From IMG/VR virus record IMGVR_UViG_3300009093_000035, positions 124,001-188,000 of that record: a stretch of DNA of 64,000 nt; one strand, 5' to 3'. The notes under the pieces were generated by a model, which saw nothing but the letters and a program-made list of their open reading frames with translations, was not told the origin of the DNA and ran no database searches. Of the stretch, positions 1 to 64,000 are shown piece by piece. Every line of letters begins with the position of its first letter. The stretch's first letter is position 1. Source of the DNA: a virus. Both the position numbers and the translations under genes were made by a program.

Positions 1-551
1 AGCTTCGTGACGATCAACCCCTGGCCGGCCTGGAAGCCTCCCCGAGAGAGCTTCACCGGTTCCGTCACTGTGAGACGGTCATTGACCGCGAGCTTCGGCG
101 GAAGGGTGTACCCCTCTTCCTTCATCTTGAAGTAGCGCGGGTACGCCTGACGGACGGTTCGCTCGTTCGAAGCAATCATCGAGTCCGAGTAGGTCTTCCC
201 GAAGAGAAGCGGATACCACTCTGGGTGCTCGAAGAAGGGGATCGAGGCCGCCTCGTCCTCCTCGAACCAGACGTATCCGCCGGCCTTCTCTCCGATTCGG
301 TAGGCCGGAGCCGAAAGGACCTTCCGAGCCACGCCGTCCGAGATCCCCATCCCCCCGTGGCTCGCAGTCGAGACCCAACTCACCCCTCGAAGCGAAGGAT
401 GGTCGTACATCGTCTGGACCGTTCCCCACGGAGACTTCGGAGCCTTCGGATCGTTGTAGCTCCAGTTGCGAGTACGGGGAGAAGCCTTCTTGTCCATGAC
501 GCCCGGCTCCTTGTCCCAGTTCGCGAGTTCTTCGTAGGTAGCGATGCTCAT
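1..551 (-). CDS. Partial phage protein with DUF7007-like domain
   Basis: The frame opens at an ATG at 551 and runs to the left edge with no stop, so only about 183 N-terminal residues are present. Residues about 40-115 hold 'SPWG', then 'WVSTASHGGMGIS' and 'YVWFEEDEAASIPFF', which resembles the 'TPGHGG...WYEED' pattern of the DUF7007 domain found in many phage proteins; the domain has no assigned function. It sits two bases after the preceding leftward gene, so it is probably translated from the same message. The family call is from memory of the pattern. Confidence 0.6.
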   Translation of the reverse strand, partial: MSIATYEELANWDKEPGVMDKKASPRTRNWSYNDPKAPKSPWGTVQTMYDHPSLRGVSWVSTASHGGMGISDGVARKVLSAPAYRIGEKAGGYVWFEEDEAASIPFFEHPEWYPLLFGKTYSDSMIASNERTVRQAYPRYFKMKEEGYTLPPKLAVNDRLTVTEPVKLSRGGFQAGQGLIVTK

Positions 552-553
552 GA

Positions 554-1807
554 TCAGAGCTTCTTCATGACGTCGGTCCACTCTTCGAGGGACTTCCGGT
601 TCCGACCCACATCGGCCTCCGTAGCGGGCTGGACCACTCCGTTGATCGTGAATCCGGAGCTGCCGTTGGCGTTCGCCTCCAGGAGCTTCTCGTAGAGTTT
701 CACCTTCATCGGGACGAACTTCTTCAAGATCGTCGTGTCCGCTCCGGGGAAGTCCGAGAGGAACTCCGACATCTGAGCCGCCTCGGAATACTCCCCGAGG
801 CCGGTCCACTGAACGTGGCCCTTCTCGTCGAGGTACATCGCTCCGGCGAACTTCAGGTAGGTCGAAGCCTTCGGCTTGTTCCAGCGGCCCGTCTTCGGGT
901 CCATCGTCTGGGAGAGGAAACGGTAGCCCTTCCCGGAGTTGAACTCCAGCCAGAACTTCGCCTGGGTTCGGAGCTTGAACCCGTAGGGGTAGTCGTCGAC
1001 CACATAGGCCGAGTTCGGATCAGTGTGGCCGTAGAGGGGCTTCTTCGTCGAGGCCTTCTTCTCGAACTTCCCGCCCTTGGACTCGATCTTCTTCCGATCC
1101 GCGTCGGTGAGCCGATCCTTCTTGGCCTTGGAGTCCATCATCTCCTGCCACTCGGCTTCGTCTTCGTTCTTCGCCGGTCGCCAGGCGATCACTTCCTTCT
1201 CGGAAGCGGCGTGGTTCGACGGCATCCAGAGATCGTTCTCCTTCGCCGCGAACTCCTCCAGCTTCTGGAGGAACTTCATGTCCGCATCATCGAGAGCCTC
1301 GTAGGCCTCGTCGAGCGTCTTGTACTTCTCGTCGAAGTAGTCCCCCACCATCGCCAAGAACTTCTTCTCCACGTCGGACTCGGCGCCCTTCATGTGGTTC
1401 TTGATCCCCTTGATCATGCTCTGAGTCATGATCCCGCCCGTCTTCGAGAGGAGGGGGAGGAGAAGGGGGCGAAGCTCGGGCTTCTCGTGAGCGAGCCGAA
1501 TCGTAGCTGAACGGAGGTTGGTCATGGCTCGCTTCTCGTTGGGATGTTCTCGGAGATACCGCTCGCGAATAGAGGGATTCTCCCACTGAGGGAAGATGAA
1601 CTCCATCCCCTCCTGCTCGTAGGGAACGCGATTCTTCTTCAGCCAAGCGACGAACAGGTTGGCGGTGCCCCTGGTCCCCCACTCGACTACCGCCCGCGAA
1701 TCGTTCGCCTGGGGATTGCGCGTCGAGTAACTTGAGTTGCCGAACGTGTTCTCATCGTCCGCATCTCTCATCGCTCTGACGAGATCTTCGAATTCGTGGA
1801 AAGCCAT
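554..1807 (-). CDS. Unknown phage protein with internal RLAH motif
   Basis: A 417-residue protein starting at ATG 1807, one base after the stop of the upstream gene. Residues 98-117 carry 'LRSATIRLAHEKPELRPLLL', the peptide also found near the start of the products at 1809-2447 and 16908-17435. Here it follows an in-frame Met95 (ATG 1525), so either a short N-terminal domain was fused in front of it or Met95 is a second start; a weak GAGAAG precedes it. The middle is Lys/Glu-rich (about residues 190-260). The C-terminal half contains 'FKLRTQAKFWLEFNSGKGYR' and no recognised catalytic motif. Function unknown. Confidence 0.75.
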   Translation of the reverse strand: MAFHEFEDLVRAMRDADDENTFGNSSYSTRNPQANDSRAVVEWGTRGTANLFVAWLKKNRVPYEQEGMEFIFPQWENPSIRERYLREHPNEKRAMTNLRSATIRLAHEKPELRPLLLPLLSKTGGIMTQSMIKGIKNHMKGAESDVEKKFLAMVGDYFDEKYKTLDEAYEALDDADMKFLQKLEEFAAKENDLWMPSNHAASEKEVIAWRPAKNEDEAEWQEMMDSKAKKDRLTDADRKKIESKGGKFEKKASTKKPLYGHTDPNSAYVVDDYPYGFKLRTQAKFWLEFNSGKGYRFLSQTMDPKTGRWNKPKASTYLKFAGAMYLDEKGHVQWTGLGEYSEAAQMSEFLSDFPGADTTILKKFVPMKVKLYEKLLEANANGSSGFTINGVVQPATEADVGRNRKSLEEWTDVMKKL

Positions 1808-1808
1808 C

Positions 1809-2447
1809 TCACTCCACCACGATCACGACGGAAAGATCGCGGACGACGGGGACCGCCCCGTACACCGCGAGCTTCGGCTTCACCTTCTTCAGGAGGGCGC
1901 TGAAATACGCCTCGTGGACTCTCTGGTCGAGGTGGCTGACCTTCTTCTTGTAGGCCCAATCGGTGTACGGGAAAGTGAGGTCGAACCAGTACTGAGCCTG
2001 ACCATCCTCGACCTTGAAGGACGAGTAGGAGGACCTCTTCGGGAGGATCGAGAGAGCCTCCCGAACGATGCGCTTGTCTTCCTCGGGACCGGCCGCGACG
2101 CGACCGAGAGCCTTCTCTCGCCGCTCTTGGGCTTGCTGGGGAGTGAGACCGATCGCCTTCGCTGCCTGACGGATCGCCTCTGACCAGGTCTTCCCGTAGT
2201 AGCCTTCGACCCCGAGCCCGCCCGCCGAACTGGCGCGAGTGACTCCGCGTCGAGACTTCCAGATCGAAGCTGTCCACTCCGGTCCGAGGAGGATCTTCAC
2301 GAGCTTGTCGACGGTTCGAGCCGACTGGCGATCGAGGATCGCCTCTTCGGCCTCAGCAGCAGCCTTCGCCAACAACGGCAGAAGATGCTCCCGAAGCTCG
2401 GGCTTCTCGTGGGCGAGTCGGATCGTGGCTGAGCGGAGGGATGCCAT
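1809..2447 (-). CDS. Unknown phage protein with N-terminal RLAH motif
   Basis: A 212-residue protein beginning 'MASLRSATIRLAHEKPELRE', so the recurrent motif is at the N-terminus, followed by an Ala/Glu helix. The rest is a mixed alpha/beta segment ending in a hydrophobic strand ('VVRDLSVVIVVE'). The motif context matches the next gene downstream (554-1807), suggesting related roles, possibly virion-associated or delivered with the head. No enzyme signature was seen. Confidence 0.75.
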   Translation of the reverse strand: MASLRSATIRLAHEKPELREHLLPLLAKAAAEAEEAILDRQSARTVDKLVKILLGPEWTASIWKSRRGVTRASSAGGLGVEGYYGKTWSEAIRQAAKAIGLTPQQAQERREKALGRVAAGPEEDKRIVREALSILPKRSSYSSFKVEDGQAQYWFDLTFPYTDWAYKKKVSHLDQRVHEAYFSALLKKVKPKLAVYGAVPVVRDLSVVIVVE

Positions 2448-2466
2448 CTCCCTGAACCGGAAATAG

Positions 2467-3636
2467 CTATCCCACCGACCGGGCTCGGATCTCGGTGGAA
2501 CTGATGTCCCAAGATCCCGGAAGGCGAGTCCAAACGCTGAGCGCCTCCAAAGACACGAGACCCGACGGGGCCAGCTCTTTCGAGCGCTTCTGGGAGACCT
2601 CGTCGATCGTGAGGAGCTTCCCGTCCACGATCCGGTTGGCGACGTAGAACCGACACCCGAGCTTCGAGAACTCGGTGATCATGTCCAGAACGCCGTCTCG
2701 ACCCTCCCCGTACCACTTCGGATCGAGCATCCGATCCATCGCGTCCGTTCCGATCACGAAACCCGCGCCGGGGTACTTCCGAGCCTTGTCGAGGTAGAGC
2801 GCGTCGTCGTACCCGAAGAGGAGGTCCTTCCCCCGGAACTGAGGGATTCGAGCGAGAGCCTCCGACACCGAGATCGTCTCCTTATGAGGAGGCTTCATCG
2901 TGATGTAGTAGGTCGCCCGGAGACCCGAGACCTTCTCCGCCGCCTCGGCCATCCCGAAGTGGCCAAAGTGAACCGGGTTGAACGCCCCCGGCACCAGAAG
3001 AAGCCCCCTCCCGTCCTTCGGGGCTTCCGTCCGAGTCCCGTCGGCTCGGAAGTAGGGGAGGCTCAGGAAGGGGTGGAGGTCTTGCGTCACGTGGACGGCT
3101 CCGCCCTGATAGATCTCCGCATCCAGGGGCTTCCCGGTGTAGGAGAGCTTCGCGGCAGACATGATCATGTCCATCGCGAGATGTACCACGAACTCCTCGT
3201 CCTTCTGACGAGCTTCGTACCCCACCCCTTTCCGGATGATGACGGAAGTGTGGAAGGCCGGCTCGTCCTTCGTACGGACGGCCACGCATACGCGATGGTC
3301 CCCTCGGTGTTCCCGAGTCCCGGCCACCGAAGCCGTGATCCCGACTCCGATCGGAGCCCCAGCCCGCTTCGAAGAGAGAGCCTTCATGTACGAGACCGAG
3401 GCCATGTCCACCGCAACGGACTCGGCGACGTACTTCTCCGGGCGGTACCCAAGGAACTCCGCGGTCGCGTCCTGATCGTACGGGAAGGACCCTCCGACCA
3501 GCACGGAGGAGATTCCGGGGACCGCCCACAACAGGGCCTGGAGGCTCGCCCCGGCCCCCGTAGCGGCGACGTAGAGCCGCGTAGGAGGTCCCGCGATCAA
3601 CCGCTCGATCGCCTCACGTTCAGCGAGCGTAGGCAC
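2467..3636 (-). CDS. CinA-like domain fused to NMN adenylyltransferase
   Basis: A 389-residue protein from a GTG at 3636 (GGAG seven bases upstream), overlapping the nicotinamide phosphoribosyltransferase gene by 17 bp. Residues about 20-165 resemble the CinA/PncC fold ('WAVPGISSVLVGG', 'GVGITASVAG', 'HRVCVAV'), but the CinA 'SCTGG' catalytic segment reads 'ATGAGAS', so amidase activity is doubtful. Residues 211-389 form a nucleotidyltransferase domain with 'GAFNPVHFGH' (217-226) and the C-terminal 'ISSTEIR' (378-384), the two signature motifs of NadD/NMNAT enzymes, which make NAD+ from NMN and ATP. Gene order with 3620-5029 suggests it converts the NMN made there. Similar CinA-adenylyltransferase fusions occur in plants and fungi as I recall. 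The NMNAT assignment is fairly secure; substrate preference is inferred. Confidence 0.83.
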   Translation of the reverse strand: MPTLAEREAIERLIAGPPTRLYVAATGAGASLQALLWAVPGISSVLVGGSFPYDQDATAEFLGYRPEKYVAESVAVDMASVSYMKALSSKRAGAPIGVGITASVAGTREHRGDHRVCVAVRTKDEPAFHTSVIIRKGVGYEARQKDEEFVVHLAMDMIMSAAKLSYTGKPLDAEIYQGGAVHVTQDLHPFLSLPYFRADGTRTEAPKDGRGLLLVPGAFNPVHFGHFGMAEAAEKVSGLRATYYITMKPPHKETISVSEALARIPQFRGKDLLFGYDDALYLDKARKYPGAGFVIGTDAMDRMLDPKWYGEGRDGVLDMITEFSKLGCRFYVANRIVDGKLLTIDEVSQKRSKELAPSGLVSLEALSVWTRLPGSWDISSTEIRARSVG

Positions 3637-5029
3637 GAAGCGGCTCCAGTGCGTTCGCCCGGACGACGTCCAGCATGATGCCGGAGCCGACCTGCTTCCC
3701 GTTCTCGTAGACGACGTGGAGGAGGGATGGGGCGTCCGACGAGCCCTCGGGGACGGTCATCGGCCCCGTCGGTCCCATCACGAGATCGAGACGGCCGCGC
3801 TTCGAGCGCTTCCCCGGATCCGTGACCGGGTCCTTGTAGACGTCGACCCACTTCCCGTCGATCAGACCCGACGAGCACTTGAAGGCGAACTTCTGGGTGT
3901 CGCGATCGACCTTCTGGAGAAGAGCCCCGCCCATCCCGAATCCGACGTTCGAGGCCGAGAACTGCTTCGACTCCGCCTCGTCGAGGATCTCCCCGATCGA
4001 GTTGTAGTTGATCCCGTCGCCCTGGATGATGCCGTAGTAGGCCGGAAGGACCTTGTAGCCCTTCTTGTTCTTCACGAGCGTCAGCTTCTTGTCGAGGAGC
4101 TGGAGGCAGGTACGGACGACCTCCGGCGGAATCCCCGAGTCCGGACGGATCACCATCTTCGCTCCCGAGCGCGCGACGTCGGCATGGAGAAGATCGCCCC
4201 AGAGGTTCTCCACGACGTTGTAGAGGTCGTACGAGTCCGAGACGCAGGCGACGATCGTCCCCGGCTTCGCGAACTGCTTGATCATGTTCCGGTACGCCTC
4301 GACCTCCATCTCCCGCCCCCAGGACGTGATCGTGGAGTGTTCGGAGGCCGGAATCGAGAACGCGGCCATTCCCTCGGGAGTCCCGTAGTAATGGTTCGCG
4401 TAGCGAATCCCCTCGATCGTGTCGGAGCCCTTGAAGTTCACGAGGTGGCTCATCCCGCCGATCCCTGCGCTCTCTCGCGAAGAGACGCCGCGCGAACCGA
4501 AGTCATGTAGCTTGAAGTCGATCTCCCCGAGCGGGTCGTCCGACGACTTCAGGAGGTGACGGAAGATCTCCGCCTTGCAGTGCCAAGAGAGCGTCGAGAC
4601 CGTGATCGGGTACCAGAGACGCATCAGCATCGTCTCCAGCCATCCGACGACCCAGAAGGTCTCCGGGTCGGTGCTCTCGACCGTCACGAGAACGTTGTTC
4701 ACGGGAACGACCGTTCCTTCGCGAACAGCCTTGATCCGAACAGGGAAGTAGCCGAGGTCTCGGATCCGCTCCATCCCCTTCCTCGGGAACGGGACGCCGT
4801 GAAGACGACAGAACGTGTCCATCTCGTCGATGTCGGCCGTCGTGACGAGGGCCTGGAGGTACCGAACGATCAGGTACTGGAGACCGAAGAAGACCGTCCG
4901 ATCGAACATCCCTCCTCGCGACTCCAGATACGAGTACATCCCCGTCATCTTGGGCGGGTACTGGAGGAAGTGGGAGGTCTTGTAGCTGTCGACGTCGCCG
5001 ATCGGATTTTCGCGGAGGGGTTCGCTCAT
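3620..5029 (-). CDS. nadV: Nicotinamide phosphoribosyltransferase (NAMPT/NadV)
   Basis: A 469-residue protein, close to the usual NAMPT length, made from ATG 5029 with AGGA eight bases upstream. It makes NMN from nicotinamide and PRPP. Family residues are visible: 'SYKTSHFLQYPP' (15-26), 'DFGSRGVSS' with Arg180, 'NFKGSDT' with Asp203, the catalytic-His segment 'ASEHSTITSWG' (His231), 'VIRPDSG' (Arg295, Asp297), 'GDG' (337-339) and 'FGMGGALLQK'. Each matches an active-site residue of human NAMPT (Arg196, Asp219, His247, Arg311, Asp313), so it is probably active. It lies between a NUDIX gene and the NMN adenylyltransferase gene, giving a two-step nicotinamide-to-NAD+ route as in KVP40-type phages and the NARP2 counter-defence pathway. 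Confidence 0.95.
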   Translation of the reverse strand: MSEPLRENPIGDVDSYKTSHFLQYPPKMTGMYSYLESRGGMFDRTVFFGLQYLIVRYLQALVTTADIDEMDTFCRLHGVPFPRKGMERIRDLGYFPVRIKAVREGTVVPVNNVLVTVESTDPETFWVVGWLETMLMRLWYPITVSTLSWHCKAEIFRHLLKSSDDPLGEIDFKLHDFGSRGVSSRESAGIGGMSHLVNFKGSDTIEGIRYANHYYGTPEGMAAFSIPASEHSTITSWGREMEVEAYRNMIKQFAKPGTIVACVSDSYDLYNVVENLWGDLLHADVARSGAKMVIRPDSGIPPEVVRTCLQLLDKKLTLVKNKKGYKVLPAYYGIIQGDGINYNSIGEILDEAESKQFSASNVGFGMGGALLQKVDRDTQKFAFKCSSGLIDGKWVDVYKDPVTDPGKRSKRGRLDLVMGPTGPMTVPEGSSDAPSLLHVVYENGKQVGSGIMLDVVRANALEPLRAYAR

Positions 5030-5042
5030 GTTCTTGGTCCTG

Positions 5043-5474
5043 TTACTCTTCGGAGGTCGTGTGGAGGGCGTACCCGTCCGACACGTGGTCGAACAGTCGC
5101 TTGTTGTAGTCGTAGAAGCTGTTGGAAGGGTCGAGGAGATCCTTCCACTCGATCCACTTCACCGAGAGACCCGCTTCCTTCGAGAACGGCTCCCCCTCGA
5201 ACTCCGCGAGGTAGGTGATGGAGTCGTAGGTGACCTCGCCGGGACAGAGTCCGCGGAAGATCTTGCGGAGAGTTGTCACAACGACCCCCGTCTCCTCTTG
5301 GACCTCTCGGACGATGGCGTCCTCCGGACTTTCGCCCGTCTCCACCTTCCCGCCCGGGAGACCCATGTCCTCGGGCTTTCCTCGACGGGACACCCCGAGG
5401 ATGAAGCCGTCCTCACGAACGAGGAGGGCGCAGACTGCGAGCGGAACAGCGGGGAGGATCTGGTGGGTGGTCAT
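5043..5474 (-). CDS. NUDIX hydrolase
   Basis: A 143-residue protein from ATG 5474 ('MTTHQILPAV'). The frame extends further upstream to 5636, but that part crosses the divergent control region and looks non-coding. A complete NUDIX box is present, 'GGKVETGESPEDAIV' followed by 'REVQEETGV' (G-x5-E-x7-REUxEExGU), so the metal-binding glutamates are intact. NUDIX enzymes cleave nucleoside-diphosphate-X compounds such as NADH, ADP-ribose, 8-oxo-dGTP or capped RNA; the substrate cannot be read from sequence. It is the first gene of the leftward NAD+ cassette and ends 13 bp before the NAMPT start, so a role in ADP-ribose or NAD metabolism is plausible. Confidence 0.88.
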   Translation of the reverse strand: MTTHQILPAVPLAVCALLVREDGFILGVSRRGKPEDMGLPGGKVETGESPEDAIVREVQEETGVVVTTLRKIFRGLCPGEVTYDSITYLAEFEGEPFSKEAGLSVKWIEWKDLLDPSNSFYDYNKRLFDHVSDGYALHTTSEE

Positions 5475-5515
5475 TCTGTCCGAGGTAACGACCGAGAGAA
5501 GGGTCGCTACACTCC

Positions 5516-5523
5516 TTACGCCC
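5516..5523 (-). promoter_or_regulatory. GGCGTAA motif, NUDIX leader
   Basis: Minus strand reads GTGGGCGTAAGGAG, 41 nt before ATG 5474. This copy lies in DNA that probably does not encode protein, which argues for a cis-acting role. Confidence 0.45.
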
Positions 5524-5640
5524 ACTCGGGGCGAGCGATAACGCTCGATCGAGGCGCCGACGTCGCGGTTGCAAATTTTTCGTAACCTTTCTCGATCGAT
5601 CGACTTCGGAAGGATTTTCGGACACTTCCGAGCCAAAAAT

Positions 5641-5656
5641 CGAATTCCAAAATTCG
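5641..5656. repeat. Perfect 6-bp inverted repeat, operator candidate
   Basis: CGAATT-CCAA-AATTCG lies in the AT-rich centre of the divergent gap, about 115 bp before the winged-helix-like gene at 5773. The symmetry suits a dimeric DNA-binding protein; no binder is proven. Confidence 0.4.
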
Positions 5657-5696
5657 CTGCTGTAGTAGGCCCGGAATTAGCTAGCGGTAGGGGCTC

Positions 5697-5716
5697 CTGG
5701 GCTTAGATAGGCCCAG
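5697..5716 (+). repeat. Stem-loop CTGGGC-N8-GCCCAG
   Basis: A 6-bp GC-rich stem with an 8-nt loop, about 55 bp upstream of the plus-strand gene at 5773. It has no T-tract, so a simple terminator is unlikely. It could be a leader RNA structure of the rightward transcript or a second operator. Confidence 0.35.
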
Positions 5717-5772
5717 TTCCGGAGTTCCCCCCTGGACCTCTTGGTTAAGACCCTACTCACAAAGGACTATCC

Positions 5773-6057
5773 ATGACCCTCGATTCCGCTCGTGTGTCCC
5801 ACCCCTCGACCAACGACCAGAACGTCTCCACCCCCGCTCCGGTGAAGACGAGACCGCGGTCGAGGGAAGCGAAGACGCTCTCGTACCTGAAGAGGCTCCA
5901 CTCTCTCCAGGCGTCCTCCCACGACGTCGCCCGCTACCTCGATCTTCCGAGCCCCTGGGGCCCGGCTCAGGCGGTCGCTTCTCTGGAGAAGCTGATCCGC
6001 GAGAAGAAGGTGAAGAAGGTGAAGTCGGGCGGAGAGACGAGATACCTCGCTCGCTGA
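5773..6057 (+). CDS. Small winged-helix-like DNA-binding protein
   Basis: A 94-residue protein on the plus strand, unlike its neighbours, from ATG 5773 with AAAGGA just upstream. The first 40 residues are Ser/Thr/Pro-rich and probably disordered. Residues about 35-94 ('AKTLSYLKRLHSLQASSHDV', then 'AQAVASLEKLIREKKVKKVK', then 'GGETRYLAR') read as helix, helix, recognition helix and a beta wing, the pattern of winged-helix regulators. Its position opposite the leftward operon with palindromes between suggests control of the divergent promoters. The fold is inferred from pattern only. Confidence 0.7.
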   Translation: MTLDSARVSHPSTNDQNVSTPAPVKTRPRSREAKTLSYLKRLHSLQASSHDVARYLDLPSPWGPAQAVASLEKLIREKKVKKVKSGGETRYLAR

Positions 6058-6076
6058 TCCATTCGTCCGAGGGGGG

Positions 6077-6274
6077 CTACAACCTGAGTCCGGGGATCGC
6101 CCAGTCTAGCCATCTCCGGACAAAGAAGACGGGAACGCATACCTCGTCCCCGTACCCGCCGCCGGGTCCTACGACCAGACACCTCACCCCATACAGGTCT
6201 ATGTACGTCCCGGTCGGGATAGGGATCTCGTGGAGCGTCGTCGCGGCGTACCACCTTGCCGTTTCGTCATCCAT
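6077..6274 (-). CDS. Small hypothetical protein
   Basis: A 65-residue protein from ATG 6274, overlapping the end of the upstream gene by 8 bp. It contains 'PIPTGTYIDLYGVRCLVVGP', a beta-rich stretch, and a C-terminal 'FFVRRWLDWAIPGL' helix. No family recognised. It converges with the plus-strand gene ending at 6057 across a 19-bp gap. Confidence 0.6.
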   Translation of the reverse strand: MDDETARWYAATTLHEIPIPTGTYIDLYGVRCLVVGPGGGYGDEVCVPVFFVRRWLDWAIPGLRL

Positions 6275-6689
6275 CCAAGAACGCCTTCAGCCTCGCGAGG
6301 AAGCCTCGGTCCACTCCCGGCAGGTGTGAGCGGCAAGCTCGTCCGTAAGGTTGAGGCTTCTTCGGTAGAATGGGGGCGTTGTCTTCGGTCTTCGAGAGCT
6401 TCTTCGGCTTCTCTTTTTCGACCGGCGTGTGCCAGGCGATCTCGGCGTCGGCCCCACAGCAACAATGCTGGTCCGCCAAGAAGTCGGGATCCTTCGTGAT
6501 GATCAGAGAGGAAGACCCCTCGCCCGAGCGCCTCTGCTCGACCGTCCCGGTTTCCGGGTACGGTTCCGCCTGACGTCGGGCGAGGTCCTCAGCGTCTTTC
6601 TCCCAGGTCGAGGGATCTCCGAGGCGCGAAAGAGCTTCCTCTCGCGAGATCTTCCTTCCCTCCAGGTTGGGATCGAGCGGCTTCGTCAT
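6267..6689 (-). CDS. Hypothetical protein with Cys/His cluster
   Basis: A 140-residue hydrophilic protein from ATG 6689. The centre holds 'QHCCCGADAEIAWHTPV' and later 'GRACRSHLPGV', a Cys/His set that could bind zinc. No assigned family. A GGCGTAA motif lies 9 nt before the start and there is no good Shine-Dalgarno sequence. Confidence 0.65.
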   Translation of the reverse strand: MTKPLDPNLEGRKISREEALSRLGDPSTWEKDAEDLARRQAEPYPETGTVEQRRSGEGSSSLIITKDPDFLADQHCCCGADAEIAWHTPVEKEKPKKLSKTEDNAPILPKKPQPYGRACRSHLPGVDRGFLARLKAFLDG

Positions 6690-6698
6690 ACGACGAAG

Positions 6699-6706
6699 TT
6701 ACGCCC
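6699..6706 (-). promoter_or_regulatory. GGCGTAA motif before 6689 gene
   Basis: Minus strand reads GTGAGGGCGTAACTTCG, overlapping the region just after the TGA of the gene at 6707 and 9 nt before ATG 6689. Confidence 0.4.
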
Positions 6707-6913
6707 TCACTGACCTTCGGGCGAAGGAACCGACCGTCCCTCGACGGTCGGACCCGAGACGGCTCCCGTCACCGGATCTCGGTTCAGGAAGAAAGTCGGC
6801 CGACCTTCCATATCGATGAAAGCGATCCAGGTCCGGTCTTCGGGCTCGATCCAGCCCTGCCAACCGCCGACCGCCACAGGATCCGAGTATCTCTTCACGA
6901 TGATGTTGTTCAC
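6707..6913 (-). CDS. Small hypothetical protein
   Basis: A 68-residue protein starting at GTG 6913 with AGGAG six bases upstream, which decides the start. It is beta-rich and Trp-rich ('GGWQGWIEPEDRTWIAFIDM', 'TFFLNRDPVTGAVSG'). No family recognised. Confidence 0.6.
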   Translation of the reverse strand: MNNIIVKRYSDPVAVGGWQGWIEPEDRTWIAFIDMEGRPTFFLNRDPVTGAVSGPTVEGRSVPSPEGQ

Positions 6914-6978
6914 GGGGATCTCCTAGTTGTGAGGAAGATCCACGAACATCCATCGTGGGTCGCTCGAACTGTACCCGC

Positions 6979-7212
6979 CTAGTCGGGCCTCTTCAAGTAG
7001 TAACGCCTGTGAACCCCGACCCCGTCAGAGGCGAGAATCTCCCCGCGCTTCCGAAGCCTCTCCAAGGACTCCGCGCAGAGCTTCCACCCCCAGACGCACT
7101 CCTTCCAGGAAGGTTGCTGGTCGAAGCTCAGGTACGGGTAGCTCTGGAGACACTTCAAGACGGACCGGTCGATGATTCGATCGACGGCTTCCGTCGCCTG
7201 CTCTCGCGTCAA
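6979..7212 (-). CDS. Small hypothetical protein, TTG start
   Basis: A 77-residue protein. The open frame reaches 7341, but a TTG at 7212 with GGAGG four bases upstream overlaps the TGA of the upstream gene (TTGA), which fixes the start ('MTREQATEAVDRIIDR'). The product is helical with 'WKECVWGWKLCAESLERLRK' and a basic C-terminus ('GVGVHRRYYLKRPD') that could be a small wing. Function unknown. Confidence 0.6.
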   Translation of the reverse strand: MTREQATEAVDRIIDRSVLKCLQSYPYLSFDQQPSWKECVWGWKLCAESLERLRKRGEILASDGVGVHRRYYLKRPD

Positions 7213-7421
7213 GGGACCTCCGGGAAACTTCGGTTGTACAGCTCCAAGGCCTGAGTGAGGAGACGCTGCTTCCAGGACAAGTCGTCCTCGTCGGGAGCCT
7301 CCGCGGCGGCCTCGATCGCGGTCCGATTTGCGACGACCCAATTGAGAACGGCCTGGTACTTCGCCGCCCTCTCGGTCTGAATCAATCGAGCCGCGCGTTG
7401 GGTCCAGTGACGACTGCTCAT
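7209..7421 (-). CDS. Small helical hypothetical protein
   Basis: A 70-residue, Ala-rich helical protein ('RAAKYQAVLNWVVANRTAIE') from ATG 7421. Its stop overlaps the TTG start of the next gene. Between the GGCGTAA motif and the ATG is a TGGCCT-AGA-AGGCCA hairpin (7421-7435), which would place the start codon at the base of a stem. Confidence 0.55.
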   Translation of the reverse strand: MSSRHWTQRAARLIQTERAAKYQAVLNWVVANRTAIEAAAEAPDEDDLSWKQRLLTQALELYNRSFPEVP

Positions 7422-7435
7422 GGCCTAGAAGGCCA

Positions 7436-7443
7436 TTACGCCT
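7436..7443 (-). promoter_or_regulatory. GGCGTAA motif before 7421 gene
   Basis: Minus strand reads CTCAAGGCGTAATGG, 14 nt before ATG 7421 and just after the TGA of the fibre gene. Confidence 0.4.
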
Positions 7444-7448
7444 TGAGG

Positions 7449-7784
7449 TCAGTAGCCGATCGCAGCGCGACGATTCGTGAAGAACGTCGACTGACCCGAG
7501 GTCGTGAGGTGGAGCCCGTCCCCGGCGAGATCACCGGTCGAGTACATCGACGCCCCGCTGATGATGGTGACGTTGACTCTCCCCACGGAGGCCACGGCGT
7601 TCGTCTGAGCCGTCACGAACTGAGCGAAGGTCTGGCCCAACCCGTTCGTCGAGATGTCCGTACGGGGACCGAGGGTCTGTACGAAGACGTGGGTGAAGTA
7701 GGGCGCGACGAGCGTCAGAAGCTGGGTGAGGGCTGTCTGGTAGTCGGAGACGAGAGCCCACTGAGAGAGGCCGAAGTCATTCGT
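7449..7784 (-). pseudogene. Detached SGNH C-terminal fragment
   Basis: This frame continues directly from the TGA ending the 7785-9173 protein, in the same phase. It begins 'TNDFGLSQWALVSDYQTALT' and contains the SGNH block V segment 'GDGLHLTTSGQ' before its own TGA at 7449. Without the TGA, the joined product would be about 574 residues with blocks I, III and V of an SGNH esterase. The fragment has no good start near its beginning (first candidate is a TTG at 7640), so it is either made by readthrough or is dead. Confidence 0.65.
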
Positions 7785-9173
7785 TCAGATCTGGATCAGA
7801 AGCTCGTTCGTCACGGTCCCATCCGCGAGCGCGATCAACGCGTTCGCCATGGCGGTAACGGACGGGTATCGGATCGTGCTCAGCGTCTTCAGCGAGTAGA
7901 TACCCGCCGTCATCTCAGTCGTACGACCCGGGTAGGCATCGCGCGTGAGCATCGAAACGCCGTCGTTCTGGAAGAAGGCGGGGCTCGGGGATGCGTTCTG
8001 GCCGAGGTTGATCGAGTCGCCGATCTCGATGAGACGACGCGTCGGGGTACCCGGAGGCGCGAAGGTCATCGTGCGAGTCGGAGGAAGCCAGATCTGGGAA
8101 AGGTAGTTGCCCGCGTTCGGCGAAGGCGCTCGGTAGCTCTGGGGGCCGACTTCCAACTCGACCGTCTTCACAGTCCCGCCGGTTCCGAGTGAGATCAGGG
8201 GGTAGGCGATCGTCCCCACGTCCACGACGTTCTTCGATCCGCCGTTGATGCGGTAGGCGATCGTGTACTGGATCGTCGTGGTGACTGCGACGGTGAGAAG
8301 CTGGAACTCCTCGGCGTCGGTCGTGAAGAGAAGACGTGCGTACGAAGACGGGGCCTCGTACAGACCGGGGACCACGGTAGTCGGCTCCGTATCCACGTAG
8401 GGGACGCCGACGAGGAGCTGCTCGGTCGTACCGCTCGCCGCAGCGAGAAGCTGGGAGAGCTGAAGCTCGTCGGCGTCGCTCAGCTCCGCCGGGAACAGGA
8501 CGATGAACCGAACGGTCATCGCCGCGAAGGTTCCGGCCGAAGCGTTCACGCCTCCGAGAGCTACCGGCGTCGAGGGAACCACCAACCCGGCGACGCTCGT
8601 AGAGCCCCCGAGAAGGGACCCGAAGAGATCCGTTCCGTTCAGACGCTGGGGACGTACTGCGTTCACCCCGTTCGCGAACGTGCAGCGAGCGCTGTAGATA
8701 CCCCAGCCATCGCTGTACTTCGCGCTCTGGTACTCGTTGATGTTCGGACCGGTCTTCACCGCGATTGCGCCGACGTGAAGGCTGTTGCGGCAGTAGAGAC
8801 CGATGTAGTCGGTCGTACTACCCGCGTTCACCATGTACGACTCGATACCGCCGCCGGTCGCCTTCCCGACCATCACCATCGTGTAGCCGGCCGCGCTCGC
8901 GAAGAACCCGGTGGACCCCAACATCTTGTTGGCCACCCCGTCGAAGACCATGTTCGACCCGACGAGAGTCGGTCGAGCCGTCGTCCCGGTTCCTGCGGTG
9001 AACGCGGATCCTCCGGTACGAGGCGTCCACGACGTACACCTCTGGCCGGTCTCGAAGACCGTGCCGAACAAGGAGTCGAGTAGGATTCCGGACCGCGCCG
9101 AAACGAAGGCCGTGAGAGGGCCAATCGTGTTCTGAGCGGCCCTACCCGCGGCGAGGCCAGGACGGAACGCCAT
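7785..9173 (-). CDS. Tail-fibre protein with truncated SGNH esterase
   Basis: A 462-residue product from ATG 9173. Residues about 65-250 look like a concanavalin/LamG-type binding domain ('NMVFDGVANKMLGSTGFF' through 'AELSDADELQLSQLLAAA'). From about 375 an SGNH hydrolase begins, with the block I serine in 'LIEIGDSINLGQ'. The frame ends with TGA at 7787-7785 exactly where the glycine of block III (GxND) is expected: 'LLIQI-stop-TND'. The product therefore lacks block III and the block V Asp/His and should be inactive unless the stop is read through. Such fibre esterases trim host surface glycans. A GGA-to-TGA change would explain it. Confidence 0.75.
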   Translation of the reverse strand: MAFRPGLAAGRAAQNTIGPLTAFVSARSGILLDSLFGTVFETGQRCTSWTPRTGGSAFTAGTGTTARPTLVGSNMVFDGVANKMLGSTGFFASAAGYTMVMVGKATGGGIESYMVNAGSTTDYIGLYCRNSLHVGAIAVKTGPNINEYQSAKYSDGWGIYSARCTFANGVNAVRPQRLNGTDLFGSLLGGSTSVAGLVVPSTPVALGGVNASAGTFAAMTVRFIVLFPAELSDADELQLSQLLAAASGTTEQLLVGVPYVDTEPTTVVPGLYEAPSSYARLLFTTDAEEFQLLTVAVTTTIQYTIAYRINGGSKNVVDVGTIAYPLISLGTGGTVKTVELEVGPQSYRAPSPNAGNYLSQIWLPPTRTMTFAPPGTPTRRLIEIGDSINLGQNASPSPAFFQNDGVSMLTRDAYPGRTTEMTAGIYSLKTLSTIRYPSVTAMANALIALADGTVTNELLIQI

Positions 9174-9176
9174 CGT

Positions 9177-9617
9177 TCAGCTCACTGGCGTGACGAGGAC
9201 GATCTTGTTCGGGACGTCGATTCGAACGAGCCACGACCCCGCGGCAGCGTTCGCGCTCCCGAAGAGCGTGTAGTCGGAGTTGAGACCACCTGGGGTCGTC
9301 CAACCGGCCGAACCGCCTGAAGTGACGTCGATCGTGATCCCGAAAGCGGCGGTGTTCGTCTTCATAACCGTGAAGGCCATCGAAGACGGAGCCACTCTCG
9401 CGTCGATCTTCCGAGTCGCCGTCGGGGTGAACTGGACGATCGGCTCGTTTGCGTTGAAGATCGCGAGAGCCGAGTAGTCCGCGTCATGAGCCGCAGGCGG
9501 GTTCGCAATCGAAGTCGCGTTCGCCGCGACGTCCGAAGTCCCGAGAGCGCCGATCGCGTCCCGAGCGCTCTGCTGAGTAGCTCCGATAGCCTGGAAGAGT
9601 TTTCGGGGGGATGCCAT
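9177..9617 (-). CDS. Short tail-fibre/adaptor with shared N-terminal anchor
   Basis: A 146-residue protein from ATG 9617 beginning 'MASPRKLFQAIGATQQSARD', almost identical to the start of the plus-strand fibre at 11586. The remainder is a small beta-rich domain (about residues 55-146). The shared head piece suggests a virion attachment anchor, with the variable part binding receptor or partner fibre. It ends 4 bp before the SGNH fibre gene, so the two are probably co-made. Confidence 0.7.
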   Translation of the reverse strand: MASPRKLFQAIGATQQSARDAIGALGTSDVAANATSIANPPAAHDADYSALAIFNANEPIVQFTPTATRKIDARVAPSSMAFTVMKTNTAAFGITIDVTSGGSAGWTTPGGLNSDYTLFGSANAAAGSWLVRIDVPNKIVLVTPVS

Positions 9618-9651
9618 ACCCCCTACGGACCCTTATAGGCTAGCCAACCTG

Positions 9652-9969
9652 TCAGAGATTGGGATCCGACTTCGTCCGCGCGCGAAGAAGACGCCGCGCC
9701 ATGTGACGAGACAAGGTGTCCCCGATCTGGGCCGTCTTGTCCCCGAACTTGTACGGGGGTGGGTGGCGCTCCATGTCCTGGACGATCTTCTCCATCGTCC
9801 CGAACGGAACCTCGTCTCTCAGGAGCTGCCAGATCAGGGAGGCGACCTGGTCCTCTACCTGCCTCATCGTGACGTTGGCGACTGCGATCGCCACATCTTT
9901 CGCTACTCGGGCCGCCACCGCAGCCCGGATACTTTTCGAACGGGCTTTCCTCGAACGAGTCTTCTTCAT
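9652..9969 (-). CDS. Basic hypothetical protein
   Basis: A 105-residue protein from ATG 9969. The N-terminus is strongly basic ('MKKTRSRKARSKSIRAAVAA'), followed by amphipathic helix, suggesting nucleic-acid or membrane contact. The C-terminal half has 'HPPPYKFGDKTAQIGDTLSR'. No family recognised. A TTG at 9975 is a less likely start. Confidence 0.6.
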   Translation of the reverse strand: MKKTRSRKARSKSIRAAVAARVAKDVAIAVANVTMRQVEDQVASLIWQLLRDEVPFGTMEKIVQDMERHPPPYKFGDKTAQIGDTLSRHMARRLLRARTKSDPNL

Positions 9970-9977
9970 GGACAACC

Positions 9978-10382
9978 CTACCTCGCGGAAAGAGCTTCCT
10001 GGTAGAGCATCTCGCCCTCCCAGACCTTCGTCTGATTCCGGTTCCAGGAGACGTCGCCCGTCTCTCCGACGCGGAAGACACAGGCCCAGCAGTTCCGGTT
10101 GTTCTTGTCGAAGATGTAACCAGGAGCCTCGACCGCCGAAGCGTGTAGCTCCTGATGGAACTTACCCTCCCAGGTCTTCTCCGCAGGAGCCTTCGAAGCC
10201 CCGAGAAGGAAGCGGTTGTTGAGACCGATGATCCGGGGAAAGTCCCGATCGGCCGTCAGGACTTCGGCTTTCCCGGTGTTCGGATCTACCCAGCGAGCGG
10301 CGCACAAACCGCACTCGCACCGGGTCCACCGTTCCAGGAGCCCGCGGATGTCTCCGCAGCGAGTGCAGTAGAGGAGCTTCAA
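9978..10382 (-). CDS. Zinc-ribbon hypothetical protein, TTG start
   Basis: A 134-residue protein; TTG 10382 overlaps the TGA of the upstream gene and has GGGAG upstream, while the GTG at 10400 has a poorly spaced ribosome site. The N-terminus is a zinc ribbon ('YCTRCGDIRG' then 'TRCECGLC'). The rest is acidic and Trp-rich with a second Cys pair ('NCWACVF'). Function unknown. Confidence 0.6.
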   Translation of the reverse strand: MKLLYCTRCGDIRGLLERWTRCECGLCAARWVDPNTGKAEVLTADRDFPRIIGLNNRFLLGASKAPAEKTWEGKFHQELHASAVEAPGYIFDKNNRNCWACVFRVGETGDVSWNRNQTKVWEGEMLYQEALSAR

Positions 10383-10708
10383 GGATCTCCCTCTCGCCAC
10401 TCCGCCTTCACCCCGGCCTGGAACGAACTCCCCTGAATGTTGAGGTTCGTATGGAGAGGCAGGACGATAGAATCGGTGAAGAAGTAGGTCCCAGGAGCGA
10501 GTTGGACCGTGTCTCCGGAACGAGTGGCCTTCAGAGCCCCGTTCAAGGTACGGAAAGGCCTCTTCAGAGACCCTCGACGACCGGTCGAGTCATCCCCACG
10601 CGGGTCGGCCCAACACGTCTGAGGCCTACGGAGGTAGACCCATAGAGCGTAGAAGGTGTAGAAGACCCCAGCCAGACAGAGCGAGAGAGCGATGAGAAGT
10701 CCGCTCAT
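10379..10708 (-). CDS. Membrane-anchored protein with beta-helix start
   Basis: A 109-residue protein from ATG 10708 (ATGA overlap). Residues 2-26 form a transmembrane or signal-anchor helix. Then 'RPFRTLNGALKATRSGDTVQ' and 'LAPGTYFF' match the opening coil of right-handed beta-helix (pectate-lyase-like) proteins, as in the fibre at 11586 ('FPFATIQAALNAMQTDDTVM'). It stops after two or three coils, far shorter than a normal beta-helix. It may be a truncated fibre relative or a small membrane protein. Confidence 0.5.
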   Translation of the reverse strand: MSGLLIALSLCLAGVFYTFYALWVYLRRPQTCWADPRGDDSTGRRGSLKRPFRTLNGALKATRSGDTVQLAPGTYFFTDSIVLPLHTNLNIQGSSFQAGVKAEWREGDP

Positions 10709-10956
10709 CGCAGCTGGGACCAACCGCGAAGGTTGACTCCCCTAGACCAACCCGGAGTCGGGTAGAGACGCGGACGCCCCATGACTCCCTGACGCTTCGA
10801 AGGCGGATTCATCGGGATCACCGGTCCGTGGGCGTTCACCGGCGTCGACCCGCAAGAGCGGCAGGTCGGGGTCGGGGGATAGATCCCATACCAGACCTCC
10901 GGAACGCAGACCTGACCGCCGCAGTTCCCGCACGTGCCTCTCAGATGTACGCCCAT
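10705..10956 (-). CDS. Zinc-ribbon small protein
   Basis: An 83-residue protein from ATG 10956. Two knuckles, 'CGNCGG' and 'CRSCGS', 20 residues apart, form a probable zinc ribbon; the C-terminal half is basic and Pro-rich. Function unknown. A TTG two codons earlier is an alternative start. Confidence 0.55.
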   Translation of the reverse strand: MGVHLRGTCGNCGGQVCVPEVWYGIYPPTPTCRSCGSTPVNAHGPVIPMNPPSKRQGVMGRPRLYPTPGWSRGVNLRGWSQLR

Positions 10957-10970
10957 GACCAACTCGCTTT

Positions 10971-11005
10971 CTCGGGCCTAGCCCTACCTCGACTTTACGC
11001 CCGAG
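10971..11005. repeat. 7-bp inverted repeat around GGCGTAA motif
   Basis: CTCGGGC (10971-10977) and GCCCGAG (10999-11005) are perfect complements with a 21-nt spacer containing the motif copy at 10995. It could fold in the leader of the 10956 gene. Confidence 0.3.
10995..11002 (-). promoter_or_regulatory. GGCGTAA motif before 10956 gene
   Basis: Minus strand reads GCTCGGGCGTAAAG, 38 nt before ATG 10956; the same 14-mer recurs at 16379. Confidence 0.4.
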
Positions 11006-11010
11006 CACGA

Positions 11011-11220
11011 CTACTCGTCGATCCTCAAGGGGACCTTCGCCGAGACAATCGTCCCCAGAGGCCAGTGCTTCGGGTTCAATCTCAGAGCCTCCCCCGGCTC
11101 GAACCCGGCCTCCTCCTCCAAGTCCCCAGCGGCGCCCTCCCAGCGGCGCTCGCCGGTATCCTCGTCCTCGACGAGAGTGAACTCCCCACCGTTCTCGTAG
11201 GAGACCTTCTTGGGTCCCAT
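11011..11220 (-). CDS. Small acidic hypothetical protein
   Basis: A 69-residue protein starting at ATG 11220, overlapping the upstream TGA (TGATG). The frame is open further upstream but lies inside the preceding gene. It is acidic ('VEDEDTGERRWEGAAGDLEE'). No family recognised. Confidence 0.5.
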   Translation of the reverse strand: MGPKKVSYENGGEFTLVEDEDTGERRWEGAAGDLEEEAGFEPGEALRLNPKHWPLGTIVSAKVPLRIDE

Positions 11221-11504
11221 CAGATACGGTGCTCCAGGAACTTCACCCTGATCTCCAGCTTCGCTGAACAGTCGGGGCACGAGACGGTCGCATGAGTGGG
11301 GTCGATCTCGAAAGCCTTCTTCGGCTCGTCGCTCTTCAGGTCAGTCACGTCGATCAAGGACTCAACGCGAACCTTCTTCTGAAAGAAGTTGTGTTCGCCG
11401 TCGAACCAAGCGACGTGGGCGGTACGACAGTCCACTTCCTCGACCGTCATCACGGGTCCGCCGCTCTTCAACTGAACCTGATTGCCAGAAGTGATTTCGC
11501 TCAT
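11220..11504 (-). CDS. YodC-like (DUF2158) protein with zinc knuckle
   Basis: A 94-residue protein from ATG 11504 with GGAGG six bases upstream. Residues 6-50 ('SGNQVQLKSGGPVMTVEEV', then 'HVAWFDGEHNFFQKKV') match the DUF2158/YodC pattern of bacterial and phage proteins. A C-terminal extension carries 'SCPDCSAKLEIR', half of a zinc site. Biochemical role unknown. It begins the leftward run opposite the plus-strand fibre, with about 80 bp between the starts. Confidence 0.75.
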   Translation of the reverse strand: MSEITSGNQVQLKSGGPVMTVEEVDCRTAHVAWFDGEHNFFQKKVRVESLIDVTDLKSDEPKKAFEIDPTHATVSCPDCSAKLEIRVKFLEHRI

Positions 11505-11585
11505 GAGGAACCTCCGGCGGGACTCTACCTTCCGCCCATCGTAGAAAATCGCCTCGCTTGAGTGATTATAGAGTCTCCGAAGGAT

Positions 11586-13046
11586 ATGGTGCCCCCTCGA
11601 AAACTCTTTCAAGCTATCGGCGCCACCCAGCAGAGCGCGCGAGACGCGATCGCCGCCATCGCGGCCTCCGACGTCGGTGGAAGCGCTCCTGGTCCCTGGG
11701 CCTCGGTCCTTTACGTCGACCAGGTTCGAGGAAACAACACCACCGCTCAGCGAGGGAACGAGAATTTCCCGTTCGCGACGATTCAGGCAGCACTCAACGC
11801 GATGCAAACCGACGACACGGTCATGCTCGCACCCCAGCTCTTCACGATCACCGCAACGCTCACGGTGCCGGCGACGGTCGTGCGCGGCAGTATCTGCGGA
11901 GTCGGGCCATCCGGCGATTACGGCAACCCAGCAACGAGCGGTCCACTGACTAAGCTCGTATCTACTACGACCGATCTTTGGAACTTCGGCGCGAATCTCG
12001 GCTTGACACAATGGGTCATGTCAAACTTCTCGATGCGCACAACCCTCGCGGGCTCTTCGTGCATCCTCGCCGACGGATCGTCATACGCAAAGGCGACGTT
12101 CTTCGGTGCCGGCGGCGGCCTGACCTTGCGGAGCATGGTGCTCCGCAGCGCCAACGGCGCAAACGTGATGAACGTGAAGTATGCCGTCGGCGTCCAGCTC
12201 TTCGACGTTTGGAACACGGGCGGGAACTACTTGTTCACTACCGGAGCGGCGGTGACACTCGACCAGTTCCGCGGGACAGGAACGACAGTCACCACGACCA
12301 ACGACTCGTCTGACCCGCTAGCGATAAGCAACCAATACGCACTACAGATCCAGAACGGTACTCACATCGGCACGAGCGCATTCGGCACTGGTGTCGTCAT
12401 CGGCGGACAGACGAGCCTCAATCAGGACGAGACCTCGATCATCGGTGTTCTGAGTGGCTCTTCACTCTCCGTAGTCGGCTCGGGCAAGCCCGCTTGTGTC
12501 TGCGACGGTTGGATCGGCTCGATCGACTTCGCGAGCGCGGGCAAGGAGATCCCCGACACCGCGCTAGTGCTCTCGTTCATCTTCCAGGGCGCGCGCCTTT
12601 ACCAGAACGGTTTCACCACCATTACACCTGGCGTGTTCAAGGCGAAGGTTGGTGGTTCGGCCGTGAACTTCCAGTCAATGAATATTGACTCTACGACCAC
12701 AGTGCCTGGCGCTACAATCACGGCGGACGCAGCGATTCACATCACAGGACGCGGCGCTCGCTGGCCGAACGTCACGCTCGCGACGCCCGGTACAACGGGC
12801 GACATCATCCCGCCGATCCTCGCTGGCGTGATCGACCTCTCGGCTGGCGGTGCCGTGGCGAAGACGTGGGTTCAGCTCGGTATCCCCGGGCTGATCCGTG
12901 TCGGCGCCGCTCCAAACGAAGCGTTCCTCACGCCGAACATCCGCGGGGCTGACGCCGCAATCACCGTGAAGTCAACCACTGGACTCACTTTCGATTCGGC
13001 AGCGGTCGCGAACAACGCCTGCAACTGGCAGGCCATCTGGAACTGA
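11586..13046 (+). CDS. Right-handed beta-helix tail fibre on plus strand
   Basis: A 486-residue protein from ATG 11586, chosen because its 'VPPRKLFQAIGATQQSARDA' start aligns with the anchor of the fibre at 9617. Residues about 45-130 open a beta-helix ('VLYVDQVRGNNTTAQRGNEN', 'FATIQAALNAMQTDDTVMLA'), followed by long Gly/Ser/Thr-rich coils typical of fibres that bind or cut surface polysaccharides. It is one of three plus-strand genes. Beyond the anchor it uses more A-ending codons (GCA, ACA, CAA) than neighbours, suggesting a swapped-in body. It converges on the gene ending at 13057 with a 10-bp gap. Confidence 0.8.
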   Translation: MVPPRKLFQAIGATQQSARDAIAAIAASDVGGSAPGPWASVLYVDQVRGNNTTAQRGNENFPFATIQAALNAMQTDDTVMLAPQLFTITATLTVPATVVRGSICGVGPSGDYGNPATSGPLTKLVSTTTDLWNFGANLGLTQWVMSNFSMRTTLAGSSCILADGSSYAKATFFGAGGGLTLRSMVLRSANGANVMNVKYAVGVQLFDVWNTGGNYLFTTGAAVTLDQFRGTGTTVTTTNDSSDPLAISNQYALQIQNGTHIGTSAFGTGVVIGGQTSLNQDETSIIGVLSGSSLSVVGSGKPACVCDGWIGSIDFASAGKEIPDTALVLSFIFQGARLYQNGFTTITPGVFKAKVGGSAVNFQSMNIDSTTTVPGATITADAAIHITGRGARWPNVTLATPGTTGDIIPPILAGVIDLSAGGAVAKTWVQLGIPGLIRVGAAPNEAFLTPNIRGADAAITVKSTTGLTFDSAAVANNACNWQAIWN

Positions 13047-13056
13047 GGAACTCTTC

Positions 13057-13449
13057 CTAGGGCCAGGTCGAGATCGCTCCAGCGTTGATCGCCAAGTGGA
13101 GCACGTTGTCCGCGAGGATCAATAACCACCCCGCTAGCCAGTCGGGCTTATCCTTCTTGTACCCGTGCCAGGCGGCCTCTCCCCACGGATACCGGTACGT
13201 GGCGGGAGCGATCTGGTTCTTCGCCCACACGAGGTACCGAGCGAGTCGGTAGCGGTCGATCAAGGCGTGGGTGATGCAGATCACTGCGAGCGCGATCGGA
13301 GACCGTGTCACGAGTAGGAAGGGGAGCGAGTAGACGACCGCATGCCAGAAGGCGACGAGAAGGCTCTTCGTCTTCTCCGAGGCCATGTGGTCCGTCTGGA
13401 GGAGATAGTCGCCCGTTCCGTGACAGATCAGAACCCAGAGTCCTAGCAT
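13057..13449 (-). CDS. DUF3307-like membrane protein
   Basis: A 130-residue protein from ATG 13449. The N-terminus 'LICHGTGDYLLQTDHMASEK' with following 'FWHAVVYSLPFLLV' matches the His-containing membrane pattern of DUF3307. About three hydrophobic segments suggest an inner-membrane protein. Known members are bacterial and phage proteins of unknown function. Confidence 0.7.
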   Translation of the reverse strand: MLGLWVLICHGTGDYLLQTDHMASEKTKSLLVAFWHAVVYSLPFLLVTRSPIALAVICITHALIDRYRLARYLVWAKNQIAPATYRYPWGEAAWHGYKKDKPDWLAGWLLILADNVLHLAINAGAISTWP

Positions 13450-13466
13450 CCACTACGGTACCGAGA

Positions 13467-13889
13467 TCACTCCCACCTCACCCGACCCGGAACAGAAGGG
13501 ACCCAGACCGGAAGGCCGTACGAGAGCCGGTTCTGGTCGACGTGGTAGTTGTTGACCCACTGGTAGATAGGCTTGTCGAGCCCGCCTCTCTCGTACACCT
13601 TCCCCATCGACTTGAACGCCCCTCGGAACAGTCTCTTGAAGACGCCTTCGGCGTCCACCTTGTTCTGCTCTTCTTCCCCAGATACGTTGAAGAGAAGACG
13701 GTTCCGGACGCCTGTCTTCGGGCAGACGAAGTGCCACTCGCCCTCCACCCAATAGTCGCCCTCGGTACATCCGGATGGGCTCACATACCAATGGGTCGCG
13801 ATCGCGTCGAGAGATCCGACCTGGTGGTGGCCGTAACAGGACATGCACCGAATCGTCTTCTGACTCGGGTCCGCCTTCGGGTCGCTCAT
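13467..13889 (-). CDS. Hypothetical protein with zinc knuckle
   Basis: A 140-residue protein from ATG 13889. It has an N-terminal 'RCMSCYGHHQVGS' and a central 'GEWHFVCPKTGVRNRLLF', a possible split zinc site, and a basic, aromatic C-terminus. No family recognised. Start overlaps the upstream stop (ATGA). Confidence 0.65.
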   Translation of the reverse strand: MSDPKADPSQKTIRCMSCYGHHQVGSLDAIATHWYVSPSGCTEGDYWVEGEWHFVCPKTGVRNRLLFNVSGEEEQNKVDAEGVFKRLFRGAFKSMGKVYERGGLDKPIYQWVNNYHVDQNRLSYGLPVWVPSVPGRVRWE

Positions 13890-14197
13890 ACGAGGGAGAC
13901 CTCCTTCGAGGTCTCGAAGGCCTCGTCGAATCCGGCCGAGTCATTCACCACGACCCAGAAGCCGGTTCGAAGGGTCGGACCGTCGGCCTCGCAGTTGTAG
14001 CAGTCCGCCCCGGCCCCGAAGCGTCTCGTATCAGCTCCGGAACACCAGGCGATCAGGGACTCCTTGAAGTGGGAGAACACGATCTTCCCCTCGTGGACGC
14101 ACCACCAGGCGCCGATGTGGATGTCGGCATGGTAGATCGAGGAGCAGTCGTTCGGCCCCCTCCACCACACCTGGACTCCTTCGACGTTCTCGGTCAT
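13886..14197 (-). CDS. Hypothetical protein, Trp/Cys-rich
   Basis: A 103-residue protein from ATG 14197, beta-rich and aromatic ('VWWRGPNDCSSIYHADIHIG', 'AWWCVHEGKIVF') with 'ADCYNCEADG'. Coupled to both neighbours by 4-bp overlaps. Function unknown. Confidence 0.6.
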   Translation of the reverse strand: MTENVEGVQVWWRGPNDCSSIYHADIHIGAWWCVHEGKIVFSHFKESLIAWCSGADTRRFGAGADCYNCEADGPTLRTGFWVVVNDSAGFDEAFETSKEVSLV

Positions 14198-14457
14198 GCG
14201 CGTCTCCTTCTCCGAGAGATCTCCCGTTCGATCCGCTTCAGGTACTTCTGGTTGCCGTAGTAGACCTCCTCCAGCTCAGAGAGACTGAGCGTCTTCCACA
14301 TCAGGAACTGGAAGACCTTCTCTCGGGTGTCGGCGGGATTCCGCCCGAGACGAAGGAGGTCTCTCGCGATAGTAGCCGGCTCGGTCAACGAGGGATCGTG
14401 AGGAGGGTCGTACCTACGCGGACGAATCGGACGCTCGGTCTTCTTGGGTCTCTCCAT
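14194..14457 (-). CDS. Small basic helical protein
   Basis: An 87-residue basic protein from ATG 14457. The first 20 residues are Arg/Pro-rich; the rest is helical ('PATIARDLLRLGRNPADTRE') ending in a run of arginines. It could bind nucleic acid; no fold assigned. Confidence 0.6.
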   Translation of the reverse strand: MERPKKTERPIRPRRYDPPHDPSLTEPATIARDLLRLGRNPADTREKVFQFLMWKTLSLSELEEVYYGNQKYLKRIEREISRRRRRA

Positions 14458-14462
14458 CCGAA

Positions 14463-14714
14463 CTACCTCTCACATCCCAGGCTCTCCGGTCGGAACTCGA
14501 CTACGTGAGGACGAACCTCGCACGTATGAGTCGACCAACACACGAAGTAGCCGACCTCGAAGAAGAGCGAAGCAGTCAGAAAGAACAAGACGAGCTTCCA
14601 TCTCTCGAAGGCGATCGCCCACCTCTCCTGGAGCGTGGGAGAGACGGCCCGCGTCGGAGCCCCTTCGAGAACCGAAGTGGTTCGTAGATCTGATTCCCAA
14701 TACTCTCGGTCCAT
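14463..14714 (-). CDS. Small single-pass membrane protein
   Basis: An 83-residue protein from ATG 14714, placed just after the upstream stop. Residues about 36-58 ('WKLVLFFLTASLFFEVGYFV') form one transmembrane helix after a charged N-terminal part; a short Cys-containing tail follows. Such genes in phage accessory regions are often host-takeover proteins; no direct evidence here. Confidence 0.55.
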   Translation of the reverse strand: MDREYWESDLRTTSVLEGAPTRAVSPTLQERWAIAFERWKLVLFFLTASLFFEVGYFVCWSTHTCEVRPHVVEFRPESLGCER

Positions 14715-14716
14715 GG

Positions 14717-14989
14717 CTACCCGTTCCGGAAAGGACAAGAAGGGGGAGGAGCCTCGGACGAGTCGACGGAGAAGCCCCCACCCACGGGATGGTCGCAGCG
14801 GCTCTTAGACGTCCGGTCGGGGTACTGGACTGTATCACAGAAGTAGCACTGGTCGCAAGTCCCCGGGACTACGACGGGGAGCTTACTCGTGTCGATCCCG
14901 AAGTCCTCGGCGGTTTCCCGCGACATCAGGATGAAGTCCCCTCGGAGGCGGTTCTGGTTGAGGAGCTTCCTCAGCTTCACGAAGCTCAT
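14717..14989 (-). CDS. Small protein with C-terminal Cys cluster
   Basis: A 90-residue protein from ATG 14989. The C-terminal half contains 'GTCDQCYFCDTVQYPDRTSK', 'SRCDHPVG' and 'PPSCPF', a four-to-five Cys set that could hold zinc. The N-terminal half is helical and basic. No family recognised. Confidence 0.6.
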   Translation of the reverse strand: MSFVKLRKLLNQNRLRGDFILMSRETAEDFGIDTSKLPVVVPGTCDQCYFCDTVQYPDRTSKSRCDHPVGGGFSVDSSEAPPPSCPFRNG

Positions 14990-14997
14990 GGACGACC

Positions 14998-15005
14998 TTA
15001 CGCCT
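14998..15005 (-). promoter_or_regulatory. GGCGTAA motif before 14989 gene
   Basis: Minus strand reads CGCTGAGGCGTAAGG, 8 nt before ATG 14989. Here the TGA is the stop of the upstream gene, whereas at 18858 the TAA is, so the DNA motif is kept in different reading frames. Confidence 0.45.
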
Positions 15006-15259
15006 CAGCGACCCCACACGATCGAGCCGATCAATCCCCGCCGGCCGGTGACTTGGTTGTTTCCATGGACCTCGACCGAAGGAGGGACGTTCTCCGACCC
15101 GCCGCCATACGACGAGACGCCCCCGTAACCCCTCATGCTCATCTCGGCCTGGACGTCCTGCATGTAGACGCCTTCCGGGGCGGAGAGGGTGCCTCCCTCT
15201 CGTTCGAGGCGATCGACCAGGTTGGAGGCCTCTTGGACCTGTTGAACTCGGGTCTTCAT
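15005..15259 (-). CDS. Small Gly-rich hypothetical protein
   Basis: An 84-residue protein from ATG 15259 (ATGA overlap). A helical N-terminus ('QVQEASNLVDRLEREGG') is followed by a Gly/Ser-rich segment. No family recognised. Confidence 0.55.
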   Translation of the reverse strand: MKTRVQQVQEASNLVDRLEREGGTLSAPEGVYMQDVQAEMSMRGYGGVSSYGGGSENVPPSVEVHGNNQVTGRRGLIGSIVWGR

Positions 15260-15522
15260 GGGGACCTCTCTTCGCCTCGGAGACCGGAGGCGATCAGCTT
15301 CTGATAGGCCAAAACCTCTTCTACGTTCTCGTAAGAGAGATCGAGCCCGTACTCCCCCGGAGGAGCGAAGTCCACGAACTCGGACCCTCGATACATCCGA
15401 TCGAACGAGCGCGACTGCTTCGCATTCTTCAATCGGATCTTCCCGCTTTCGAAGTCGTTGGCCAACTCCCTCAGCAAGGAAACGATCATTTCTTTGGTCT
15501 TCGGTTCGGCGGGATCGCTCAT
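15256..15522 (-). CDS. Small hypothetical protein
   Basis: An 88-residue charged protein from ATG 15522, mostly helical ('EMIVSLLRELANDFESGKIR'). Overlaps the next start by 4 bp. No family recognised. Confidence 0.55.
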   Translation of the reverse strand: MSDPAEPKTKEMIVSLLRELANDFESGKIRLKNAKQSRSFDRMYRGSEFVDFAPPGEYGLDLSYENVEEVLAYQKLIASGLRGEERSP

Positions 15523-15544
15523 AACCTACACTACCGAGGGGCCC

Positions 15545-15892
15545 CTAGTCCGTCCGACGGGCGAACATCTCGGTACACTTTTCCGAGTTGCACCCCTCCG
15601 CCTGGCACCCGAGATTGTGGGCGCTGAAATCGTGATCCTGGCAGGAGTGGCCGCACTCGCAGATCTTGTCCTCGGACTCGGGATGGAACACCGGGATCCC
15701 GCACTTGCAGATCACCTTACTCCAGTCGTAGGGCTCCAAAGGCTTGGGTTGGATCTCCACCTTGATCTCGTACGTCCCCGGTTCGACCCCGGCGCTCTCC
15801 GGAAGAACGAGTACGACTCGACTCGCCACTACCCGAGGAAACTCACCTACGTTCGCTCGTAGCGCCTCGAACAGCTTACGGGACTTCGGCAT
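15545..15892 (-). CDS. Hypothetical protein with Cys/His zinc region
   Basis: A 115-residue protein from ATG 15892. After a beta-rich N-terminal domain, residues about 60-105 carry 'VICKCGIPVFH', 'KICECGHSCQDHDF' and 'GCQAEGCNSEKC', enough ligands for two zinc sites. No family recognised. Its 'RKLFEAL' start only loosely resembles the fibre anchor. Confidence 0.6.
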   Translation of the reverse strand: MPKSRKLFEALRANVGEFPRVVASRVVLVLPESAGVEPGTYEIKVEIQPKPLEPYDWSKVICKCGIPVFHPESEDKICECGHSCQDHDFSAHNLGCQAEGCNSEKCTEMFARRTD

Positions 15893-15899
15893 GAGAGGG

Positions 15900-16100
15900 T
15901 TACTCCTCGCGCTCCGACCAGATCACGTAGGGACCCTGTCCGCTCGACTGTAGGACCACCCACCCTAGCCTCGGGGCATGGGCGAGCCCCGTCGGGACGC
16001 CCGACTCCGACTCAGCGCGAGCGAGCGCTACGGCGTCCGGAGGTGCCCCACAGGAGTTCCACCGCTCGGGCGGGACGAGGGACTCTTCGAGGTCGGTCAT
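15900..16100 (-). CDS. Small hypothetical protein
   Basis: A 66-residue protein. The start is ATG 16100, overlapping the upstream TGA (ATGA); the longer open frame is antisense-free but inside the upstream gene. Contains 'RLGWVVLQSSGQGPYVIW', a beta pair. Function unknown. Confidence 0.5.
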   Translation of the reverse strand: MTDLEESLVPPERWNSCGAPPDAVALARAESESGVPTGLAHAPRLGWVVLQSSGQGPYVIWSEREE

Positions 16101-16369
16101 GGAACCAGCCTCAATCTCCGCTTCCGGACGTGTCTCGTAGATTCGTCGGGGCCTGAACGACGATTCCAATCCTCTTGAGGAGAGTTCGAGATCGGTCCTC
16201 TGGCTCCGCATCGAAGGCATTCCACCTGACGGTTGCCCACTACGTCATGAGCGAGTCCCAGCTTCATGTCGTCATCCACTTGTCCGCAGAAAGGACAAGC
16301 CGCTAGGGAAAGGGTCTTCAACCGACGAAGAGCCTTCGCTTCCTCCCGAGTAGGGTGACGGTCAGCCAC
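16097..16369 (-). CDS. Lar-like restriction alleviation candidate
   Basis: A 90-residue protein from GTG 16369. Residues 29-72 run 'ACPFCGQVDDD', 'GNRQVECLRCGARGP', 'EDWNRRS', the CPFCG...CxxCGA...WNxR pattern of the Lar family, first known from the Rac prophage protein that modulates EcoKI restriction. The zinc-ribbon cysteines are complete. Function in this phage is inferred, as many small phage zinc ribbons share the pattern. Confidence 0.65.
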   Translation of the reverse strand: MADRHPTREEAKALRRLKTLSLAACPFCGQVDDDMKLGLAHDVVGNRQVECLRCGARGPISNSPQEDWNRRSGPDESTRHVRKRRLRLVP

Positions 16370-16378
16370 GGGAGACCT

Positions 16379-16386
16379 TTACGCCC
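16379..16386 (-). promoter_or_regulatory. GGCGTAA motif before 16369 gene
   Basis: Minus strand reads GCTCGGGCGTAAAGG, 9 nt before GTG 16369; identical over 14 bases to the copy at 10995. Confidence 0.45.
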
Positions 16387-16389
16387 GAG

Positions 16390-16704
16390 CTACTGGGCGT
16401 ACTCACCTACGCTCACCAGGGCGAGGCCTACGAGCCCCAAGGCGACCCCGAACCAGCTGAGAGGGGAAAGCCGTTCCCCGAAGAACCAGGCCCCCGCGAG
16501 CGCCCCGAGGACGTACGTCAGGACCCCGTAGACCGCGACCATCTTCGTGAGCGAAGCTCCTCGTTGGCCGAGAAGGACGGCCCAGGCCGCTCCGCAGATC
16601 CCATACACGAAGAACGCGACCCAGGGCCGGGAGGCGCGAGCCGAGACGTCCGCAATCATGTTGAAGAGAACGAGGACGACGACGTAGGCGGGCCAGTACC
16701 TCAT
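16390..16704 (-). CDS. SMR/EamA-like four-helix membrane transporter
   Basis: A 104-residue protein from ATG 16704 with four hydrophobic helices, the size of small multidrug resistance proteins. The ending 'WFFGERLSPLSWFGVALGLV' resembles the last helices of SMR/EamA transporters, where 'GE' follows helix 3. The conserved early Glu of EmrE-type exporters is not seen in helix 1 (an Asp is at position 19). It may transport a metabolite or alter the host membrane; an unusual phage cargo. Confidence 0.6.
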   Translation of the reverse strand: MRYWPAYVVVLVLFNMIADVSARASRPWVAFFVYGICGAAWAVLLGQRGASLTKMVAVYGVLTYVLGALAGAWFFGERLSPLSWFGVALGLVGLALVSVGEYAQ

Positions 16705-16902
16705 TCAGTCCTTCAGAGCGTTCAAGACGCGGGAGATCTGCCACTTCGAGTGATCGGCGTCCGGGTACTCCTGGATCATGTGATCCAACATGAGGCGGAG
16801 CGCTTCCCGTTCTTTCGGATCCGCCCGGCACAGCGCGACCATCGTCTCGTCACTCACCTTCGTGAGAGAGTCCGGAGAGAACTCGGCACTCTTCCGCTTC
16901 AT
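16705..16902 (-). CDS. Small hypothetical protein
   Basis: A 65-residue helical protein ('MKRKSAEFSPDSLTKVSDET') from ATG 16902, between the RLAH-motif gene and the transporter gene. The longer upstream frame overlaps the RLAH gene. No family recognised. Confidence 0.5.
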   Translation of the reverse strand: MKRKSAEFSPDSLTKVSDETMVALCRADPKEREALRLMLDHMIQEYPDADHSKWQISRVLNALKD

Positions 16903-16907
16903 TCGAG

Positions 16908-17435
16908 TCACCGGGCCGCCGCCCGGAGACAATGCTCTACGAAGTCGGAAGGCGGGCGAACGGCGTGCTTCTCGATGTAGTGGGCGAAGCCCTCGGGCCA
17001 GACGTAGGAGTCGTCGGTGAGGTCGGCCGAACCGTTCCGTACGCCGCACATCCTACAGTCCGACCATCCTCGGTACTGAGAAGCCGTCTTCCCGCCCCGG
17101 ACGTAGCTGAGGACGATCTCCCGTTCCGAGGCGTCCCAAGTCGGGTCTACGCTCGTCTCTACGGCCGGAAGGTCCATCTCCCCCGAGCCCTCGTAGATCC
17201 CCCACGAGGCCGGTACGGGCTTCCAGAAGCCGACCTTCGGTAGGCTCGCGAGTCTCTCGTTCCGCGCTCGGATCTTCGCGATCTCCGCGTCGGCCGGGAG
17301 CGCGTACTGATCCAACCCCCCTCGGGTCATCCTGATCACGCTCGCTTGCCTACCCACCAGAAGCGGGAGGAGAAACGGACGAAGCTCGGGCTTCGAGTGA
17401 GCCAGCCGGATCGTCTTCGATCGGAGATCGGTCAT
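16908..17435 (-). CDS. Phage protein with RLAH motif and Cys domain
   Basis: A 175-residue protein from ATG 17435 starting 'MTDLRSKTIRLAHSKPELRP'. The C-terminal domain ('SYVRGGKTASQYRGWSDCRM', then 'GSADLTDDSYVWPEGFAHYI') is a pattern I recall from many phage and bacterial hypothetical proteins. A CxxC and His may bind metal. Third of four copies of the motif in the window. Confidence 0.7.
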   Translation of the reverse strand: MTDLRSKTIRLAHSKPELRPFLLPLLVGRQASVIRMTRGGLDQYALPADAEIAKIRARNERLASLPKVGFWKPVPASWGIYEGSGEMDLPAVETSVDPTWDASEREIVLSYVRGGKTASQYRGWSDCRMCGVRNGSADLTDDSYVWPEGFAHYIEKHAVRPPSDFVEHCLRAAAR

Positions 17436-17639
17436 CTAACCCAGAGAGCCGATAGGAGCCTCAGCGGTCGGTATCAAACCGAGTCGGTTCAGCGCCGTCA
17501 AGTAGTCCCGTTCGGACAGTCCAAGCCACTCCTGCAAAGAAATGAACGCGCTGGAAGGCTCGTTGAACCAGTCGTCCACGGCGTCCTCGATCTCCCAGAA
17601 ACGATAGAGGCTGAACGCCCCGGCCTTGTGCACAAGCAT
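17436..17639 (-). CDS. Small acidic helical protein
   Basis: A 67-residue protein from ATG 17639, mostly helical and acidic ('FWEIEDAVDDWFNEPSSAFI'). It ends directly before the RLAH gene. No family recognised. Confidence 0.5.
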   Translation of the reverse strand: MLVHKAGAFSLYRFWEIEDAVDDWFNEPSSAFISLQEWLGLSERDYLTALNRLGLIPTAEAPIGSLG

Positions 17640-17662
17640 TTCGCTACCTCATAGGGAGTGGG

Positions 17663-18847
17663 CTACAGGCCGAGCTTCGTCAACCGCTCTTCCGGAACGC
17701 CTGAAACGTCGAGGATGCCCCATACCGCCGCGGGACGAACACCACCGTCCGGCATGGAGGCGACCGCCCCGAGTCCCCCGAGGAAGCGCATCTGGAACTC
17801 CTGGCCCAGGTAGTCCCACTTGACCGGGACGGCGCTAACCTGCGAAGGAAAGTCGCTTGGATTCGGACCGCTCATGCCGGGACTACGTCGCTCCGGCTTG
17901 GACTCGTTCCTCATTCTCGCGAGCAACGCCGCGAGACGCTCTCCTTCGAGCATCCAGTTGCGCTTGAGGCCCACCTTGTAATCTCGCAGGAAGGGATAGA
18001 AGACCGCGACCCATCCGTTGACGAACGGGCCTCCGCTACCACCCCCCTCGGCGTAGAAGGAGCGCCAGAACTTGACGTCGATCGAGCCCGTCGCGGTCTC
18101 CACGAGCTTCTTGCAGACGCTCTGCAGCGGATCGAGCCACCAGGCGAGGTCTCCGAACTCCCGGAGGTTCTCGACGCGAGTGAGGATCGACTCCCAATCG
18201 CCCACCTCGCCTTCGAGGGTGATCTTCGGGAAGCCGCACATGGTCGTCATCCCGTAGTCGAAGTATTTCGACATCGCATCCATGAGGATGATCTCGCTGC
18301 AAGCCTTCTCCACGACCCCCGTCGTCGAGAAGTCGCACACGAGCAGGTCGCGCTTCTTACCGATGTACCCCTCGATCTGCCGAGAGAAGTCACCGAAGAG
18401 ACGCGTCCAGTCGTTGGAAGGAGACCCCTTCACGAAGTCGTGAGCCTCGACCTCGATGAACTGCTTACCCTCGAACTTCACGAACTGGTCTCGAAGCTCC
18501 TCCGCGTTCATCTTCACGTGCTGTGCGAAGCCGTGGGCGATCGCCATCCAGACGTGATCCGGCGAGAGACTCAGGGGAAGATGCAGGTTGTACGCGGCAC
18601 CGACCGCTCCGATCAGAGCGCTGGACGAAGACCAGCGATGTACGAGGAGATCCGATGCCCCCTCGACCCTCACGGTCGGTCGCTCCAGATCCGGACTCCG
18701 AAGCTCCGTAACTCTTCCGAGTCGGAGCCCGCCTTGAGGACGACCCTGGGTCTCGTACGTCTCCCGGAGCTTCGCCGCGTACGGGACGATCTCCAAGCGA
18801 CTGAGATCGTCCGGTTTCACGTCATCGAGTCGAAAGCTTTGAACCAT
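17663..18847 (-). CDS. DUF4419 protein
   Basis: A 394-residue protein from ATG 18847 with AAGG upstream. Residues about 75-300 match the DUF4419 pattern: 'AYNLHLPLSLSPDHVWMAIA', 'HGFAQHVKMNAEELR', 'VCDFSTTGVVEKACSEIILM', 'MCGFPKITLEGEVGDWESIL'. The family is known mainly from fungi, slime moulds and bacteria and has no proven activity. The conserved His and Glu residues look intact. It is the largest gene in the accessory region. Confidence 0.8.
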   Translation of the reverse strand: MVQSFRLDDVKPDDLSRLEIVPYAAKLRETYETQGRPQGGLRLGRVTELRSPDLERPTVRVEGASDLLVHRWSSSSALIGAVGAAYNLHLPLSLSPDHVWMAIAHGFAQHVKMNAEELRDQFVKFEGKQFIEVEAHDFVKGSPSNDWTRLFGDFSRQIEGYIGKKRDLLVCDFSTTGVVEKACSEIILMDAMSKYFDYGMTTMCGFPKITLEGEVGDWESILTRVENLREFGDLAWWLDPLQSVCKKLVETATGSIDVKFWRSFYAEGGGSGGPFVNGWVAVFYPFLRDYKVGLKRNWMLEGERLAALLARMRNESKPERRSPGMSGPNPSDFPSQVSAVPVKWDYLGQEFQMRFLGGLGAVASMPDGGVRPAAVWGILDVSGVPEERLTKLGL

Positions 18848-18857
18848 AGCTCAAGCC

Positions 18858-18865
18858 TTACGCCT
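18858..18865 (-). promoter_or_regulatory. GGCGTAA motif before 18847 gene
   Basis: Minus strand reads CCCTGAGGCGTAAGG, 10 nt before ATG 18847; the TAA doubles as the stop of the upstream gene. Confidence 0.45.
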
Positions 18866-19040
18866 CAGGGAGCGCCTCTATGTGGAGGTCGATACTCTCC
18901 GTGAGGTAGAGGCATTCCGAGACGTCCCACCCTCGCTCCGCCATGACGCGGTCGGCATGAGCCCGGTCGGATACGACCACGACCTTGATCTGCTCGCCCT
19001 TTCTCCAGACAAGAGCACCTACGCGAGGAGACGTGTTCAT
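18858..19040 (-). CDS. Small hypothetical protein ending EALPEA
   Basis: A 60-residue protein from ATG 19040. Its C-terminal part ('ADRVMAERGWD' then 'EALPEA') parallels the next upstream gene ('ADRIMTERMRD', 'EALPEA'), and the last 21 bp are identical, so the two look like diverged tandem copies. Function unknown. Confidence 0.5.
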   Translation of the reverse strand: MNTSPRVGALVWRKGEQIKVVVVSDRAHADRVMAERGWDVSECLYLTESIDLHIEALPEA

Positions 19041-19071
19041 GGCGAAGGCTGGGCCTGAGGTCACGAAGGAC

Positions 19072-19079
19072 TTACGCCT
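19072..19079 (-). promoter_or_regulatory. GGCGTAA motif before 19040 gene
   Basis: Minus strand reads CCCTGAGGCGTAAGTCC, 31 nt before ATG 19040; part of a 21-bp repeat with 18858-18878. Confidence 0.4.
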
Positions 19080-19329
19080 CAGGGAGCGCCTCAGGTCCTA
19101 CAAGGCCCCGCCTCTGGAGGTCCCTCATCCGTTCTGTCATGATTCGGTCGGCCATCCGAGGATCGACCCCGCGCGAGGCGAGGACAAAGAACAGGGAACG
19201 GACCTTCAACATCTCGTCCGACGCCTCGTCCTTACACTTCGCGCAGAACGGGAACCGTCCGTAGACGACGTCCAGTTCCTCAGTCGGAGTCGAACAAGCA
19301 CGGCAGGGGTTCACAGCAGAGAGAACCAT
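19072..19329 (-). CDS. Small zinc-knuckle protein ending EALPEA
   Basis: An 85-residue protein from ATG 19329. N-terminal 'NPCRACSTPTEELDVVYGRF' with 'FCAKCKDE' forms a four-Cys zinc ribbon. The C-terminus resembles the neighbouring 18858 gene. It is the first gene after the capsid terminator. Confidence 0.55.
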   Translation of the reverse strand: MVLSAVNPCRACSTPTEELDVVYGRFPFCAKCKDEASDEMLKVRSLFFVLASRGVDPRMADRIMTERMRDLQRRGLVGPEALPEA

Positions 19330-19346
19330 CTGGGGACGGTAGCCTA

Positions 19347-19354
19347 TTACGCTC
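19347..19354 (-). promoter_or_regulatory. GCGTAA motif before 19329 gene
   Basis: Minus strand reads CTCGGAGCGTAATAGG, 17 nt before ATG 19329 and just past the capsid terminator, where a new transcript would be expected to start. Confidence 0.45.
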
Positions 19355-19375
19355 CGAGACACGACGGAAAGCGAA

Positions 19376-19403
19376 GAGCCCCGATCCTTTCGGACCGAGG
19401 CTC
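19376..19403 (-). terminator. Strong hairpin after capsid gene
   Basis: On the minus strand GAGCCTCGGTCC-GAAA-GGATCGGGGCTC folds into a 12-bp stem (two G-U pairs) with a GNRA-type loop, 41 bp after the capsid stop. The following TTCGCTTTCC is only moderately T-rich. Most likely a terminator or 3' stabiliser for the abundant capsid message. Confidence 0.65.
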
Positions 19404-19444
19404 CATTCACCATCCGCAGGACGAATCCTACGAATCGCCCACGA

Positions 19445-20323
19445 TCATCGCGTGATCTGAAGACGAGCCAGGCCGCGGGGGTTGTAGGCCCCAATGCCAA
19501 GGTTCTCGAAGACAGAGAAGCCGATCGTGCGCGCCTTCGGGTCGTCCGCCGAGAGGACCGTCAGCTCGGTACGGACCGGGATCCGACCGAACATCTCGGG
19601 CTCGCAGCACACGTACACCGTGCCCACCGGAACGAGGCGGCTCGTGATGACCTGGGCGCCCCAGAGGGTCGCCTGGAGGCCGGTCTTGAGCAGCGTCGCC
19701 TGGGACTCGATGTCCAGGATGTCCCGACCGAACTTGCGGATGTCCTCGTAGTCCCGCGCGTTCATGTACACGCGCGCGACCCGGAGGTCGTGGCGCTCGA
19801 TGAGAGCGAAGGCGTCCGCGAGAACCGCACCGGTGATCGGAGCGACGACGGGGATGTCCGGGTTCAGCCCGCCCGGGAGCGAGTCGAAGCCGTTCACCGC
19901 GATCGCGTCCAGAACCGCGAAGACGCGCTCGTCCTCGGCAGCCTGGATCATCGCACGCGCCAGATCCTGGGCGCGCTCGATCAGATCGAAGCGACGCTCC
20001 TTGATCTGGGTGAGCGGGATCTCCGGGTTCGAGGCGATCTCGAACAGCGGGAAGATCACGCGGCGCGGCTTGGTGATGGCGAGGATGTTCTCGCCTTCCT
20101 CGCCGACCACGTACGCGGTGACGTCCGGGTCCTTGTCGTAGATCGGCAGCGCGCCGTCCGGCAGCTGCTCCACGAGGAAGGTCTTTCGACCGACGCTCAT
20201 GTAGTCGCGGCGCGTACGAAGCGGCTGCGTCATGGACGCAGCGAGCTTGTTGCGACCCGAAGCGGTCTTCAGGTAGTCGCTGATGATCTTCTGCTTGACA
20301 GCGTTGTTGACGTTGATGGTCAT
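19445..20323 (-). CDS. Major capsid protein candidate (HK97 fold)
   Basis: A 292-residue protein from ATG 20323 with AGGAG upstream. The order of segments suits an HK97-type capsid: a charged N-terminal arm, 'QPLRTRRDYMSVGRKTFLVE', an E-loop-like stretch ('LPIYDKDPDVTAYVVGEEGE'), a spine helix ('RAQDLARAMIQAAEDERVFA'), 'YMNARDYEDIRKFG', and a C-terminal 'VFENLGIGAYNPRGLARLQI'. Context supports it: the portal, protease candidate and terminase lie upstream, and a terminator and a promoter isolate this pair of genes. Fold not proven by comparison. Confidence 0.78.
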   Translation of the reverse strand: MTINVNNAVKQKIISDYLKTASGRNKLAASMTQPLRTRRDYMSVGRKTFLVEQLPDGALPIYDKDPDVTAYVVGEEGENILAITKPRRVIFPLFEIASNPEIPLTQIKERRFDLIERAQDLARAMIQAAEDERVFAVLDAIAVNGFDSLPGGLNPDIPVVAPITGAVLADAFALIERHDLRVARVYMNARDYEDIRKFGRDILDIESQATLLKTGLQATLWGAQVITSRLVPVGTVYVCCEPEMFGRIPVRTELTVLSADDPKARTIGFSVFENLGIGAYNPRGLARLQITR

Positions 20324-20345
20324 GACTCTGGTTCTCCTGTTTCCG

Positions 20346-21026
20346 TCAGACGCGCTGGTCGTAGACCAACTCGGTCATGACCGAGTCGGGGACCATGAGG
20401 AGAATGCCCAGAGTCCGGGACGCCGTGTGGCCGTTCGCGACTTCGATGGCCAGGCCAGCGACATCGAGCGAAAGGATCGCACCCGCGTTGTCCACCCAGC
20501 GCGGCATCAGGTAGCCGTTCAGGGAGGCGATGAGGTCCTGACCCGGCAGGTAGGCGAGGGGATCGCCAGCTGCGAAGGGCGCGACCGCTCCGAGGAACTG
20601 CGTCTCGTAGAGACGGTTGCCGTAGGAGCCCATGCCGGAGACGTACGGGCCCTTGTTCGACGCTGCCGCCGGAAGGTTCTCGTACGCGTTTCCCGACGCG
20701 TTGTTGATGAAGCAGCCGAGGGGCTGCGTGTTGTACGCGTTCACCGTCGACACGCCCGACACGGCAACGGTCACGGGACCGCCGACGAATGCCGAACCTG
20801 CGTCGGGTCGCGTGAACGCGATCGAGCCGGAGAGTACCCCGAACACTTCAGTGAGTGCTCCGGGCGAAGTGGACACCGTGGAGGGTGTCGTGACGATCGG
20901 CGGGTTGGTCTGACGGAAGGCGTCTGCCGTGAGAACCGCAAGGGAGTTACGAACTCCGATGTAGAGGATTCTCAGAGCCGAGGAGCTTTCCGTCCAACCA
21001 CCGCTCGCCTGTCCAAGCAACGACAT
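20346..21026 (-). CDS. Structural protein, possible capsid decoration
   Basis: A 226-residue protein from ATG 21026, first gene of the capsid unit. It is rich in Gly, Ala, Ser, Thr and Val with few charges ('NPPIVTTPSTVSTSPGALTE', 'GGPVTVAVSGVSTVNAYNTQ'), the composition of beta-rich virion proteins. Position directly before the capsid gene suggests a decoration or second head protein. No family recognised. Confidence 0.6.
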   Translation of the reverse strand: MSLLGQASGGWTESSSALRILYIGVRNSLAVLTADAFRQTNPPIVTTPSTVSTSPGALTEVFGVLSGSIAFTRPDAGSAFVGGPVTVAVSGVSTVNAYNTQPLGCFINNASGNAYENLPAAASNKGPYVSGMGSYGNRLYETQFLGAVAPFAAGDPLAYLPGQDLIASLNGYLMPRWVDNAGAILSLDVAGLAIEVANGHTASRTLGILLMVPDSVMTELVYDQRV

Positions 21027-21129
21027 AGGGTTTCCTAGCCTTTGCTCCCTGTCGGGAGAGTGGTGAGTGGAGGATCAAGGACCCGTTCAGACCAGCCTGT
21101 CCGGGGCGACGGAGCCTCTGGGCGCCGTC

Positions 21130-21156
21130 AATATAAAGCGCCGTGTATTCGGTCAA
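21130..21156 (-). promoter_or_regulatory. Sigma70-like promoter candidate of capsid unit
   Basis: The minus strand has TTGACC (21156-21151), a 15-bp spacer, then TATATT (21135-21130), about 100 bp before ATG 21026. The spacer is short for sigma70; TATTGA at 17 bp is another reading. GGCGC (21121-21125) and GCGCC (21138-21142) form an inverted repeat around the -10, a possible operator. Confidence 0.5.
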
Positions 21157-21213
21157 AAACGAGATCTTCTGAAGAATTCTGACGCCATTGGGGCGTACAC
21201 CTGGAGAAGACCG

Positions 21214-21399
21214 ATGAGAGAGGCGCTCGAAGGCAGTGACGAGAGGCGACAGGCGAGGATGCTTCTGCTCATCCACGCCGAGCAGGCACGAGCCCTTCAC
21301 CTCTCTTTCGATGGGTGGCTGGAACGCGAACGTCAGGACCTGATAGACGCGGTGTCGACTCAGGACCTGATTTCGATCGGATCAATCATCTGGGGCTAG
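21214..21399 (+). CDS. Small plus-strand protein
   Basis: A 61-residue helical protein from ATG 21214 with GGAGAAG upstream ('MREALEGSDERRQARMLLLI', then 'HAEQARALHLSFDGWLERER'). It lies alone on the plus strand between two leftward units and ends 10 bp before a bidirectional terminator. Function unknown; it could be a regulator or chance ORF. Confidence 0.5.
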   Translation: MREALEGSDERRQARMLLLIHAEQARALHLSFDGWLERERQDLIDAVSTQDLISIGSIIWG

Positions 21400-21408
21400 A
21401 AACGAAAA

Positions 21409-21432
21409 GGGACCGGGCCGAAGCCCAGTCCC
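21409..21432. terminator. Bidirectional rho-independent terminator
   Basis: On the minus strand GGGACTGGGC-TTCG-GCCCGGTCCC is a near-perfect 10-bp stem with a stable cTTCGg loop, followed by TTTTCGTTTC. It lies between the stops of the convergent genes ending at 21399 (+) and 21459 (-), so it should end the leftward transcript and may end the short rightward one. Confidence 0.8.
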
Positions 21433-21458
21433 TCCCCTAGTTCACCGATCGGTTCGGA

Positions 21459-22985
21459 TCAGCCGCCGAAGACCTTCGAGACGTCGGGGGACGTCTCCCA
21501 GAGCTTCGAGAGGTCCGCGATCTCGGCCGAAGCCGTACGCGAGTTCGAGGGAACCGAGCCGAGGGTGCGGGGACCGGTCGACGCGACGCGGGGCTGGGGC
21601 TTGACGGCGGCCTTCTTGGCCTCCTTCTTCGCCTCGTCCTCGTCGGACTTCTTCTCCTCGGCCTCGTCGTCCGCCTTCTTCTTCCCGGCGTAGCGACCAC
21701 CGTAGACGGCGGCCATCTCGTTCTCGCTGAGGCCACCCATCTCCGACGGGTCCATGAGAGCCATGGGGTCCTCGCCGAAGACGTCGTCCATCATCGGGTC
21801 CTCGTCCATGCCCGAGAGCATGTCGTTGACGTTGGCCTTCTTCTCCTCGCCCTCGGCCTCGTCCTCGGACTTCTTCTCTTCCTCGGCGTCGTCGTCGGCC
21901 TTCTTGGCCTCCTTCTTCGCCTCGTCGTCGTCCGAAGCCGTCTCCTCGTCGTCGTCGGCCTTCTTGGCCTCCTTCTTCTCGGAGTCGTCCTTCTTCTCGA
22001 AGGGGGGCGCCTTCTTCCCGCCGAAGGGCTCGTCCTTCTTCGCGGACTTGGCGGCCGAAGCCTTCTTCGACTCCTCCTCCATCATCTCCGCGAGCAGGGC
22101 TTCGTCCTCGTCCTCGTCTTCCGAGGCCTTCTTGTTCTTCCCGAGGTCCGAGCCCTCGTAGTTGTAGTGGGCGGGATCGTTCTGGTTGCCCGACGGAGCA
22201 GCGCGGCGACCCGAGGCCTTCTTCGCCTCCTTCTCGGTCTCCTCGTCCTCGTCCGCCTTCTTGGCTTCCTTCTCGGTCTCCTCTTCCTCTTCCTCGGCGG
22301 CCTTCTTCGCCTTCTTCGCGAAGTGGGCGGCGAGACGGGCGTACTTCGCAGCCTTCTTCGCCGCGACCTCCGCATCGTCCTCGTCTCCGTCCTCGTCGTC
22401 GGCCTTCTTGGCCTCCTTCTTGGACTCCTCTTCCTCTTCCTCGGCCTTCTTCGAAGCCGGGACCACGACGTCCTCGTCATCGACGATCATGTCGTCGGCG
22501 AGGAGATCGTCGGCCGAGCGCTCGGGCGTGAGCGTGTAGTTCGCGTCCTTCCCGCCGAGACGGGCGAGAGCGGCGGCGATCTGACGATCACCGAGCGACA
22601 TGAGGTCGAGGGCCTGGTCCTCGATCGCGTCCACGGACGCGTTCTTCGGAAGCATCGACGTCGCGATGCGGATGCACTTCGCGGCCTTCTGCGTCATCGC
22701 AGCGCGGAGCTGGCGGCTGGCCGCCTTCGACCCGCTCGGGAAGTAGTGGGCCGGATCCGTCGCCGGGTGACCCTGGGGCTCCTGCATGCCGGGGTCGGCC
22801 GGAGCGGGCGTGTTCGGGTAGGGACCCGGGTGCGGATCCTCGGCCCACGACGACGGATCGCCGTTCATGTACTTGTCCGCGTCCGGGTCGGGGCCGGGCC
22901 ACGCGGGGTGGTTGGTGCCTTCGGCGTAGCCCGGGGTAGCCGGGGGTGCAGAAGCCTTGCGATCGGTCGTTCGGCGGCGCGTCAT
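21459..22985 (-). CDS. Low-complexity Glu/Lys/Asp-rich head protein
   Basis: A 508-residue protein from ATG 22985 (ATGA overlap). Residues about 1-85 are Pro/Gly-rich, 85-145 helical ('AAMTQKAAKCIRIATSMLPK'). The rest is dominated by Asp/Glu/Lys/Ala with six copies of an 'EAKKA' unit, usually 'KKEAKKADDDEE'. The unit recurs once in the 25033 gene. Its position between protease candidate and capsid genes, with extreme charge and predicted helix, suits a scaffold or internal core protein. No homologue recognised. Confidence 0.65.
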   Translation of the reverse strand: MTRRRTTDRKASAPPATPGYAEGTNHPAWPGPDPDADKYMNGDPSSWAEDPHPGPYPNTPAPADPGMQEPQGHPATDPAHYFPSGSKAASRQLRAAMTQKAAKCIRIATSMLPKNASVDAIEDQALDLMSLGDRQIAAALARLGGKDANYTLTPERSADDLLADDMIVDDEDVVVPASKKAEEEEEESKKEAKKADDEDGDEDDAEVAAKKAAKYARLAAHFAKKAKKAAEEEEEETEKEAKKADEDEETEKEAKKASGRRAAPSGNQNDPAHYNYEGSDLGKNKKASEDEDEDEALLAEMMEEESKKASAAKSAKKDEPFGGKKAPPFEKKDDSEKKEAKKADDDEETASDDDEAKKEAKKADDDAEEEKKSEDEAEGEEKKANVNDMLSGMDEDPMMDDVFGEDPMALMDPSEMGGLSENEMAAVYGGRYAGKKKADDEAEEKKSDEDEAKKEAKKAAVKPQPRVASTGPRTLGSVPSNSRTASAEIADLSKLWETSPDVSKVFGG

Positions 22986-24427
22986 GTCAGTCTCTCCTTG
23001 TGGGCACGAGTTTCGGCGGTTCGCCGAGCGGTAGGAAGATCCGCCAACAGGGTTGCCAACCGAACCATCGTGTTGACTTCCTCGTTGGAGGGAGCGTGGC
23101 CGAGAGCTTTCTTCACGGCCTTCAAGAAATGAGCCGGTTCCCGATACAAATCTCGGGCTCCAACCTTTAGCGCAGCCCTATAGATTGAAACGGGAAGCAA
23201 AACGCCGATTTCCCGATTCAGGGTTGCAACACGGTTGATCAGTTCGACGTCCGAGGTAGACGTCGCCACCAGGGTACGGAGCGACGCCACGTAGGCGGCC
23301 CTCTTCCCGGCGAGGCGAGCCTGCTTCACGACGGTGTCATTCGGAGCGTCCGAAGGCGGCAGGACCTGGTCCTCGACCTTCTTCTTCGTCAACTCTTCCT
23401 TCAGCTGGTCCTTCACGCCGTCGAGGACGACCGACTTCAGCTCGTTCTCGATCCCACCCAGCGGGGACTCCGAGGGGCCCTTCTTCGGCGGAGCCATCTC
23501 CTCTTCTGGAGCGGCTTCCTCTTCCTCAGGAGCGTCCTCGAACCCGCCGGTGCGGGCGGCCTTCTTCCGGGCGTTCGGATCCGCGACCGGAGCCGGGGAG
23601 GCGAAGACCTTCTCGGCCGCCTTCTTCTTCCCGCTGTCGATCTCCACGACGTTTCGAGCGACGGCGCCCGTGAACGCGGGGGTCTCTACCCAGGAAGCCT
23701 CGACGAAGGTAACGCCGCCGGTCGGGTCGAGAGACTCGTCCCCACACAGCTCAGCGACCCGGTGCTTCCCACCGTTCTCGTCGTAGAAGACGTTGCCCTT
23801 CTCGTAGCGAATGTGATCGCAGAACTCGGTCTCGTCCGCCGCCCAGTGACCGCACTTTGTGCAGGTCGAGCCGTCGATCGAGCACCCCATCGAGAGAGTC
23901 GAAAGCTCCCCTGAGGCGATCTTCGCGCAGAGGTCTTCGTGCTTCCGGTCGTTCGCGACGAGGATGTCCACGTAGATCGAGTCGCCGACGTCGCGGGCTA
24001 CCGCATCGATGATGCGACCCTTCGAGAGCTTCTCGATCTGGACGTGCTCCACGAAGGAGTGTCCCCCGACGAAGGTCTTGTACGACTTCAGAAGGACCGG
24101 ACGGGCCCAGGAGTCGAGGTTGTTGTTGATGTACTTGTCGCAGGCGCTCTTGATCCGGAAGTTCGTCGTCTTCCGGACGATCTTCTTCCCGTCCTCCGTA
24201 GAGGAACCCAGCTTCGCCTTCGGGACCTTCTCGGTATCCACCGAGGCCACGATCGTAGCATGGGTGAGGAGGAACTTCTTCGGGTCGAAGTCCGACTGAA
24301 GGATCTTCGAGGCCTGGTCGATGATATCTCGCCCGGCCTTGAGCGAACCCGACGCCACCCTCACCCGGTCCCAGTCTCGGACGTGGGGAGTAACGTTGAT
24401 GCTACGGGCGTAGCGAAGGAAAGCCAT
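22982..24427 (-). CDS. Head maturation protease candidate with zinc knuckle
   Basis: A 481-residue protein from ATG 24427. Residues about 110-180 contain 'KTFVGGHSFVEHVQIEKLSK', 'VDILVANDRKHEDLCAKIAS' and 'GELSTLSMGCSIDGSTCTKC', matching the His...Ser layout of S78-type prohead proteases (the Ser of 'STLSMGC'), followed by an inserted CxxC...CxxH zinc site ('CTKCGHWAADETEFCDHI'). 'FVEASWVETPAFTGA' fits the family's closing strand. The C-terminal half is acidic then helical and may act as scaffold. It sits between portal and capsid genes, where proteases usually lie. Confidence 0.65.
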   Translation of the reverse strand: MAFLRYARSINVTPHVRDWDRVRVASGSLKAGRDIIDQASKILQSDFDPKKFLLTHATIVASVDTEKVPKAKLGSSTEDGKKIVRKTTNFRIKSACDKYINNNLDSWARPVLLKSYKTFVGGHSFVEHVQIEKLSKGRIIDAVARDVGDSIYVDILVANDRKHEDLCAKIASGELSTLSMGCSIDGSTCTKCGHWAADETEFCDHIRYEKGNVFYDENGGKHRVAELCGDESLDPTGGVTFVEASWVETPAFTGAVARNVVEIDSGKKKAAEKVFASPAPVADPNARKKAARTGGFEDAPEEEEAAPEEEMAPPKKGPSESPLGGIENELKSVVLDGVKDQLKEELTKKKVEDQVLPPSDAPNDTVVKQARLAGKRAAYVASLRTLVATSTSDVELINRVATLNREIGVLLPVSIYRAALKVGARDLYREPAHFLKAVKKALGHAPSNEEVNTMVRLATLLADLPTARRTAETRAHKERLT

Positions 24428-25021
24428 TCAGGCCCCCTCAGCGCCGATGATGTCGCCTCGGCGGATCATGAAGAGACAGTCCCCACAGCAGTAGAGCTTC
24501 TCGTTCTTCCCGTCCTCGCGCTTGTAGATCACCTTTCGGAGTTCCACACCGTCGCAACGAGGACACGTCGGGACCCCCGAGTCCATCTCTCCCCGGTTCA
24601 TCCGGTACTTGCGGTCCGGAGAATCCCAGTAGAGGGCCTTCTTCACGAAGGCCTCGATCACTCGGTCGGTGCTCGCGTCGCGATACAGCTCGTCGTTCGT
24701 GAGGTCCTCTCGGACGTCCTTCGCGAGCGTATCCGGACCGCCGGAGACCGACACCGTCGGAGTCCCGCCTGGGATCGAGTCAGCCTGGAAGTCGGCGAAG
24801 TTCTCGAACGTGTCGGACTGGTCGATCACCAAGTCTTCCACCGGGTACCGAGTCGAACCGTACCCGAACTGGACATCCACCATGCCGATCGCAGGCCACA
24901 CGGCAATCACCGTCCCCCCTGCAGCGGGATTACCGCCAAGCATGGGGAACACCCTATCGCCCGGTGAGAACACCGAGGCGCGGGCTTGGTAGTCGACGTA
25001 GGTCGCCCTGCGATCGGACAA
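24428..25021 (-). CDS. Zinc-ribbon structural-region protein, TTG start
   Basis: A 197-residue protein. TTG 25021 has AAGGAG six bases upstream and is preferred to the GTG at 25036. The N-terminal 'SPGDRVFPMLGGNPAAGGTV' through 'IGMVDVQFGYGSTRYPVEDL' is a small beta-barrel like SH3/KOW folds; a zinc ribbon 'CPRCDGVELRKVIYK' plus 'YCCGDC' ends the protein. Likely virion-associated by position only. Confidence 0.6.
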   Translation of the reverse strand: MSDRRATYVDYQARASVFSPGDRVFPMLGGNPAAGGTVIAVWPAIGMVDVQFGYGSTRYPVEDLVIDQSDTFENFADFQADSIPGGTPTVSVSGGPDTLAKDVREDLTNDELYRDASTDRVIEAFVKKALYWDSPDRKYRMNRGEMDSGVPTCPRCDGVELRKVIYKREDGKNEKLYCCGDCLFMIRRGDIIGAEGA

Positions 25022-25032
25022 GGTGGTCTCCT

Positions 25033-25641
25033 TCACTTCGAGTCGGCGAACAGACCGAAGAGCGAAGCCGTCTTCTTGGCCTCCTCCTCGTCGGAGGCGA
25101 CCTCCTCTTCGTCACCGTCGTCGTCGGCCTTCTTGGCCTCCTTCTTCGGCTCCTCTTCGGACTTCTTCTCGTCCTCTTCCTCGGCAGCCTTCTTCGCGGC
25201 AGCCTTGCGGTTCGCGAGGTCCCACTCCTTCAGCTGCTCGAAGGCGATGACGGCAGCCGTCTTCGCGATCAGCGAGGCGAGCTTCGGGTCGGCGCGATGA
25301 GCCGCCGCGTTCCCCGCGAGGCTTCCGCTCAGCTGCTTCTCGGCGAGCTGGGTGAACTTCGCCTGGGTGAAGTGGCCGTTCATGAACGGGTTGTTCGCGT
25401 CCATGATCATCGGACCGGGGACGCCCTCGCCGATCTGGGCGGGGTTGTAGTAGCCGGCCGTCTTCAGCCCGAAGTTCCGATCGATCGCCGCCGAGAGGAG
25501 ATCGCAGCGGTGCGCGAAATCCGCCGCGACCTTCGCGGGGATCCCGAGCGACACTGCGTGACTCTCGAAGAGAGACGCGATGTTGTCCAGGGAAGCGGTG
25601 ACACGACGAGCACCCATCATCGAAGCCTTACGCACGGTCAT
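25033..25641 (-). CDS. Head-region protein with acidic/basic tail
   Basis: A 202-residue protein from ATG 25641 with GGAGG upstream. Residues 1-145 are helical ('SLGIPAKVAADFAHRCDLLS', 'AKFTQLAEKQLSGSLAGNAA'). The tail 'KKEAKKADDDGDEEEVASDE' repeats the unit of the 21459 protein. A 96-bp gap upstream holds a GGGTG-N8-CACCC hairpin and may contain a promoter. Confidence 0.6.
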   Translation of the reverse strand: MTVRKASMMGARRVTASLDNIASLFESHAVSLGIPAKVAADFAHRCDLLSAAIDRNFGLKTAGYYNPAQIGEGVPGPMIMDANNPFMNGHFTQAKFTQLAEKQLSGSLAGNAAAHRADPKLASLIAKTAAVIAFEQLKEWDLANRKAAAKKAAEEEDEKKSEEEPKKEAKKADDDGDEEEVASDEEEAKKTASLFGLFADSK

Positions 25642-25737
25642 GAATTCCTCCAGGTGTAGGCTCGTTGAAGGGGTCGGAGCCTTGGTTGGGTGCTACAGTA
25701 CACCCTACCTTCTCGCCCCCGCAATAAGCAAACTATC

Positions 25738-28700
25738 CTACCAATTCCACTCCAGGGACGAAGTCTTGTTGGAAGACCCCGTATCGATGTCCAAATCCAC
25801 CAAGTCCCCGATCGCATCCTGTACCTGGGACTCGTAAGGAGCCTTCTCTTCCGACTCGGACGAATCGCCCGGACCGGAGAAATCGGTGGGCTTCGACCTC
25901 GAAGGAGCCTTCTCCCGACGCATCTCGGTAAGAGGCTCTCTCTCGGAAGCCGCGTCTTCTACAGCTACGTTCGTGAGAAGCTCGGTGAAGACGTCGTGAG
26001 CGTTGCGGACGCGCTCCCGCTGAGACGCCTTCAATCCAGAGAAGGGCCAGACGTAGTCGGCCTCATCCTCAGAGTCTTCCCCGTCGTAGATCTTCCGCCA
26101 AGACGCCGCGAGCTTCCCGCTCGGGTCTACCGCCTCCAGCGCCTTCTCCATCTGCTCCGGTTGAAGCTTCCGGACCATGTCAGAGACGACTTCGGCAGAA
26201 GGCTCGGAACCGGGAACTCCCAACCCGGCCTCAATCATGTCGGAGACGTCTACACCGCTCTCCTTCAAAGACCGAAGCATCGTCCTCGTCCCCGTAGGAA
26301 TCGAAGACTCTGAGTCGTCGTCGCCCTCTAGGGCCGACGAAAGCTCCAAGGCTCGATGGTCGGCGGCGAGGTACCCCATCCGGTTCCGGAGCTGTTCCAG
26401 TTCCTTCTGGTCCGCCTCGCGCTCTTCGGGAGACTGGGGCGCTCCGCTGTTGGAGGAGAGCTTCTCTTCGAGGTCCGAGATCTTGTCCTGAGTATCCGTT
26501 CGAACCCGGGCGAAGGTCTTCTTCGTCTCAGCCCGATCGTCCGGAGACATCCCATCGAACCGCTCGACCGTCTTCGAGGTTCGCTCCTTCACCCCGGCCT
26601 TATCGATCGGAGACGAGGTGTCTCCGATGTAGGTCATCGGGTTACGGGCTGCCTCAGCCGTAGCCGCATGAACGAAGAACTTCGAGAAGCTCGACTGGAG
26701 TTCCTTCTCCACCTGGTCGCGCTTCTCGGTGAGCTGGAGGATCCGATCACCTTGGGTCTTCGCGAAGCTCCGCTTCAACCCCTCGATCTCGTCGTTGAGG
26801 TCTTCGTACTTCGACTTCAGCTTCTCGATCTTCTCTGGGGACGGGGGCTTCTTCGTCGAAGGGGAGTTCCCCGCGGCCATCCTACCGATCGCTTCGTCGC
26901 GATCTGCCGTCAGCTTCTCTACGAACTTCTCGGCGTCCTCGGTCGTCATCTGCTCGGTCAGAGAATCGAGCGTCGACTTCACGAAACGTGAGTCCTCCTT
27001 CGAGAAAGCCGGGGAGTCCTTCACGGACTGGGCCTTCTGATGGATCTCCGAGCGGCGGCGCTTATCCAGCTCCTCCGCCTCGTCCCTCTTGTACTGAGCC
27101 TCTTCCTCAGCGTCCGCGTCCTCTTGCTGCTTCTTCGGGTCGGGAGGCGCCTCCCCGGACTCAGGCTTCGGTTCTGGCTTTGGGGGCTTCGGAGGAAGGC
27201 CCTTCAGATCTCTCTTCCGGGCCTCTTCCTGCTCGCGCTTCTTCTTCCGAAGCTTGTCTTCCTTCGAGCCCTCTTCTTCGAACTCCTTCGCCTTCTCGGC
27301 CCACTCGGCGCGGATCCGCTTCTGTTCCTCGTCCGGGAGACTCTGGAACTTCACGTCTTTGTTGGTCTCTTTGTTGTGGAAGGTCTTCCCCTCCACGGAC
27401 TCCAGGAATTCGTCATCCTCTTCTGAGTCCAAGGCCAACAAGTACCGAGAGGCCACGCGACTCGGGGCCGTCATGAAGTAGGCCATCGCTACTCGAAGGG
27501 CGACCTTCTTGTAGTTCAGGGAGAGATCGTCGTCGGTGGCGTCGAGGTCCTTGTCCCCCGAGTCCACCCGGTGGTTCTGGAGATCTTTCCGAGGGGGCTT
27601 CTTCTTCGGCTCCGGCTTCAGAAGAGCTTCCGTCGCCTCGTCTTCCTTCTCTGCTTCGGTCTTCGTGGCGGACTTCGACTCCTTGAAGGAAGAGAGGATC
27701 GTCCCATCCTTCATGAAGGCGTCTTCGAGACCGGGGACCAGGTAGTCCGAACGAAGGGTCGCCTTCTCGTGGCCGACGATGTCCGCGACCTCTTCGAGGG
27801 CGTCCGCGAACTCCTTCTTCAGGATCTTGTCCCGCTCCTTCCGAGCGCGTGGGAGATCCGGGCCCTCTTTCCGCTGTTCGCGGAGGGCCTTGCACATCTC
27901 CTGATTCGCTCGGAGCCCGCGGATGTCCTTCGCGGTGATGTCGAACTCGCTGAGGTAGTCGTTCACCGCCTCCGGCTTCACCGTGTAGTCGTCCCGGCTG
28001 AGCAGGCAATCGTCGCCCTTCTTCCCCTCAGCCAGCTCCTTCAGGAGCTTCACGACCGGAGCCGACTCGACCACCTTCTCGTGCTTCACGCCGGACTTTC
28101 CGACGTACTTCAGGGTCGCTTTCGACCCAGAGAACGAGATGTGCTTCTTACGCCACCCCGTCACCCCGTAGTGGCCTTCTTCGGCCGACCCCTCATTCCC
28201 TACCCGCTCGCACGTCTCGTCCATCAGAGCGGCGGCGAGGGCGGGGAGAGCTACCTTCGGGTCCTTCGAAGAGATGTCCTTCTTGATCATCTTCCGAAGG
28301 TCGCTGAGGTCCTTCCGAAGACGTTCGATCCGTTCGGCCTTCTCCGAGTGCCGGTTCGCTACCTGGCGATCGCTGTACTCGTAGTGGACATTCCCCTCGT
28401 CGTCCTTCGTCTTGGACTTGTACCGAGCCGCTACGACAACGGCCGAGGCCAGTCTCGCGGAAAGGGGCGGGGGACAATCGACGTCATGACGAGCGACCGT
28501 AACCAGGTGGGGGACGCAAGACCTACCGTTCGACTCGATCCAGTCGGCGAACGTGCGTAGGTGGCCCAGGCGGTCTTCCCAGATCGCCACGCCTCGGATC
28601 GAAGGCTGCTTCGAGAGGATCTTCTTGATCGTCTCCAGCTTGAATCTCTCGGTATCCGTGTCTCCGGGGGACAGGTAGATCTCCTGGAAGTCGAGACCGG

Positions 28701-28974
28701 CCTGGCGAAGGAGCTGACGGATCCGAAGCGAGAACTTCTGGACTCGACCCGTGAGAAGGATCGTCCGAACCTCTACGTTCTCCAACGACTGCTTCGCGCG
28801 CTCGACGACCGATTCGTTCCACCAATCGATCGTGGGCTCCTCCGGCACGCAAGGCGTCGAGAGGGAGTTGAGGTCGCCCCACCACTCCGCCCCTTCTTTC
28901 CACCAGATGGGAGGCTCCGGACTCTTGAAGAGAGTCCCATCGAAGTCGTAGACGTGAAGCTTGATAGGCCTCAT
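25738..28974 (-). CDS. HAD domain-topoisomerase IB-coiled-coil fusion
   Basis: A 1078-residue protein from ATG 28974. Residues 1-160 resemble the Swiss-army-knife RNA-repair-like HAD domain: 'YDFDGTLF' (9-16), 'ILLTGR' (72-77), 'FSLRIRQLL' and 'ERFKLE'. Residues about 180-420 are a type IB topoisomerase catalytic domain with the full set in place: Arg257 ('CERVGNE'), Lys293 ('YVGKSG'), Arg352 ('AKDIRGLR'), His402 ('VGHEKAT') and nucleophile Tyr411 ('RSDYLVPGL'). Residues 420-1078 are charged and coiled-coil-rich, with 'KVALRVAMAYF' near 490. It lies beside the portal gene, so it may be packaged and injected. It could relax DNA on entry; the HAD substrate is unknown. Confidence 0.8.
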   Translation of the reverse strand: MRPIKLHVYDFDGTLFKSPEPPIWWKEGAEWWGDLNSLSTPCVPEEPTIDWWNESVVERAKQSLENVEVRTILLTGRVQKFSLRIRQLLRQAGLDFQEIYLSPGDTDTERFKLETIKKILSKQPSIRGVAIWEDRLGHLRTFADWIESNGRSCVPHLVTVARHDVDCPPPLSARLASAVVVAARYKSKTKDDEGNVHYEYSDRQVANRHSEKAERIERLRKDLSDLRKMIKKDISSKDPKVALPALAAALMDETCERVGNEGSAEEGHYGVTGWRKKHISFSGSKATLKYVGKSGVKHEKVVESAPVVKLLKELAEGKKGDDCLLSRDDYTVKPEAVNDYLSEFDITAKDIRGLRANQEMCKALREQRKEGPDLPRARKERDKILKKEFADALEEVADIVGHEKATLRSDYLVPGLEDAFMKDGTILSSFKESKSATKTEAEKEDEATEALLKPEPKKKPPRKDLQNHRVDSGDKDLDATDDDLSLNYKKVALRVAMAYFMTAPSRVASRYLLALDSEEDDEFLESVEGKTFHNKETNKDVKFQSLPDEEQKRIRAEWAEKAKEFEEEGSKEDKLRKKKREQEEARKRDLKGLPPKPPKPEPKPESGEAPPDPKKQQEDADAEEEAQYKRDEAEELDKRRRSEIHQKAQSVKDSPAFSKEDSRFVKSTLDSLTEQMTTEDAEKFVEKLTADRDEAIGRMAAGNSPSTKKPPSPEKIEKLKSKYEDLNDEIEGLKRSFAKTQGDRILQLTEKRDQVEKELQSSFSKFFVHAATAEAARNPMTYIGDTSSPIDKAGVKERTSKTVERFDGMSPDDRAETKKTFARVRTDTQDKISDLEEKLSSNSGAPQSPEEREADQKELEQLRNRMGYLAADHRALELSSALEGDDDSESSIPTGTRTMLRSLKESGVDVSDMIEAGLGVPGSEPSAEVVSDMVRKLQPEQMEKALEAVDPSGKLAASWRKIYDGEDSEDEADYVWPFSGLKASQRERVRNAHDVFTELLTNVAVEDAASEREPLTEMRREKAPSRSKPTDFSGPGDSSESEEKAPYESQVQDAIGDLVDLDIDTGSSNKTSSLEWNW

Positions 28975-28977
28975 TCG

Positions 28978-29484
28978 TCAGCCTTCGTGAGAAGCCGTGT
29001 GGGCCCTCTTCCGAACCAGGGCGAGGTCTGCAACGTGAGAAGCAAGGGAGATCCGACCCTCGGGCGAGGCCAACCGACTCGCCTCGGTCATCTCCCGAAG
29101 GTCGAAACACTCCGGGGCGAAGTCCTTCCGGATGTCCCGAAGCGCCTGGGCGATCTCCCGAGGGTCTTCCTCGTCGATCCACCTCTCCTGAAGGTCGCGA
29201 ACGAAGTCCGCCTTCCCTTCGAGTAGGGACTCCCACTTCTGCTTCGTATCGAGGGAGAGGGCCTCCTCGAAGAGGGCTTCGATCGTGAGGAAGTGCTTCC
29301 GGATACAGTCATGACAGCGCTTCCGCTCGTTGTTGAGGTGATCCTCCAAGAGCGCGCACTGCTTGCAGATCTCCCTCAGGTTGAAGAGGGGGTGCATGAT
29401 CGGAAGAAGGTCTTCCGTGGCGATGATGCGTCGGCGGTTCAAGTCCAGATCCGTCCTAAGCCCCGGCGGCCATAGGCTCAGCAC
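28978..29484 (-). CDS. Conserved phage protein, HPLFN family
   Basis: Up to 168 residues; the start is uncertain (GTG 29484, TTG 29442 or ATG 29397). The core 'HPLFNLREICKQCALLEDHL' followed by 'RCHDCIRKHFLTIEALFEEA' is a pattern I recall from large phages, next to portal and topoisomerase genes. The CxxC pair and His may bind metal. Function unknown. Confidence 0.7.
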   Translation of the reverse strand: MLSLWPPGLRTDLDLNRRRIIATEDLLPIMHPLFNLREICKQCALLEDHLNNERKRCHDCIRKHFLTIEALFEEALSLDTKQKWESLLEGKADFVRDLQERWIDEEDPREIAQALRDIRKDFAPECFDLREMTEASRLASPEGRISLASHVADLALVRKRAHTASHEG

Positions 29485-29491
29485 CGGGGTG

Positions 29492-31273
29492 TTAGAACCG
29501 ACTCTCTTCCTTATCCGTGGGCTTCGTGTACTTCAGGTTGAGCCTCTTCGCGAGGATCTCGTTGAAGTCGCTGTTCTCGACGAGCTGACGCCCCGCTTCC
29601 CCGTACATCGTTCCGATCAGGTCGTTGAACTTCGAGTCGTTCACCGTGAACATGTCTCGGGTCAACTTCTCCTTCGTCGAGTGGGGGTCGATGTTGAGAA
29701 GTTCGAGGATGATGTCGATGTCGAGGGAGCCCTTCTGGTAGAGGTTGAAGAGCGCGTCGAAGGTGTCGGCGTTGTCTCGAAGCGCGAGACGCGTGAACGA
29801 GAGACCGGGAACGATGATGTTCTCGTTCCCGTCGTCGTCCTCCTCGACGAAGCCCATGCGCTTACACATCGGCTTCAGGAGATTGTTCTCGATCATGTCC
29901 TGAAGGATCTCTCGGAGGAGCATGTACCGAGTGTTGATCACTTCGAGGTTGATTCGGTCGCCGGAGTAGCTCGACTCACCGGAGAGGAGTGACTCGGTCA
30001 CGCCGAGACCCGCGTACATCTGACGATCCGTCATCTCGTACTCGCCCGAGAGTTCGAGGAGGCGCTGCTGGCTCCCCATCTCTTCCCAGTGGAGTTCGAA
30101 GTTCGTGATGATCGAGTAGTCCGGGTCCATGAGGGCCAGGTCGACCTGCTCGCGGATCGCGTCCACGTCGGCGATGCTGGCGTCTTCGGCCCAGATCACC
30201 CGGATCGGGGTCATGTGACGAGAGGCGATAGACGTCTGAGCCTGGCGGAGCTTGTCGCGGTAGACGAGGATCCGAAGGCACCGCTCCAGGAGCGAGTGGC
30301 CGCGGGGCTCGTACTGAGACTTCTTCCGGGCCATGTAGTAGACGAAGGACCCGGCGTCCGGATTCGTGTTCAGGGGGATGTTCTGGCCGCTGCGGATCGA
30401 CTCCACGACCGACGGGGGCATCGACTCCACAACCCGTTGCGCGTGCTCGTCTCCGGAGTCGGCCCTCTGAATCACGTCCTTCGTCTTCGAGTCCGCGATC
30501 AGCTCGATCAGCTTCTCGTCCGTGAAGGGGAAGCCCTCCATGTGGACCTGTTCCGGAGGAAGGACGCGAAGGGCGGTCCAGCCCTTGTAGTTCTTCCGGA
30601 GCCAGCGACTCGTCCTCTCGGCCCAGTCGGATCGACGCCGCTTCTCCTCGACTGGATGGCCGGAAACGTCGATCTCCCGGATCATCTCGAACTCGATGTC
30701 TTCGGGCATGTCCGGGGAGTTGTCCTCCGCGAACACGTAGACCTCGCCCAGAAGGTTGTACTCGTGGACGATCTCGATCAGACGATGGAGGAGCCCGATC
30801 TCCTTCGCCCACTTCGTACAGAAGTTCAGCGAGGCCTCGGCGATGTCCCTGTTCTTCGCCTCGGGCTTCCGGAGACGGATCTTCGAGAGAGGAAGCTCCG
30901 TGTGGAGATCGACAGCCTGGCCTACGAACGGATCCGCCCCATAGAAGAAGCGGTAGTAGTTCCGCTTCTCGTCCGCCGATTGGGGTAGTTCGAGGAAGTC
31001 GGTCGAAAGCTCGGGGCTGTAGAAGTTACCCCCGCTCGCCGACGCGACACCGCCCGTAGCCGGGAAAGCAACCTTGGAGCGGAGGGCGCTCGTGATCACT
31101 CGCTTCGGAGGACCCGTTTCTACGTTCGCCTTCTTCGCGATCCGTCGGACCTCGACCGCCTCCTGAGACTCCCGAGTCGTGCGGCGATTGTCGGCCGCCA
31201 CGACCTTCCCCTTTTTGGGGATCCGTCGGACTTCCAATCCGTCCTGATTCTGGGTCTGCTTACGAGTAGGCAT
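29492..31273 (-). CDS. Portal protein
   Basis: A 593-residue protein from ATG 31273. Portal features: 'YRFFYGADPFVGQAVDLHTE' near 107, a clip/stem region, 'FVYYMARKKSQYEPRGHSLL' then 'ERCLRILVYRDKLRQAQTSI' (the long helix before the crown in portals), and 'GVTESLLSGESSYSGDRINL' near 430. Forms the dodecameric DNA entry ring in the capsid vertex. Its neighbours are terminase (two genes upstream) and the head protease candidate downstream. A basic N-terminal tail of about 60 residues holds the repeat 'VRRI(P/A)KK'. Confidence 0.85.
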   Translation of the reverse strand: MPTRKQTQNQDGLEVRRIPKKGKVVAADNRRTTRESQEAVEVRRIAKKANVETGPPKRVITSALRSKVAFPATGGVASASGGNFYSPELSTDFLELPQSADEKRNYYRFFYGADPFVGQAVDLHTELPLSKIRLRKPEAKNRDIAEASLNFCTKWAKEIGLLHRLIEIVHEYNLLGEVYVFAEDNSPDMPEDIEFEMIREIDVSGHPVEEKRRRSDWAERTSRWLRKNYKGWTALRVLPPEQVHMEGFPFTDEKLIELIADSKTKDVIQRADSGDEHAQRVVESMPPSVVESIRSGQNIPLNTNPDAGSFVYYMARKKSQYEPRGHSLLERCLRILVYRDKLRQAQTSIASRHMTPIRVIWAEDASIADVDAIREQVDLALMDPDYSIITNFELHWEEMGSQQRLLELSGEYEMTDRQMYAGLGVTESLLSGESSYSGDRINLEVINTRYMLLREILQDMIENNLLKPMCKRMGFVEEDDDGNENIIVPGLSFTRLALRDNADTFDALFNLYQKGSLDIDIILELLNIDPHSTKEKLTRDMFTVNDSKFNDLIGTMYGEAGRQLVENSDFNEILAKRLNLKYTKPTDKEESRF

Positions 31274-31281
31274 CTCTGGTC

Positions 31282-31677
31282 TCAGATCTCAGATTCCTCG
31301 TCCTCAGCCATGGGCGAGGGCGGAGGAGGTGGGGGAGGCGGGGGCGGAGGCTGGATCTTCTCCTTGGGAATCTTCTTCTGGGGTGGGATCTTCTTCTCCG
31401 GGGGGATCTTCCTGATCGGGTCAATAGGACCCTTCTCCGAAGAAGACAGGTCCAGACCCCCTCCGACTCTTCCGACGTCGGAGAGAACAGCCAGGACTCT
31501 CCTCAAGTCTTTCCCGACTCGGCGAGCCCGCAGCCTTTCGGTCCGGTCCTCCACCGTTCGATCGAACTCTTCGCAGTCTTGAATAGCCCTCAGGACGAAC
31601 TTCTCGGAGACTACCAGGTGTTCGGCGATCCGACGATCGATGTCGGTTCTAGCCGAACTGATACGGTAGCGACCCAT
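31282..31677 (-). CDS. Hypothetical protein with polyproline tail
   Basis: A 131-residue protein from ATG 31677. The first 75 residues are helical and basic. Then 'KIPPEKKIPPQKKIPKEKIQ' is followed by eleven consecutive prolines and an acidic end ('AEDEESEI'). The proline run would need elongation factor P. Function unknown; between portal and terminase genes. Confidence 0.6.
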   Translation of the reverse strand: MGRYRISSARTDIDRRIAEHLVVSEKFVLRAIQDCEEFDRTVEDRTERLRARRVGKDLRRVLAVLSDVGRVGGGLDLSSSEKGPIDPIRKIPPEKKIPPQKKIPKEKIQPPPPPPPPPPPSPMAEDEESEI

Positions 31678-31694
31678 AGACCCCTACTGTACCT

Positions 31695-31949
31695 TCAATC
31701 CCAAGAGGGAGTCTTCGTCAGGTACCCGTTCTTGTAGGCTATCTTGATGATCTTCTTCAGGAGCCGGACCTGGTCGATGTCTCCGTCGAAGACCCCCTCC
31801 CAGCTTCCTTCAGCGCGATCGAAGACCCGAACAATCAGGTCGTACTCCTCCGGAAGATGGACGACCTTGTACATCGCCTCCAGGATCTTCTTGATGATCC
31901 TGTAGTCGGCTCTCACCGGTACCAACGGGTCGTTCTTCGCAGTCTTCAC
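31695..31949 (-). CDS. Small hypothetical protein
   Basis: An 84-residue protein from GTG 31949, overlapping the terminase stop (GTGA). It is helical with basic patches ('RIIKKILEAMYKVVHLPEEY'). No family recognised. Confidence 0.6.
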   Translation of the reverse strand: MKTAKNDPLVPVRADYRIIKKILEAMYKVVHLPEEYDLIVRVFDRAEGSWEGVFDGDIDQVRLLKKIIKIAYKNGYLTKTPSWD

Positions 31950-33793
31950 CGAATCGGCCTTCCCCTACCCAAAGACACTCCGCGAGGAACCATCCGAGAT
32001 TCGACGCTTCCGCTTCTCAGGAGTCTCCGACGAGAGAGCCCTACGTTAGAGCCGAACCCTGACGAACTACCGAGAGGGAGCCCGGTTCGGGTGAGATGGG
32101 GTTGTTTCAGGAGGCGATTCGAGGCGAGCCACACCATTCGGACGAGAGCGTCCGACATGTCGTCGTGCTTCCCTTCGATGTTTGGGGCTTCGACTGTAGT
32201 GATGTACTTCGAGTGATACCGGGCCTGGAGTTCGAGAAGCTCCTTGATGTAGGCGCAGTGCTCTTCGTGGGCTTCCTTCGGCCAGTCGTAGAGACCTAGC
32301 CGGTTGTCCCACAACATCGACTTGAAGTTCTGGAAGATCTGGGACGTCAACGGCTTCGTCATGACGACCGACTTCAGCTGGGTGAGACCCCGCTTCTTCA
32401 GCGCCTGTTCGAAGGGGATACCAGTCCACTGGTCGAAGATCCCGTCGATCACATAGAACTTGTTACACCACTCCTTCACCCAATCGGCTACGTCGTCGAA
32501 GTCGAGGCGATCCACATCCTCGTACTTCCCTTCACCAGCCTTGATCTGATCGACCATATCGACCAAGATCTTCCCCTTCTCATCGATGTGGCCGAGCGAG
32601 ATCGCCGTCGCGTCTCCCTTGAGCGCCAAGTCGATTCCCATGAAGTAGGGACGACGGGGCATCCCTCGAACCTGGGGTCGGAGAACAGGGTTGATACACT
32701 TCGTGAGGTCGGTCTTGTCTTCGATCCAACCGCGAGTACGGTCCGTGAACTCGCCGCCGTACTCCGTGAAGAAGACCGTGGAGTCCTTCAAGTAGTGCTT
32801 CTCGAACTCCGTCGCCGGAATCGTCGGGTTCACTTCCCAGGTCGGAGCCTGGATACAGAGCATGGTGTCGGAGACCGAGCCTCCGCCCATACCCATCTGG
32901 AAGAGCTTGTAGAACAAGCCCTGACGACCCAAAGGGGACGAGATCAGGATCACGCGGGCTTCGACCGACCCGATAGAGACTCGCGAGTTCGTCGGATCCT
33001 TCGGCGAGAAAGCCGAGGTCGAGGGGACGACGGCGTTGTAGACGGCGTCGGCCGAGGATTGGCCAGCGTCGGTGAAGTGGGCCACCTCGTCGAGGATGAC
33101 AACGATGTTACCGGAACCACGAAGACCCTTCGCGATACAGGACCGGAAGGTGACTCGGATCGAGGCCTTCGCGTTCTTGTTCTCTGAGTAGGGGCCGTAC
33201 TTCTCAACGTCCTTCGGCGACTGGAATCGCGCGTAAGACATCGTGTTGTTCGCCATGTACGGCATGAAGAAGTCGCAGTTACGGAAGTGGCCGGAGACCT
33301 CCTGGTAGAGGATGCCCGCCTGGTCCTTGTCCGTAGCGACCGAGATCAGCTGGATAGCGTTCGAGGGAGGGAGACCGTAGTAGGCCTGGGGGTCACCCTT
33401 CGAAATCAGCTTGTAGGTCTCGTAGGCAGCGATACAGGCCGAGATCGTGGTCTTACCGGAGCGGCGGCCGATCGAAAGGATCATCTCCCGCCGGTCGTGG
33501 CCAGCGGTCACCTCTTTGATCGAGGAGCGACCCTCTTTGAAGAGGTACTCCAGGTACTCCTTCTCCGTGAACTCCAGGAACTTCTGACGGCGCCAGTCGG
33601 AGATCTTGAACTTGACCTTGTCGTCTAGCTCGATCCCGTAATGGGCCTTCAGGATGACCTTTTGGACCGGGAAGAGCTTCATGTTGAGCCCCCAGGGCTC
33701 TTCGATGAACTCGATCGGTCCTACGACCTGTTTCTTCTTGGTAATCGAGGAAACGGCACGAGCGCCCGCGAGGGCTATGTTTCCCAGACTCAA
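31946..33793 (-). CDS. terL: Terminase large subunit
   Basis: A 615-residue protein starting at TTG 33793; AAGGAG lies seven bases upstream and the previous stop only four bases away, which decides the start. ATPase: Walker A 'GRRSGKTT' (109-116), Walker B 'VVILDE' (231-236) and coupling motif 'LISSP' (283-287). RNase H-like nuclease: 'GIDLALKGDA' (first Asp 388), 'VIDGIFDQWTG' and 'KHDDMSDAL'. It cuts and pumps DNA through the portal. The basic C-terminal tail (from about 565) is typical. All catalytic residues present. Confidence 0.95.
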   Translation of the reverse strand: MSLGNIALAGARAVSSITKKKQVVGPIEFIEEPWGLNMKLFPVQKVILKAHYGIELDDKVKFKISDWRRQKFLEFTEKEYLEYLFKEGRSSIKEVTAGHDRREMILSIGRRSGKTTISACIAAYETYKLISKGDPQAYYGLPPSNAIQLISVATDKDQAGILYQEVSGHFRNCDFFMPYMANNTMSYARFQSPKDVEKYGPYSENKNAKASIRVTFRSCIAKGLRGSGNIVVILDEVAHFTDAGQSSADAVYNAVVPSTSAFSPKDPTNSRVSIGSVEARVILISSPLGRQGLFYKLFQMGMGGGSVSDTMLCIQAPTWEVNPTIPATEFEKHYLKDSTVFFTEYGGEFTDRTRGWIEDKTDLTKCINPVLRPQVRGMPRRPYFMGIDLALKGDATAISLGHIDEKGKILVDMVDQIKAGEGKYEDVDRLDFDDVADWVKEWCNKFYVIDGIFDQWTGIPFEQALKKRGLTQLKSVVMTKPLTSQIFQNFKSMLWDNRLGLYDWPKEAHEEHCAYIKELLELQARYHSKYITTVEAPNIEGKHDDMSDALVRMVWLASNRLLKQPHLTRTGLPLGSSSGFGSNVGLSRRRLLRSGSVESRMVPRGVSLGRGRPIR

Positions 33794-33797
33794 GAGA

Positions 33798-34541
33798 TCA
33801 CTCCTTCGTCATCCGCGACTTCGCTTCGGTCTTCCACTCTTCGTCGAGACTGTTCGCGAACTTCGCGAAGGTGCTCTCCTTCAGCTCCTCTCGGACCCCA
33901 GCCAGGTCCATCGCTTTCGCGAAGGTCTCGCCGATGAACTGGAAGAGAGACTTGAAGGCGGGGCTCTCCAGGTCAACGGCCTGGTTCTGGATCTGTTCCT
34001 TCCGCTTGATCCAGGTATCTCCGATCGCCTTCAGCGCGGCCACCCGGCGCATCGAGAGAGTCGACGTCTCTTCCCCCTGACGCTCGGCCTCCATCCGCTC
34101 GAAACGCAGCGAGGCGGCCTCCTCGGCAATCCCTAGCACAACCTGGTTGAGGACGTCCGGGGACTCCGGGGTCGTCTCGGCGGTGAGGACGATCGGATCG
34201 CTACGGAGCGAGGCTTCCTTGATACGAATCAGGTCCCCGGCGCGCTCCGTAGTCGGGGCGAGCGTCTCGTGGAGAGAGCCGATCGCCTTCGGGCGACCGA
34301 TCGGATGTTCCATCCACTGGGGCTGACCGTTCGACTTGAGGTCGAGGGTATCCGTAGGCTTCACCCCATTCGGGACTTCGCGCCAGCGGACCTTCCCCTT
34401 CTCGTCGATCACCTTCACCCGGAGCATCCCGGGCGGGATCGCGAACCCCTTCACGAGGCGAGACACCTCCGGAACCTTCTCGACAACTACGTTGAGAACT
34501 TCGTCGATGATGTCGGGGGTGTTGTTGTCTTGGGCGCCCAT
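33798..34541 (-). CDS. Hypothetical protein before TerL, small terminase candidate
   Basis: A 247-residue protein from ATG 34541, directly upstream of terL. The C-terminal half is helical and charged ('SMRRVAALKAIGDTWIKRKE', 'FIGETFAKAMDLAGVREELK'). Gene position is where small terminases usually lie, but no HTH is clear, so the role is a positional guess. Confidence 0.6.
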   Translation of the reverse strand: MGAQDNNTPDIIDEVLNVVVEKVPEVSRLVKGFAIPPGMLRVKVIDEKGKVRWREVPNGVKPTDTLDLKSNGQPQWMEHPIGRPKAIGSLHETLAPTTERAGDLIRIKEASLRSDPIVLTAETTPESPDVLNQVVLGIAEEAASLRFERMEAERQGEETSTLSMRRVAALKAIGDTWIKRKEQIQNQAVDLESPAFKSLFQFIGETFAKAMDLAGVREELKESTFAKFANSLDEEWKTEAKSRMTKE

Positions 34542-34588
34542 AGAGGTTCTTGTACTCTACCTCACTTGGAGGCAGACCCCACAGACTC

Positions 34589-35227
34589 TCAGGGAGAAGT
34601 GGGGGGAAGCTCAACCGGCGCAGACTGAGTCTTCACCGTCTTCACGACGAAGAAGGTCTTCCGATAGTTGGGGGACACCGAGAGGAGCGTCGGTCCCGTC
34701 ATGTAGATCTGGAACGGAACCCCGCCCAAGATCGTGGACATGTCGTCCGTGGCCTTGATCGGGAGAGTGCCGTTCGAACTCATGGAGGTGATGTAGACGT
34801 CGCTCGCGACGGCGACTGCCTTGATGTCCTGGTACTGGTTGAGAGCCTTCGCCAGAGACGTAGCAACTGCGGTCGTCGGACCGGCGCCGCTACCATTCCC
34901 GGCTCCGAACTCTTCGGACGCAGTGATGTACTGATCGAAGAGGGCCACCTCTTCGCGAAGGTAGAGAGGGGCTGGAGGAGCGACGGCCGGATCCCAGAAG
35001 TCCGAGTTCACGATCTTGATGGAGGCCGTGAACGAGGCCGCGCTCGGGGCCGGTGGGGTCTGAACGGGTCCGCCCACCCTTCCGTTTCCCTGGGGCGTCG
35101 TGATCATGGAGAGCTTGAACCCTCCGCGCGCGACCTTCGGGTTACCCGACTCCCCGCGACTGGGATCCGAACTCTGAGTCAGAGCCGCTACGAGGATCGT
35201 GAAAGGCTTCGGGTAGCTGGGGTTCAT
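34589..35227 (-). CDS. Hypothetical structural-region protein
   Basis: A 212-residue protein from ATG 35227, two bases after the upstream stop. Low charge, Pro/Ala/Ser/Thr-rich ('GGPVQTPPAPSAASFTASIK') with beta-type segments, as in virion proteins. No family recognised. Confidence 0.6.
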   Translation of the reverse strand: MNPSYPKPFTILVAALTQSSDPSRGESGNPKVARGGFKLSMITTPQGNGRVGGPVQTPPAPSAASFTASIKIVNSDFWDPAVAPPAPLYLREEVALFDQYITASEEFGAGNGSGAGPTTAVATSLAKALNQYQDIKAVAVASDVYITSMSSNGTLPIKATDDMSTILGGVPFQIYMTGPTLLSVSPNYRKTFFVVKTVKTQSAPVELPPTSP

Positions 35228-35229
35228 GA

Positions 35230-37227
35230 TCACTCCTCGTCGTCGAGGACGAAGCCCTCGAACAAGACCTCTCCGAGATCCTCCGGCGGAGGAACGTTGT
35301 CGTAGGTGATGTCGTCGAGGTTGTCGTTCTGGAGTCGATACTCCTGCTCGTCGAACGAAGCGGCGTAGAGGGACGCCGTGCGGTCGTCCGTGTTCGCCAG
35401 ACGAATCATCTCTTCCTGGTACCGGGCCGCCTGCTTCTCGGGGACCGAGGCGATGATCGTCTTGTTGTACTTCTGGCACGTGTCGTCCACGTTCGAAGCA
35501 CACGACCCGCACCGACTCATGCCGAGAACGGCCTTGATGGCGTTCGCGCGGTGGACGAGAGCCCCCTTATCGCATCCACTCGTCCCCTCGGGGGACGCGT
35601 AGGCGCTCGCTTCGACGTAGAGGTGTCCCGAGAGACCCTCATGCTTCTTCCGAAGCTGGACGAGGGGTTCGCTCGCCTTCTTCAGGAGGTCCGCGGCGAA
35701 GCGAGCCTTCAGGCGCGCGTCGAGGTCCCGGCCCGCCTCCCCTTCCGTCATAGCGACGGAGGCCCAGCGAAGAAGTCGACGGACCTCCATGGGCTGGGAG
35801 AGTTCCGCCTGTTCGGCGGCCGAGATCTTGGAAGCCTGCTTCATCGACTGAGCCGGCTCGTAGACGGGGCCGGTGTAGCCCTTCGTCTGGGAGATGTTCG
35901 CGGTCACGGCCTCGGCCGCCGTTCGATAGAGTTCGAACGGATCCGAGATCCGGGCCTTCATCTCCAGAGCCTTCTTCGTCGTGAGGAGACCGGCGCGGAC
36001 CCAACGGTCGATCCGAGCGTCCGCCTTCTTCCGAAGACCTTCCGCCGCCGTCTTCGTCTTCACGATGACCCGAGCGTTCTGAGCCGCCGCGAGACCTTCC
36101 CGAGCTTCCTTCTCGGAGGCGACGGGGGCGACGTACGTCGGGAACAGAGTCGCCGCGCGAGTCTGTTCCTCCTGGTTCAGGAAGGCCACCTTCAGAGCCT
36201 TCCGAGGATCTCCCGAGGCGAGCTTCCGCCCTGCCGCCGAGAGAACCGATCGGTAGTGACTCGCGGCCTCGTCCCACGGGATCGAGGTGACGACCTTCTT
36301 CCCGAGGTAGTTCTCGTAGGAAGAGAGCTTCGAGCCCGGGGTCGTGAGGAAGTAGCGCGCCGAGGCGCAGCGCTTCCGGATCGCCGAGTCCCACTTCCCC
36401 GAAGTGATCGAGGGGAAAGCCGAGTCTCGAACGAAGACGTTCCCCGAGAGCCCGTGCTCCGCTCGGATCATCCGAACCGCCGAAGCCGTCCGCTGAAGGA
36501 CCGGGTGATCGAGGGTGTGCCCCTTCGCCAGGTACGGGTCGATTGCCGCCTTCACATCCCCAAGGATGGAAGAGAGGTCCGCCCCGAAAGCCGAGCGCCG
36601 CATCGCGTGAGCCACGATGTCCCGGAACTGATCTCCGGGAAGCTCCGAGACGGGAGGGAGAACCGGGCGGGGGTACTCGACGTTCGGGACGAGGTTCTGA
36701 CCGTCCGTACGACGATTCACGCCCCACGCCTGTGCCAACTCCTGGCGCGTCCCAGATTCGGGATCGTCCTCGACCACCGTCTGGTTCAGCTCGTTCCGGT
36801 ACTTCTCGAAGAGGTTGACGCTCTCGGGAAGGCGGGCCGGATCTTGGGTCGCGGACTCCAGCCAGTTCAGGTTGGGGAGCTGACTTCGAGCCGCCCACCC
36901 GGCCTCCTTCGAGACCCCTTCCTCTTCCATGAGATCTCCGAGATCCATGGACTCTTCGTCGGCAGTCGTAGAGAGCATCCCCACATCGAAGTTCGCGGAA
37001 GGCGGGTTCTCGACGCCCGCGAACCCGTCCGGAAGTCCGGACAGACCGCGCGTCGAACGAGGCATGTCGACCCCTAGCTCGCGCTGGGAACGGGGCTGGC
37101 TGGTGGTCTTCTCGGCTGCGTCCACGCCATCTCCGTATTCCGAGTCGAAATCGAAACCATCCATCATGTAGTTGGACCCGAGAGTCGGGACCCACCCGCC
37201 GTCAGGCAACTGTGAAGACTTCGTCAT
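35230..37227 (-). CDS. Large virion-region protein with duplicated motif
   Basis: A 665-residue protein from ATG 37227; the longer frame upstream overlaps the previous gene. The first 150 residues are acidic and disordered. Two segments resemble each other: 'AEHGLSGNVFVRDSAFPSIT' (near 290) and 'KHEGLSGHLYVEASAYASPE' (near 560), each followed by Cys-containing helix ('CASARYFL', 'CGSCASNVDDTC'). This suggests internal duplication with metal or disulphide sites. Function unknown; probably structural or injected. Confidence 0.6.
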   Translation of the reverse strand: MTKSSQLPDGGWVPTLGSNYMMDGFDFDSEYGDGVDAAEKTTSQPRSQRELGVDMPRSTRGLSGLPDGFAGVENPPSANFDVGMLSTTADEESMDLGDLMEEEGVSKEAGWAARSQLPNLNWLESATQDPARLPESVNLFEKYRNELNQTVVEDDPESGTRQELAQAWGVNRRTDGQNLVPNVEYPRPVLPPVSELPGDQFRDIVAHAMRRSAFGADLSSILGDVKAAIDPYLAKGHTLDHPVLQRTASAVRMIRAEHGLSGNVFVRDSAFPSITSGKWDSAIRKRCASARYFLTTPGSKLSSYENYLGKKVVTSIPWDEAASHYRSVLSAAGRKLASGDPRKALKVAFLNQEEQTRAATLFPTYVAPVASEKEAREGLAAAQNARVIVKTKTAAEGLRKKADARIDRWVRAGLLTTKKALEMKARISDPFELYRTAAEAVTANISQTKGYTGPVYEPAQSMKQASKISAAEQAELSQPMEVRRLLRWASVAMTEGEAGRDLDARLKARFAADLLKKASEPLVQLRKKHEGLSGHLYVEASAYASPEGTSGCDKGALVHRANAIKAVLGMSRCGSCASNVDDTCQKYNKTIIASVPEKQAARYQEEMIRLANTDDRTASLYAASFDEQEYRLQNDNLDDITYDNVPPPEDLGEVLFEGFVLDDEE

Positions 37228-37823
37228 TCGCGACCTCGCCTCATGGCAGCTCGTACGAACGCCCGCTTCGTGAGTTGGTCGTTCTCCTCGTCCATCTCTT
37301 CTTCTTGTTCTTCGGCCCAACCCTCAGGGTCAGCCTTGATGTCGAGGGCGTCCTCGACGATCTGCTCCACTTCCTCGCGGTCTTCCGGATCTTCCTGACG
37401 CGAGATAGCCGCCCAGTGGGGAGCGCGGATCTCGTCGTAGAGGGTATCCGACAGAGCGGAGAGGGACTCCACGATGTTCATGTAGGCTCGCCGCATCTCG
37501 GCGATCTTCTGGATGTAGCCCTTCCCTCCCAACGACCCGTCGGGGGAGATGTCCGCGGACTTCAACTTCGCGAAGACCGTGTAAGCAGCCATGGCGTACC
37601 CCATGGCCGAGTTCGTTGAGCGAAGAACCTTCGCGAGAGGCTTCGTGTTCTTCGGGTCGAAGGCGAAGTCCTGGGTGATCTTCCGTTCCTGGGGACCAGC
37701 GTCGTTCCACGCCCACTGAGAGGCGTCGTTCGACTTATCCTTGATGAAACGGACCTCGCCCGCCGTGCGCATCATCGCACGCTTCGCTACGCGGGAAGGA
37801 TCGGGCCTACGACTCATGGTCAT
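37224..37823 (-). CDS. Hypothetical virion-region protein
   Basis: A 197-199-residue protein. ATG 37823 overlaps the upstream TGA, but ATG 37817 has better-spaced AAGG. It is helical with an acidic C-terminal third ('PEGWAEEQEEEMDEENDQLT') and a basic end. No family recognised. Confidence 0.6.
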   Translation of the reverse strand: MTMSRRPDPSRVAKRAMMRTAGEVRFIKDKSNDASQWAWNDAGPQERKITQDFAFDPKNTKPLAKVLRSTNSAMGYAMAAYTVFAKLKSADISPDGSLGGKGYIQKIAEMRRAYMNIVESLSALSDTLYDEIRAPHWAAISRQEDPEDREEVEQIVEDALDIKADPEGWAEEQEEEMDEENDQLTKRAFVRAAMRRGRE

Positions 37824-38353
37824 ACCTTCAGGGGAGAGCCGCTGTCATTGAACAAGCGTTCGATGACGTACCCGTCCCCCTCCTTCCTCATCGACCAGAG
37901 ATCTTTCGTGGCCTTGTGGATGAGGTCGTCTCCGGCCGACTTCATGAAGTCGGAGAGGTCCCCGATACAGGCCACGCGCTTCGAGAACGCCGACTGGACG
38001 GGCTTCGCCGAGCGAAGATGCTCGCGGTGGACCGGGAGGAAGCTCCCTGAGTCCCACTTCACGAACACCAGCCCGTCCATCGCCGTGATGTCCCCGGACG
38101 CGGACCGGACCGTCACCACTTCGCCCTCCGCCCCGGCCTCCGGAGGCTCCGCGTAGGCGAGAAGGGCCCCGAGGTTCCCTCGGAACGAGACCCGCGTACC
38201 GGCCCCTACGGGCAGCGGAAGACCGCTCGCCTCCCGACCCGCGTCGGAAAGGCTTCGGATCGACTCCCCGGGCGTGCGAAGATGGCCCAGATGCTCGTCG
38301 ATAGACGAGGCTTCCGAGTGCATTCCGTTGGTCAGTTCGTCCCAGAAAGACAT
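37820..38353 (-). CDS. Conserved phage protein
   Basis: A 177-residue protein from ATG 38353. The middle 'GTRVSFRGNLGALLAYAEPP' through 'GLVFVKWDSGSFLPVHREHL' is a small beta-barrel. The end 'DLIHKATKDLWSMRKEGDGY' plus 'VIERLFNDSGSPLKV' is a pattern I recall in virion-region proteins of other large phages. Function unknown. Confidence 0.65.
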   Translation of the reverse strand: MSFWDELTNGMHSEASSIDEHLGHLRTPGESIRSLSDAGREASGLPLPVGAGTRVSFRGNLGALLAYAEPPEAGAEGEVVTVRSASGDITAMDGLVFVKWDSGSFLPVHREHLRSAKPVQSAFSKRVACIGDLSDFMKSAGDDLIHKATKDLWSMRKEGDGYVIERLFNDSGSPLKV

Positions 38354-38360
38354 TCAGTCC

Positions 38361-39548
38361 TCACAGCGCCACGACGGTCCAAAGAACCGTCGTGGTTACT
38401 ACACTGCCGAAAGTGATAGTGAATCCAGTGGCCGACTTCCCAGAGATGGTGTAGGAGGTAGAAACCCCCGTATCCAAGAGAACCGAGTAGTTGGCGTCCG
38501 GGCGGGCGACCGTGAAGGTGACCGAGTGGGTAGTAGCGGCCACGAAGGAGACCGAGCCTGACGCGAAGGTCACGTCGATCGTCCCGGTCCCGGCGAGCGT
38601 TCCGGTCTGAGAGTCGGTGACTACGAGCGCCGAGGTACCTCCGGCGGTGAGGTTCCCGACGATCGAGTTCTGGACCGACCCGCCCCGGTTTCCGTTCACG
38701 GTGACGGTCCCGACGTTCGTACATCCGAAGATCTTCAGATTCCCGGCGTTCTGAAGGGTGGACAGCATCGGACCGATGTTCCGACACTTCTCGAAGACGT
38801 ACGCCGAACTCGTGACCACGGGGATCGGTCCGCCCGTGTCGTAGTCGGCCTGAGTAGCAGGGTGCGTACCGCCCGAGACGATGAACGAGGCGCACTGGGA
38901 GATCCCAAGGACCGCCGAGGCGTCGCTCTCATCCGAGGTGCAGTTGTCCATCTGGACGAAGTTCGCGACGGAAGCGCGGCAGGTGTAGCTACCGACGCCC
39001 TTCGCAGCGAGGTTACAGTTCTTCAGGAAGATCCCGCCGAACCCGACCGAGAGCCCGGGACCCCCCGAGATCAACACGCACTCCTTTCCGGCGAAGGCAG
39101 TCGTGATACGCATCCCCTGGATCAGGGTCGTAAGCGGAGTCGTGAGGACCCCGGACGTGATCGTGACCGTCGGGAGGTTGGTGACTCCGGTGATGGTAGC
39201 CTGGCCCATCCCGACGATCGCCACGCCGTCCTTGTTGATGATGATGTTCTCCAGGTAGATACCCGGGAAACACAGGATCACGAAGGGATTCGTCGCGCTC
39301 GCATTCGAGGGGATCGAGTCCAGAGCGGATTGGATCGTCAGGTACTTCGCCCCCGAGCCCGCTCGACCAACAATTCGAACCCCATCGATCGCCGAAAGGC
39401 TGGCGAGGTCCGAAAGGTTGATCCCGGTGGTGATGACCGCGTCTTGGAAACGCAGCGACCCCGTGGGGACATCGCGCGTGATCTTCAGAGTCTGACCGGA
39501 GGACGGTTCGATCTGGAGGGCATCGGACTGGAACGGAGGCTGGGCCAT
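38361..39548 (-). CDS. Beta-helix tail fibre/spike
   Basis: A 395-residue protein from ATG 39548. After a head piece ('QIEPSSGQTLKITRDVPTGS'), 'GAKYLTIQSALDSIPSNASA' opens a right-handed beta-helix of repeating strands ('VTNLPTVTITSGVLTTPLTT', 'SVQNSIVGNLTAGGTSALVV'). A C-terminal module from about 335 ('FTVARPDANYSVLLDTGVST', 'TGFTITFGS') matches the end of the 39559 protein. Likely receptor-binding. Confidence 0.78.
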   Translation of the reverse strand: MAQPPFQSDALQIEPSSGQTLKITRDVPTGSLRFQDAVITTGINLSDLASLSAIDGVRIVGRAGSGAKYLTIQSALDSIPSNASATNPFVILCFPGIYLENIIINKDGVAIVGMGQATITGVTNLPTVTITSGVLTTPLTTLIQGMRITTAFAGKECVLISGGPGLSVGFGGIFLKNCNLAAKGVGSYTCRASVANFVQMDNCTSDESDASAVLGISQCASFIVSGGTHPATQADYDTGGPIPVVTSSAYVFEKCRNIGPMLSTLQNAGNLKIFGCTNVGTVTVNGNRGGSVQNSIVGNLTAGGTSALVVTDSQTGTLAGTGTIDVTFASGSVSFVAATTHSVTFTVARPDANYSVLLDTGVSTSYTISGKSATGFTITFGSVVTTTVLWTVVAL

Positions 39549-39558
39549 CCTACTCTCC

Positions 39559-39987
39559 TCAGACGAACACGTCGTAACCGACGGTTCCGGTGTAACTCAC
39601 CCCCAGCTCGATCGTGAACCCGGTGGTGGTCTTGTTGGTGATACGCCAGGAGATGAAGTCCGGGAGAGTGACATAGACCCGGTACGTCGTTCCGACGAAC
39701 GGTGTAGAGAACGACACCGCCTGACTCGTCTGAGTCACGAAAGAGAGGTTCCCGTTGACTGCGCTGGTCTGGGCCACTAGGTTCTCCACCTGACTGATCG
39801 CCAACTCGATGTCATTGACGACCGATAGAGGAACTCCGGTCTGGGAGTCGATGATCCGACCCGTCGGCGTCTGGATGTTCTTCAGGGAGATTCTACCAGC
39901 CTGATCTTGGGTGATCGTGAAGTAGTAGAAGACCCCGGCCGAACCCGACCGGTACGTGAAATCGAAGACGGCTCGGTCGAGTGCCAT
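39559..39987 (-). CDS. Short fibre protein sharing C-terminal module
   Basis: A 142-residue protein from ATG 39987. Residues about 80-142 ('SFSTPFVGTTYRVYVTLPDF', then 'TTTGFTIELGVSYTGTVGYD') repeat the C-terminal module of the adjacent fibre, a beta-sandwich frequent in phage tail proteins. The N-terminal part is helical and could trimerise. Likely a tail accessory fibre. Confidence 0.7.
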   Translation of the reverse strand: MALDRAVFDFTYRSGSAGVFYYFTITQDQAGRISLKNIQTPTGRIIDSQTGVPLSVVNDIELAISQVENLVAQTSAVNGNLSFVTQTSQAVSFSTPFVGTTYRVYVTLPDFISWRITNKTTTGFTIELGVSYTGTVGYDVFV

Positions 39988-39995
39988 TCCCGTTC

Positions 39996-40322
39996 CTACC
40001 AGATGAAGTTCGTCTCGAACCCGCGAGACTCCATCCACGCCGCGAGCTTCCGGAGCCCGTCGCAGTCGGAGGCCCAAACCTCGATCGTGTTCGTCCCGAC
40101 GATCTCTCGAACCCCCAGGTTCTGGATCGAAGCCAGGGAGCCGATCCGGCTCTTCCCGTCCCTCCAGGACCGCAAGGATCCGACGAGAAGCCTCATGTCC
40201 AGCTCGGACTTCCCCGAGCCCGCCATGACGGTGAATCGGAATTCCTCGGTGGAATTCGCTGAAATCCAACGGTCCGCCACCTGACGGGCCATCGCGATCT
40301 TTACTTCAGGCCGTAGTTCCAA
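39996..40322 (-). CDS. Hypothetical protein, TTG start
   Basis: A 108-residue protein. TTG 40322 has AGAGGA seven bases upstream; ATG 40292 is the alternative. It contains 'VKIAMARQVADRWISANSTE', 'FRFTVMAGSGKSELDMRLLV' and 'VWASDCDGLRKLAAWMESRG'. The 'GSGK' is not part of a Walker A context. Pattern resembles conserved phage proteins of unknown role. Confidence 0.6.
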   Translation of the reverse strand: MELRPEVKIAMARQVADRWISANSTEEFRFTVMAGSGKSELDMRLLVGSLRSWRDGKSRIGSLASIQNLGVREIVGTNTIEVWASDCDGLRKLAAWMESRGFETNFIW

Positions 40323-40372
40323 CTCGGGTTCCTCTTCCCAGGAGGGAATGGATAGGTTGGAAAACGCCCAAC

Positions 40373-40984
40373 TCAGTCGATCACGCAGTCGATCCGAGAA
40401 GTCGGAGTCCGACGGCGACGAACTTCCCTCATGATGTTGAGGTTGTCCGCGATCATCTTGAAGATGTCCGAGTAGAAAGCCATCGACTCGTCGGCCGACA
40501 TCTTCTTGATCGAACGAATGAACCGGTGTCGGACGAGCCCCTGCGAAACCTTCAGTCGCTTCGCGCTCTCGCTCTGACACGTCGTCTCGTACATGAACAT
40601 CATGATGTCGATGTCCATGGGGTCTGTCATGAACCGGGAGAGATCCGCTCTCATCTGAACCACATCCACCTTCGGGAGGATCAGAAGGAACTTGATTCGA
40701 TCGATCGCTCGATAGAGACGATAGCAGACTGTGGGTTGACTCACCCCGAAGATCGACGCGATGTCGGTCTGCTTGACATGCTTGAAGAAGTACATGTCCA
40801 TGAAGTCGGCTTCGACGGGAGGGAGGAGGTCGAGCATCCCCTTCACCTTGTCCATCATCTTGACGTCGTCCTCGTCAGGCTCGGTGAACACCGAACCGAA
40901 GTACGAGAGGGAGTCCTCCGTAGAGAACACCGCGTCCGGATCAAACGAGGCGGCTGAGCCCCGAAAATTTTGACTCGTCTTCAT
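40373..40984 (-). CDS. Sigma-factor-like protein with two HTH segments
   Basis: A 203-residue protein from ATG 40984. Residues about 50-105 ('LLPPVEADFMDMYFFKHVKQ', 'TDIASIFGVSQPTVCYRLYR') match sigma region 4 / LuxR-type HTH with a preceding helix. A second HTH follows at about 120-165 ('ESAKRLKVSQGLVRHRFIRS'). There is no region 2, so it may act as a DNA-binding activator or partial sigma factor. It could direct phage RNA synthesis, and lies next to a NusG-like gene. Confidence 0.75.
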   Translation of the reverse strand: MKTSQNFRGSAASFDPDAVFSTEDSLSYFGSVFTEPDEDDVKMMDKVKGMLDLLPPVEADFMDMYFFKHVKQTDIASIFGVSQPTVCYRLYRAIDRIKFLLILPKVDVVQMRADLSRFMTDPMDIDIMMFMYETTCQSESAKRLKVSQGLVRHRFIRSIKKMSADESMAFYSDIFKMIADNLNIMREVRRRRTPTSRIDCVID

Positions 40985-40999
40985 TCGGGGACCTCAAGA

Positions 41000-41016
41000 G
41001 AGACCCTGTTGGTCTC
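41000..41016 (-). repeat. Hairpin between NusG-like and sigma-like genes
   Basis: GAGACC-CTGTT-GGTCTC, a perfect 6-bp stem overlapping the stop of the NusG-like gene. No T-tract; could attenuate or process the message. Confidence 0.35.
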
Positions 41017-41623
41017 AATCCTCAGGGATATACTCGGGACCTACGGCGACGTCAAGAGGGTCGACTTCGCTGAGAGTATCCTCTCCTGAGTTCTCCGAGA
41101 CGTCTACCAGAAAGACCTTGGGCAACCAAGTCACGACGTCGATAGACCTGAGTGTGATACGAACGGCAGCACGATCTCCGTTCAAATCTACCACTTCGCC
41201 CTCCAGGTGGGTGTAGTTCCCACCTGTGATTTTCACCTTCGCCTCGATCTCGATGTCTGAAGAGACCTGACTCCTCAGCTGGTCCATCATGCCTCGAATC
41301 TTCGAGTCGGGGACCGTCTGGAGCGTTCGAAGATTGTAGGGTCCCGAGGAGGACATGACTCGGCTCACCAGCGCTCCGCGCTCTAGAGCAAAGTACCGGG
41401 TCTCCGTTAGACCGGAGCCTACGAACGCGTAACCCTCGATCAGGCGGACCGAGACTTTTCTCCCGCCCTTCGAGTAACTGGTGTAGGGAACGAAGATCGG
41501 ATGGGACTCGGGGATAGACAGACCGCTACGCAACGCTTCTACGAGCGTTCCGTCGATCGCCTTCTGTTCACCCGCCTTGGTCAGCTCCAGCGCTACCCAA
41601 GTTATCTTGTCCCGAACGTCCAT
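41015..41623 (-). CDS. NusG/RfaH-like transcription factor
   Basis: A 202-residue protein from ATG 41623, overlapping the DnaX gene by 56 bp. Residues 1-120 fit an NGN domain ('ITWVALELTKAGEQKAIDGT', 'HPIFVPYTSYSKGGRKVSVR', 'LIEGYAFVG'); residues 125-175 form a KOW domain ('EIEAKVKITGGNYTHLEGEV'). NusG proteins bind the RNA polymerase clamp and prevent pausing; phage versions often serve antitermination. Inserted charged tail ends the protein. Confidence 0.75.
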   Translation of the reverse strand: MDVRDKITWVALELTKAGEQKAIDGTLVEALRSGLSIPESHPIFVPYTSYSKGGRKVSVRLIEGYAFVGSGLTETRYFALERGALVSRVMSSSGPYNLRTLQTVPDSKIRGMMDQLRSQVSSDIEIEAKVKITGGNYTHLEGEVVDLNGDRAAVRITLRSIDVVTWLPKVFLVDVSENSGEDTLSEVDPLDVAVGPEYIPED

Positions 41624-42932
41624 TCTTCTTTTCGGTCTCCAACTCGTCGAACCTCCCCCTCACAAGCCTGAAGAACTCCAGGGGCTTGATAGAGGAAGAA
41701 GAAGCCACTGGGGTGGGAACAACCTCTCCAGGACTCCTGACCGCTCGGGGGTGGACGTACACATCGTCAACCAACTTCGGTTCCCCGCCGTCAGTCTTTA
41801 CCGTACCTGACTCTGCTTGGATAGGCGAGGGTGTCGGAGCGGGGGCTGAAGAATAGAACCGGGGAGGAGCCACCGCGTCCTCATGTAGCTGGGCGATATC
41901 GCACAACAACATAGAGGCACTGGGACGCAACGGACGCGACGAGAACCGACTCGCGTAGGCGAGTAGACGGCTCCCCTCCTTCCTCCCGATCTCCTGGACC
42001 TTCCCCCGGTCCATGTATGAAGGAATCAAGGCCAGGCCCAACCCGGCTCGATACGCCAGCATCGACGCGTCCGAGAGTCTCTCGTAGAGAGTGGTAGGGT
42101 TCGTGCTACCCAAAAGCTCCGAGACCTTCTGAAGAGCGGAGGGAAGATCCGAGTAGATCGAAGAGAGAATGTCCATCACCATGAGATGGACATCCAGGTG
42201 AAGGTACTGGGCCGCGTTCTCCCGAGTGATCGCGCCGAGCTTCGAGACACCCTCCACCGCCTTCAGGGCGTCTCGGATGTGACACTCAGTCAGCTCACCA
42301 ATCAGCTCCAAGGCCTCCTTCTCGTAGGAGAGTCCTTCCTCCTTACACACCGCCTCCAACCGCAAGGCGATCTGAATCGGCTTCACCGGCTTGATCAAGA
42401 ACGCCGGGGCGCAGCGAGACAGGATCGTCGCCTTCATCCGCTCCGGCTCGGTGGTACAGAAGATACAGACCAAGCTCTTGTTCTGAGAGCCCGGAATTCC
42501 TTCCTCCATCGGCTTCAGGAGTGCGTCGAGCGCGTCCTGGCTGAGTCGGTGGGATTCGTCGAAGAGGTGTATCCGCTGCTTCCCTGAGAAGGAAGCGTAG
42601 GTGATCTCCTCGGTGATTTTCCGAATCGAATCCTTACCGCTGTTGGTGGCCGCGTCTACCTCAACGAAGTTCTCGGAGGTACCACCGATCAGAATCGACT
42701 TGCACGAGATACAGGCGTCGCAGGCCTGGCCATCGACCGGGGCCTCGCACAAAAGAGACCGGGCCAGGATCCGACCCACCGTCGTCTTCCCGGATCCCCA
42801 AGGACCCGCGAAGAGATAGCTCTGGTGGAACCCGGCTCCGGTGCTCACGTACTGCCTCAAGATTGAGACGGTACTCTCTTGTCCGAGAAGATCTTCGTAC
42901 CTCTGGGGACGGTATTTCGTGTCGAGGGCCAA
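41568..42932 (-). CDS. dnaX: Clamp loader subunit (DnaX, gamma/tau-like)
   Basis: A 454-residue protein from TTG 42932. 'KYRPQRYEDLLGQE' opens the AAA+ domain; Walker A 'GPWGSGKTT' near 43-51; a zinc module with Cys in 'LLCEAPVDGQACDACISC'; Walker B/'DESH' box 'IHLFDESHRLS'; sensor 'LSRCAP'. The C-terminal third is Pro/Ser-rich, like a tau linker. Loads the sliding clamp on primed DNA together with delta and delta' candidates at 60894 and 61847. Confidence 0.9.
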   Translation of the reverse strand: MALDTKYRPQRYEDLLGQESTVSILRQYVSTGAGFHQSYLFAGPWGSGKTTVGRILARSLLCEAPVDGQACDACISCKSILIGGTSENFVEVDAATNSGKDSIRKITEEITYASFSGKQRIHLFDESHRLSQDALDALLKPMEEGIPGSQNKSLVCIFCTTEPERMKATILSRCAPAFLIKPVKPIQIALRLEAVCKEEGLSYEKEALELIGELTECHIRDALKAVEGVSKLGAITRENAAQYLHLDVHLMVMDILSSIYSDLPSALQKVSELLGSTNPTTLYERLSDASMLAYRAGLGLALIPSYMDRGKVQEIGRKEGSRLLAYASRFSSRPLRPSASMLLCDIAQLHEDAVAPPRFYSSAPAPTPSPIQAESGTVKTDGGEPKLVDDVYVHPRAVRSPGEVVPTPVASSSSIKPLEFFRLVRGRFDELETEKKNGRSGQDNLGSAGADQGG

Positions 42933-42935
42933 GTG

Positions 42936-43199
42936 CTATCGCCTTCCGCTCCGAGAGAGCGCAGTGAGAATCACCTCCGGAAAGTCCTCGGGCTCTTCGA
43001 TCCGAACTCGTAGGAGGTCGCCGAGGTACTCTACGGTCACCCCCTCCTCCGTAGCCTGGCCCGAGCCGTAGCTACGGAGGAGGAATTTCGCCGCGTCCGG
43101 ATTCCCCGTCTTCAGGGTCCCGAAGCTCTTCCCGTCCTTACGAAGAACGAAGACGTAATCGGAGTACGGGTCGACGACGATGGGGTCTTCGAACCTCAC
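42936..43199 (-). CDS. Small hypothetical protein
   Basis: An 87-residue protein from GTG 43199, overlapping the upstream stop (GTGA). Beta-rich ('YVFVLRKDGKSFGTLKTGNP'). Lies between clamp loader and metallopeptidase-like genes. No family recognised. Confidence 0.6.
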   Translation of the reverse strand: MRFEDPIVVDPYSDYVFVLRKDGKSFGTLKTGNPDAAKFLLRSYGSGQATEEGVTVEYLGDLLRVRIEEPEDFPEVILTALSRSGRR

Positions 43200-43723
43200 C
43201 CTTCCTCGTCCTCCGCCTCGACCTTCTTCTTCCCCTTCGGAGCCTTCTCCCCGGAGCCCGAGACGAGACCGAGCAGCTCCTCGACGTCAGCCGAAGAACC
43301 CTCTTCCTGCTGGGGGCGAGTCCGCCAGTCCCCGTGACGCTTCAGCTCGTCCCAGAAGAAGGCGACGTCCGGAGACGCGATCGAGCACTTCAGCTCCGCC
43401 GTCTCTTCGTCGATCTCGACGCGACAGGCGCAAAGGAGATGGTCGATCAGAGCGCCCTGCTGAGCGTTCGTGAGCGTCGCCCACTCGTCGGCCGCGATCT
43501 CGATGATGAACTTGAAGTTCGTGTCCTTCCGACCAAGGATGTCGAGGATGTGGGGGGCCTTCTTGCTCGTCCCGAGGACGACCTGGCCCCCCCGCTTCGT
43601 CGCCTTCTCCTTGAAGAGAACGGCGATGTCCTTGTCGACCGAGGCGAGGGTCGGGTGGTGGTTGGCGATGTAGTGCTGGACGACCGCCATCACGTCTTTG
43701 CCTGCTTCCCAAACGTCACTCAT
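43196..43723 (-). CDS. Phage metallopeptidase-like protein, altered site
   Basis: A 175-residue protein from ATG 43723. Residues 40-120 follow the putative phage metallopeptidase pattern: 'VVLGTSKKAPHILDILG', 'NFKFIIEIAADEWATLTNAQ', 'GALIDHLLCACRVE'. In that family the last segment is normally 'HELCHC' with the zinc-binding HExxH; here it reads 'HLLCAC', losing Glu and the second His, so peptidase activity is unlikely. Tail is acidic/basic. Confidence 0.65.
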   Translation of the reverse strand: MSDVWEAGKDVMAVVQHYIANHHPTLASVDKDIAVLFKEKATKRGGQVVLGTSKKAPHILDILGRKDTNFKFIIEIAADEWATLTNAQQGALIDHLLCACRVEIDEETAELKCSIASPDVAFFWDELKRHGDWRTRPQQEEGSSADVEELLGLVSGSGEKAPKGKKKVEAEDEEG

Positions 43724-44448
43724 GCTGCTTCTCCTAGAAAGACACGTCTCATGTTTCGAATCCCGCCAGCGGACCAGACCTCTCCGGGATCTTTGCCTCG
43801 GTACCGGTAGTCGGTAGCTCTCAGACCGGACTTCCGTAGGAGGGTGAGAGCGCCAGGATGTTTCTTTCCTGTCTTCTCATCTTCCCAACCGAGCGTTGCT
43901 TTACGCCCCGTCGCATCGTTGTCGTACACCATATACACTTGGTTCTGAAGAAACCTTGTAAGGAAGTCCAGGTGAGACCGAGAAAGACGCGCGGTCAGCG
44001 TCGCTATCACGACGTCGGTATCCGGGACTATCATCCTCATCGGAAGAAGGTCGAAGATCCCTTCAGTGACCCAGACCGAACCCCCCTCCCACATCTTCCT
44101 CGCTGCCTCAGGGGCGTTCACCATGACCGGATTCCATCTCGCTTCCGGAGTCCGGAACTCTGAGATGGCTTTCTCGGCCATCGACCGGGCCTCAACCCCG
44201 ATCAGGCCTCCGCTCGGCGACAGGAGCGGGTAGACCAATCGACCAGTCCACCGCTCTCCACGATTTCCGTACCGCTCTCGAAAGAGGGGGTCTGGAGCCG
44301 TGGTATTCGCCGGGACCCACTCTACGAATCGGAAGTGCTCGATGGCCTCTGGAGTAGCCCCTCTCCCGAGGAGGTACCCCTCGGCTTCTTCAGACAGAGA
44401 GAGATTCCGGAGATGGTCTGATAGCCAGAGCGCGATCTCCGAGGTCAC
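43720..44448 (-). CDS. DnaG-like primase, Toprim domain
   Basis: A 242-residue protein starting at GTG 44448, which overlaps the upstream TGA. The frame is open further upstream, but that part is within the previous gene. N-terminal 'GYLLGRGATPEAIEHFRFVE' resembles the DnaG linker; Toprim follows: 'VWVTEGIFDLLPMRM' (Glu), 'YMVYDNDATGRKAT' (DxD-type) and a 'GKDPGEVW' end. There is no N-terminal zinc finger, so it is shorter than bacterial DnaG (about 580); a separate zinc protein may be used. Makes RNA primers. Confidence 0.8.
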   Translation of the reverse strand: MTSEIALWLSDHLRNLSLSEEAEGYLLGRGATPEAIEHFRFVEWVPANTTAPDPLFRERYGNRGERWTGRLVYPLLSPSGGLIGVEARSMAEKAISEFRTPEARWNPVMVNAPEAARKMWEGGSVWVTEGIFDLLPMRMIVPDTDVVIATLTARLSRSHLDFLTRFLQNQVYMVYDNDATGRKATLGWEDEKTGKKHPGALTLLRKSGLRATDYRYRGKDPGEVWSAGGIRNMRRVFLGEAA

Positions 44449-45017
44449 CAGCGCCCCAGTACCGCCATTCCCCGACTGGGATTGTGAACCGCCGCCGTCC
44501 AATGACTCTCTCCCATGCTCCCGATCAAACCCAGATAGCTTCGATCTTTCGGGACGACCACCGCTCGTCCCTCGGGGATCCAGGATACCTTGGTTGTAGT
44601 TACTCCCTCAGGTACGTCCAGAGAACCCTTCTCCGAGAGGAGAACCTCGACGTCCGGGATACCGTAGGAACGGACGTAGACCACGGCTTTCTTGATACCC
44701 GTCCGGGTAGCCAGGAACCCGTTCCCCCACTTGCGCTTCCGGCCCTCCGAGGCCACCTCGGAGACGACCTCCTCAAAGAAGGAGACCGAGGGCTTCCCTA
44801 GGCGAACCGCCGCTCGTAGAGCCCCCGAACGGGCCTCCCCTGAGACCCTAGCTCGAAGGGGTTGAGAGCCGGCTCGGACCGACTCGATCCAGATCAGCGT
44901 CTTCGTTCCGCTCACCAGGTAGGGACCAACCTCCATGGAGACGGGAATCTCGACCATGAACGGGGCTCTCTTGTTGGTGAGGGCCGCCATCGGAACCGGT
45001 TGAAGAAGCTCATCCAC
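44445..45017 (-). CDS. Hypothetical replication-region protein
   Basis: A 190-residue protein from GTG 45017. Basic patch at 'EGRKRKWGNGFLATRTGIKK'; mixed alpha/beta. Coupled to primase (GTGA overlap), so possibly a primase partner. No family recognised. Confidence 0.55.
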   Translation of the reverse strand: MDELLQPVPMAALTNKRAPFMVEIPVSMEVGPYLVSGTKTLIWIESVRAGSQPLRARVSGEARSGALRAAVRLGKPSVSFFEEVVSEVASEGRKRKWGNGFLATRTGIKKAVVYVRSYGIPDVEVLLSEKGSLDVPEGVTTTKVSWIPEGRAVVVPKDRSYLGLIGSMGESHWTAAVHNPSRGMAVLGRW

Positions 45018-45567
45018 GGCGGAAGAACCCCATCAACCAAGCCCACACGATCTGGAAGTAGGTAGGTCGAAATCGGGCGATCTCGAAAGAGGGACCCAGA
45101 GTCGAAAAGTCTTCGAGACCCTCTTTCGACTCCTGTATGACCGGCTCTTCCTTCGGCTCTTCGAGAGTCTCAGTAGGCTCTGAGATCTCCCGGGCCGTCT
45201 CCTCCATGTCGTCCAGAACCCACACGAGAGCCGCCATGTCTGGGTAACGCTCCGCGATCGCCCCGAACTCAGACGTCTTCAAGAACTCGTCGAAGTCCGA
45301 CTTCAACCGTTCCTTCGTATTGAGGCACTGGTACAGGGAGCAGCCCTCGGCTCGATTGTCGAGATTCCCGTCGCAGACCCCGCCGTTCCAGTCGGGCGTA
45401 CCGGCGCCGTGGAGACAGACCCCTACTTGACCAAGGACAGGAAGTTCGATCTTCCCGTTGAACGAGCAGTTCTCCGACTTCCGAGATAGGCCGTTGCGCA
45501 CTTCTCGTTTCAGGTGCCGAAAACGGACCTGGGAGAGCTTGTGCTTGATTCGTCCTTCTGTTTTCAC
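45010..45567 (-). CDS. Conserved phage protein with Cys set
   Basis: A 185-residue protein from GTG 45567. N-terminal 120 residues contain 'NCSFNGKIELPVLGQVGVCL' and 'GVCDGNLDNRAEGCSLYQCL', a Cys pattern I recall from many phage hypothetical proteins. Then an acidic linker and a hydrophobic end ('FQIVWAWLMGFFRRG') that may contact the membrane. Confidence 0.65.
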   Translation of the reverse strand: MKTEGRIKHKLSQVRFRHLKREVRNGLSRKSENCSFNGKIELPVLGQVGVCLHGAGTPDWNGGVCDGNLDNRAEGCSLYQCLNTKERLKSDFDEFLKTSEFGAIAERYPDMAALVWVLDDMEETAREISEPTETLEEPKEEPVIQESKEGLEDFSTLGPSFEIARFRPTYFQIVWAWLMGFFRRG

Positions 45568-45604
45568 GGAGAACCAGTCGGAAAGGGATTGTTGACGCGG
45601 AGGC

Positions 45605-46234
45605 TCATCGGATCTTCACGAAGGACGCCCCGTCCTTCTCTCGACGGATTCGATACGCCGAATCAGCCGCCTCCACCAACAAGGGATTGTGCGTCACGAG
45701 GAGGATGTCCACCCCCGTTCGGGCACAAAGAGTCTTGAGGAAGTTGGCCATGTTCAGAACGTACTTCTCGTCGAACGTTGGAAGGGACTCGTCCAGGAAC
45801 AGAACCGGACGCAACCCTCTCCGGAAGATCAGGGCTAGGCGAAGAAGTACAGACTGTACGGTCGAAACCGCCCCTCCGAATCCTTCTAGGCTATCGCCCT
45901 CGATCGAAGCCCCGTTCTTGATCTGGGAAGTGAGGAGAGAGACGTTGACCTTCCCCCTCAGGAACTCGACCTCGGCTCTCACCTTCAAGTCGAGGTCGTC
46001 GAAGACGGTCCGTACACCCTCGCTCTGGAGCGTCTCGATCGCCTTCACGCCTTCGGTGATCTCCGAGTCGATCAGAGATCGAATCAAGGCGGAGACGAGG
46101 TCAAGTAGCTCGACCCGTTCCCCCAAAGAACGAACCGCGGCTTGGGAGGCCTTCAGAGCTTCCCGAGCCGCGTCCCTACGTCCGAGGATCCGTGAGGTCT
46201 CCTCGACGAGGCTCTTCAGGCGATCTTCTTCCAC
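45605..46234 (-). CDS. C-terminal half of Rad50/SbcC-type ATPase
   Basis: About 209 residues; the start is uncertain (GTG 46234 or a CTG at 46219 behind GAAGAAG, overlapping the clamp gene stop). It has a coiled-coil beginning ('LGRRDAAREALKASQAAVRS'), the ABC signature region ('EGFGGAVSTVQSVLLRLALI'), Walker B 'PVLFLDESLPTF' and H-loop 'ILLVTHN'. There is no Walker A. The matching N-terminal half with Walker A and zinc hook is at 50573-51787, so the two likely pair as a split SbcC. Confidence 0.8.
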   Translation of the reverse strand: MEEDRLKSLVEETSRILGRRDAAREALKASQAAVRSLGERVELLDLVSALIRSLIDSEITEGVKAIETLQSEGVRTVFDDLDLKVRAEVEFLRGKVNVSLLTSQIKNGASIEGDSLEGFGGAVSTVQSVLLRLALIFRRGLRPVLFLDESLPTFDEKYVLNMANFLKTLCARTGVDILLVTHNPLLVEAADSAYRIRREKDGASFVKIR

Positions 46235-47433
46235 GTCACAGTCGTCACGTAGCGATCCGGCCCGCGCTCGTCCTGGACACGGATCCAGCCCCACTTGTCC
46301 CGCTTCGCGATGCCGAAGCGGACCTTGTCTCCGACGCACGCGCCGAGGAGGCGAAGGATGTAGTCGCTGCTGACCGCGAACCCGCTCTCGGGAAGCTCGT
46401 TCTCGATCTCGTCCCTCTGACCCTGGGTCTCGACCGGGAGATCGTAGCTCATGGGCTTCCCGTTCGTCGCCGACTTCATCGTGAAGACGACCTTGCCCGG
46501 ACGGATCTGGAACCGGAGGGTCGTGTCTTCCTGGGCCGCTCCGGAGGAGAGGAACTTCGTCGCGGACTTCACTTCGTCCTTCGCGATCTCCACCCAGTAG
46601 TCGTCCTTCGCCTCCCAATCCACCTTGAAGTCGGGGAAGCGCTTGTCGAACTTCGACTCCCCGAACACGGCGCCGTCGCCGCGCTTGAGGAACATGGCCT
46701 TCTCGCTCTCCCAGATCTCGACCTCGGGCTCGACGGCCGCTTCGGTCTTCCCGTCCGCCGGCTTCCCCTCTTCCGTCTTCTCGGTCGTCTTCTCGGGCTT
46801 CACCTTGAAGGTTCCGAGGAACGAGAGGATCGGAGCCGAGTCCTTCCCGAAGATCCGAAGGGCCGAGTTCTCCAGGCCCCCCATCTTCACGATCGAGACG
46901 GCGACGAGATCGGTCGAGAGAAGGCACCCGTCACGGACCTCCGCGACGCAGAACTGAGGCGTCTTCGCGTCGTCCTCGAAGATGAAGGTCTTCGAGTGGG
47001 CGATCGCAGCCGAGAGACGCTCCGCCGCGATCGAAGCCGTCTTCGTCGCCTTCGTCCCGAGGATGTCGTCCCAGAACGGGAAGCGCTGGGGGTCGAGGCC
47101 CGAGAGGGTGACCTCGCCGCGTCCGGCCCCGACCGTGATCTCTCCGGCGCCGTTGTCCGAGAAGTCGAGGACCGAATCGTCCCTCAGAGCTTCGAGGAGC
47201 ATGTTGACGCGCTTCGCCTCGACGGTGAAGGGCTTCCCCGTCTCTCCCTCGAAGGCGGCCGGCATCGGACACGAGGAGAAGACGCGCCCGTTGTAGGCGA
47301 GGACCTCCACCCGGTTCTCGCTCTTCGCGCGGAAGAGGTAGTGGCAGGAGATGTCTCCGGAACCAGCTGCGACCGTATGGGACACGACTCGGAGCGCGGT
47401 GTCTAGGTCGCGCTTGGCTACTTTGAACTTCAT
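46216..47433 (-). CDS. dnaN: DNA sliding clamp (DnaN-like)
   Basis: A 405-residue protein from ATG 47433 with GGAGG eight bases upstream. Three-domain clamp pattern: 'FKVAKRDLDTALRVVSHTVA' at the start, 'VTLSGLDPQRFPFW' and 'FAVSSDYILRLLGACVGDKV' near the end. A Lys/Glu/Ala-rich insert sits at about 215-245 ('PEKTTEKTEEGKPADGKTEA'). Slightly longer than bacterial beta (about 370). Encircles DNA and tethers the polymerase. First gene of a SbcCD-containing run. Confidence 0.8.
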   Translation of the reverse strand: MKFKVAKRDLDTALRVVSHTVAAGSGDISCHYLFRAKSENRVEVLAYNGRVFSSCPMPAAFEGETGKPFTVEAKRVNMLLEALRDDSVLDFSDNGAGEITVGAGRGEVTLSGLDPQRFPFWDDILGTKATKTASIAAERLSAAIAHSKTFIFEDDAKTPQFCVAEVRDGCLLSTDLVAVSIVKMGGLENSALRIFGKDSAPILSFLGTFKVKPEKTTEKTEEGKPADGKTEAAVEPEVEIWESEKAMFLKRGDGAVFGESKFDKRFPDFKVDWEAKDDYWVEIAKDEVKSATKFLSSGAAQEDTTLRFQIRPGKVVFTMKSATNGKPMSYDLPVETQGQRDEIENELPESGFAVSSDYILRLLGACVGDKVRFGIAKRDKWGWIRVQDERGPDRYVTTVTWKKIA

Positions 47434-47450
47434 CCTCGGATCCTCCTGAT

Positions 47451-47717
47451 TCACATGAAGGGCTTGATCGCCCGTTCCGCCTCGACCAACTGTGACTCCA
47501 ACTCTGACACCGACGTAGCCAGAGCCGATTCCAACTTCTGAATCGTCTCGTCCACCTTGTCCGGATCGATCTTCTTCGCCAGAAGCTCGTTCCGGATCGA
47601 CTCCACGTTCTTCTCGGCCTCTTCCAGGCGACCCAACACCCGGTCCTTCGCCGAGGACAGTTCATCACGGCGCTTGAGAGCCGTTTCGATTCGAGTCTTG
47701 AGATCAGTCGACGACAC
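47451..47717 (-). CDS. Small coiled-coil protein, possible SbcC mid-piece
   Basis: An 88-residue protein from GTG 47717, almost wholly coiled coil ('KDRVLGRLEEAEKNVESIRN', 'SVSELESQLVEAERAIKPFM') with a central 'KKIDPDKVDE' break. It sits between the C-terminal SbcC half, clamp and SbcD genes; I recall similar small coiled-coil proteins beside split SbcC genes in other phages. May form or bridge the coiled-coil arm. Confidence 0.6.
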   Translation of the reverse strand: MSSTDLKTRIETALKRRDELSSAKDRVLGRLEEAEKNVESIRNELLAKKIDPDKVDETIQKLESALATSVSELESQLVEAERAIKPFM

Positions 47718-47728
47718 GAGACTCCCCT

Positions 47729-47736
47729 TTACGTCT
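47729..47736 (-). promoter_or_regulatory. GACGTAA variant motif before 47717 gene
   Basis: Minus strand reads AAGACGTAAAGGGGAG, 11 nt before GTG 47717. It differs from the consensus by one base; the AAAGGGGAG also gives a ribosome site. Confidence 0.3.
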
Positions 47737-48751
47737 TTCGAGGGTCTGTATCACCCCCAAATGTGACGAAACCGTTCGATGAGAGAAGGGTGGACTCCAA
47801 AGCATCCTTCGGAGCGCGCGGCTTCCGCGCGTTCTCTTCCTTCCACTTCTGATGGGCCGGACACACCGGCTTGAAGTCGCAGAAGTTACAAGCCTTCGTA
47901 GAAGGGCTGGGGTCGAAGTATTCCTTCAACATGACCTTCCGCGTCTCGACCGAGCGGTGGGCGAGGGTCTTCAGATCGCTCCGGTCGCAGGACACCTCGA
48001 CCAAGCCGCTCCACTCTTCCGGCTTCCCCTCGTAGGGCTTGTTCGGACCGACTTCCTTCGGAGGAACGCCCTCGGGGAACCGGAAGTAGGCAAAGGCCAG
48101 CCGATTGGGAATCACGTTGTAGGCGACGAAGTAGCACAGGGCGTACCACCGAAGCTGATCAGCGTTCGTGTGGCGTCCGGGGCTCATCGAGTTCTTCCCG
48201 TCAACGATCGTCGTACCGTTGTCGTCGCGTCGGATGATGAGGTCGGGGCGACCCGCGATCTTCGTGAACTTGTCCACGTAGCCAGAAAGCTCGACTTCGG
48301 ACTTCGCGTACTGACCGAGAAGGCGATTCCGCCTCATCGTGCGGAGGTAGTTGAGAATCCCTTCGAGACAGATCCGAAGCAGGACCTCCTTCGGGGGAGA
48401 CTTGTCGTGCTTCACCCGAGAGTTCTCGGTCCAGTCCTCGTCCCACTCGATGTAGGTCTTCGAGAGACGTAGGGCGAAATCCTTCTCGACAATCTCCGTC
48501 AAGCGCTGTACCAGCGTCGCGGGCTCGCGCCACAGCTCATCGTTGTAGAGGCGCTCGATCGCCCAGGACAGGACGTTTCCCATCATGGCGTTGTGACCCG
48601 ACATCCGGACCTCAGGGAGAGGCTTCCCCTTCCCGGGCCCTCGGCCGAGATCGATCACACCGAATCCGTGCTTCCACAGGTACTTCTGCGGGCACTCTTC
48701 GTAGGCCTCGATGTGGGACCACCACAAATAACGTTCGGATGACATAGCCAT
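47729..48751 (-). CDS. Cas4/RecB-like PD-(D/E)XK exonuclease
   Basis: A 340-residue protein from ATG 48751. 'YEECPQKYLWKHG' at the N-terminus and 'CNFCDFKPVCPA' at the C-terminus supply four Cys for a 4Fe-4S cluster as in Cas4/AddB. The nuclease core: 'RPDLII' (Asp), 'TTIVDGKNS' (D...K) and 'ADQLRWYALCYF' (QxxxY). Probably resects DNA ends for recombination alongside RecA and RecD-like proteins. Confidence 0.85.
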   Translation of the reverse strand: MAMSSERYLWWSHIEAYEECPQKYLWKHGFGVIDLGRGPGKGKPLPEVRMSGHNAMMGNVLSWAIERLYNDELWREPATLVQRLTEIVEKDFALRLSKTYIEWDEDWTENSRVKHDKSPPKEVLLRICLEGILNYLRTMRRNRLLGQYAKSEVELSGYVDKFTKIAGRPDLIIRRDDNGTTIVDGKNSMSPGRHTNADQLRWYALCYFVAYNVIPNRLAFAYFRFPEGVPPKEVGPNKPYEGKPEEWSGLVEVSCDRSDLKTLAHRSVETRKVMLKEYFDPSPSTKACNFCDFKPVCPAHQKWKEENARKPRAPKDALESTLLSSNGFVTFGGDTDPRKT

Positions 48752-48756
48752 GGACG

Positions 48757-49731
48757 CTACCCTCCTGCCTTCTCGACGTAGAGGATGGCTTGCTCTTTCA
48801 CCATCGAGGGGACGTCCAGGTCTCGGATCGCGTCTCGGATTGAGCGGTCATTCCCGTCCGAGAGGATCTTCTGGATGCTATCGACGAAGTCCTCCATCAT
48901 GTTCTCTCGGATCTTCCGAACGTCGCGAGCTTCAAGATCGAACACTTCGGAGTTGGGCGCGTACTCCAGGGGGATCTTCTCGCACGAAACCCCCCTCGCG
49001 TCGAACGAAAGGTGTACCACGGAGGGAATCCGATCCAGGTCATCTTGGGCTAGGGAACCCCGAGTCAGCGAGCCCACGTTCACGATCGTCTTCCCGGCCG
49101 CCGTGTGAGTGATGCCTTGGTCCCGGTGCCAGTGGCCGAACAGAAACACGTCCGGGTCCAGATCATCCAAGTCGGCGTACTTGATCACGTCTTCCGACTC
49201 GAAAAGCGTCCCTCCTGACGGAGAGGCCAGAACGTGAGCCATCGCCACCAAGTAGTCCTCCGAACCCTTCTTGATCCGGGTGAAGCGCTCGAAGTCGTAC
49301 TTCGTTCCGTGGTAAGGAACCCCCACGACCCGAACTCGAATCCCACCCTCTTCGAACAGCCCCTCGTATTCATCGTAGCAACGGCGGAAGGCCTCGGCAC
49401 CGAACAGAACTCCCAGAGGCTGCTGTGGCAGGAACGAGTAGTCCCCGTAGACACAGTCGTGGTTACCCACGTTCCCGTAGACCGGGCAGGGGTACTTCTG
49501 GTGAAGCTCGATTACTCTCCGGACGAGCGAGTGGGAGTTCCGAGTCGGGCTCTTGATGTCGAAGAAGTCCCCTCCATCCAGAACGGCCTTCGCCTTCAGA
49601 CGTCGAGCGATCTCCCCAACCTGGGTGAGCTTACCGATCACCGTCTCCGTCCAGTCATCCTTCCGCGAGCGCGGGGTGTGGTCGGAAAGGTGAACGTCCG
49701 TTCGCCAGATCAAGGAGATCGAAGGGCTCAC
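48757..49731 (-). CDS. sbcD: SbcD/Mre11-like nuclease
   Basis: A 324-residue protein from GTG 49731. Calcineurin-type phosphoesterase motifs: 'TDVHLSDH', 'LDGGDFFD', 'GNVGNHD', 'AMAHV', 'FGHWHRDQ', all metal ligands present. Partner of SbcC, with dsDNA 3'-5' exonuclease and hairpin endonuclease activity. It lies between the two SbcC halves, 1.9 kb from the N-terminal half. Confidence 0.88.
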   Translation of the reverse strand: MSPSISLIWRTDVHLSDHTPRSRKDDWTETVIGKLTQVGEIARRLKAKAVLDGGDFFDIKSPTRNSHSLVRRVIELHQKYPCPVYGNVGNHDCVYGDYSFLPQQPLGVLFGAEAFRRCYDEYEGLFEEGGIRVRVVGVPYHGTKYDFERFTRIKKGSEDYLVAMAHVLASPSGGTLFESEDVIKYADLDDLDPDVFLFGHWHRDQGITHTAAGKTIVNVGSLTRGSLAQDDLDRIPSVVHLSFDARGVSCEKIPLEYAPNSEVFDLEARDVRKIRENMMEDFVDSIQKILSDGNDRSIRDAIRDLDVPSMVKEQAILYVEKAGG

Positions 49732-49732
49732 C

Positions 49733-50344
49733 TCAGAGGGTTCCCTTCAACGACGGGTAGTTCCGATCGAACCAGGAAACGGCCTCGCGTCCCGACTGGC
49801 TCATGATGATCCCGTTCCGAAGCGAAGAGAACAGGGACTTCAGGGCGACCTTGGCCAAGGCCGAGTCCGCCTCCTGAAGGTGGTAGTCGGCGACGAGGAG
49901 ACTCACGATCTGATCCTCGTTGCCAGAGAGTTCGAAGCTTCCCGTAAGCCAGAAGCTCATCGAGGCCCCTGCCGCGTAGGCGTCGGTCTCGTACTTCACA
50001 CGAGACTCAGTCTCCGTCGCATAGAGCCAGAGGAACTCCGTGCTCGAAGCGTGGAACTGGATCACGTGTTGGATCTCATGGGTGAGGATCTGGATGAACT
50101 CCCGAGGATCTCCGTTGAGGGTCGCGTCGGGCATGTAGACCGTGTCCCCGAGCGTCGTCGTGATCCGAGTCAGGAAGTCCGAGCCGGACGCGAGCCCCCC
50201 GGTTCCGAGCGTACGGGCGAGGTCGAACCCCGTCGCGACGGCCTTCATGACGTCAGAGGTCTCCTTCTGGACGACCTTCGCCCCGAACTTCCCGCACATG
50301 TACGAAGAGAACTCGGCCGCTACCTTCTTCATGTCGACGGTCAT
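49733..50344 (-). CDS. HExxH metallopeptidase-like protein
   Basis: A 203-residue protein from ATG 50344 (ATGA overlap). 'FIQILTHEIQHVIQFH' gives an HExxH zinc motif near residue 95, followed by 'TETESRVKYETDAYA' whose Glu could be the third ligand. 'MRR' upstream frame is not used. Possibly a cytoplasmic peptidase or minor virion enzyme; substrate unknown. Confidence 0.65.
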   Translation of the reverse strand: MTVDMKKVAAEFSSYMCGKFGAKVVQKETSDVMKAVATGFDLARTLGTGGLASGSDFLTRITTTLGDTVYMPDATLNGDPREFIQILTHEIQHVIQFHASSTEFLWLYATETESRVKYETDAYAAGASMSFWLTGSFELSGNEDQIVSLLVADYHLQEADSALAKVALKSLFSSLRNGIIMSQSGREAVSWFDRNYPSLKGTL

Positions 50345-50592
50345 GGCTGACCTCCCGCGCAGGCCGACTGAGGGACACAAGCGTGGACCCCGTCGGACGT
50401 CATACAACAGACCGCCCCGAGCGAGGCACAGGTCACGTCCCCTACCGGAGACCAACGCTGAGTCCCTGAACAGACCTGGGGGCGATCGTCGATACACGTC
50501 GAGGTACTCGGAGCGCATCCGCTAGGAGCCGGTAGGTGTGGGCAACCGCTGACGACGAGCGTCAGGACGAGACTAGTGAGAATGGGCTTCAT
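50341..50592 (-). CDS. Cys-rich lipoprotein
   Basis: An 83-residue protein from ATG 50592. Signal peptide 'MKPILTSLVLTLVVSGC' ends in a lipobox (V-S-G-C, Cys17). Mature part has about eleven further Cys in a short span ('CIDDRPQVCSG', 'TCASLGAVCCMTSDG'). Anchored at the outer membrane periplasmic face in a Gram-negative host, or to the membrane in others. Role unknown; overlaps the next gene by 20 bp. Confidence 0.7.
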   Translation of the reverse strand: MKPILTSLVLTLVVSGCPHLPAPSGCAPSTSTCIDDRPQVCSGTQRWSPVGDVTCASLGAVCCMTSDGVHACVPQSACAGGQP

Positions 50593-51787
50593 GATCCGCT
50601 CCGCAGAAGGGGCATTTTCCGGATTCCCGGAAGAGAGTCTCCACCTCGGAAACCGAGGTACCGTGTTCCTGGCGGAGCGTTTCGAGCTTAGCTGTAAGAG
50701 TCCCTACCGTCGCCTTAGCGGCCTTCCACTTCTCAGCCAGGGTACGGAGCGCCTCGATACGGTCGCGGGCTTCTAGAGCCCCTTTCGGGTCCGGGAGGAC
50801 CATCGCCCTAAACCCCTCTGAGGCTTTCCGGGATAGGTCTCGTTCCGACTTCGCCTTCGCGAGCCGAGACCCGGTTCCGGAGACCCACTCTAGAGCCGCA
50901 CTGGTCTTCTTCGCCCGGGCGACTAGGTCAGGATCTCCGATCGTGATCCCCTTCGCGGGAAGCAGCTTCGACAGCACCTCCTTCGAGGTTACCAGTCGAT
51001 CTCGAAGGCCTGAGACTTCGGAGTACGCCTTCTGTCCGGCCTTGATTCGGTCCGACCCAGAGATCTCGACCTTCCTCACTGGAAGAAGCTTCGAGACTGC
51101 ATCCCTGGACGAGACCCACCGCTCCCTGAGGGCCAGTATCTCCCGATGAGAGCGGCGTCCGCCCTCGATCTTCTCGTTCAAAGGGCCCAACGCCCGAACC
51201 TTCGAGGCGAGGTCGTCCAGCCCGTCGAACTTCTGTAGTTCCAACTCGAACCGAGTCGTGTCCGCCGTCCGAACCTTCAGATCCGAGGCGGCGCTACGAC
51301 GGTCAGACTGAGAGAGACGAAGAGCTTCGTTGAGAACGCCGACCTTATCGATGTTCGCGATCGCTTCCGCGAGAACGCTCCCCGGCTTGTCGAGGAGGAA
51401 GATCTGTCCCACGAACTGGTGGGCGAACTGGGGCCACAAGTCGGCCCCTGTAGCCTCGATCGGATAGACCCCAAGCTTCTTCACGTCCTCGGGAGCCCCG
51501 GATCCGACCCGTTCGAGCGTCGTCCCGTCCAGCTCGTACCGATTCACCTTCGGGCCCTTCTCCCAGGAGAGCTTGTGGCCGTCCGAGAAAGAGAGGTCCA
51601 CTTTCGAGGAGTCCTTCCCGGAACGGACGAAGCTCGTCCCACGAGTGTTCGTGAACGCCCCGAAGATCGCTCGGATCAGCGCCGTCTTCCCTGAGTTGTT
51701 CGGACCGGTGATGATCGTGAGACCATTCACCTCAATCGTCACATCCCCGATAGACTGGAAGTCGCGGACTCGAACCGAAAAAGGCAT
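50573..51787 (-). CDS. N-terminal half of Rad50/SbcC-type ATPase
   Basis: A 404-residue protein from ATG 51787 with GGAGG six bases upstream. 'VRDFQSIGDVTIEVNGLTII' and Walker A 'GPNNSGKTALI' open it; a long coiled coil follows (about 165-385). It ends 'ESGKCPFCGADHEAHSH', a zinc hook (CxxC) at the very C-terminus. There is no Walker B. Its partner is the C-terminal half at 45605-46234. The zinc hook ends the chain instead of linking two arms. Confidence 0.88.
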   Translation of the reverse strand: MPFSVRVRDFQSIGDVTIEVNGLTIITGPNNSGKTALIRAIFGAFTNTRGTSFVRSGKDSSKVDLSFSDGHKLSWEKGPKVNRYELDGTTLERVGSGAPEDVKKLGVYPIEATGADLWPQFAHQFVGQIFLLDKPGSVLAEAIANIDKVGVLNEALRLSQSDRRSAASDLKVRTADTTRFELELQKFDGLDDLASKVRALGPLNEKIEGGRRSHREILALRERWVSSRDAVSKLLPVRKVEISGSDRIKAGQKAYSEVSGLRDRLVTSKEVLSKLLPAKGITIGDPDLVARAKKTSAALEWVSGTGSRLAKAKSERDLSRKASEGFRAMVLPDPKGALEARDRIEALRTLAEKWKAAKATVGTLTAKLETLRQEHGTSVSEVETLFRESGKCPFCGADHEAHSH

Positions 51788-51803
51788 TGACCACCTCCGC
51801 AAG

Positions 51804-51819
51804 GGGCCGAGAGGCCCCC
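51804..51819 (-). repeat. Hairpin GGGGCC-loop-GGCCCC
   Basis: A 6-bp perfect stem with a 4-nt loop between recA stop and the SbcC N-half start. A second stem candidate, CGTAG-CGT-CTACG, is next to it. No T-run, so perhaps attenuation or mRNA processing. Confidence 0.45.
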
Positions 51820-51846
51820 GCGTTCGTAGACGCTACGCGAAAGGAA

Positions 51847-53187
51847 TCAGGCCTCTTCGCTCTCTTCCGCAGCCTTCTTCTTCGCTGCCAACTCTTCCTC
51901 GGTCGGGGGAAGAATGTCGTCGAACAGGTTGTCGGTGACGGCGTCGTCCTCGAAGATCTCCGATCCGTCCGGGCCTTCGTCCGCCGATTCCGACGCCTTC
52001 ACGGCGCTCAGCTTCGGGACGAGGAGGCTGAAGAGCGTCTGGAGGGCGCCCTTCCTCTCGGCGATCTGCTTGATCAGCGGATCCATACCCTGGGCACGGA
52101 TCGAGCCGCCCGGAGCGCCCTCCCACTCGTACCACGAACCGCTCTTCCCGATCACCTTGTAGACGATCGCGAGATCGACGACGGATCGGTTGTTGTCGAT
52201 GCCGACGCCGGACTTGAGATAGAACTTCTGCTCGTGGTGGACGGAGTCGCTCACCTTGCACTTGTCGAGCTTCGCGAGAACGACCGTGCCGGTCACCATC
52301 TCCTCGGTCTTCCCGGTGATGGCGTTGAAGGTCTTCGTCTTCTCCTTGTTGAAGACGCGGAGCATCATCCGCACCGCCGAGTAATACTTCCAGGCCTCTC
52401 CGCCCTGGGGCTCGGCGTCCGGTCCGTGGCCCTGGGAGTTGATCTTCTTTCGAAGCTGGGAGATGCCGATCACGCAAGAGTCGCTCTTGCGAATCAGGGT
52501 CTTGAACTTCGGGAGGAACTGGCTCCACTTCTGAGCCACGAGGCCAATCCGTCCCTGGTCGCCTTCGTCCTCGATGTTCCGATGGAACAGGTCGTGGGGA
52601 ACGCCTGCGCCCACCGAGTCGAGGACGATCAGGTCCACTCCGGCGCTCGCCATCTGGACCATGATCTTCAGACCCTCTTCGAGGGTGTTCGGCTGCATCA
52701 GGAGGAACCGCGACTCGTCCTTCACCGGAACTCCGAGAGTCTCGGCCCAACGAGGATCGACCTCGTTCTCCCAGTCGATGTAGACGCACGTCCCGCCCAT
52801 CGCGCAGACGGAGGCCGCCGTAGAGAGCGCGAGGGTGGTCTTACCCGCGCCCGCGTTCCCGTAGATGTTGATGATGCGACCCTTCGGAAGACCCGGGCAG
52901 GGAGCGACTCCCCGAGAGTTGGGACGACCTCCCACGAGGAAGTCCACCACCATCGCCCCCGTCGGGATGTGGGGCATCGAAGCCTTCAGCTGTCCCTCGG
53001 TGAGAGGGACGACGTGATCTTCCTTCAGGATCTTCTTCAGGGCTTCCCGCGCTCCGATCAGCGGGCTGTTCCCCTTCTTGTTCATGATCGGCTTCGCAGC
53101 CGCCTTCTGCTGAACGGTCTTCAGGATCGCCGACGTGTTCGGCGCCTTCTTCTCGACCTTCTCGGACTTCTCGGGGGTGGGACTCAT
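51847..53187 (-). CDS. recA: RecA/UvsX-like recombinase
   Basis: A 446-residue protein from ATG 53187. Walker A 'YGNAGAGKTT' near 110, Walker B 'VDLIVLDSVGAGVP', 'GISQLRKKI' (loop 1 region) and 'AVRMMLRVFNKEK'. The C-terminal extension is acidic and holds 'TDNLFDDILPPTEEE', a motif shared with the SSB and UvsY-like proteins. Catalyses strand exchange. Confidence 0.9.
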   Translation of the reverse strand: MSPTPEKSEKVEKKAPNTSAILKTVQQKAAAKPIMNKKGNSPLIGAREALKKILKEDHVVPLTEGQLKASMPHIPTGAMVVDFLVGGRPNSRGVAPCPGLPKGRIINIYGNAGAGKTTLALSTAASVCAMGGTCVYIDWENEVDPRWAETLGVPVKDESRFLLMQPNTLEEGLKIMVQMASAGVDLIVLDSVGAGVPHDLFHRNIEDEGDQGRIGLVAQKWSQFLPKFKTLIRKSDSCVIGISQLRKKINSQGHGPDAEPQGGEAWKYYSAVRMMLRVFNKEKTKTFNAITGKTEEMVTGTVVLAKLDKCKVSDSVHHEQKFYLKSGVGIDNNRSVVDLAIVYKVIGKSGSWYEWEGAPGGSIRAQGMDPLIKQIAERKGALQTLFSLLVPKLSAVKASESADEGPDGSEIFEDDAVTDNLFDDILPPTEEELAAKKKAAEESEEA

Positions 53188-53227
53188 AGGCTCTTGTCTC
53201 TTTTCGTTCCGGGGAGTCCGCGAGCCG

Positions 53228-53869
53228 TTAGGAGGCCTTCGACCAGAGGAAGAACCTGTCTTCCTCTCGATACATCAGGCCCTTCTCAACGACTTGTCCG
53301 GCTCTCTTCCCCCGCTTGAAGGTGTGGATCAATAGGAACTGCTTTTGCTCTACAGGTGTGAGGGTCTCCGCGGAGATCTCCCCTTCATAGAGCTTCCAGA
53401 AACGACCAGCGAGGCGCCCGATCAAATAGGCGTCCGCTTCGTTGTGATTCCAGGTCCCCCCTCCCGCATCCGCACGCGCGGCCTGAACCATGTCGCCCTT
53501 CATCATCTTCCAAGACTTCGGTCTCGCTAGCGATTCTCTCGCGTGAGACTTGCCCTGGCCGGGTGAGAAGTAGACGACGTCCTTCTGCTCGATTCGAAGG
53601 GCTTCGTTCGAGTAGAGGAACAGGCCGTACATGCCCTCGGAGAAGAGGTCGTTGAAGATCGGAGACTCGATCCCAACGCGGTCCGGCCGAACTTCCTGAA
53701 TGAGTTTCCGAAGAGACTCCCTCATGAAGATATACCGGTCCACGAAGGTCATGCTCGCCTTCGTAGAGAATCGACCCCTCGCCGGACAGCGCTCCGCTCC
53801 GAGCGCCTCTGTCTCATGGACGGCCCATCCGAAGGCCGTCAGCGAGGGGTCGAGCCCTAGGATCCTCAT
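53228..53869 (-). CDS. RuvC-like Holliday junction resolvase
   Basis: A 213-residue protein from ATG 53869. RNase H fold acids: 'ILGLDPSLTAFGWA' (Asp), 'RVGIESPIF' (Glu), 'NEADAYLIG' (Asp). Slightly longer than RuvC (173) with an extra C-terminal helix region. Likely cleaves recombination or packaging junctions. Adjacent to recA and the SSB candidate. Confidence 0.8.
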   Translation of the reverse strand: MRILGLDPSLTAFGWAVHETEALGAERCPARGRFSTKASMTFVDRYIFMRESLRKLIQEVRPDRVGIESPIFNDLFSEGMYGLFLYSNEALRIEQKDVVYFSPGQGKSHARESLARPKSWKMMKGDMVQAARADAGGGTWNHNEADAYLIGRLAGRFWKLYEGEISAETLTPVEQKQFLLIHTFKRGKRAGQVVEKGLMYREEDRFFLWSKAS

Positions 53870-53870
53870 C

Positions 53871-54608
53871 TCAGGTGAGGATGTCGTCGAGCATGGAGTC
53901 GAACTCCTTGTCCGACTTCGCAGCTCCGCCCGCTCCTCCGCCGCCACCGCCCGGTCCGCCACCCGGACGGCCGCCGCCGTTGCCCGAGCTCATCTTCTCG
54001 CGGATCTGGTCGAGCGTGAGATCCTGGGCCAGCTCACCGGCGAGCTGCGGGATCGCCGCCTTCGTCGCTTCGATGATGAGGTTGGCGCGCGCCGGATCCT
54101 TCTCGTAGAGCTTCCGGAAGAGGTTCTCCCGGCACGGGGAGATCGTGATCTTCTGGTACTGGGCGTCCGTGCAGTGGAGCGTGAGGTCGTGCTGGCCGAG
54201 CGGGAACTCGCCGTGGTTCTGCTCGATGTTCCGGTACTTGTCCGTGGAGAAGATCCACGGCATGACCTGGAACTTGTTCTCCGCGAAGCCGGACTTGTCG
54301 AGCATGCCCTTCGAGTCCGTGGGCCACAGGGCGATCAGCGTCGCGACCTGCATCTTCGACTGCTGACCCGCGAGCTTCACCCACTCCGGACCGTGGTCGA
54401 TGAAGTACCCGACGCCCTGGAGGTAGAGGCGCTTCACGCCGAGGAACTTCGGGGTCTTCGCGTCGAGGTCGGGCTTCCCCTCCTCCATCCCCGGCCAGTA
54501 CACGAACGAGATGCGGTACTTCTCGTCCTGCTTCGCCTTGAAGCGACGGTTCTTCGAACCGAGATTGTCGTCTCCGACTCCGAAACCAAACTCTTCGAAA
54601 CCACTCAT
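53871..54608 (-). CDS. Single-strand DNA-binding protein candidate (gp32-like)
   Basis: A 245-residue protein from ATG 54608 with AGGAGAG upstream. An aromatic, mixed core (about 20-190) with a 'CTDAQYQKITISPCRENLFR' segment, a glycine-rich linker ('GGGRPGGGPGGGGGGAGG') and an acidic tail 'DKEFDSMLDDILT' give the layout of phage T4 gp32-type and bacterial SSBs. Position beside recA and RuvC fits. No direct homologue recognised. Confidence 0.65.
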   Translation of the reverse strand: MSGFEEFGFGVGDDNLGSKNRRFKAKQDEKYRISFVYWPGMEEGKPDLDAKTPKFLGVKRLYLQGVGYFIDHGPEWVKLAGQQSKMQVATLIALWPTDSKGMLDKSGFAENKFQVMPWIFSTDKYRNIEQNHGEFPLGQHDLTLHCTDAQYQKITISPCRENLFRKLYEKDPARANLIIEATKAAIPQLAGELAQDLTLDQIREKMSSGNGGGRPGGGPGGGGGGAGGAAKSDKEFDSMLDDILT

Positions 54609-54630
54609 GGCTACTCTCTCCTGTTTGAAC

Positions 54631-54669
54631 GAGGGCTAGTGTCATTCACTGATATGAAGGGACACCCTC
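54631..54669 (-). promoter_or_regulatory. Leader hairpin upstream of SSB gene
   Basis: GAGG/CCTC and GTGTC/GACAC pair across a 17-nt loop with a short bulge, 23 bp before the SSB start. SSB genes of T4 are autoregulated through a leader RNA structure; whether this stem acts likewise is a guess. Confidence 0.35.
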
Positions 54670-54682
54670 TGGACATTCCTCT

Positions 54683-54690
54683 TTACGCTC
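54683..54690 (-). promoter_or_regulatory. GCGTAA motif upstream of SSB gene
   Basis: Minus strand reads TTAGAGCGTAAAGAGG, 74 nt before ATG 54608 and before the leader hairpin, just after the stop of the coiled-coil gene. Confidence 0.35.
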
Positions 54691-54693
54691 TAA

Positions 54694-55557
54694 CTAGGTA
54701 TCAAACCCTGACAAAATGTCATCCAGTGTCTTATCCACCATCGGTTCGACGACAATGGGCTTCGGAAGGTGGTCGCCCAACCCCTCAAGAGCCTTGTCTA
54801 CGTCCGAGTCCGCGTCCACTCCTGAGGGAAGTTCCTGACGAGGCCCCACCTCTTCGAACAGCTCATCTACGCTGTTCGGACCCGGACTCGCTACGACGGT
54901 CTCTGTCTCCACCTCCTCTGCTACAGATGTACCCACAACGGGCTCCGGAGCCGCCTCGATTTCACTCAAAGCGTTATCCAGGAGCGAGTCCACTTCATCC
55001 GGGGTACCGGCGACGTGGCCCGAGGAAGGTCCGGGAACGCGACGGGTATTCCCCCATCGTCCCCCCAACCCGATCTCTTCCTGACAGATCTTGAGCTGAT
55101 CCCGGAGACGGGAAGCGATGTCCTTCAGGTCGTTCCGCTTCGTTCGGATGACGGTGATTACCGCCTCCAGATCTTCCACGGCGAACAGAAGGGCGCTGAT
55201 CCGCTCGCGTTCGACACGAAGTTTGGTGTGAGCGATCGCGAGACGATCCGAGTAGCTCGGGCCAGATCGAACCTCCGGATTGTTCGTCATGAGGTCCTGG
55301 ACCGAAAGCTCGAACATCGCCTCCGAGCGACGGTGCTCGCGCTTGTACCAGTGGAGATCTTGCGAGACCTCCAGGAACATCCTCTCGGTCCTCGACAAGT
55401 ACCCCCTACACTCCGAGGTCTTCGCGTTCAGACGCTTCGGACCCAACTCCAAAGGATCCGAGTCCAGATCCATCTGCATGGATGCCAGATCCTGATAGAA
55501 CTTCGTGATTCGGTCGGGGGAAACGGAAGGGGCGTCGTTCGTCGTTGAGTTGGTCAT
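54694..55557 (-). CDS. Coiled-coil protein, UvsY-like mediator candidate
   Basis: A 287-residue protein from ATG 55557. Residues about 45-165 are helical ('NPEVRSGPSYSDRLAIAHTK', 'VEDLEAVITVIRTKRNDLKD'), the helix-rich shape of UvsY-type recombination mediators; I recall near-identical blocks in other phages. The C-terminal 120 residues are acidic and end 'VDKTLDDILSGFDT'. Its place between the SSB and RecD-like genes suits a mediator; function inferred. Confidence 0.55.
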   Translation of the reverse strand: MTNSTTNDAPSVSPDRITKFYQDLASMQMDLDSDPLELGPKRLNAKTSECRGYLSRTERMFLEVSQDLHWYKREHRRSEAMFELSVQDLMTNNPEVRSGPSYSDRLAIAHTKLRVERERISALLFAVEDLEAVITVIRTKRNDLKDIASRLRDQLKICQEEIGLGGRWGNTRRVPGPSSGHVAGTPDEVDSLLDNALSEIEAAPEPVVGTSVAEEVETETVVASPGPNSVDELFEEVGPRQELPSGVDADSDVDKALEGLGDHLPKPIVVEPMVDKTLDDILSGFDT

Positions 55558-55907
55558 TTGTCCTGACCCTCCACTTCGTTGATGGCCTCGACGAGGAGTT
55601 TCGCATATCCGGCCTTCGCCGCCGAGATAGCGTCAGCGCCTTGTTCGGGGGAGATGTTACCCCCTGCCACCGCATTTCTAAATGCGGCCAGATCAGCCTC
55701 TCTCGCCAACAAACAGTTGGCCACGACAGCCTCTTTCAAGGTCATCGGTTTTCCACCATCGTCGTCTGTGAGGGAGAACTCAGCCGTGAAGCCCGCCTGA
55801 GAATCCCCCAAGCGACCTTTCACCGAACGAGTAGCGATCACCTTCGTGACTCGGAGACCCGCCTTCACCCTCAGGACTAGTTCCCGGATCTCATCCTTCG
55901 TCGCCAT
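55554..55907 (-). CDS. Hypothetical recombination-region protein
   Basis: A 117-residue protein from ATG 55907, overlapping the helicase gene by 17 bp. N-terminal beta part ('RVTKVIATRSVKGRLGDSQA'), then helix ('VAGGNISPEQGADAISAAKA'). No family recognised. Confidence 0.6.
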   Translation of the reverse strand: MATKDEIRELVLRVKAGLRVTKVIATRSVKGRLGDSQAGFTAEFSLTDDDGGKPMTLKEAVVANCLLAREADLAAFRNAVAGGNISPEQGADAISAAKAGYAKLLVEAINEVEGQDK

Positions 55908-58287
55908 GTGCTCCTGCCAGTAGTCGATCGCAGAGAAGCGTGTTGCGGGCGCTCTCCCTCTCGTTGTTGACCGCTCGAATCAGAGCCGTCCTCGTCCCAG
56001 CGAGAACGACCTTCTTCTTGGCCCGAGTGACGGCCGTGTAGAGAAGGTTCCGCTGGAGCTGATGGGCGAAGGAATCCACCACGGGCATGATGATCACGTC
56101 GTACTCTTGTCCCTGGGACTTGTGTACGGTGATGGCGTACGCCAGTCGCAAGATCAACGGTACCTTCGCGAAAGGAACCTTGATGTGGAGGACCGGCGGA
56201 CCGTGGATCTTGATCTCGACCTCTTTCGCCTTTCGGTCGATCGTGACGACCTTCCCGACGTCTCCGTTGAAGACGCTGAGCTTGTAGTCGTTCCGGACGA
56301 CCATGATCCGGTCGTCCTCGCGGATGATCTCGGATCCGATCTTCATCTCGCGAAGAGACGGCTGCTTCGGGTTGAGTAGCTCCCGAAGGCGAGAGTTCAA
56401 CGTCGTAACTCCCACCGGACCGGAATGCCGAGGGGAAAGGACCTGGAAGGTGGTCGGGGCGAGGCCCGAACGAGAGGCGACCTGTGAGGCGGCGAAGAGC
56501 TTCTCGGCCGCCTTCACGATCAGCTCGGCGACCTGGTCTTCATCCCTCATCTCCATCAGAGCGAAGTCGGTCCCTCTCGGAGCTTCGGGGACCTCGCCGC
56601 GATGGATCGAATGGGCGGCGTGGATGATGGGGGAAGTATCGCTCTGACGGAAGATCTCGGTCAAAGCGACGGTCGGAAAGAGCTTCGAGGCGATCAGGTC
56701 TCGAAGAACGTTCCCGGGCCCCACGGAGGGAAGCTGGGCGGCGTCTCCTACGAAGACCAATCGGGCGTCCTGTCTCGTACAGGTCAAGATCCGATAGAGC
56801 AGGTGCTGATCCACCATCGAGGACTCATCCACGATGACGACCTCGGCGGGGTGGGGGTTGTCGATCGAGTAGCCCCACTCCTCCGCAGCCCCGTCGGTTC
56901 CGGATAGACCGCCCTCGCTGTCCCCCACGATTCCCGCGTAGGTAGAATCGCGGGAAGAGGAGGAGATACCGGCCGACTTGAAGGCTCGGTGGATAGTGGC
57001 AGCCGGAGCCCCCGTAACACTCGCTACGCGCTTCGCGGCGATACCCGTGGGGGCTACGACCAGGAAGGGGATCCCAGCCTCCTGCAGCAAGGTAACCGCC
57101 ATACGGAGGCTGGTGGTTTTACCGGTTCCCGGAAGACCCGAGATTATGGATACCGGCTGACAGACCGCGTTCCTAACGCCGTTGGCCTGCTCCGCCGAAA
57201 GGGAAATGGAGCCCGAAGCCCCGAAGCGCTCCAGAGCGAGATTGACGGCCTCCAGAAGGGTCGAGGCGACCTCGCTCTCCCCCAGGAGGGCCCGGATGTA
57301 GATCGCTTCGATCTCCGGCTTCATCTTCGCGTTCGCCGCGCGTTCCAGGAGGATCTCCGCGGCGTCGTGCTCGATCTTGTACGACCAGGGGTCGTAGATC
57401 GCAGTGAGGCCCTCTCGAACGAAGCGGTCGACGATCAACAAGTCCGCGTCGGCGAGAGTCTTGATAGCTCGGGCGATATCTCGATCTTGGAACTGGGAGT
57501 CGATCGACTTCACCCCGCTCAGCATCTCTCCCGTAGCCGAGTAGAGATGACCGAAACCTCTCCCCGATCGGCAAGAGTAGAGAACAGCCCCCTCGATTCG
57601 AGAGTGGTTCGTCGGGGACGTATCGAGACCAAGACGGATAGCGACCCCGTCAGCATCGTTGAACGTCACCCCATCGATCTGAACCAAGGCCCACGGATTG
57701 ACCGAGAGGACCTCTTGAGCCTTGTCTCCGAAGCGACCCCAGATCTGGCGAATCCTCCCCTGAGGAAGATTGAGGTCGTTCAGGAAGTCCAGAGCGCGGA
57801 AGTGGGCGCGGGCCGCCTGCCATCGACTATGGATGTGGAGAGCGGTGAACTTCGTGAGTCCGGGGATCGCCTCGATCTTCTCCGCGTCCGTGAGAGCCGT
57901 GGCTAGGTCTTCCCCGTAGGCCGCTCGGAGCTTGGCGGCGATCGCCGGGCCCACCCCTTGAGAGACGAGGATCTTCTCGCACGTATCCGCGTCCCAGTCC
58001 TTCTTCATGACCGGAGCGCGGAGAATCCGGAGCTGGCGTCCGTACTGAGGGTGGTTGTCCCACTTCCCCTCGAAGCCGAACCAAGAGCCCACCCCCACCG
58101 ACATCCCGGGGATATCCCCTCGGACCGTTACCACCCCTTCCGAGGCCATGTCCCCGAAGTCTGGTTCCTTCTTTTCCTCGGTTTTGTCGGAGGCAGCCGA
58201 AGCATCCAAGACCATCTTCAGGATGTAGAACGCCTTCGCCTCGTTCTCGAAGATGACGCTGTGTACGCGACCCGAGTAGTAGTTCAT
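55891..58287 (-). CDS. recD: RecD-like DNA helicase
   Basis: A 798-residue protein from ATG 58287 (ATGA overlap); the longer frame upstream lies within the previous gene. N-terminal OB-like part ('MNYYSGRVHSVIFENEAKAF'), HhH region near 150-200 ('VSQGVGPAIAAKLRAAYGED'), then superfamily 1B motor: Walker A 'SGLPGTGKTTS', 'APTGIAAKRV', 'VVIVDESSMVD', 'FVGDAAQLPSVGPGNVLRDL', 'LTEIFRQ', 'YAITVHKSQGQEYD' and 'YTAVTRAKKKVVL'. RecD2-type 5'-3' helicase, probably used in recombination-linked replication. Confidence 0.92.
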   Translation of the reverse strand: MNYYSGRVHSVIFENEAKAFYILKMVLDASAASDKTEEKKEPDFGDMASEGVVTVRGDIPGMSVGVGSWFGFEGKWDNHPQYGRQLRILRAPVMKKDWDADTCEKILVSQGVGPAIAAKLRAAYGEDLATALTDAEKIEAIPGLTKFTALHIHSRWQAARAHFRALDFLNDLNLPQGRIRQIWGRFGDKAQEVLSVNPWALVQIDGVTFNDADGVAIRLGLDTSPTNHSRIEGAVLYSCRSGRGFGHLYSATGEMLSGVKSIDSQFQDRDIARAIKTLADADLLIVDRFVREGLTAIYDPWSYKIEHDAAEILLERAANAKMKPEIEAIYIRALLGESEVASTLLEAVNLALERFGASGSISLSAEQANGVRNAVCQPVSIISGLPGTGKTTSLRMAVTLLQEAGIPFLVVAPTGIAAKRVASVTGAPAATIHRAFKSAGISSSSRDSTYAGIVGDSEGGLSGTDGAAEEWGYSIDNPHPAEVVIVDESSMVDQHLLYRILTCTRQDARLVFVGDAAQLPSVGPGNVLRDLIASKLFPTVALTEIFRQSDTSPIIHAAHSIHRGEVPEAPRGTDFALMEMRDEDQVAELIVKAAEKLFAASQVASRSGLAPTTFQVLSPRHSGPVGVTTLNSRLRELLNPKQPSLREMKIGSEIIREDDRIMVVRNDYKLSVFNGDVGKVVTIDRKAKEVEIKIHGPPVLHIKVPFAKVPLILRLAYAITVHKSQGQEYDVIIMPVVDSFAHQLQRNLLYTAVTRAKKKVVLAGTRTALIRAVNNERESARNTLLCDRLLAGAHGDEG

Positions 58288-58769
58288 CGGCGAGGGTTCT
58301 TGAGCTTGTTCAAGGTTTCGATGAGTCCGATCAGGTCCTTCGAGAGGTCGTCCGGAGAGAGGGGACCCTTCAGATCGAGCTTCGAAGGCATCACGAAGAA
58401 CTTGCATCGGTGACCCACGAGGTATTCGAGAGGAGGGAAGTTCAGTCCGGGGATCTCCCACCAAGAACCCTTCTTCCGAAGGACGCCTGTACCATACATA
58501 CAGAGCAAGCTCTTCCAGGGATCGATGTGGTGTCCGTACCCGCAAACCCCCGAAGATTGAAGGGCGCAAGATCCAAACCCCCAAACATCTCTCTTCCAGG
58601 TAGGTCCCGTAGGCCCCATATCTGGAAGATGAGCGATCAGGGCATACACCTCTTGACCCTCAAACACGGAGAAATCGAGGGTCTCGGCCTGACCGTCTTT
58701 CTCACAAAGCAAGAGGGCCCCGTCCGTGAAGACGAGACCCTCTGACACGATGTTAGGAATCGAACTCAC
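58284..58769 (-). CDS. Conserved phage protein, VWGFGSCAL family
   Basis: A 161-residue protein from GTG 58769. 'FSVFEGQEVYALIAHLPD', 'KRDVWGFGSCALQSSGVCGY' and 'GHHIDPWKSLLCMYGTGVLR' form a pattern I recall from other phages of unknown function. Cys/His pairs could bind metal. Directly upstream of recD. Confidence 0.65.
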   Translation of the reverse strand: MSSIPNIVSEGLVFTDGALLLCEKDGQAETLDFSVFEGQEVYALIAHLPDMGPTGPTWKRDVWGFGSCALQSSGVCGYGHHIDPWKSLLCMYGTGVLRKKGSWWEIPGLNFPPLEYLVGHRCKFFVMPSKLDLKGPLSPDDLSKDLIGLIETLNKLKNPRR

Positions 58770-58778
58770 GATTCCTTG

Positions 58779-58786
58779 TTACGCTT
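58779..58786 (-). promoter_or_regulatory. GCGTAA motif before 58769 gene
   Basis: Minus strand reads CAGAAGCGTAACAAGG, 9 nt before GTG 58769; it carries one mismatch (AGCG for GGCG). Confidence 0.35.
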
Positions 58787-58803
58787 CTGAAAGGAAAAGG
58801 GAA

Positions 58804-60732
58804 TCAGATCTCGCAGGCACCGCCTACACAAGCGGCTTCCTGGGCTCCATTCCCCTCGTCCATCGTCTCGTAGAACGAGAGTTCGTTGAAGTGAACCGCG
58901 GGCATCGAGGCCACGGCCTCATTGTACTGATCCTCGGTCAGCTCCACGTACGGAGCGAGCTTGTAGAGGCCGCCGTCGTGGGGAAGGAAAGAGAGACCGG
59001 TGACGGAGTCGAAGTGGTTCCAGAGCCACTCCCCGACCGGACCCCACTCCTCGTCGCGGACGTAGATCGTAGCCGACTGGTTGTGGCCCTTGTCGCCACA
59101 CCAGGTCTCCATGATCTTCAGATAGCGTTCGAGCTGGTCGAGCGCCTTCTCGTCGTGGCGGGTCATCGCCCCTTCCGGAGCGCGGACGGGGAACCGAGCG
59201 ACCCAGACGTCCACGTCCTTGTCTTCGAGGTGCTCCTGGCCGTTCTCCTTGAAGACCGGGACGCCGAAGTCGCGGATCAGGCGGAAGAGCGGATCCTTCG
59301 CCGAGATCCGGACGTGACGGAAGTAGAACTTCGCGTAGCGGGGGTGGAAGCCCGAAGCGCAGTCCACGAACTGAGAGGAGTTCCCCGAGGGCTTCCCGCA
59401 GGTCACCGCTGCCGGACGATTGATCCCGATCTGATCGGCCGCGAGGATCGCCGTCGAACGCGCGATCGCGTTGAGGTAGGTCATCGAGTCCTTGTCCCCG
59501 GAGAGAGCCGGGTTGTCGCACTGACCCGTGATGTCCACTCCGAGAAGACGGTCCTCGTCGCAGAGTTCGGCCCAAGCCGGACGCAGGTACGGGAAGTGGG
59601 TGTAGCTGGACTGGACCGACCCGATCCAGGTCGCGATCCGGATCTTCTCCGCCATCGTCTCGACCGTGTCGTGGGAGCGCATCACCGCCGCCGTGAGGTT
59701 GCAGAACTGACCGCCGCCGCCCTCGCCTGTCCACGGGTCGAGCGCGCGCTTGAAGCGGAGGAGGATCTCCCCACACGGATTCGAGCGGAACTCGCCGCCA
59801 CGCTTCAGGCGCTTCTCGGGACCCGTGATGTAGAACCCGCGCTCCCCCGAGCCCGACTTCGCGAGCGCGTTCCACTCGCGATCGAAGACCTCGCGCGTCG
59901 GCTTCTCTTCGAAGACTGCCGAGTTGTTCGCCATGTAGCGAATCGTCGGGAACTGGCCGAGGCTCCAGTCCTTCGCCTGACGCATCTCCGTGTCGTCCGG
60001 ATCCGAGAACGAGATCAGAGAGGCGCGGCGGAACCCGCCGACCATGACGATCTCCGCGATCATGCACATGATGTCGTGGGCCTCGACGGACTTCAGCCCG
60101 CGGCCGACCGCCCCGCGAATCGTCTCGCGTGAGAAGTCCAGAACGCGCTTCAACGGCTCCGGACCCGAAGCCCGCCCGCCCTTCGTCTTCAGCCGAGCGC
60201 CCTTCGGACGGATCCGATCGTAGTGGAACGTCACGTCGTCACCGCGATGGAAGGCGGTGATGCCGAAGAAGACCGCGTCCGCCCAGCCCTCGGTCGAGTC
60301 CTGGATGACGTAGTCGACGCTGTTCCCTGTCGACTCGGAGATCTTCGGGAGGTTGTCCACGAACGTTCGCTCGACCGAGAATCCGACGCCCGTGCCCTGC
60401 ATCAGGATGTAGAGGGCCTCGGAGAACGCCTTCAGGTTGTCCACCGGAAGGAAGGAGCAGTTGTAGCCGCACGTGTTGTCGCGAGTCATCGCGTCGCCCG
60501 CACACCAGAGCGAACGCATCGACGGCATCACGTCGAGATTCAGGATCGCGTCGTAGGCCTTCTGCTGAAGGTCGTTCGGGACGTTCTTCCCGCGGAAGAT
60601 GAAGTTGACGTAGCGTGACACCGTCTCCGGCCACGACTCCCTACGTCTCTCTTCCTCCAGCCACCTACTGTAGGTGCGCGTGTAGACGAACTCACTCAGT
60701 AGATTCGGGAAAGAGAAACCCGCTTCGAGCAT
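58804..60732 (-). CDS. nrdJ: Class II (B12-dependent) ribonucleotide reductase
   Basis: A 642-residue protein from ATG 60732. Signatures: 'DNTCGYNCSFLPVDN' (Cys pair), 'LMQGTGVGFSVERTFVDNLP', 'GEFRSNPCGEI' (active-site Cys), and the C-terminal Cys pair 'ACVGGACEI' used for thiol exchange. The single-chain length and lack of an NrdA/B partner point to the adenosylcobalamin-dependent reductase as in Lactobacillus leichmannii. It reduces ribonucleoside triphosphates to deoxy forms, with or without oxygen, if the host supplies B12. Follows a terminator and starts the next leftward unit. Confidence 0.92.
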   Translation of the reverse strand: MLEAGFSFPNLLSEFVYTRTYSRWLEEERRRESWPETVSRYVNFIFRGKNVPNDLQQKAYDAILNLDVMPSMRSLWCAGDAMTRDNTCGYNCSFLPVDNLKAFSEALYILMQGTGVGFSVERTFVDNLPKISESTGNSVDYVIQDSTEGWADAVFFGITAFHRGDDVTFHYDRIRPKGARLKTKGGRASGPEPLKRVLDFSRETIRGAVGRGLKSVEAHDIMCMIAEIVMVGGFRRASLISFSDPDDTEMRQAKDWSLGQFPTIRYMANNSAVFEEKPTREVFDREWNALAKSGSGERGFYITGPEKRLKRGGEFRSNPCGEILLRFKRALDPWTGEGGGGQFCNLTAAVMRSHDTVETMAEKIRIATWIGSVQSSYTHFPYLRPAWAELCDEDRLLGVDITGQCDNPALSGDKDSMTYLNAIARSTAILAADQIGINRPAAVTCGKPSGNSSQFVDCASGFHPRYAKFYFRHVRISAKDPLFRLIRDFGVPVFKENGQEHLEDKDVDVWVARFPVRAPEGAMTRHDEKALDQLERYLKIMETWCGDKGHNQSATIYVRDEEWGPVGEWLWNHFDSVTGLSFLPHDGGLYKLAPYVELTEDQYNEAVASMPAVHFNELSFYETMDEGNGAQEAACVGGACEI

Positions 60733-60758
60733 GTGTCAACCCCGTGGTTTGAAGAACG

Positions 60759-60791
60759 AAAAAAAGGGACGAGTCTGGGGATCCCGTCCTT
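60759..60791 (-). terminator. Rho-independent terminator
   Basis: On the minus strand AAGGACG ... CGTCCCT (7-bp stem with one wobble, containing GGGATCCC in the loop) is followed by seven T, 27 bp before the RNR start. It should end transcription of the HolA/HolB unit. Confidence 0.75.
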
Positions 60792-60893
60792 CTTGAGAAT
60801 CAAGAGGCAGGTCCTCAGTCTACCAACTCCACACTCATCGAATGGAGGCGAAGTAGGTAAAGACCGAGGCACATTTACCAAGAAACCGAGACA
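60792..60893. other. Gap without evident gene
   Basis: No believable ORF between the terminator and the clamp-loader gene. It contains no promoter I can support; the RNR promoter may lie here or in the terminator DNA. Confidence 0.4.
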
Positions 60894-61847
60894 TCACCCC
60901 GCCAGCAGATTCAGCAACGCGGACTCTAGGTACGAGAAGGGGGAGATGGAACCCTGGAACACGAGTGTCTGAGATTCCGCTACGACACGAATCAACTTCG
61001 CACACCCGGATACCTTCCACTGAAGAGCGCACGGGAGAATCTTGTTCTCCCAGTACCAGGGATTCGCCCCCACACTTCTCGCCGCCGACTCGGGAGACAT
61101 CTTCAGTTCGGAGAGGTGTGCTGCCTGTAGCCATCGAGTCAGCGCCGGGGTTAGAACCCTACCGCACAACTCGATCGTTGAGTCACCACCGCGAGAATTT
61201 TTGTACTTGGTCATCTCCAACACGAAACGGCGACGATCTCTTGATCCGAGCGCGTCCGCGATCGCGTTCCCGTCCGTCTCGGCGATTGGTGCCATCGTCT
61301 CTCGAAGATGAGCCGCTGTGATCGTCGCGGCGGAGCCCGCGAGTAGACTCGCCTTCTGGACTTCGAAGGAGATCATGCCCAGGTCGATCCCGACTCTCTT
61401 CACCAGGGAGAGCGCGAGGTCGAAGTCCAGAGGGTTCCCTCGGGTCCGAGCTTCACTCACGGCGAAGTTCGCCGCGTACTCGTCCATCTTGTAGAAGGCA
61501 GGGAGGGTGAAGATCTTCGTCTTCGCCTTCGGCACGAGATCGAAGACCGGGCCGGAAGGCTTGTCTTCCTCCGAGACGAGAAGGAAAGTGATCGAGGGGT
61601 CTTCGGACGCGATGTGCTGGGTGAGCGTAGGTAGCGGGAGCTTCTCCGGACTCCTCACCACCACTAGGTTCTGAGAGGTGAACATCACCGACATGGAGAA
61701 CACGGTCTCCAAGGCATCCTTGTCGCCCCCCTCTATCTCGGTGACCGCCCATCCCTCCGAGGCGCGAGTTGAGCTGATCTTCGAGATCAGTCTTCGCCTC
61801 TGGTACTCGTCGGACCCAGCCACCAGCAATACAGGTTCGGCTTTCAC
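60894..61847 (-). CDS. holA: Clamp loader delta subunit (HolA-like)
   Basis: A 317-residue protein from GTG 61847. 'LLVAGSDEYQRRRLISKI' and 'SMSVMFTSQNLVVVRSPEKL' match the HolA opening (the 'FLF..Rl..v' delta pattern), followed by helical domains and a C-terminal 'LKMSPESAARSVGANPWYWE' collar part. It opens the sliding clamp within the loader. The gene follows holB by a one-base overlap (TAGTG). Confidence 0.75.
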   Translation of the reverse strand: MKAEPVLLVAGSDEYQRRRLISKISSTRASEGWAVTEIEGGDKDALETVFSMSVMFTSQNLVVVRSPEKLPLPTLTQHIASEDPSITFLLVSEEDKPSGPVFDLVPKAKTKIFTLPAFYKMDEYAANFAVSEARTRGNPLDFDLALSLVKRVGIDLGMISFEVQKASLLAGSAATITAAHLRETMAPIAETDGNAIADALGSRDRRRFVLEMTKYKNSRGGDSTIELCGRVLTPALTRWLQAAHLSELKMSPESAARSVGANPWYWENKILPCALQWKVSGCAKLIRVVAESQTLVFQGSISPFSYLESALLNLLAG

Positions 61848-62476
61848 TAGACCCCCACCAAGAAAGCCGCGAGGACTCGGGCCGGGGTAAGGGCCGTCCG
61901 CCGCGTGTGTAGATCACGTACGGAGCCCCAGAGAGCTAGGAGGTCGTTCCGTAGGTTCGGATCCGAAAGACCCTCCTGGATGGCTTCTACGAGCGCGAGG
62001 AGCACAAACTCCTCGTCCCCCTTCGACTCCTTCAGCTCGGAGACGATCTCGGACCAGTTCTTCCCCAGGTAGGCCTTCAGGAGCCGGTCGGCCTGGGTAC
62101 GGCTAAGCGAGACCCGCTCGTCCACCCCCGGAACGAACGTGTGGAGGGTCCGAGACCGAAGAGTGGGGATCACCCCACCGAAGTCCCACGCCCAGAGGAA
62201 GGGTCGAATCTTCCCCGGTACGAACTCCTCGATCGTCTTGAGAAGGACGTCCCCCACCTCGGGAGTGATCTCGTCCAGAGGACCGACCACTACACCCCAA
62301 GGCTTCTCTCCGATCGGAGTCTGACTCAGAAGAGACACCAACTCTCGGGCGTCCCCCTTCTTCATAGCCTCCCCAGAAGTACCGAAAGGAAGAACTAGCC
62401 CATATTCCTTGGCCTCATTCTTCGCTGCGGCTTCTGACCCCGGGCCGTGATAGAGTGATACGGATCCGATCTCCAT
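61847..62476 (-). CDS. holB: Clamp loader delta' subunit (HolB-like)
   Basis: A 209-residue protein from ATG 62476, shorter than bacterial HolB (about 330). 'PWGVVVGPLDEITPEVGDVL' and 'LKTIEEFVPGKIRPFLWAWD' match the delta' 'A..LLK.LEEP....F' pattern, and 'VIPTLRSRTL' the SRC region. There is no P-loop, which suits delta'. Together with dnaX and holA gives a full loader. Confidence 0.7.
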   Translation of the reverse strand: MEIGSVSLYHGPGSEAAAKNEAKEYGLVLPFGTSGEAMKKGDARELVSLLSQTPIGEKPWGVVVGPLDEITPEVGDVLLKTIEEFVPGKIRPFLWAWDFGGVIPTLRSRTLHTFVPGVDERVSLSRTQADRLLKAYLGKNWSEIVSELKESKGDEEFVLLALVEAIQEGLSDPNLRNDLLALWGSVRDLHTRRTALTPARVLAAFLVGV

Positions 62477-62488
62477 GAGAACGGAACC

Positions 62489-62496
62489 TTACGCCC
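62489..62496 (-). promoter_or_regulatory. GGCGTAA motif before holB
   Basis: Minus strand reads CTCTAGGGCGTAAGGTTCC, 12 nt before ATG 62476; it follows the TAG of the gene to its right. Confidence 0.45.
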
Positions 62497-64000
62497 TAGA
62501 GCTTACCTTTCGACTCCAACGCCTGGTACACAGTCGGGTAGTTGGTCTTCATCTCCCCTCGACCAATACCACCAAGGTACGAAGCGACCTGCTGAAAGCT
62601 TCTACCGTCCTCGACCATTTCCATGGCCTTGTCTTCCTGGTCTCGACGGAAGGAATCGAGCTTCCCCTTAGCACCGGCTTGCCTCGACGACTCCCAGACC
62701 CTCGTCCCCAGGCCGCTGCTGTTCAGGGTGGCGACCTCGATCTTCACCCCGTTCTTCGAAAGCTTGTAGTTGGCGCGAAACCCGCCGTGTTCCACGTTGG
62801 CGTGGTCCATCTTCCAACCGGCCTTCTCCAAGGCGTCGGTCACGTCGGTGTCGTTCTTCTTCTTCGAGGTCCAGGCCAAGGCCCCCGCGACCGGAGGAGT
62901 GAGACGGATCCCCGCCTTCTTCAGATCCGCTACGAAGGCCGGAACATCGGCCGCCTCCTTCAAGACCGGAAGAAGCGTCGACCGGAGTTCAGGCTTCGAG
63001 TGAGCGAGACGAATCAGTTGGGAGCGGAGGGCCATACGAGGTTGAGTTGATAGGCTTCCTACTTTCGTAGGTTCCCACTTCACCGTCCCGCGAGTCTTCT
63101 CCAAGGCATCCTGATACTCCTGATCGGAGGGTTCCTTCTTGGTCATCCGGGCGGGCTTGAAGGTTTCGAACACGCGGAGGTTCGAGGCTGGGATACGACC
63201 TTCGTAGGCGACCGTCCCCTTCGCTCGAAGGGTCGAGAGCATCTTCTGTTCGAACTTCCGGGCGATCTCGTCCGCGTTCGGCTTACCCCTCCAGTTCCCC
63301 TTGAAGTGAACATCCTGTTGATCGGAGGGCATCTCTGGCATGACGCTACTCAGCCATCCGCCGTTGTCTTCGTCGAGACGAAACTTCGTGAAGTCGTTCA
63401 CCTCGACTTCGAGGACTACGGCGATCGACCTATCGATCGAAGCCGCCCGCGCCGCGTACTTCTCGGCTTCGGAGACCTTCGTGGTCAGATAGACCATGCG
63501 ATCCGAATAGCCCTTGATCACGTCGTTGGAGTAGGCGTCCTCATCAATCCCTGTAGGACTCCCGGGACGCAGACCCTTGATCTTGATCACCTTCCAACGG
63601 ACCGCCGACGTTCCGTGATACATCTTCACGGAACCGAAGCTCTTCGAGGAGACCTCGTCGACCGTGTCGACTTCGCTCGACCCGAGGATCTCTCCGACTG
63701 TCTTGTTCCTCCAGACAGGAGACTTGAAGATCCGGTAATCGCTCTGGACGAACCCGCCCTGTAGGAGCGCCTTCAGAATCTTCCGAACCTTCCGAGGATC
63801 GTCCTCCAGCTCTGTGTCGGCGTGAGGGTACGCGTACGAGCCGTTCCCCTTGATCGCGGGATACCGAGACTGGGTCTTCGACTCAAACGGGCTGAGGTCG
63901 AGCGTTCCCGTGCTCGGGTCTACTCCGATGATCGGAGAGTAGTAGAACTTGTCGTCCTCTCGATACGAGAGACGGGCGCTGACGCCAGTTAGAAAGAGAA
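62496..64000 (-). CDS. Partial protein with ART-like domain and RLAH motif
   Basis: The frame is open from its TAG at 62496 to the right edge, about 500 residues, so the start lies beyond the window; GTG 63629 looks internal because coding-type sequence ('FYYSPIIGVDPSTGTLDLSP') runs on in frame. An ADP-ribosyltransferase-like domain begins at 'MYHGTSAVRWKVIKIKGLRP' (about 63623), with 'MVYLTTKVSEAEKYAA' and 'VVLEVEV' giving a possible H-Y-E set as in PARP/Tpt1-type ARTs. Then the RLAH motif 'ALRSQLIRLAHSKPELRSTL' (about 63035) and a C-terminal helical domain. It may use NAD+; the target is unknown. Confidence 0.7.
   Translation of the reverse strand, partial: LFLTGVSARLSYREDDKFYYSPIIGVDPSTGTLDLSPFESKTQSRYPAIKGNGSYAYPHADTELEDDPRKVRKILKALLQGGFVQSDYRIFKSPVWRNKTVGEILGSSEVDTVDEVSSKSFGSVKMYHGTSAVRWKVIKIKGLRPGSPTGIDEDAYSNDVIKGYSDRMVYLTTKVSEAEKYAARAASIDRSIAVVLEVEVNDFTKFRLDEDNGGWLSSVMPEMPSDQQDVHFKGNWRGKPNADEIARKFEQKMLSTLRAKGTVAYEGRIPASNLRVFETFKPARMTKKEPSDQEYQDALEKTRGTVKWEPTKVGSLSTQPRMALRSQLIRLAHSKPELRSTLLPVLKEAADVPAFVADLKKAGIRLTPPVAGALAWTSKKKNDTDVTDALEKAGWKMDHANVEHGGFRANYKLSKNGVKIEVATLNSSGLGTRVWESSRQAGAKGKLDSFRRDQEDKAMEMVEDGRSFQQVASYLGGIGRGEMKTNYPTVYQALESKGKL

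Follow-up and report, generated by a model that had tools for sequence, protein, structure and literature searches.

GGCGTAA at gene starts in a jumbo-phage genome

We analyzed a 64-kb window (bases 124001-188000) of the 248,579-bp virus record IMGVR_UViG_3300009093_000035, which we call G000. G000 carries a phage terminase, a portal, and a head-maturation protease, and is a jumbo-phage record. According to the original prediction, the string GGCGTAA or a one-mismatch form of it is repeated at gene boundaries in the window. Indeed, all nine of the exact sites that it listed are present, as are four one-mismatch sites. We found two more exact copies (at 28148 and 43901), which brings the total to 11; in shuffled sequences, the mean was 3.26 and the largest number was 8. 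The sites are listed below, with distances measured to a start codon that opens an open reading frame (ORF) of at least 40 codons.

5516..5522, minus strand: GGCGTAA, 41 nt before ATG 5474 (NUDIX gene); a class 2 bipartite element (described below) follows directly downstream
6699..6705, minus strand: GGCGTAA, 9 nt before ATG 6689 (140 aa)
7436..7442, minus strand: GGCGTAA, 14 nt before ATG 7421 (70 aa)
10995..11001, minus strand: GGCGTAA, 38 nt before ATG 10956 (83 aa); leadered or doubtful
14998..15004, minus strand: GGCGTAA, 8 nt before ATG 14989 (90 aa)
16379..16385, minus strand: GGCGTAA, 9 nt before GTG 16369 (90 aa)
18858..18864, minus strand: GGCGTAA, 10 nt before ATG 18847 (394 aa, DUF4419)
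19072..19078, minus strand: GGCGTAA, 7 nt before GTG 19064 (68 aa)
19347..19353, minus strand: AGCGTAA, 17 nt before ATG 19329 (85 aa)
28148..28154, minus strand: GGCGTAA, inside a gene of 1078 aa; probably chance
43901..43907, minus strand: GGCGTAA, not followed by a start; probably chance
47729..47735, minus strand: GACGTAA, 11 nt before GTG 47717 (88 aa); a weakly enriched variant
54683..54689, minus strand: AGCGTAA, 37 nt before an ORF in an alternative frame; no convincing start, probably chance
58779..58785, minus strand: AGCGTAA, 9 nt before GTG 58769 (161 aa)
62489..62495, minus strand: GGCGTAA, 12 nt before ATG 62476 (209 aa, with a weak match to DNA polymerase III delta)

A comparison of gene boundaries with gene interiors had been set beforehand as one test that could refute the prediction. 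Boundaries make up 12.7% of the window and hold 9 of the 11 exact copies (binomial P ~ 4e-7). The window holds 94 one-mismatch forms, 14 of them at boundaries, so forms this common need to be picked with care. The copies were also said to lie close before minus-strand starts, and this holds for 10 of the 13 predicted sites, which are 7-17 nt from a start; the exceptions are at 5516 (41 nt), 10995 (38 nt), and 54683 (37 nt, and weak). The TGA at 14998 and the TAA at 18858 do serve as stop codons within their copies of the element, as had been noted.

The original prediction also emphasized that every copy was on the minus strand. This is true of all 11 exact copies in the window, but it means little because 247 of the 282 genes in G000 are on the minus strand. 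Across the entire record, GGCGTAA occurs 28 times on the minus strand and 3 times on the plus strand, which matches what gene orientation predicts (28/31, P = 0.45), and in a relative whose genes are split between the two strands, GGCGTAA is found on both. We therefore set strand bias aside as evidence: the informative signal is the placement before start codons, rather than the strand. We also rejected a structured RNA as the origin of the element, as an Rfam search of the window gave no match. Judged by title, none of the seven papers found to pair the string GGCGTAA with phage concerns a phage promoter.

A start-linked element shared by related phages

Relatives of the G000 protease are encoded by G001 (199 kb), G002 (253 kb), G003 (167 kb), G006 (266 kb), the fragment G004 (41 kb), and the 485-kb uncultured phage LR745208. 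We compared six records (G000, G001, G002, G003, G004, and G006). Their gene starts are approximate because we called the genes with our own purpose-written coding-potential program.

With no motif chosen beforehand, we tested 3,667-4,077 hexamers for a tendency to end 6-12 nt ahead of an ATG or GTG at the head of an ORF (40 codons or more). GCGTAA ranked first separately in each of G000, G001, G002, G003, and G006. In the pooled six records, 126 of 291 copies of GCGTAA were start-linked, with 28.1 expected (z = 19.4), and neither its reverse complement (16/291) nor the reversed string (22/218) showed an excess over background. If we dispense with both the ORF condition and the gene caller, ATG peaks 8 nt after GCGTAA (36 cases, 2.9 expected) and GTG is about twofold over expectation at 8-9 nt, while TTG and CTG are not above expectation in the same count.

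The consensus of the element is [G/A]GGCGTAA-n-G-t, with GTAA as its core. Among single-base variants, changes to the core are not tolerated (GGCGTAC, GGCGTAG, and GGCGTAT are at background or close to it), but some changes to the first three positions are: AGCGTAA, TGCGTAA, and GGAGTAA remain start-enriched. Over the six genomes, AGCGTAA was start-linked in 18 of 55 cases (5.3 expected) and GACGTAA only weakly so (7 of 50, 4.8 expected). We found neither a -35 nor any other element at a fixed distance upstream: across the 48 nt that precede the motif, no column exceeded 0.15 bits.

The element extends to LR745208 in the form GNGTAA: the top start-linked hexamers in that genome include GTGTAA, GAGTAA, and GCGTAA, with the ATG at 7-8 nt. 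We did not see the element in Tunturi_5 (193 kb), where just 2 of 48 copies of GCGTAA were start-linked.

A second element, bipartite and promoter-like, occurs in four of the records; its spacing is rigid and its sequence is specific to each genome:

G000, about 20 sites: TGTA-N18-GTTAC, for example window 5485..5511 on the minus strand (class 2, separate from GGCGTAA)
G001, 11 sites: GTAA-N16-CGCTT
G002, 22 sites: GTAA-N16-CGTTA
G003, 14 sites: GTTA-N18-CGTG

These bipartite elements lie shortly before starts, are frequently followed by a Shine-Dalgarno sequence, and are perhaps an early class. In addition, GTAGAGT (which is TAnnnT-like) lies 12-60 nt before starts at 82262, 95193, 116582, 123323, 135528, and 158560 of G000, on the minus strand. 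Several of these sites are in structural regions, and GTAGAGT is possibly a late or host-type promoter.

The GGCGTAA element itself is nearly identical across phages that range from 56 to 65% GC and that have differing bipartite promoters, and which presumably have different hosts. This near-constancy counts against the idea that the host's primary sigma factor reads the element as an extended -10 (GGCG-TAAcgt, resembling TAnnnT) to give leaderless mRNAs. A phage sigma factor would then be unnecessary, although promoters of the -35 class might nonetheless be blocked by a factor from the phage. TAAcGt does fit TAnnnT at the right distance, and T is raised to about 0.4 at the sixth position. Yet that T is optional here, and the third position, which is free in TAnnnT, is fixed, as the GGCGTAC, GGCGTAG, and GGCGTAT variants illustrate. 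Nor is GGCG known to us as an extended -10 sequence. A precedent in favor of host recognition comes from the Thermus phage P23-45, whose gp39 spares extended -10 promoters (PMC7403470). Overall, we consider reading by the host sigma factor to be unlikely.

Two distance classes, Shine-Dalgarno sequences, and RNA genes

The distances from the motif to the start codon fall into two classes: 55 genes are at 7-12 nt and 3 are at 13-17 nt, and then there is a spread that begins at 18 nt (18-60 nt). We compared Shine-Dalgarno sequences between the classes using starts that were called without them. The frequencies were 15% in the near class and 62% in the far class, compared with 43% among other genes (P = 4.6e-7, Fisher's exact test). 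Few Shine-Dalgarno sequences and a fixed distance to ATG or GTG, but not to TTG, are the pattern of a leaderless promoter. The two classes would arise because transcription from the promoter starts 8-10 bp downstream, so that the mRNA either begins at the start codon or has space for a leader that includes a Shine-Dalgarno sequence.

The element also precedes a few RNA genes. GGCGTAA lies upstream of 3 of the 72 RNA genes that head a run (0.22 expected, P = 0.0014). These three sites are before the tmRNA of G001, the tmRNA of G002, and a lone tRNA of G006. Furthermore, GGCGTAA is commonest at divergent starts (24/129, versus 5/272 for tightly abutting genes). As for the RNA genes more generally, 46 of them, including a tmRNA, were called in G000 at 188442-199553 and 224337; G001 and G002 have similar arrays, and G003 and G006 have one tRNA each. 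Two GGCGTAA strings in or next to the tmRNA stretch of G000 are not promoter-like.

The original prediction had left open whether the element is a near-leaderless promoter or acts in translation. A translation-initiation element in the mRNA might replace the Shine-Dalgarno sequence, in the manner of the start-associated sequences of cluster K phages (PMC3203893), which are likewise short asymmetric repeats, oriented with the genes, just upstream of many starts. A distance of 8-9 nt to the ATG would suit a ribosome as well, and most genes with the motif do lack a Shine-Dalgarno sequence. But copies at 18-60 nt are coupled to a Shine-Dalgarno sequence, tRNA and tmRNA genes are preceded by copies, divergent starts are enriched, and TTG starts are not linked. 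By inspection, the motif is not complementary to the usual 3' end of 16S rRNA. We also rejected identity with the cluster K sequence, because the consensus differs from the GGGATAGGAGCCC type: GGGATAGGAGCCC has a Shine-Dalgarno-like core, unlike GGCGTAA, which also precedes RNA genes. A role in translation is thus improbable.

Alternatively, the motif could be an operator for a repressor or a site of RNA processing by an endonuclease, placed beside starts. Short asymmetric motifs can bind a repressor, and cleavage at the motif could also yield near-leaderless ends. Against this, there is no other promoter-like element at a fixed spacing within 50 nt upstream, the motif has no symmetry, and processing leaves the far class and its Shine-Dalgarno sequences unexplained. 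We regard both roles as very improbable.

The near-leaderless promoter fares best: the element is 8-9 nt before ATG or GTG, near-class genes have few Shine-Dalgarno sequences, RNA genes are preceded by it, and it is conserved in the clade. We conclude that GGCGTAA is very probably a promoter and that the near class likely gives leaderless mRNAs. The ATG at 8-9 nt suggests that the transcription start site is near the start codon. Specifically, RNA polymerase would start about 8-9 bp downstream of GCGTAA. For most linked genes, this would be the first base (A or G) of the start codon, and the mRNA would be leaderless or nearly so, and therefore would not need a Shine-Dalgarno sequence. If GTAAcg spans -12 to -7, then the A of an ATG that is 8 nt after GCGTAA would be exactly at +1. 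When the element is 18-60 nt upstream, it would instead give a short leader that carries a Shine-Dalgarno sequence, and a few copies would drive tRNA or tmRNA genes.

Mycobacteria provide a parallel: leaderless initiation in mycobacteria requires an ATG or GTG start, and they have both -10 elements just before ATG or GTG with no Shine-Dalgarno sequence and a leadered class with one (PMC4633059). There, the -10 hexamer and the sigma factor are the host's, unlike the fixed GTAA core that we found. Thermus phage P23-45 has extended -10 middle and late promoters (PMC7403470), which resemble our element in that they have no -35; they differ in motif and are read by the host's primary sigma factor. 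As with the mRNAs that we predict, the mRNAs from these promoters are reportedly leaderless (Berdygulova 2011).

The genes in the window that have the element include NUDIX, DUF4419, and clamp-loader-like genes and small proteins with no assigned function. The structural modules of G003 and G006 have no copies (0/28 and 0/57; P = 3e-4 and 2e-5), and those of G000 hold four. As the virion-structure modules of G003 and G006 lack it, the element serves non-structural genes, and so it is probably an early-to-middle promoter.

Candidate readers of the element

A phage-encoded factor that reads the element is plausible. We rejected a multisubunit RNA polymerase like the beta/beta-prime proteins of phiKZ, because none of the six records had a match to PF00562 (controls were positive, 14/14). 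For the single-subunit, T7-like RNA polymerase, PF00940 had no match in any of the six records, nor in the controls. Jumbo phages such as AR9 and phiKZ also have short phage-specific elements at their late promoters, but those are read by a phage multisubunit RNA polymerase, and AR9 leaders are at least 26 nt (PMC5312081).

Two conserved proteins are candidates:

Protein A, window 40373..40984, minus strand: 203 aa, with a Sigma70 region 4 domain above the Pfam cut-off
Protein B, G000 204484-205281, plus strand: a divergent ECF-like protein

Protein A is present in all six records and in LR745208, and its gene is about 7 kb from the terminase. It has a second, weaker region-4-like helix-turn-helix, which is seen in orthologues, and no region 2. 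It is possibly a co-factor of the reader.

The four large relatives (G001, G002, G003, and G006) all have a conserved protein B, and both A and B are encoded by LR745208. In Tunturi_5, we found a relative of neither protein. The conserved block of protein B (VEDHVQTFL...LRVWAYQSA.TE.R.WGVDA) looks ECF-like in our reading. PF04542 (region 2) had no match in G000 or in six members of the protein B family, and at the C terminus, PF08281 scored 14.8 bits, below the cut-off of 25.7. Sequence searches of the PDB and of PHROG with protein B gave spurious matches only. Structure models had a pLDDT of 65 at full length (low confidence) and 78 for the N domain. Their best fold matches in the PDB were ECF sigma factors (sigma-H, sigma-L, and region 2 of sigma-E), including the top six matches (E = 0.9-5); none was significant. 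Foldseek E values ranged from 0.2 to 10 overall, and the matches include 9m7y_F, from a gp79-dependent complex, at E = 0.33. The sole tie between protein B and the motif is their shared occurrence.

Three genomes have a single-copy hairpin or palindrome, CCCGAAAGTC-ACT-GACTTCAGGG, about 20-30 nt ahead of the protein B start (G000 204437-204459, G001 74058-74080, and G002 98438-98460); the loop differs in G002. In phage 7-11 as well, a stem-loop precedes the sigma gene (PMC8948821).

Some of the records encode sigma factors beyond A and B (full sigma-70 or ECF-type), at 16544-17326 and near 260000 in G006, 12893-13675 in G003, and 316-1122 in G001. The sigma-70 proteins are 260 aa in G003 and G006 and 268 aa in G001. 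Two records have an additional true sigma-70, and the sigma-70 gene of G006 is itself preceded by GGCGTAA. We rejected the Sigma70 proteins of G003, G006, and G001 as a universal reader because none was found in G000 by PF04542, tblastn, or phmmer.

The closest precedent appears to be phage phiEco32, whose single-element middle and late promoters (tAATGTAtA) are read by the phage sigma factor gp36, with the start 6-8 bp downstream (PMC8948821). In both systems, there is one element (here GGCGTAAcGt) and no -35, GTA is shared at the core, and the genome has a sigma factor or a candidate for one; the start just downstream would be another similarity, to judge from the sequence. Unlike phiEco32, with its six known promoters, the clade has over 100 start-linked copies, and most of them would put the start codon at the transcription start. 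Also, we rejected homology of protein B to gp36, as hhalign gave the alignment with the protein B family a probability of just 0.4%.

ECF sigma factors often recognize -10 elements with a GT.AA-type core. The likeliest reader of GGCGTAA would be the host's RNA polymerase core with protein B, possibly assisted by protein A with its tandem region-4 domains. The chance that a phage sigma factor reads the element, most likely protein B, seems to us close to even, and the identity of the sigma factor is the weakest part of our model. The model as a whole, in which a single-element promoter of the -10 kind is used by host core polymerase with a phage ECF-like sigma factor to express leaderless genes, is on balance probable.

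More tentatively, a clade of jumbo phages of about 160-485 kb may run its non-structural genes from its own promoter system, with a highly divergent ECF-type sigma factor, a possible tandem region-4 partner, a GTAA-core -10 that acts alone, transcription that starts on the start codon, and leaderless translation. If so, then the start sites, start codons, and regulatory logic of uncultured giant phages could be read from sequence, and start-codon calls in these genomes would improve. Two unannotated protein families would be named as likely transcription factors, and leaderless translation would be a general strategy of jumbo phages.

Follow-up and report, generated by a model that had tools for sequence, protein, structure and literature searches.

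A Rad50/SbcC-type protein encoded as two chains, broken directly after the zinc hook, in phages and Bacilli

In the phage genome studied here, Rad50/SbcC is encoded by two separate genes, and the break between them falls directly after the zinc hook. The window, i.e. the whole stretch of 64,000 nucleotides that was analysed and to which all coordinates refer, carries an N-terminal half ending in the hook (N-half), a C-terminal half with the second ABC lobe (C-half), an SbcD/Mre11-type nuclease and a small coiled-coil protein (the coil), all of them, like every other feature given with coordinates below, on the minus strand. We consider it probable (roughly 0.83) that their products form a phage version of the SbcCD/Mre11-Rad50 complex, in which a two-chain Rad50 head acts together with SbcD and the coil completes or gates the hook end. 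This reading draws on the homology of both halves to Rad50, the conservation of the hook end, the recurring gene set, the co-occurrence of the halves, natural fusions and the colinearity of the genes with the intact protein.

Results

The N-half (404 aa; 50573..51787) combines an ABC N-lobe with a helical arm built from repeats and a C-terminal zinc hook. Profile searches matched it to AAA_23 (7.9e-11) and phrog_16465 (5e-23), and comparison of its profile with the PDB returned Rad50 as the best match (5e-10), which identifies the N-lobe as homologous to that of Rad50. The top Foldseek match of the N-half model was likewise Rad50 (1f2u_A); the arm was modelled with low confidence (pTM 0.34). 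As the original prediction had stated, the protein carries a Walker A motif (GPNNSGKT, residues 28-35; 51683..51706) and terminates at a CPFC zinc hook (residues 392-395; 50603..50614), which is located nine residues upstream of the stop codon (...GKCPFCGADHEAHSH*). G28, G33 and K34 of Walker A are invariant among 28 homologs, and C392, P393 and C395 of the hook are invariant in 27 aligned homologs. The profile comparison also recovered the Rad50 hook domain (1l8d/6zff, ~4e-4), with the hook region aligned to the first part only of these chains (residues 5-61 of 1l8d).

A CxxC motif was present within the last 50 residues in 54 of 55 non-redundant N-halves as compared to 12 of 742 control ORFs. 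This placement, along with the retention of the gene set in independent phages, argues that the split is beyond chance. It is hardly credible that the split arose as a recent accident, through a homing endonuclease or a frameshift and possibly with loss of function, or that it reflects an assembly error, even though an AP2-domain gene lies between N-half and coil in BboS-125 and two homologs carry intein-like insertions inside Walker A. The break point is identical in 54 of the 55 N-halves, which come from many phages and bacteria, and its conservation refutes a recent frameshift or assembly error; moreover, the catalytic residues are conserved, and the genes form tight operons in bacterial chromosomes.

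The C-half (209 aa; 45605..46234) starts with a GTG codon inside the 3' end of the sliding clamp gene and consists of a 76-residue helix followed by an ABC C-lobe. It matches phrog_15167, a family of 211-aa proteins (4.9e-17). Its Walker B motif (LFLDE, residues 145-149; 45788..45802) and the Thr-His of its H-loop (VTHN, residues 181-182; 45689..45694) are as originally predicted, D148, E149 and T181 being invariant and H182 conserved in at least 90% of 40 homologs. In contrast, the predicted ABC signature LSGG(E/Q) proved to be degenerate (GFGGAV): only the Gly-Gly is retained (residues 120-121; 45872..45877; G121 invariant, G120 in at least 90% of the 40 homologs), and the serine is absent from all 40 C-half homologs aligned, which have F, Y, R, N or another residue instead.

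By its own terms, the original prediction would fail if the C-half came from another ATPase. That it is one half of some other ABC ATPase, with no pairing to the N-half, is very improbable. Rad50 leads both the profile searches, with the C-lobe 3qkr_B as best PDB match (4e-12), and the Foldseek list obtained with the AF2 model (pLDDT 90.7), which is headed by Rad50 C-lobes (1ii8_B, 3e-8). The C-half also co-occurs with the N-half and is operonic with it in Bacilli, and the whole 248.6-kb phage record holds one match per half, with no second candidate for either. The single-sequence match to PF02463 is weak (5e-4, under that family's cut-off), and ABC transporters are found among the C-half profile matches; however, profile, fold and co-occurrence largely refute an origin from another ATPase.

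The third conserved component is the coil (88 aa; 47451..47717), which by sequence is composed of two helices joined by a turn (IDPD). Exactly one coil homolog is found in each of 91 loci, close to the N- or the C-half, and it lies directly 3' of the N-half even in a clade in which the C-half is distant. Because the genes follow each other in the order N-half, coil and C-half, we take the coil to correspond to the piece of the descending arm just past the hook. Gene order makes the earlier proposal that it supplies the missing part of the arm plausible; the lengths do not. The N-arm is made of 44-47-aa repeats (with a period of 47 in two groups, at z scores of about 33 and 24, and of 44 in huge phages), and the lengths from Walker A to the hook step by about one repeat (320, 364, 411, 427, 474), while coil (82 +/- 6) and C-half (210 +/- 7) remain constant. 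The length of the arm shows no correlation with that of the coil/C-half (r about -0.06). The coil is therefore not simply a return strand of equal length, a role left unsupported by the length statistics.

The repeat periodicity and the lengthening of the N-half next to a fixed coil and C-half also suit an alternative, according to which the halves form the SbcC head, the repeat arm within the N-half is self-sufficient, and the coil acts independently, either as a regulator or chaperone or as an adaptor to the clamp or replisome. We regard this as a serious contender, albeit at somewhat less than even odds, since N, coil and C follow one another as the corresponding parts do in intact Rad50, and the coil keeps its place beside the N-half even where the C-half is distant. 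In addition, Magritte, the sole phage whose N-half has no hook, also has no adjacent coil.

The SbcD/Mre11-type nuclease (324 aa; 48757..49731; Metallophos, 2e-11) contains the DxH, GD, GNHD, H166 and GHxH elements and, in the alignment, a C-terminal extension past the phosphoesterase domain. Its metal site is complete, with D12, H14, D55, H91, D92, H166, H200 and H202 invariant from the huge phage through Bacillota. An SbcD homolog is encoded in 19 of 20 phage records, making it a genetic partner of the split genes; at one locus (G001/L009), N-half, coil and C-half are present and SbcD is absent. The genes initially listed between the halves, that is SbcD, a Cas4-like nuclease, the coil and the clamp, are all there, but two had been omitted, namely a lipoprotein-like ORF of 83 aa and a gene resembling peptidases (HExxH: HEIQH; 49733..50344; phrog_13834, 1e-12), which lies between N-half and SbcD and is syntenic in huge-phage loci. 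The PD-(D/E)XK nuclease, of Cas4/AddB-like type (47729..48751; PDDEXK_1, 6.8e-17), is a neighbour in the huge-phage clade. The sliding clamp (46216..47454; phrog_947, 1.6e-25), whose gene overlaps the coil gene by 4 nt and the C-half gene by 19 nt, keeps its position in related huge-phage loci. A RecA/UvsX recombinase (51847..53187; RecA, 1.4e-40) is encoded directly upstream of the N-half.

The arrangement is not a peculiarity of one phage. Searching other phages, as originally suggested, recovered the gene set in independent phages, and the combination of N-half, ~80-aa coil, C-half and SbcD turns up repeatedly in huge phages and in Firmicutes (pro)phages, as well as on plasmids and on the chromosomes of Bacilli. 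Three gene orders are found, one in the huge phages, one in Firmicutes phages and one in Bacilli chromosomes and plasmids, and in the last of these (SbcD-N-coil-C) the genes follow the order of the corresponding parts in a normal sbcDC pair. Among records bearing a C-half, 23 of 29 also have an N-half, in some cases more than 100 kb away, and the six exceptions are all contigs, 42-91 kb in length. One diverged phage clade has the C-half at an unlinked site and still retains N-half, coil and SbcD. All 50 C-halves in 400 Bacilli genomes stand alone in open frames of 215-297 aa, and a single-chain N-C fusion was found neither in these genomes nor in the viral loci. The lobes thus reside on two chains in this phage and in all relatives examined, rather than on one chain via two antiparallel coils. 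Fusions of SbcD to the N-half occur in two plasmids, from Aneurinibacillus (937 aa) and Geobacillus subterraneus (801 aa), and tie the nuclease to the N-half.

Of the 20 loci inspected in Bacilli, 16 have the SbcD-N-coil-C operon between recA and rny; recA adjoins the split genes in the phage as well as in this operon. Canonical SbcC_Walker_B was undetected in 17 of 20 Bacilli genomes with the split operon and present in 15 of 20 genomes without a C-half match (p=3e-4), a contrast that is confounded by lineage because most loci share one genomic position. These contexts also bear on whether the genes encode a defence or counter-defence ATPase system instead of a recombination/end-processing complex, which we judge to be improbable. 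The N-half P-loop weakly matches GajA, AriA and similar proteins, and mad3 weakly matches the N-half P-loop and also the C-half, but all of these matches are limited to generic P-loop/ABC motifs. Furthermore, the SbcD nuclease is nearly always alongside, the genes are recA-adjacent in phages and occupy the core recA-rny locus in Bacilli, and most such Bacilli have no other detectable SbcC.

Discussion

We propose that the N-half, which contributes Walker A and the Q-loop as well as the ascending arm with the CxxC zinc hook at its extreme end, pairs at the head with the C-half, which contributes the lobe with signature, Walker B and H-loop together with a short coiled coil, and that both would thereby form one ABC head. 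Crystals of P. furiosus Rad50 heads were reportedly obtained with the N and C fragments as separate chains (1f2t/1f2u), which makes a two-chain head workable. Two such heads would sandwich ATP, and SbcD (Mre11) would be positioned at the base of the coils, cutting DNA ends or hairpins. At the hook, one zinc may be shared by two N-half chain ends, and the coil is most likely seated against the N-arm/hook end, where it would close or gate the ring. A probable role of the complex is to prepare ends that are blocked or broken for recombination that depends on RecA. Counted against this proposal are the loss of the signature serine, the absent length correlation, Magritte, G001/L009 and the low pTM of the arm. 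A more speculative and rather unlikely version is that the break at the hook makes the ring non-covalent. The coil would then sit between the hook end of the N-half and the remainder of the ring as a pin or gate that can be removed, and DNA could be loaded or released there through a topological entry gate comparable to the kleisin gate or the hinge of SMC proteins; in one Bacilli lineage, this three-piece ring would serve as the sole SbcC.

With Mre11-Rad50/SbcCD (P. furiosus Rad50; E. coli SbcC-SbcD), the phage system shares the ABC N- and C-lobes, Walker A and B, the H-loop, a coiled coil, the CxxC zinc hook and a calcineurin-type nuclease with all metal ligands. It differs by the division of Rad50 into two chains directly after the hook, the extra ~80-aa coil subunit, the missing signature serine and an arm of 44-47-aa repeats, and it is much shorter than E. 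coli SbcC. Rad50/Mre11-type end processing is also phage-encoded in the case of T4 gp46/gp47 and other phage SbcC/SbcD (phrog_77, phrog_100), to which weak matches were obtained at the phage locus. However, T4 gp46 is a single chain, whereas the split halves fall into the separate families phrog_16465 ('exonuclease') and phrog_15167 ('ATPase').

Mre11/Rad50 (SbcDC) fusion proteins are described in the pertinent passages of Yoshida et al. 2011 (PMC3175470), with SbcD ahead of SbcC, the order also seen in the plasmid fusions from Aneurinibacillus and Geobacillus. According to the same passages, which give no reason, the fusions of Anaerostipes and Bacillus phage 0305phi8-36 are devoid of one P-loop segment, which would be accounted for if the C-half were encoded by a gene of its own. 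Core enzymes encoded in separate, sometimes distant genes are likewise reported in parts of a jumbo-phage survey dealing with split DNA polymerase III alpha and split RNA polymerase subunits (PMC7824862). In its SbcC/SbcD passages, this survey presents both proteins as near-universal in jumbo phages and does not mention a split. Our search of open-access PMC papers uncovered no account in which Rad50 is split.

The split genes would account for many annotations as "hypothetical", "exonuclease", "ATPase" and even "ParA". Rad50/SbcC is viewed as one long chain with the hook in the middle of the arm. The conserved natural break exactly at the hook suggests that continuity of the arm need not be covalent, and the three subunits (404 + 88 + 209 aa) provide a small, tractable system for hook and arm function. 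Finally, our data suggest that a Bacilli lineage uses the split Rad50 instead of canonical SbcC at the recA locus, which opens the question to genetic testing in a bacterium.

Identity of the two halves

The window belongs to a 248,579-bp virus record (G000) and carries all split-Rad50 neighbourhood genes considered here on the minus strand. Along transcription their order is RecA, the N-half (50573-51787), an 83-aa lipoprotein-like ORF, a peptidase-like ORF, an SbcD-like nuclease (48757-49731), a PD-(D/E)XK nuclease, an 88-aa coiled-coil protein (the coil; 47451-47717), the sliding clamp and the C-half (45605-46234). The peptidase-like gene (49733-50344), which has an HExxH motif (HEIQH), is syntenic in close huge phages. 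The N-half (404 aa) contains the Walker A motif GPNNSGKT and ends with GKCPFCGADHEAHSH, followed by the stop codon, while the C-half (209 aa) provides Walker B (LFLDE) and the H-loop (THN); G000 holds a single match to each. As the clamp gene begins before the coil gene has ended and itself runs 19 nt into the C-half gene, these three genes are probably translationally coupled.

To identify the halves, 28 N-halves and 40 C-halves were turned into profiles, which were then run against the complete set of PDB sequences. The C-half profile matched the C-lobe of P. furiosus Rad50 best (4e-12), and the top matches of the N-half were likewise Rad50 (5e-10). The stretch around its CPFC can be aligned to the initial portion of two Rad50 hook-domain chains, 1l8d and 6zff (~4e-4), covering residues 5-61 of 112 in 1l8d, as expected for a chain that stops at the apex. 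The AlphaFold2 model of the C-half (pLDDT 90.7) consists of a single 76-residue helix followed by the C-lobe, and Foldseek again ranks Rad50 C-lobes first, which argues against an origin from another ATPase. For the N-half, the model is of moderate quality (pLDDT 76, pTM 0.34) and weak in the arm, i.e. the helical stretch leading to the hook; the first fold match of the N-half head is Rad50 1f2u. Thus, sequence profiles and predicted folds identify both halves as Rad50. A head made of two chains is workable, since the Rad50 lobes in 1f2u were crystallised as separate fragments. Of the motifs originally predicted for the C-half, Walker B and the H-loop were borne out, whereas the ABC signature has lost its serine in 40/40 aligned C-halves (GFGG, AFGG, DRGGG, SFGGG and others).

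Distribution of the split

Judged from sequence comparison, the split is conserved and widespread: a search for the same arrangement elsewhere was successful in huge phages, a Bacillus phage, IMG/VR loci, plasmids and Bacilli chromosomes. Related huge-phage loci, including LR745208.1 (485 kb), share the gene order of the window. A cluster of N-half, coil, C-half and SbcD, in orders differing from that of the huge phages, also occurs in Bacillus phage vB_BboS-125, in IMG/VR loci of further phages or prophages, and in named plasmids and genomes. Tunturiibacter phage Tunturi_5 and several records of 110-456 kb form a third, diverged clade; their C-half is distant from the N-half, but CxxC still ends the N-half, a ~92-105-aa coil gene follows and SbcD lies within ~8 kb. 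Overall, CxxC falls within the last 50 residues of 54/55 N-halves (all sources, clustered at 70% identity), as compared to 12/742 other open frames of 300-1000 aa, and in each of 91 loci (20,772 ORFs scanned) one ORF, and no more, matches the coil profile. The sole exception among the N-halves, from Microbacterium phage Magritte, also lacks the adjacent coil. This natural hook-less variant (OR553905.1; L005:6001-7053 and L004:284-934, coordinates within each locus) has its halves ~93 kb apart.

Several loci deviate individually. In the 252-kb record G001 (L009/L014), a DNA-methyltransferase-like gene occupies the usual site of SbcD and the PD-(D/E)XK nuclease; SbcD was not found in the rest of this record, in which N-half, coil and C-half are intact. 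Another such gene, apparently broken by homing-element-like insertions, lies between nuclease and coil at L007:5561-8597. Intein-like insertions interrupt the N-half P-loop at L019:4699-6729 (same gene in L008) and L036:1382-3625, entering within Walker A (GPNNSGK / A...HN / TALIR). The complete SbcD gene of vB_BboS-125 beside the split genes (NC_048735.1, ~22.4-23.4 kb; L003:8256-9236) has no RefSeq CDS, and the C-half of Bacillus velezensis LBY-1 plasmid p3 (L162:5992-6627, WP_218791269.1) is misannotated as 'chromosome partitioning protein ParA'.

Two plasmids encode SbcD and the N-half as one protein, of 937 aa in an Aneurinibacillus megaplasmid and of 801 aa in a plasmid of Geobacillus subterraneus; each fusion has CPxC near the C-terminus, and coil and C-half genes adjoin it. 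The C-half occurs in 50 of 400 genomes sampled from the class to which Sutcliffiella belongs (Bacilli), in open frames of 215-297 aa and in none of the 50 as part of a fusion. All 20 loci retrieved show the compact order SbcD-N-coil-C, with SbcD and N-half in one frame in one case; by gene order this is colinear with ordinary sbcD-sbcC, sbcC being in three pieces. In 16/20 the core locus reads cinA-type gene, DEAD helicase, recA, (recX), [SbcD-N-coil-C], rny, ymdB-type gene and spoVS-type gene, with flanking names assigned by reading the sequence and not all flanks present in all 16. The canonical SbcC marker PF13558, the single Pfam model by which absence was judged, occurs in 3/20 split-operon genomes versus 15/20 Bacilli in which no C-half was matched (Fisher p = 3e-4); this contrast, although confounded by phylogeny, suggests that the split operon replaced canonical SbcC in one lineage.

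PHROGs has a separate entry for each half, 'exonuclease' and 'ATPase', and draws no connection between the two. A jumbo-phage survey describes SbcC/SbcD as near-universal, and those of its passages that a term search matched report split polymerases but mention no split SbcC (PMC7824862). PMC3175470 describes fusions of SbcD with SbcC; two of these are said to 'lack' one P-loop segment, which may be the same split seen from the other side. Our search of open-access papers found no prior description of a split Rad50.

Architecture of the arm

Autocorrelation shows the N-arm to consist of tandem repeats, whose period is 47 residues both in Bacillus phages (z 33) and in Bacilli (z 24) but 44 residues in huge phages (z 5), the z values being inflated by relatedness of the sequences. 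Walker A-to-hook lengths cluster near 320, 364, 411, 427 and 474, in steps of about one repeat, except that 411 and 427 belong to different clades. Coil (82 +/- 6) and C-half (210 +/- 7) do not track arm length (r ~ -0.06; 44 rows, inteins in two). A normal Rad50 arm has two strands, which must be equal in length, yet coil and C-half ignore the length of the N-arm; on these sequence lengths, the N-arm must be partly self-sufficient. The original proposal that the coil supplies missing arm agrees with gene order but not with length. The N-arm profile (50576-51787, arm residues ~199-361) has weak PDB matches among leucine-rich-repeat proteins (4u08, 6e-5; SHOC-2, ~6e-3), which may be chance arising from 44-aa repeats with LP/PV loops or a clue to the arm fold.

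Model

What is observed here is the homology of each part, the conserved hook end, the joint occurrence of the genes, their arrangement in operons and the fusions; the most likely model is as follows. N-lobe and C-lobe would pair to form one head, two N-half tails would share a single zinc, and the coil would sit at the hook end as what is left of the descending arm, attached non-covalently. SbcD, whose metal site is complete (DxH, GD, GNHD, H, GHxH), would dock at the coil base and process ends or hairpins. The closeness of recA in phage and bacterium, and of the clamp in huge phages, fits a role of the complex in preparing DNA ends for recombination at replication forks.
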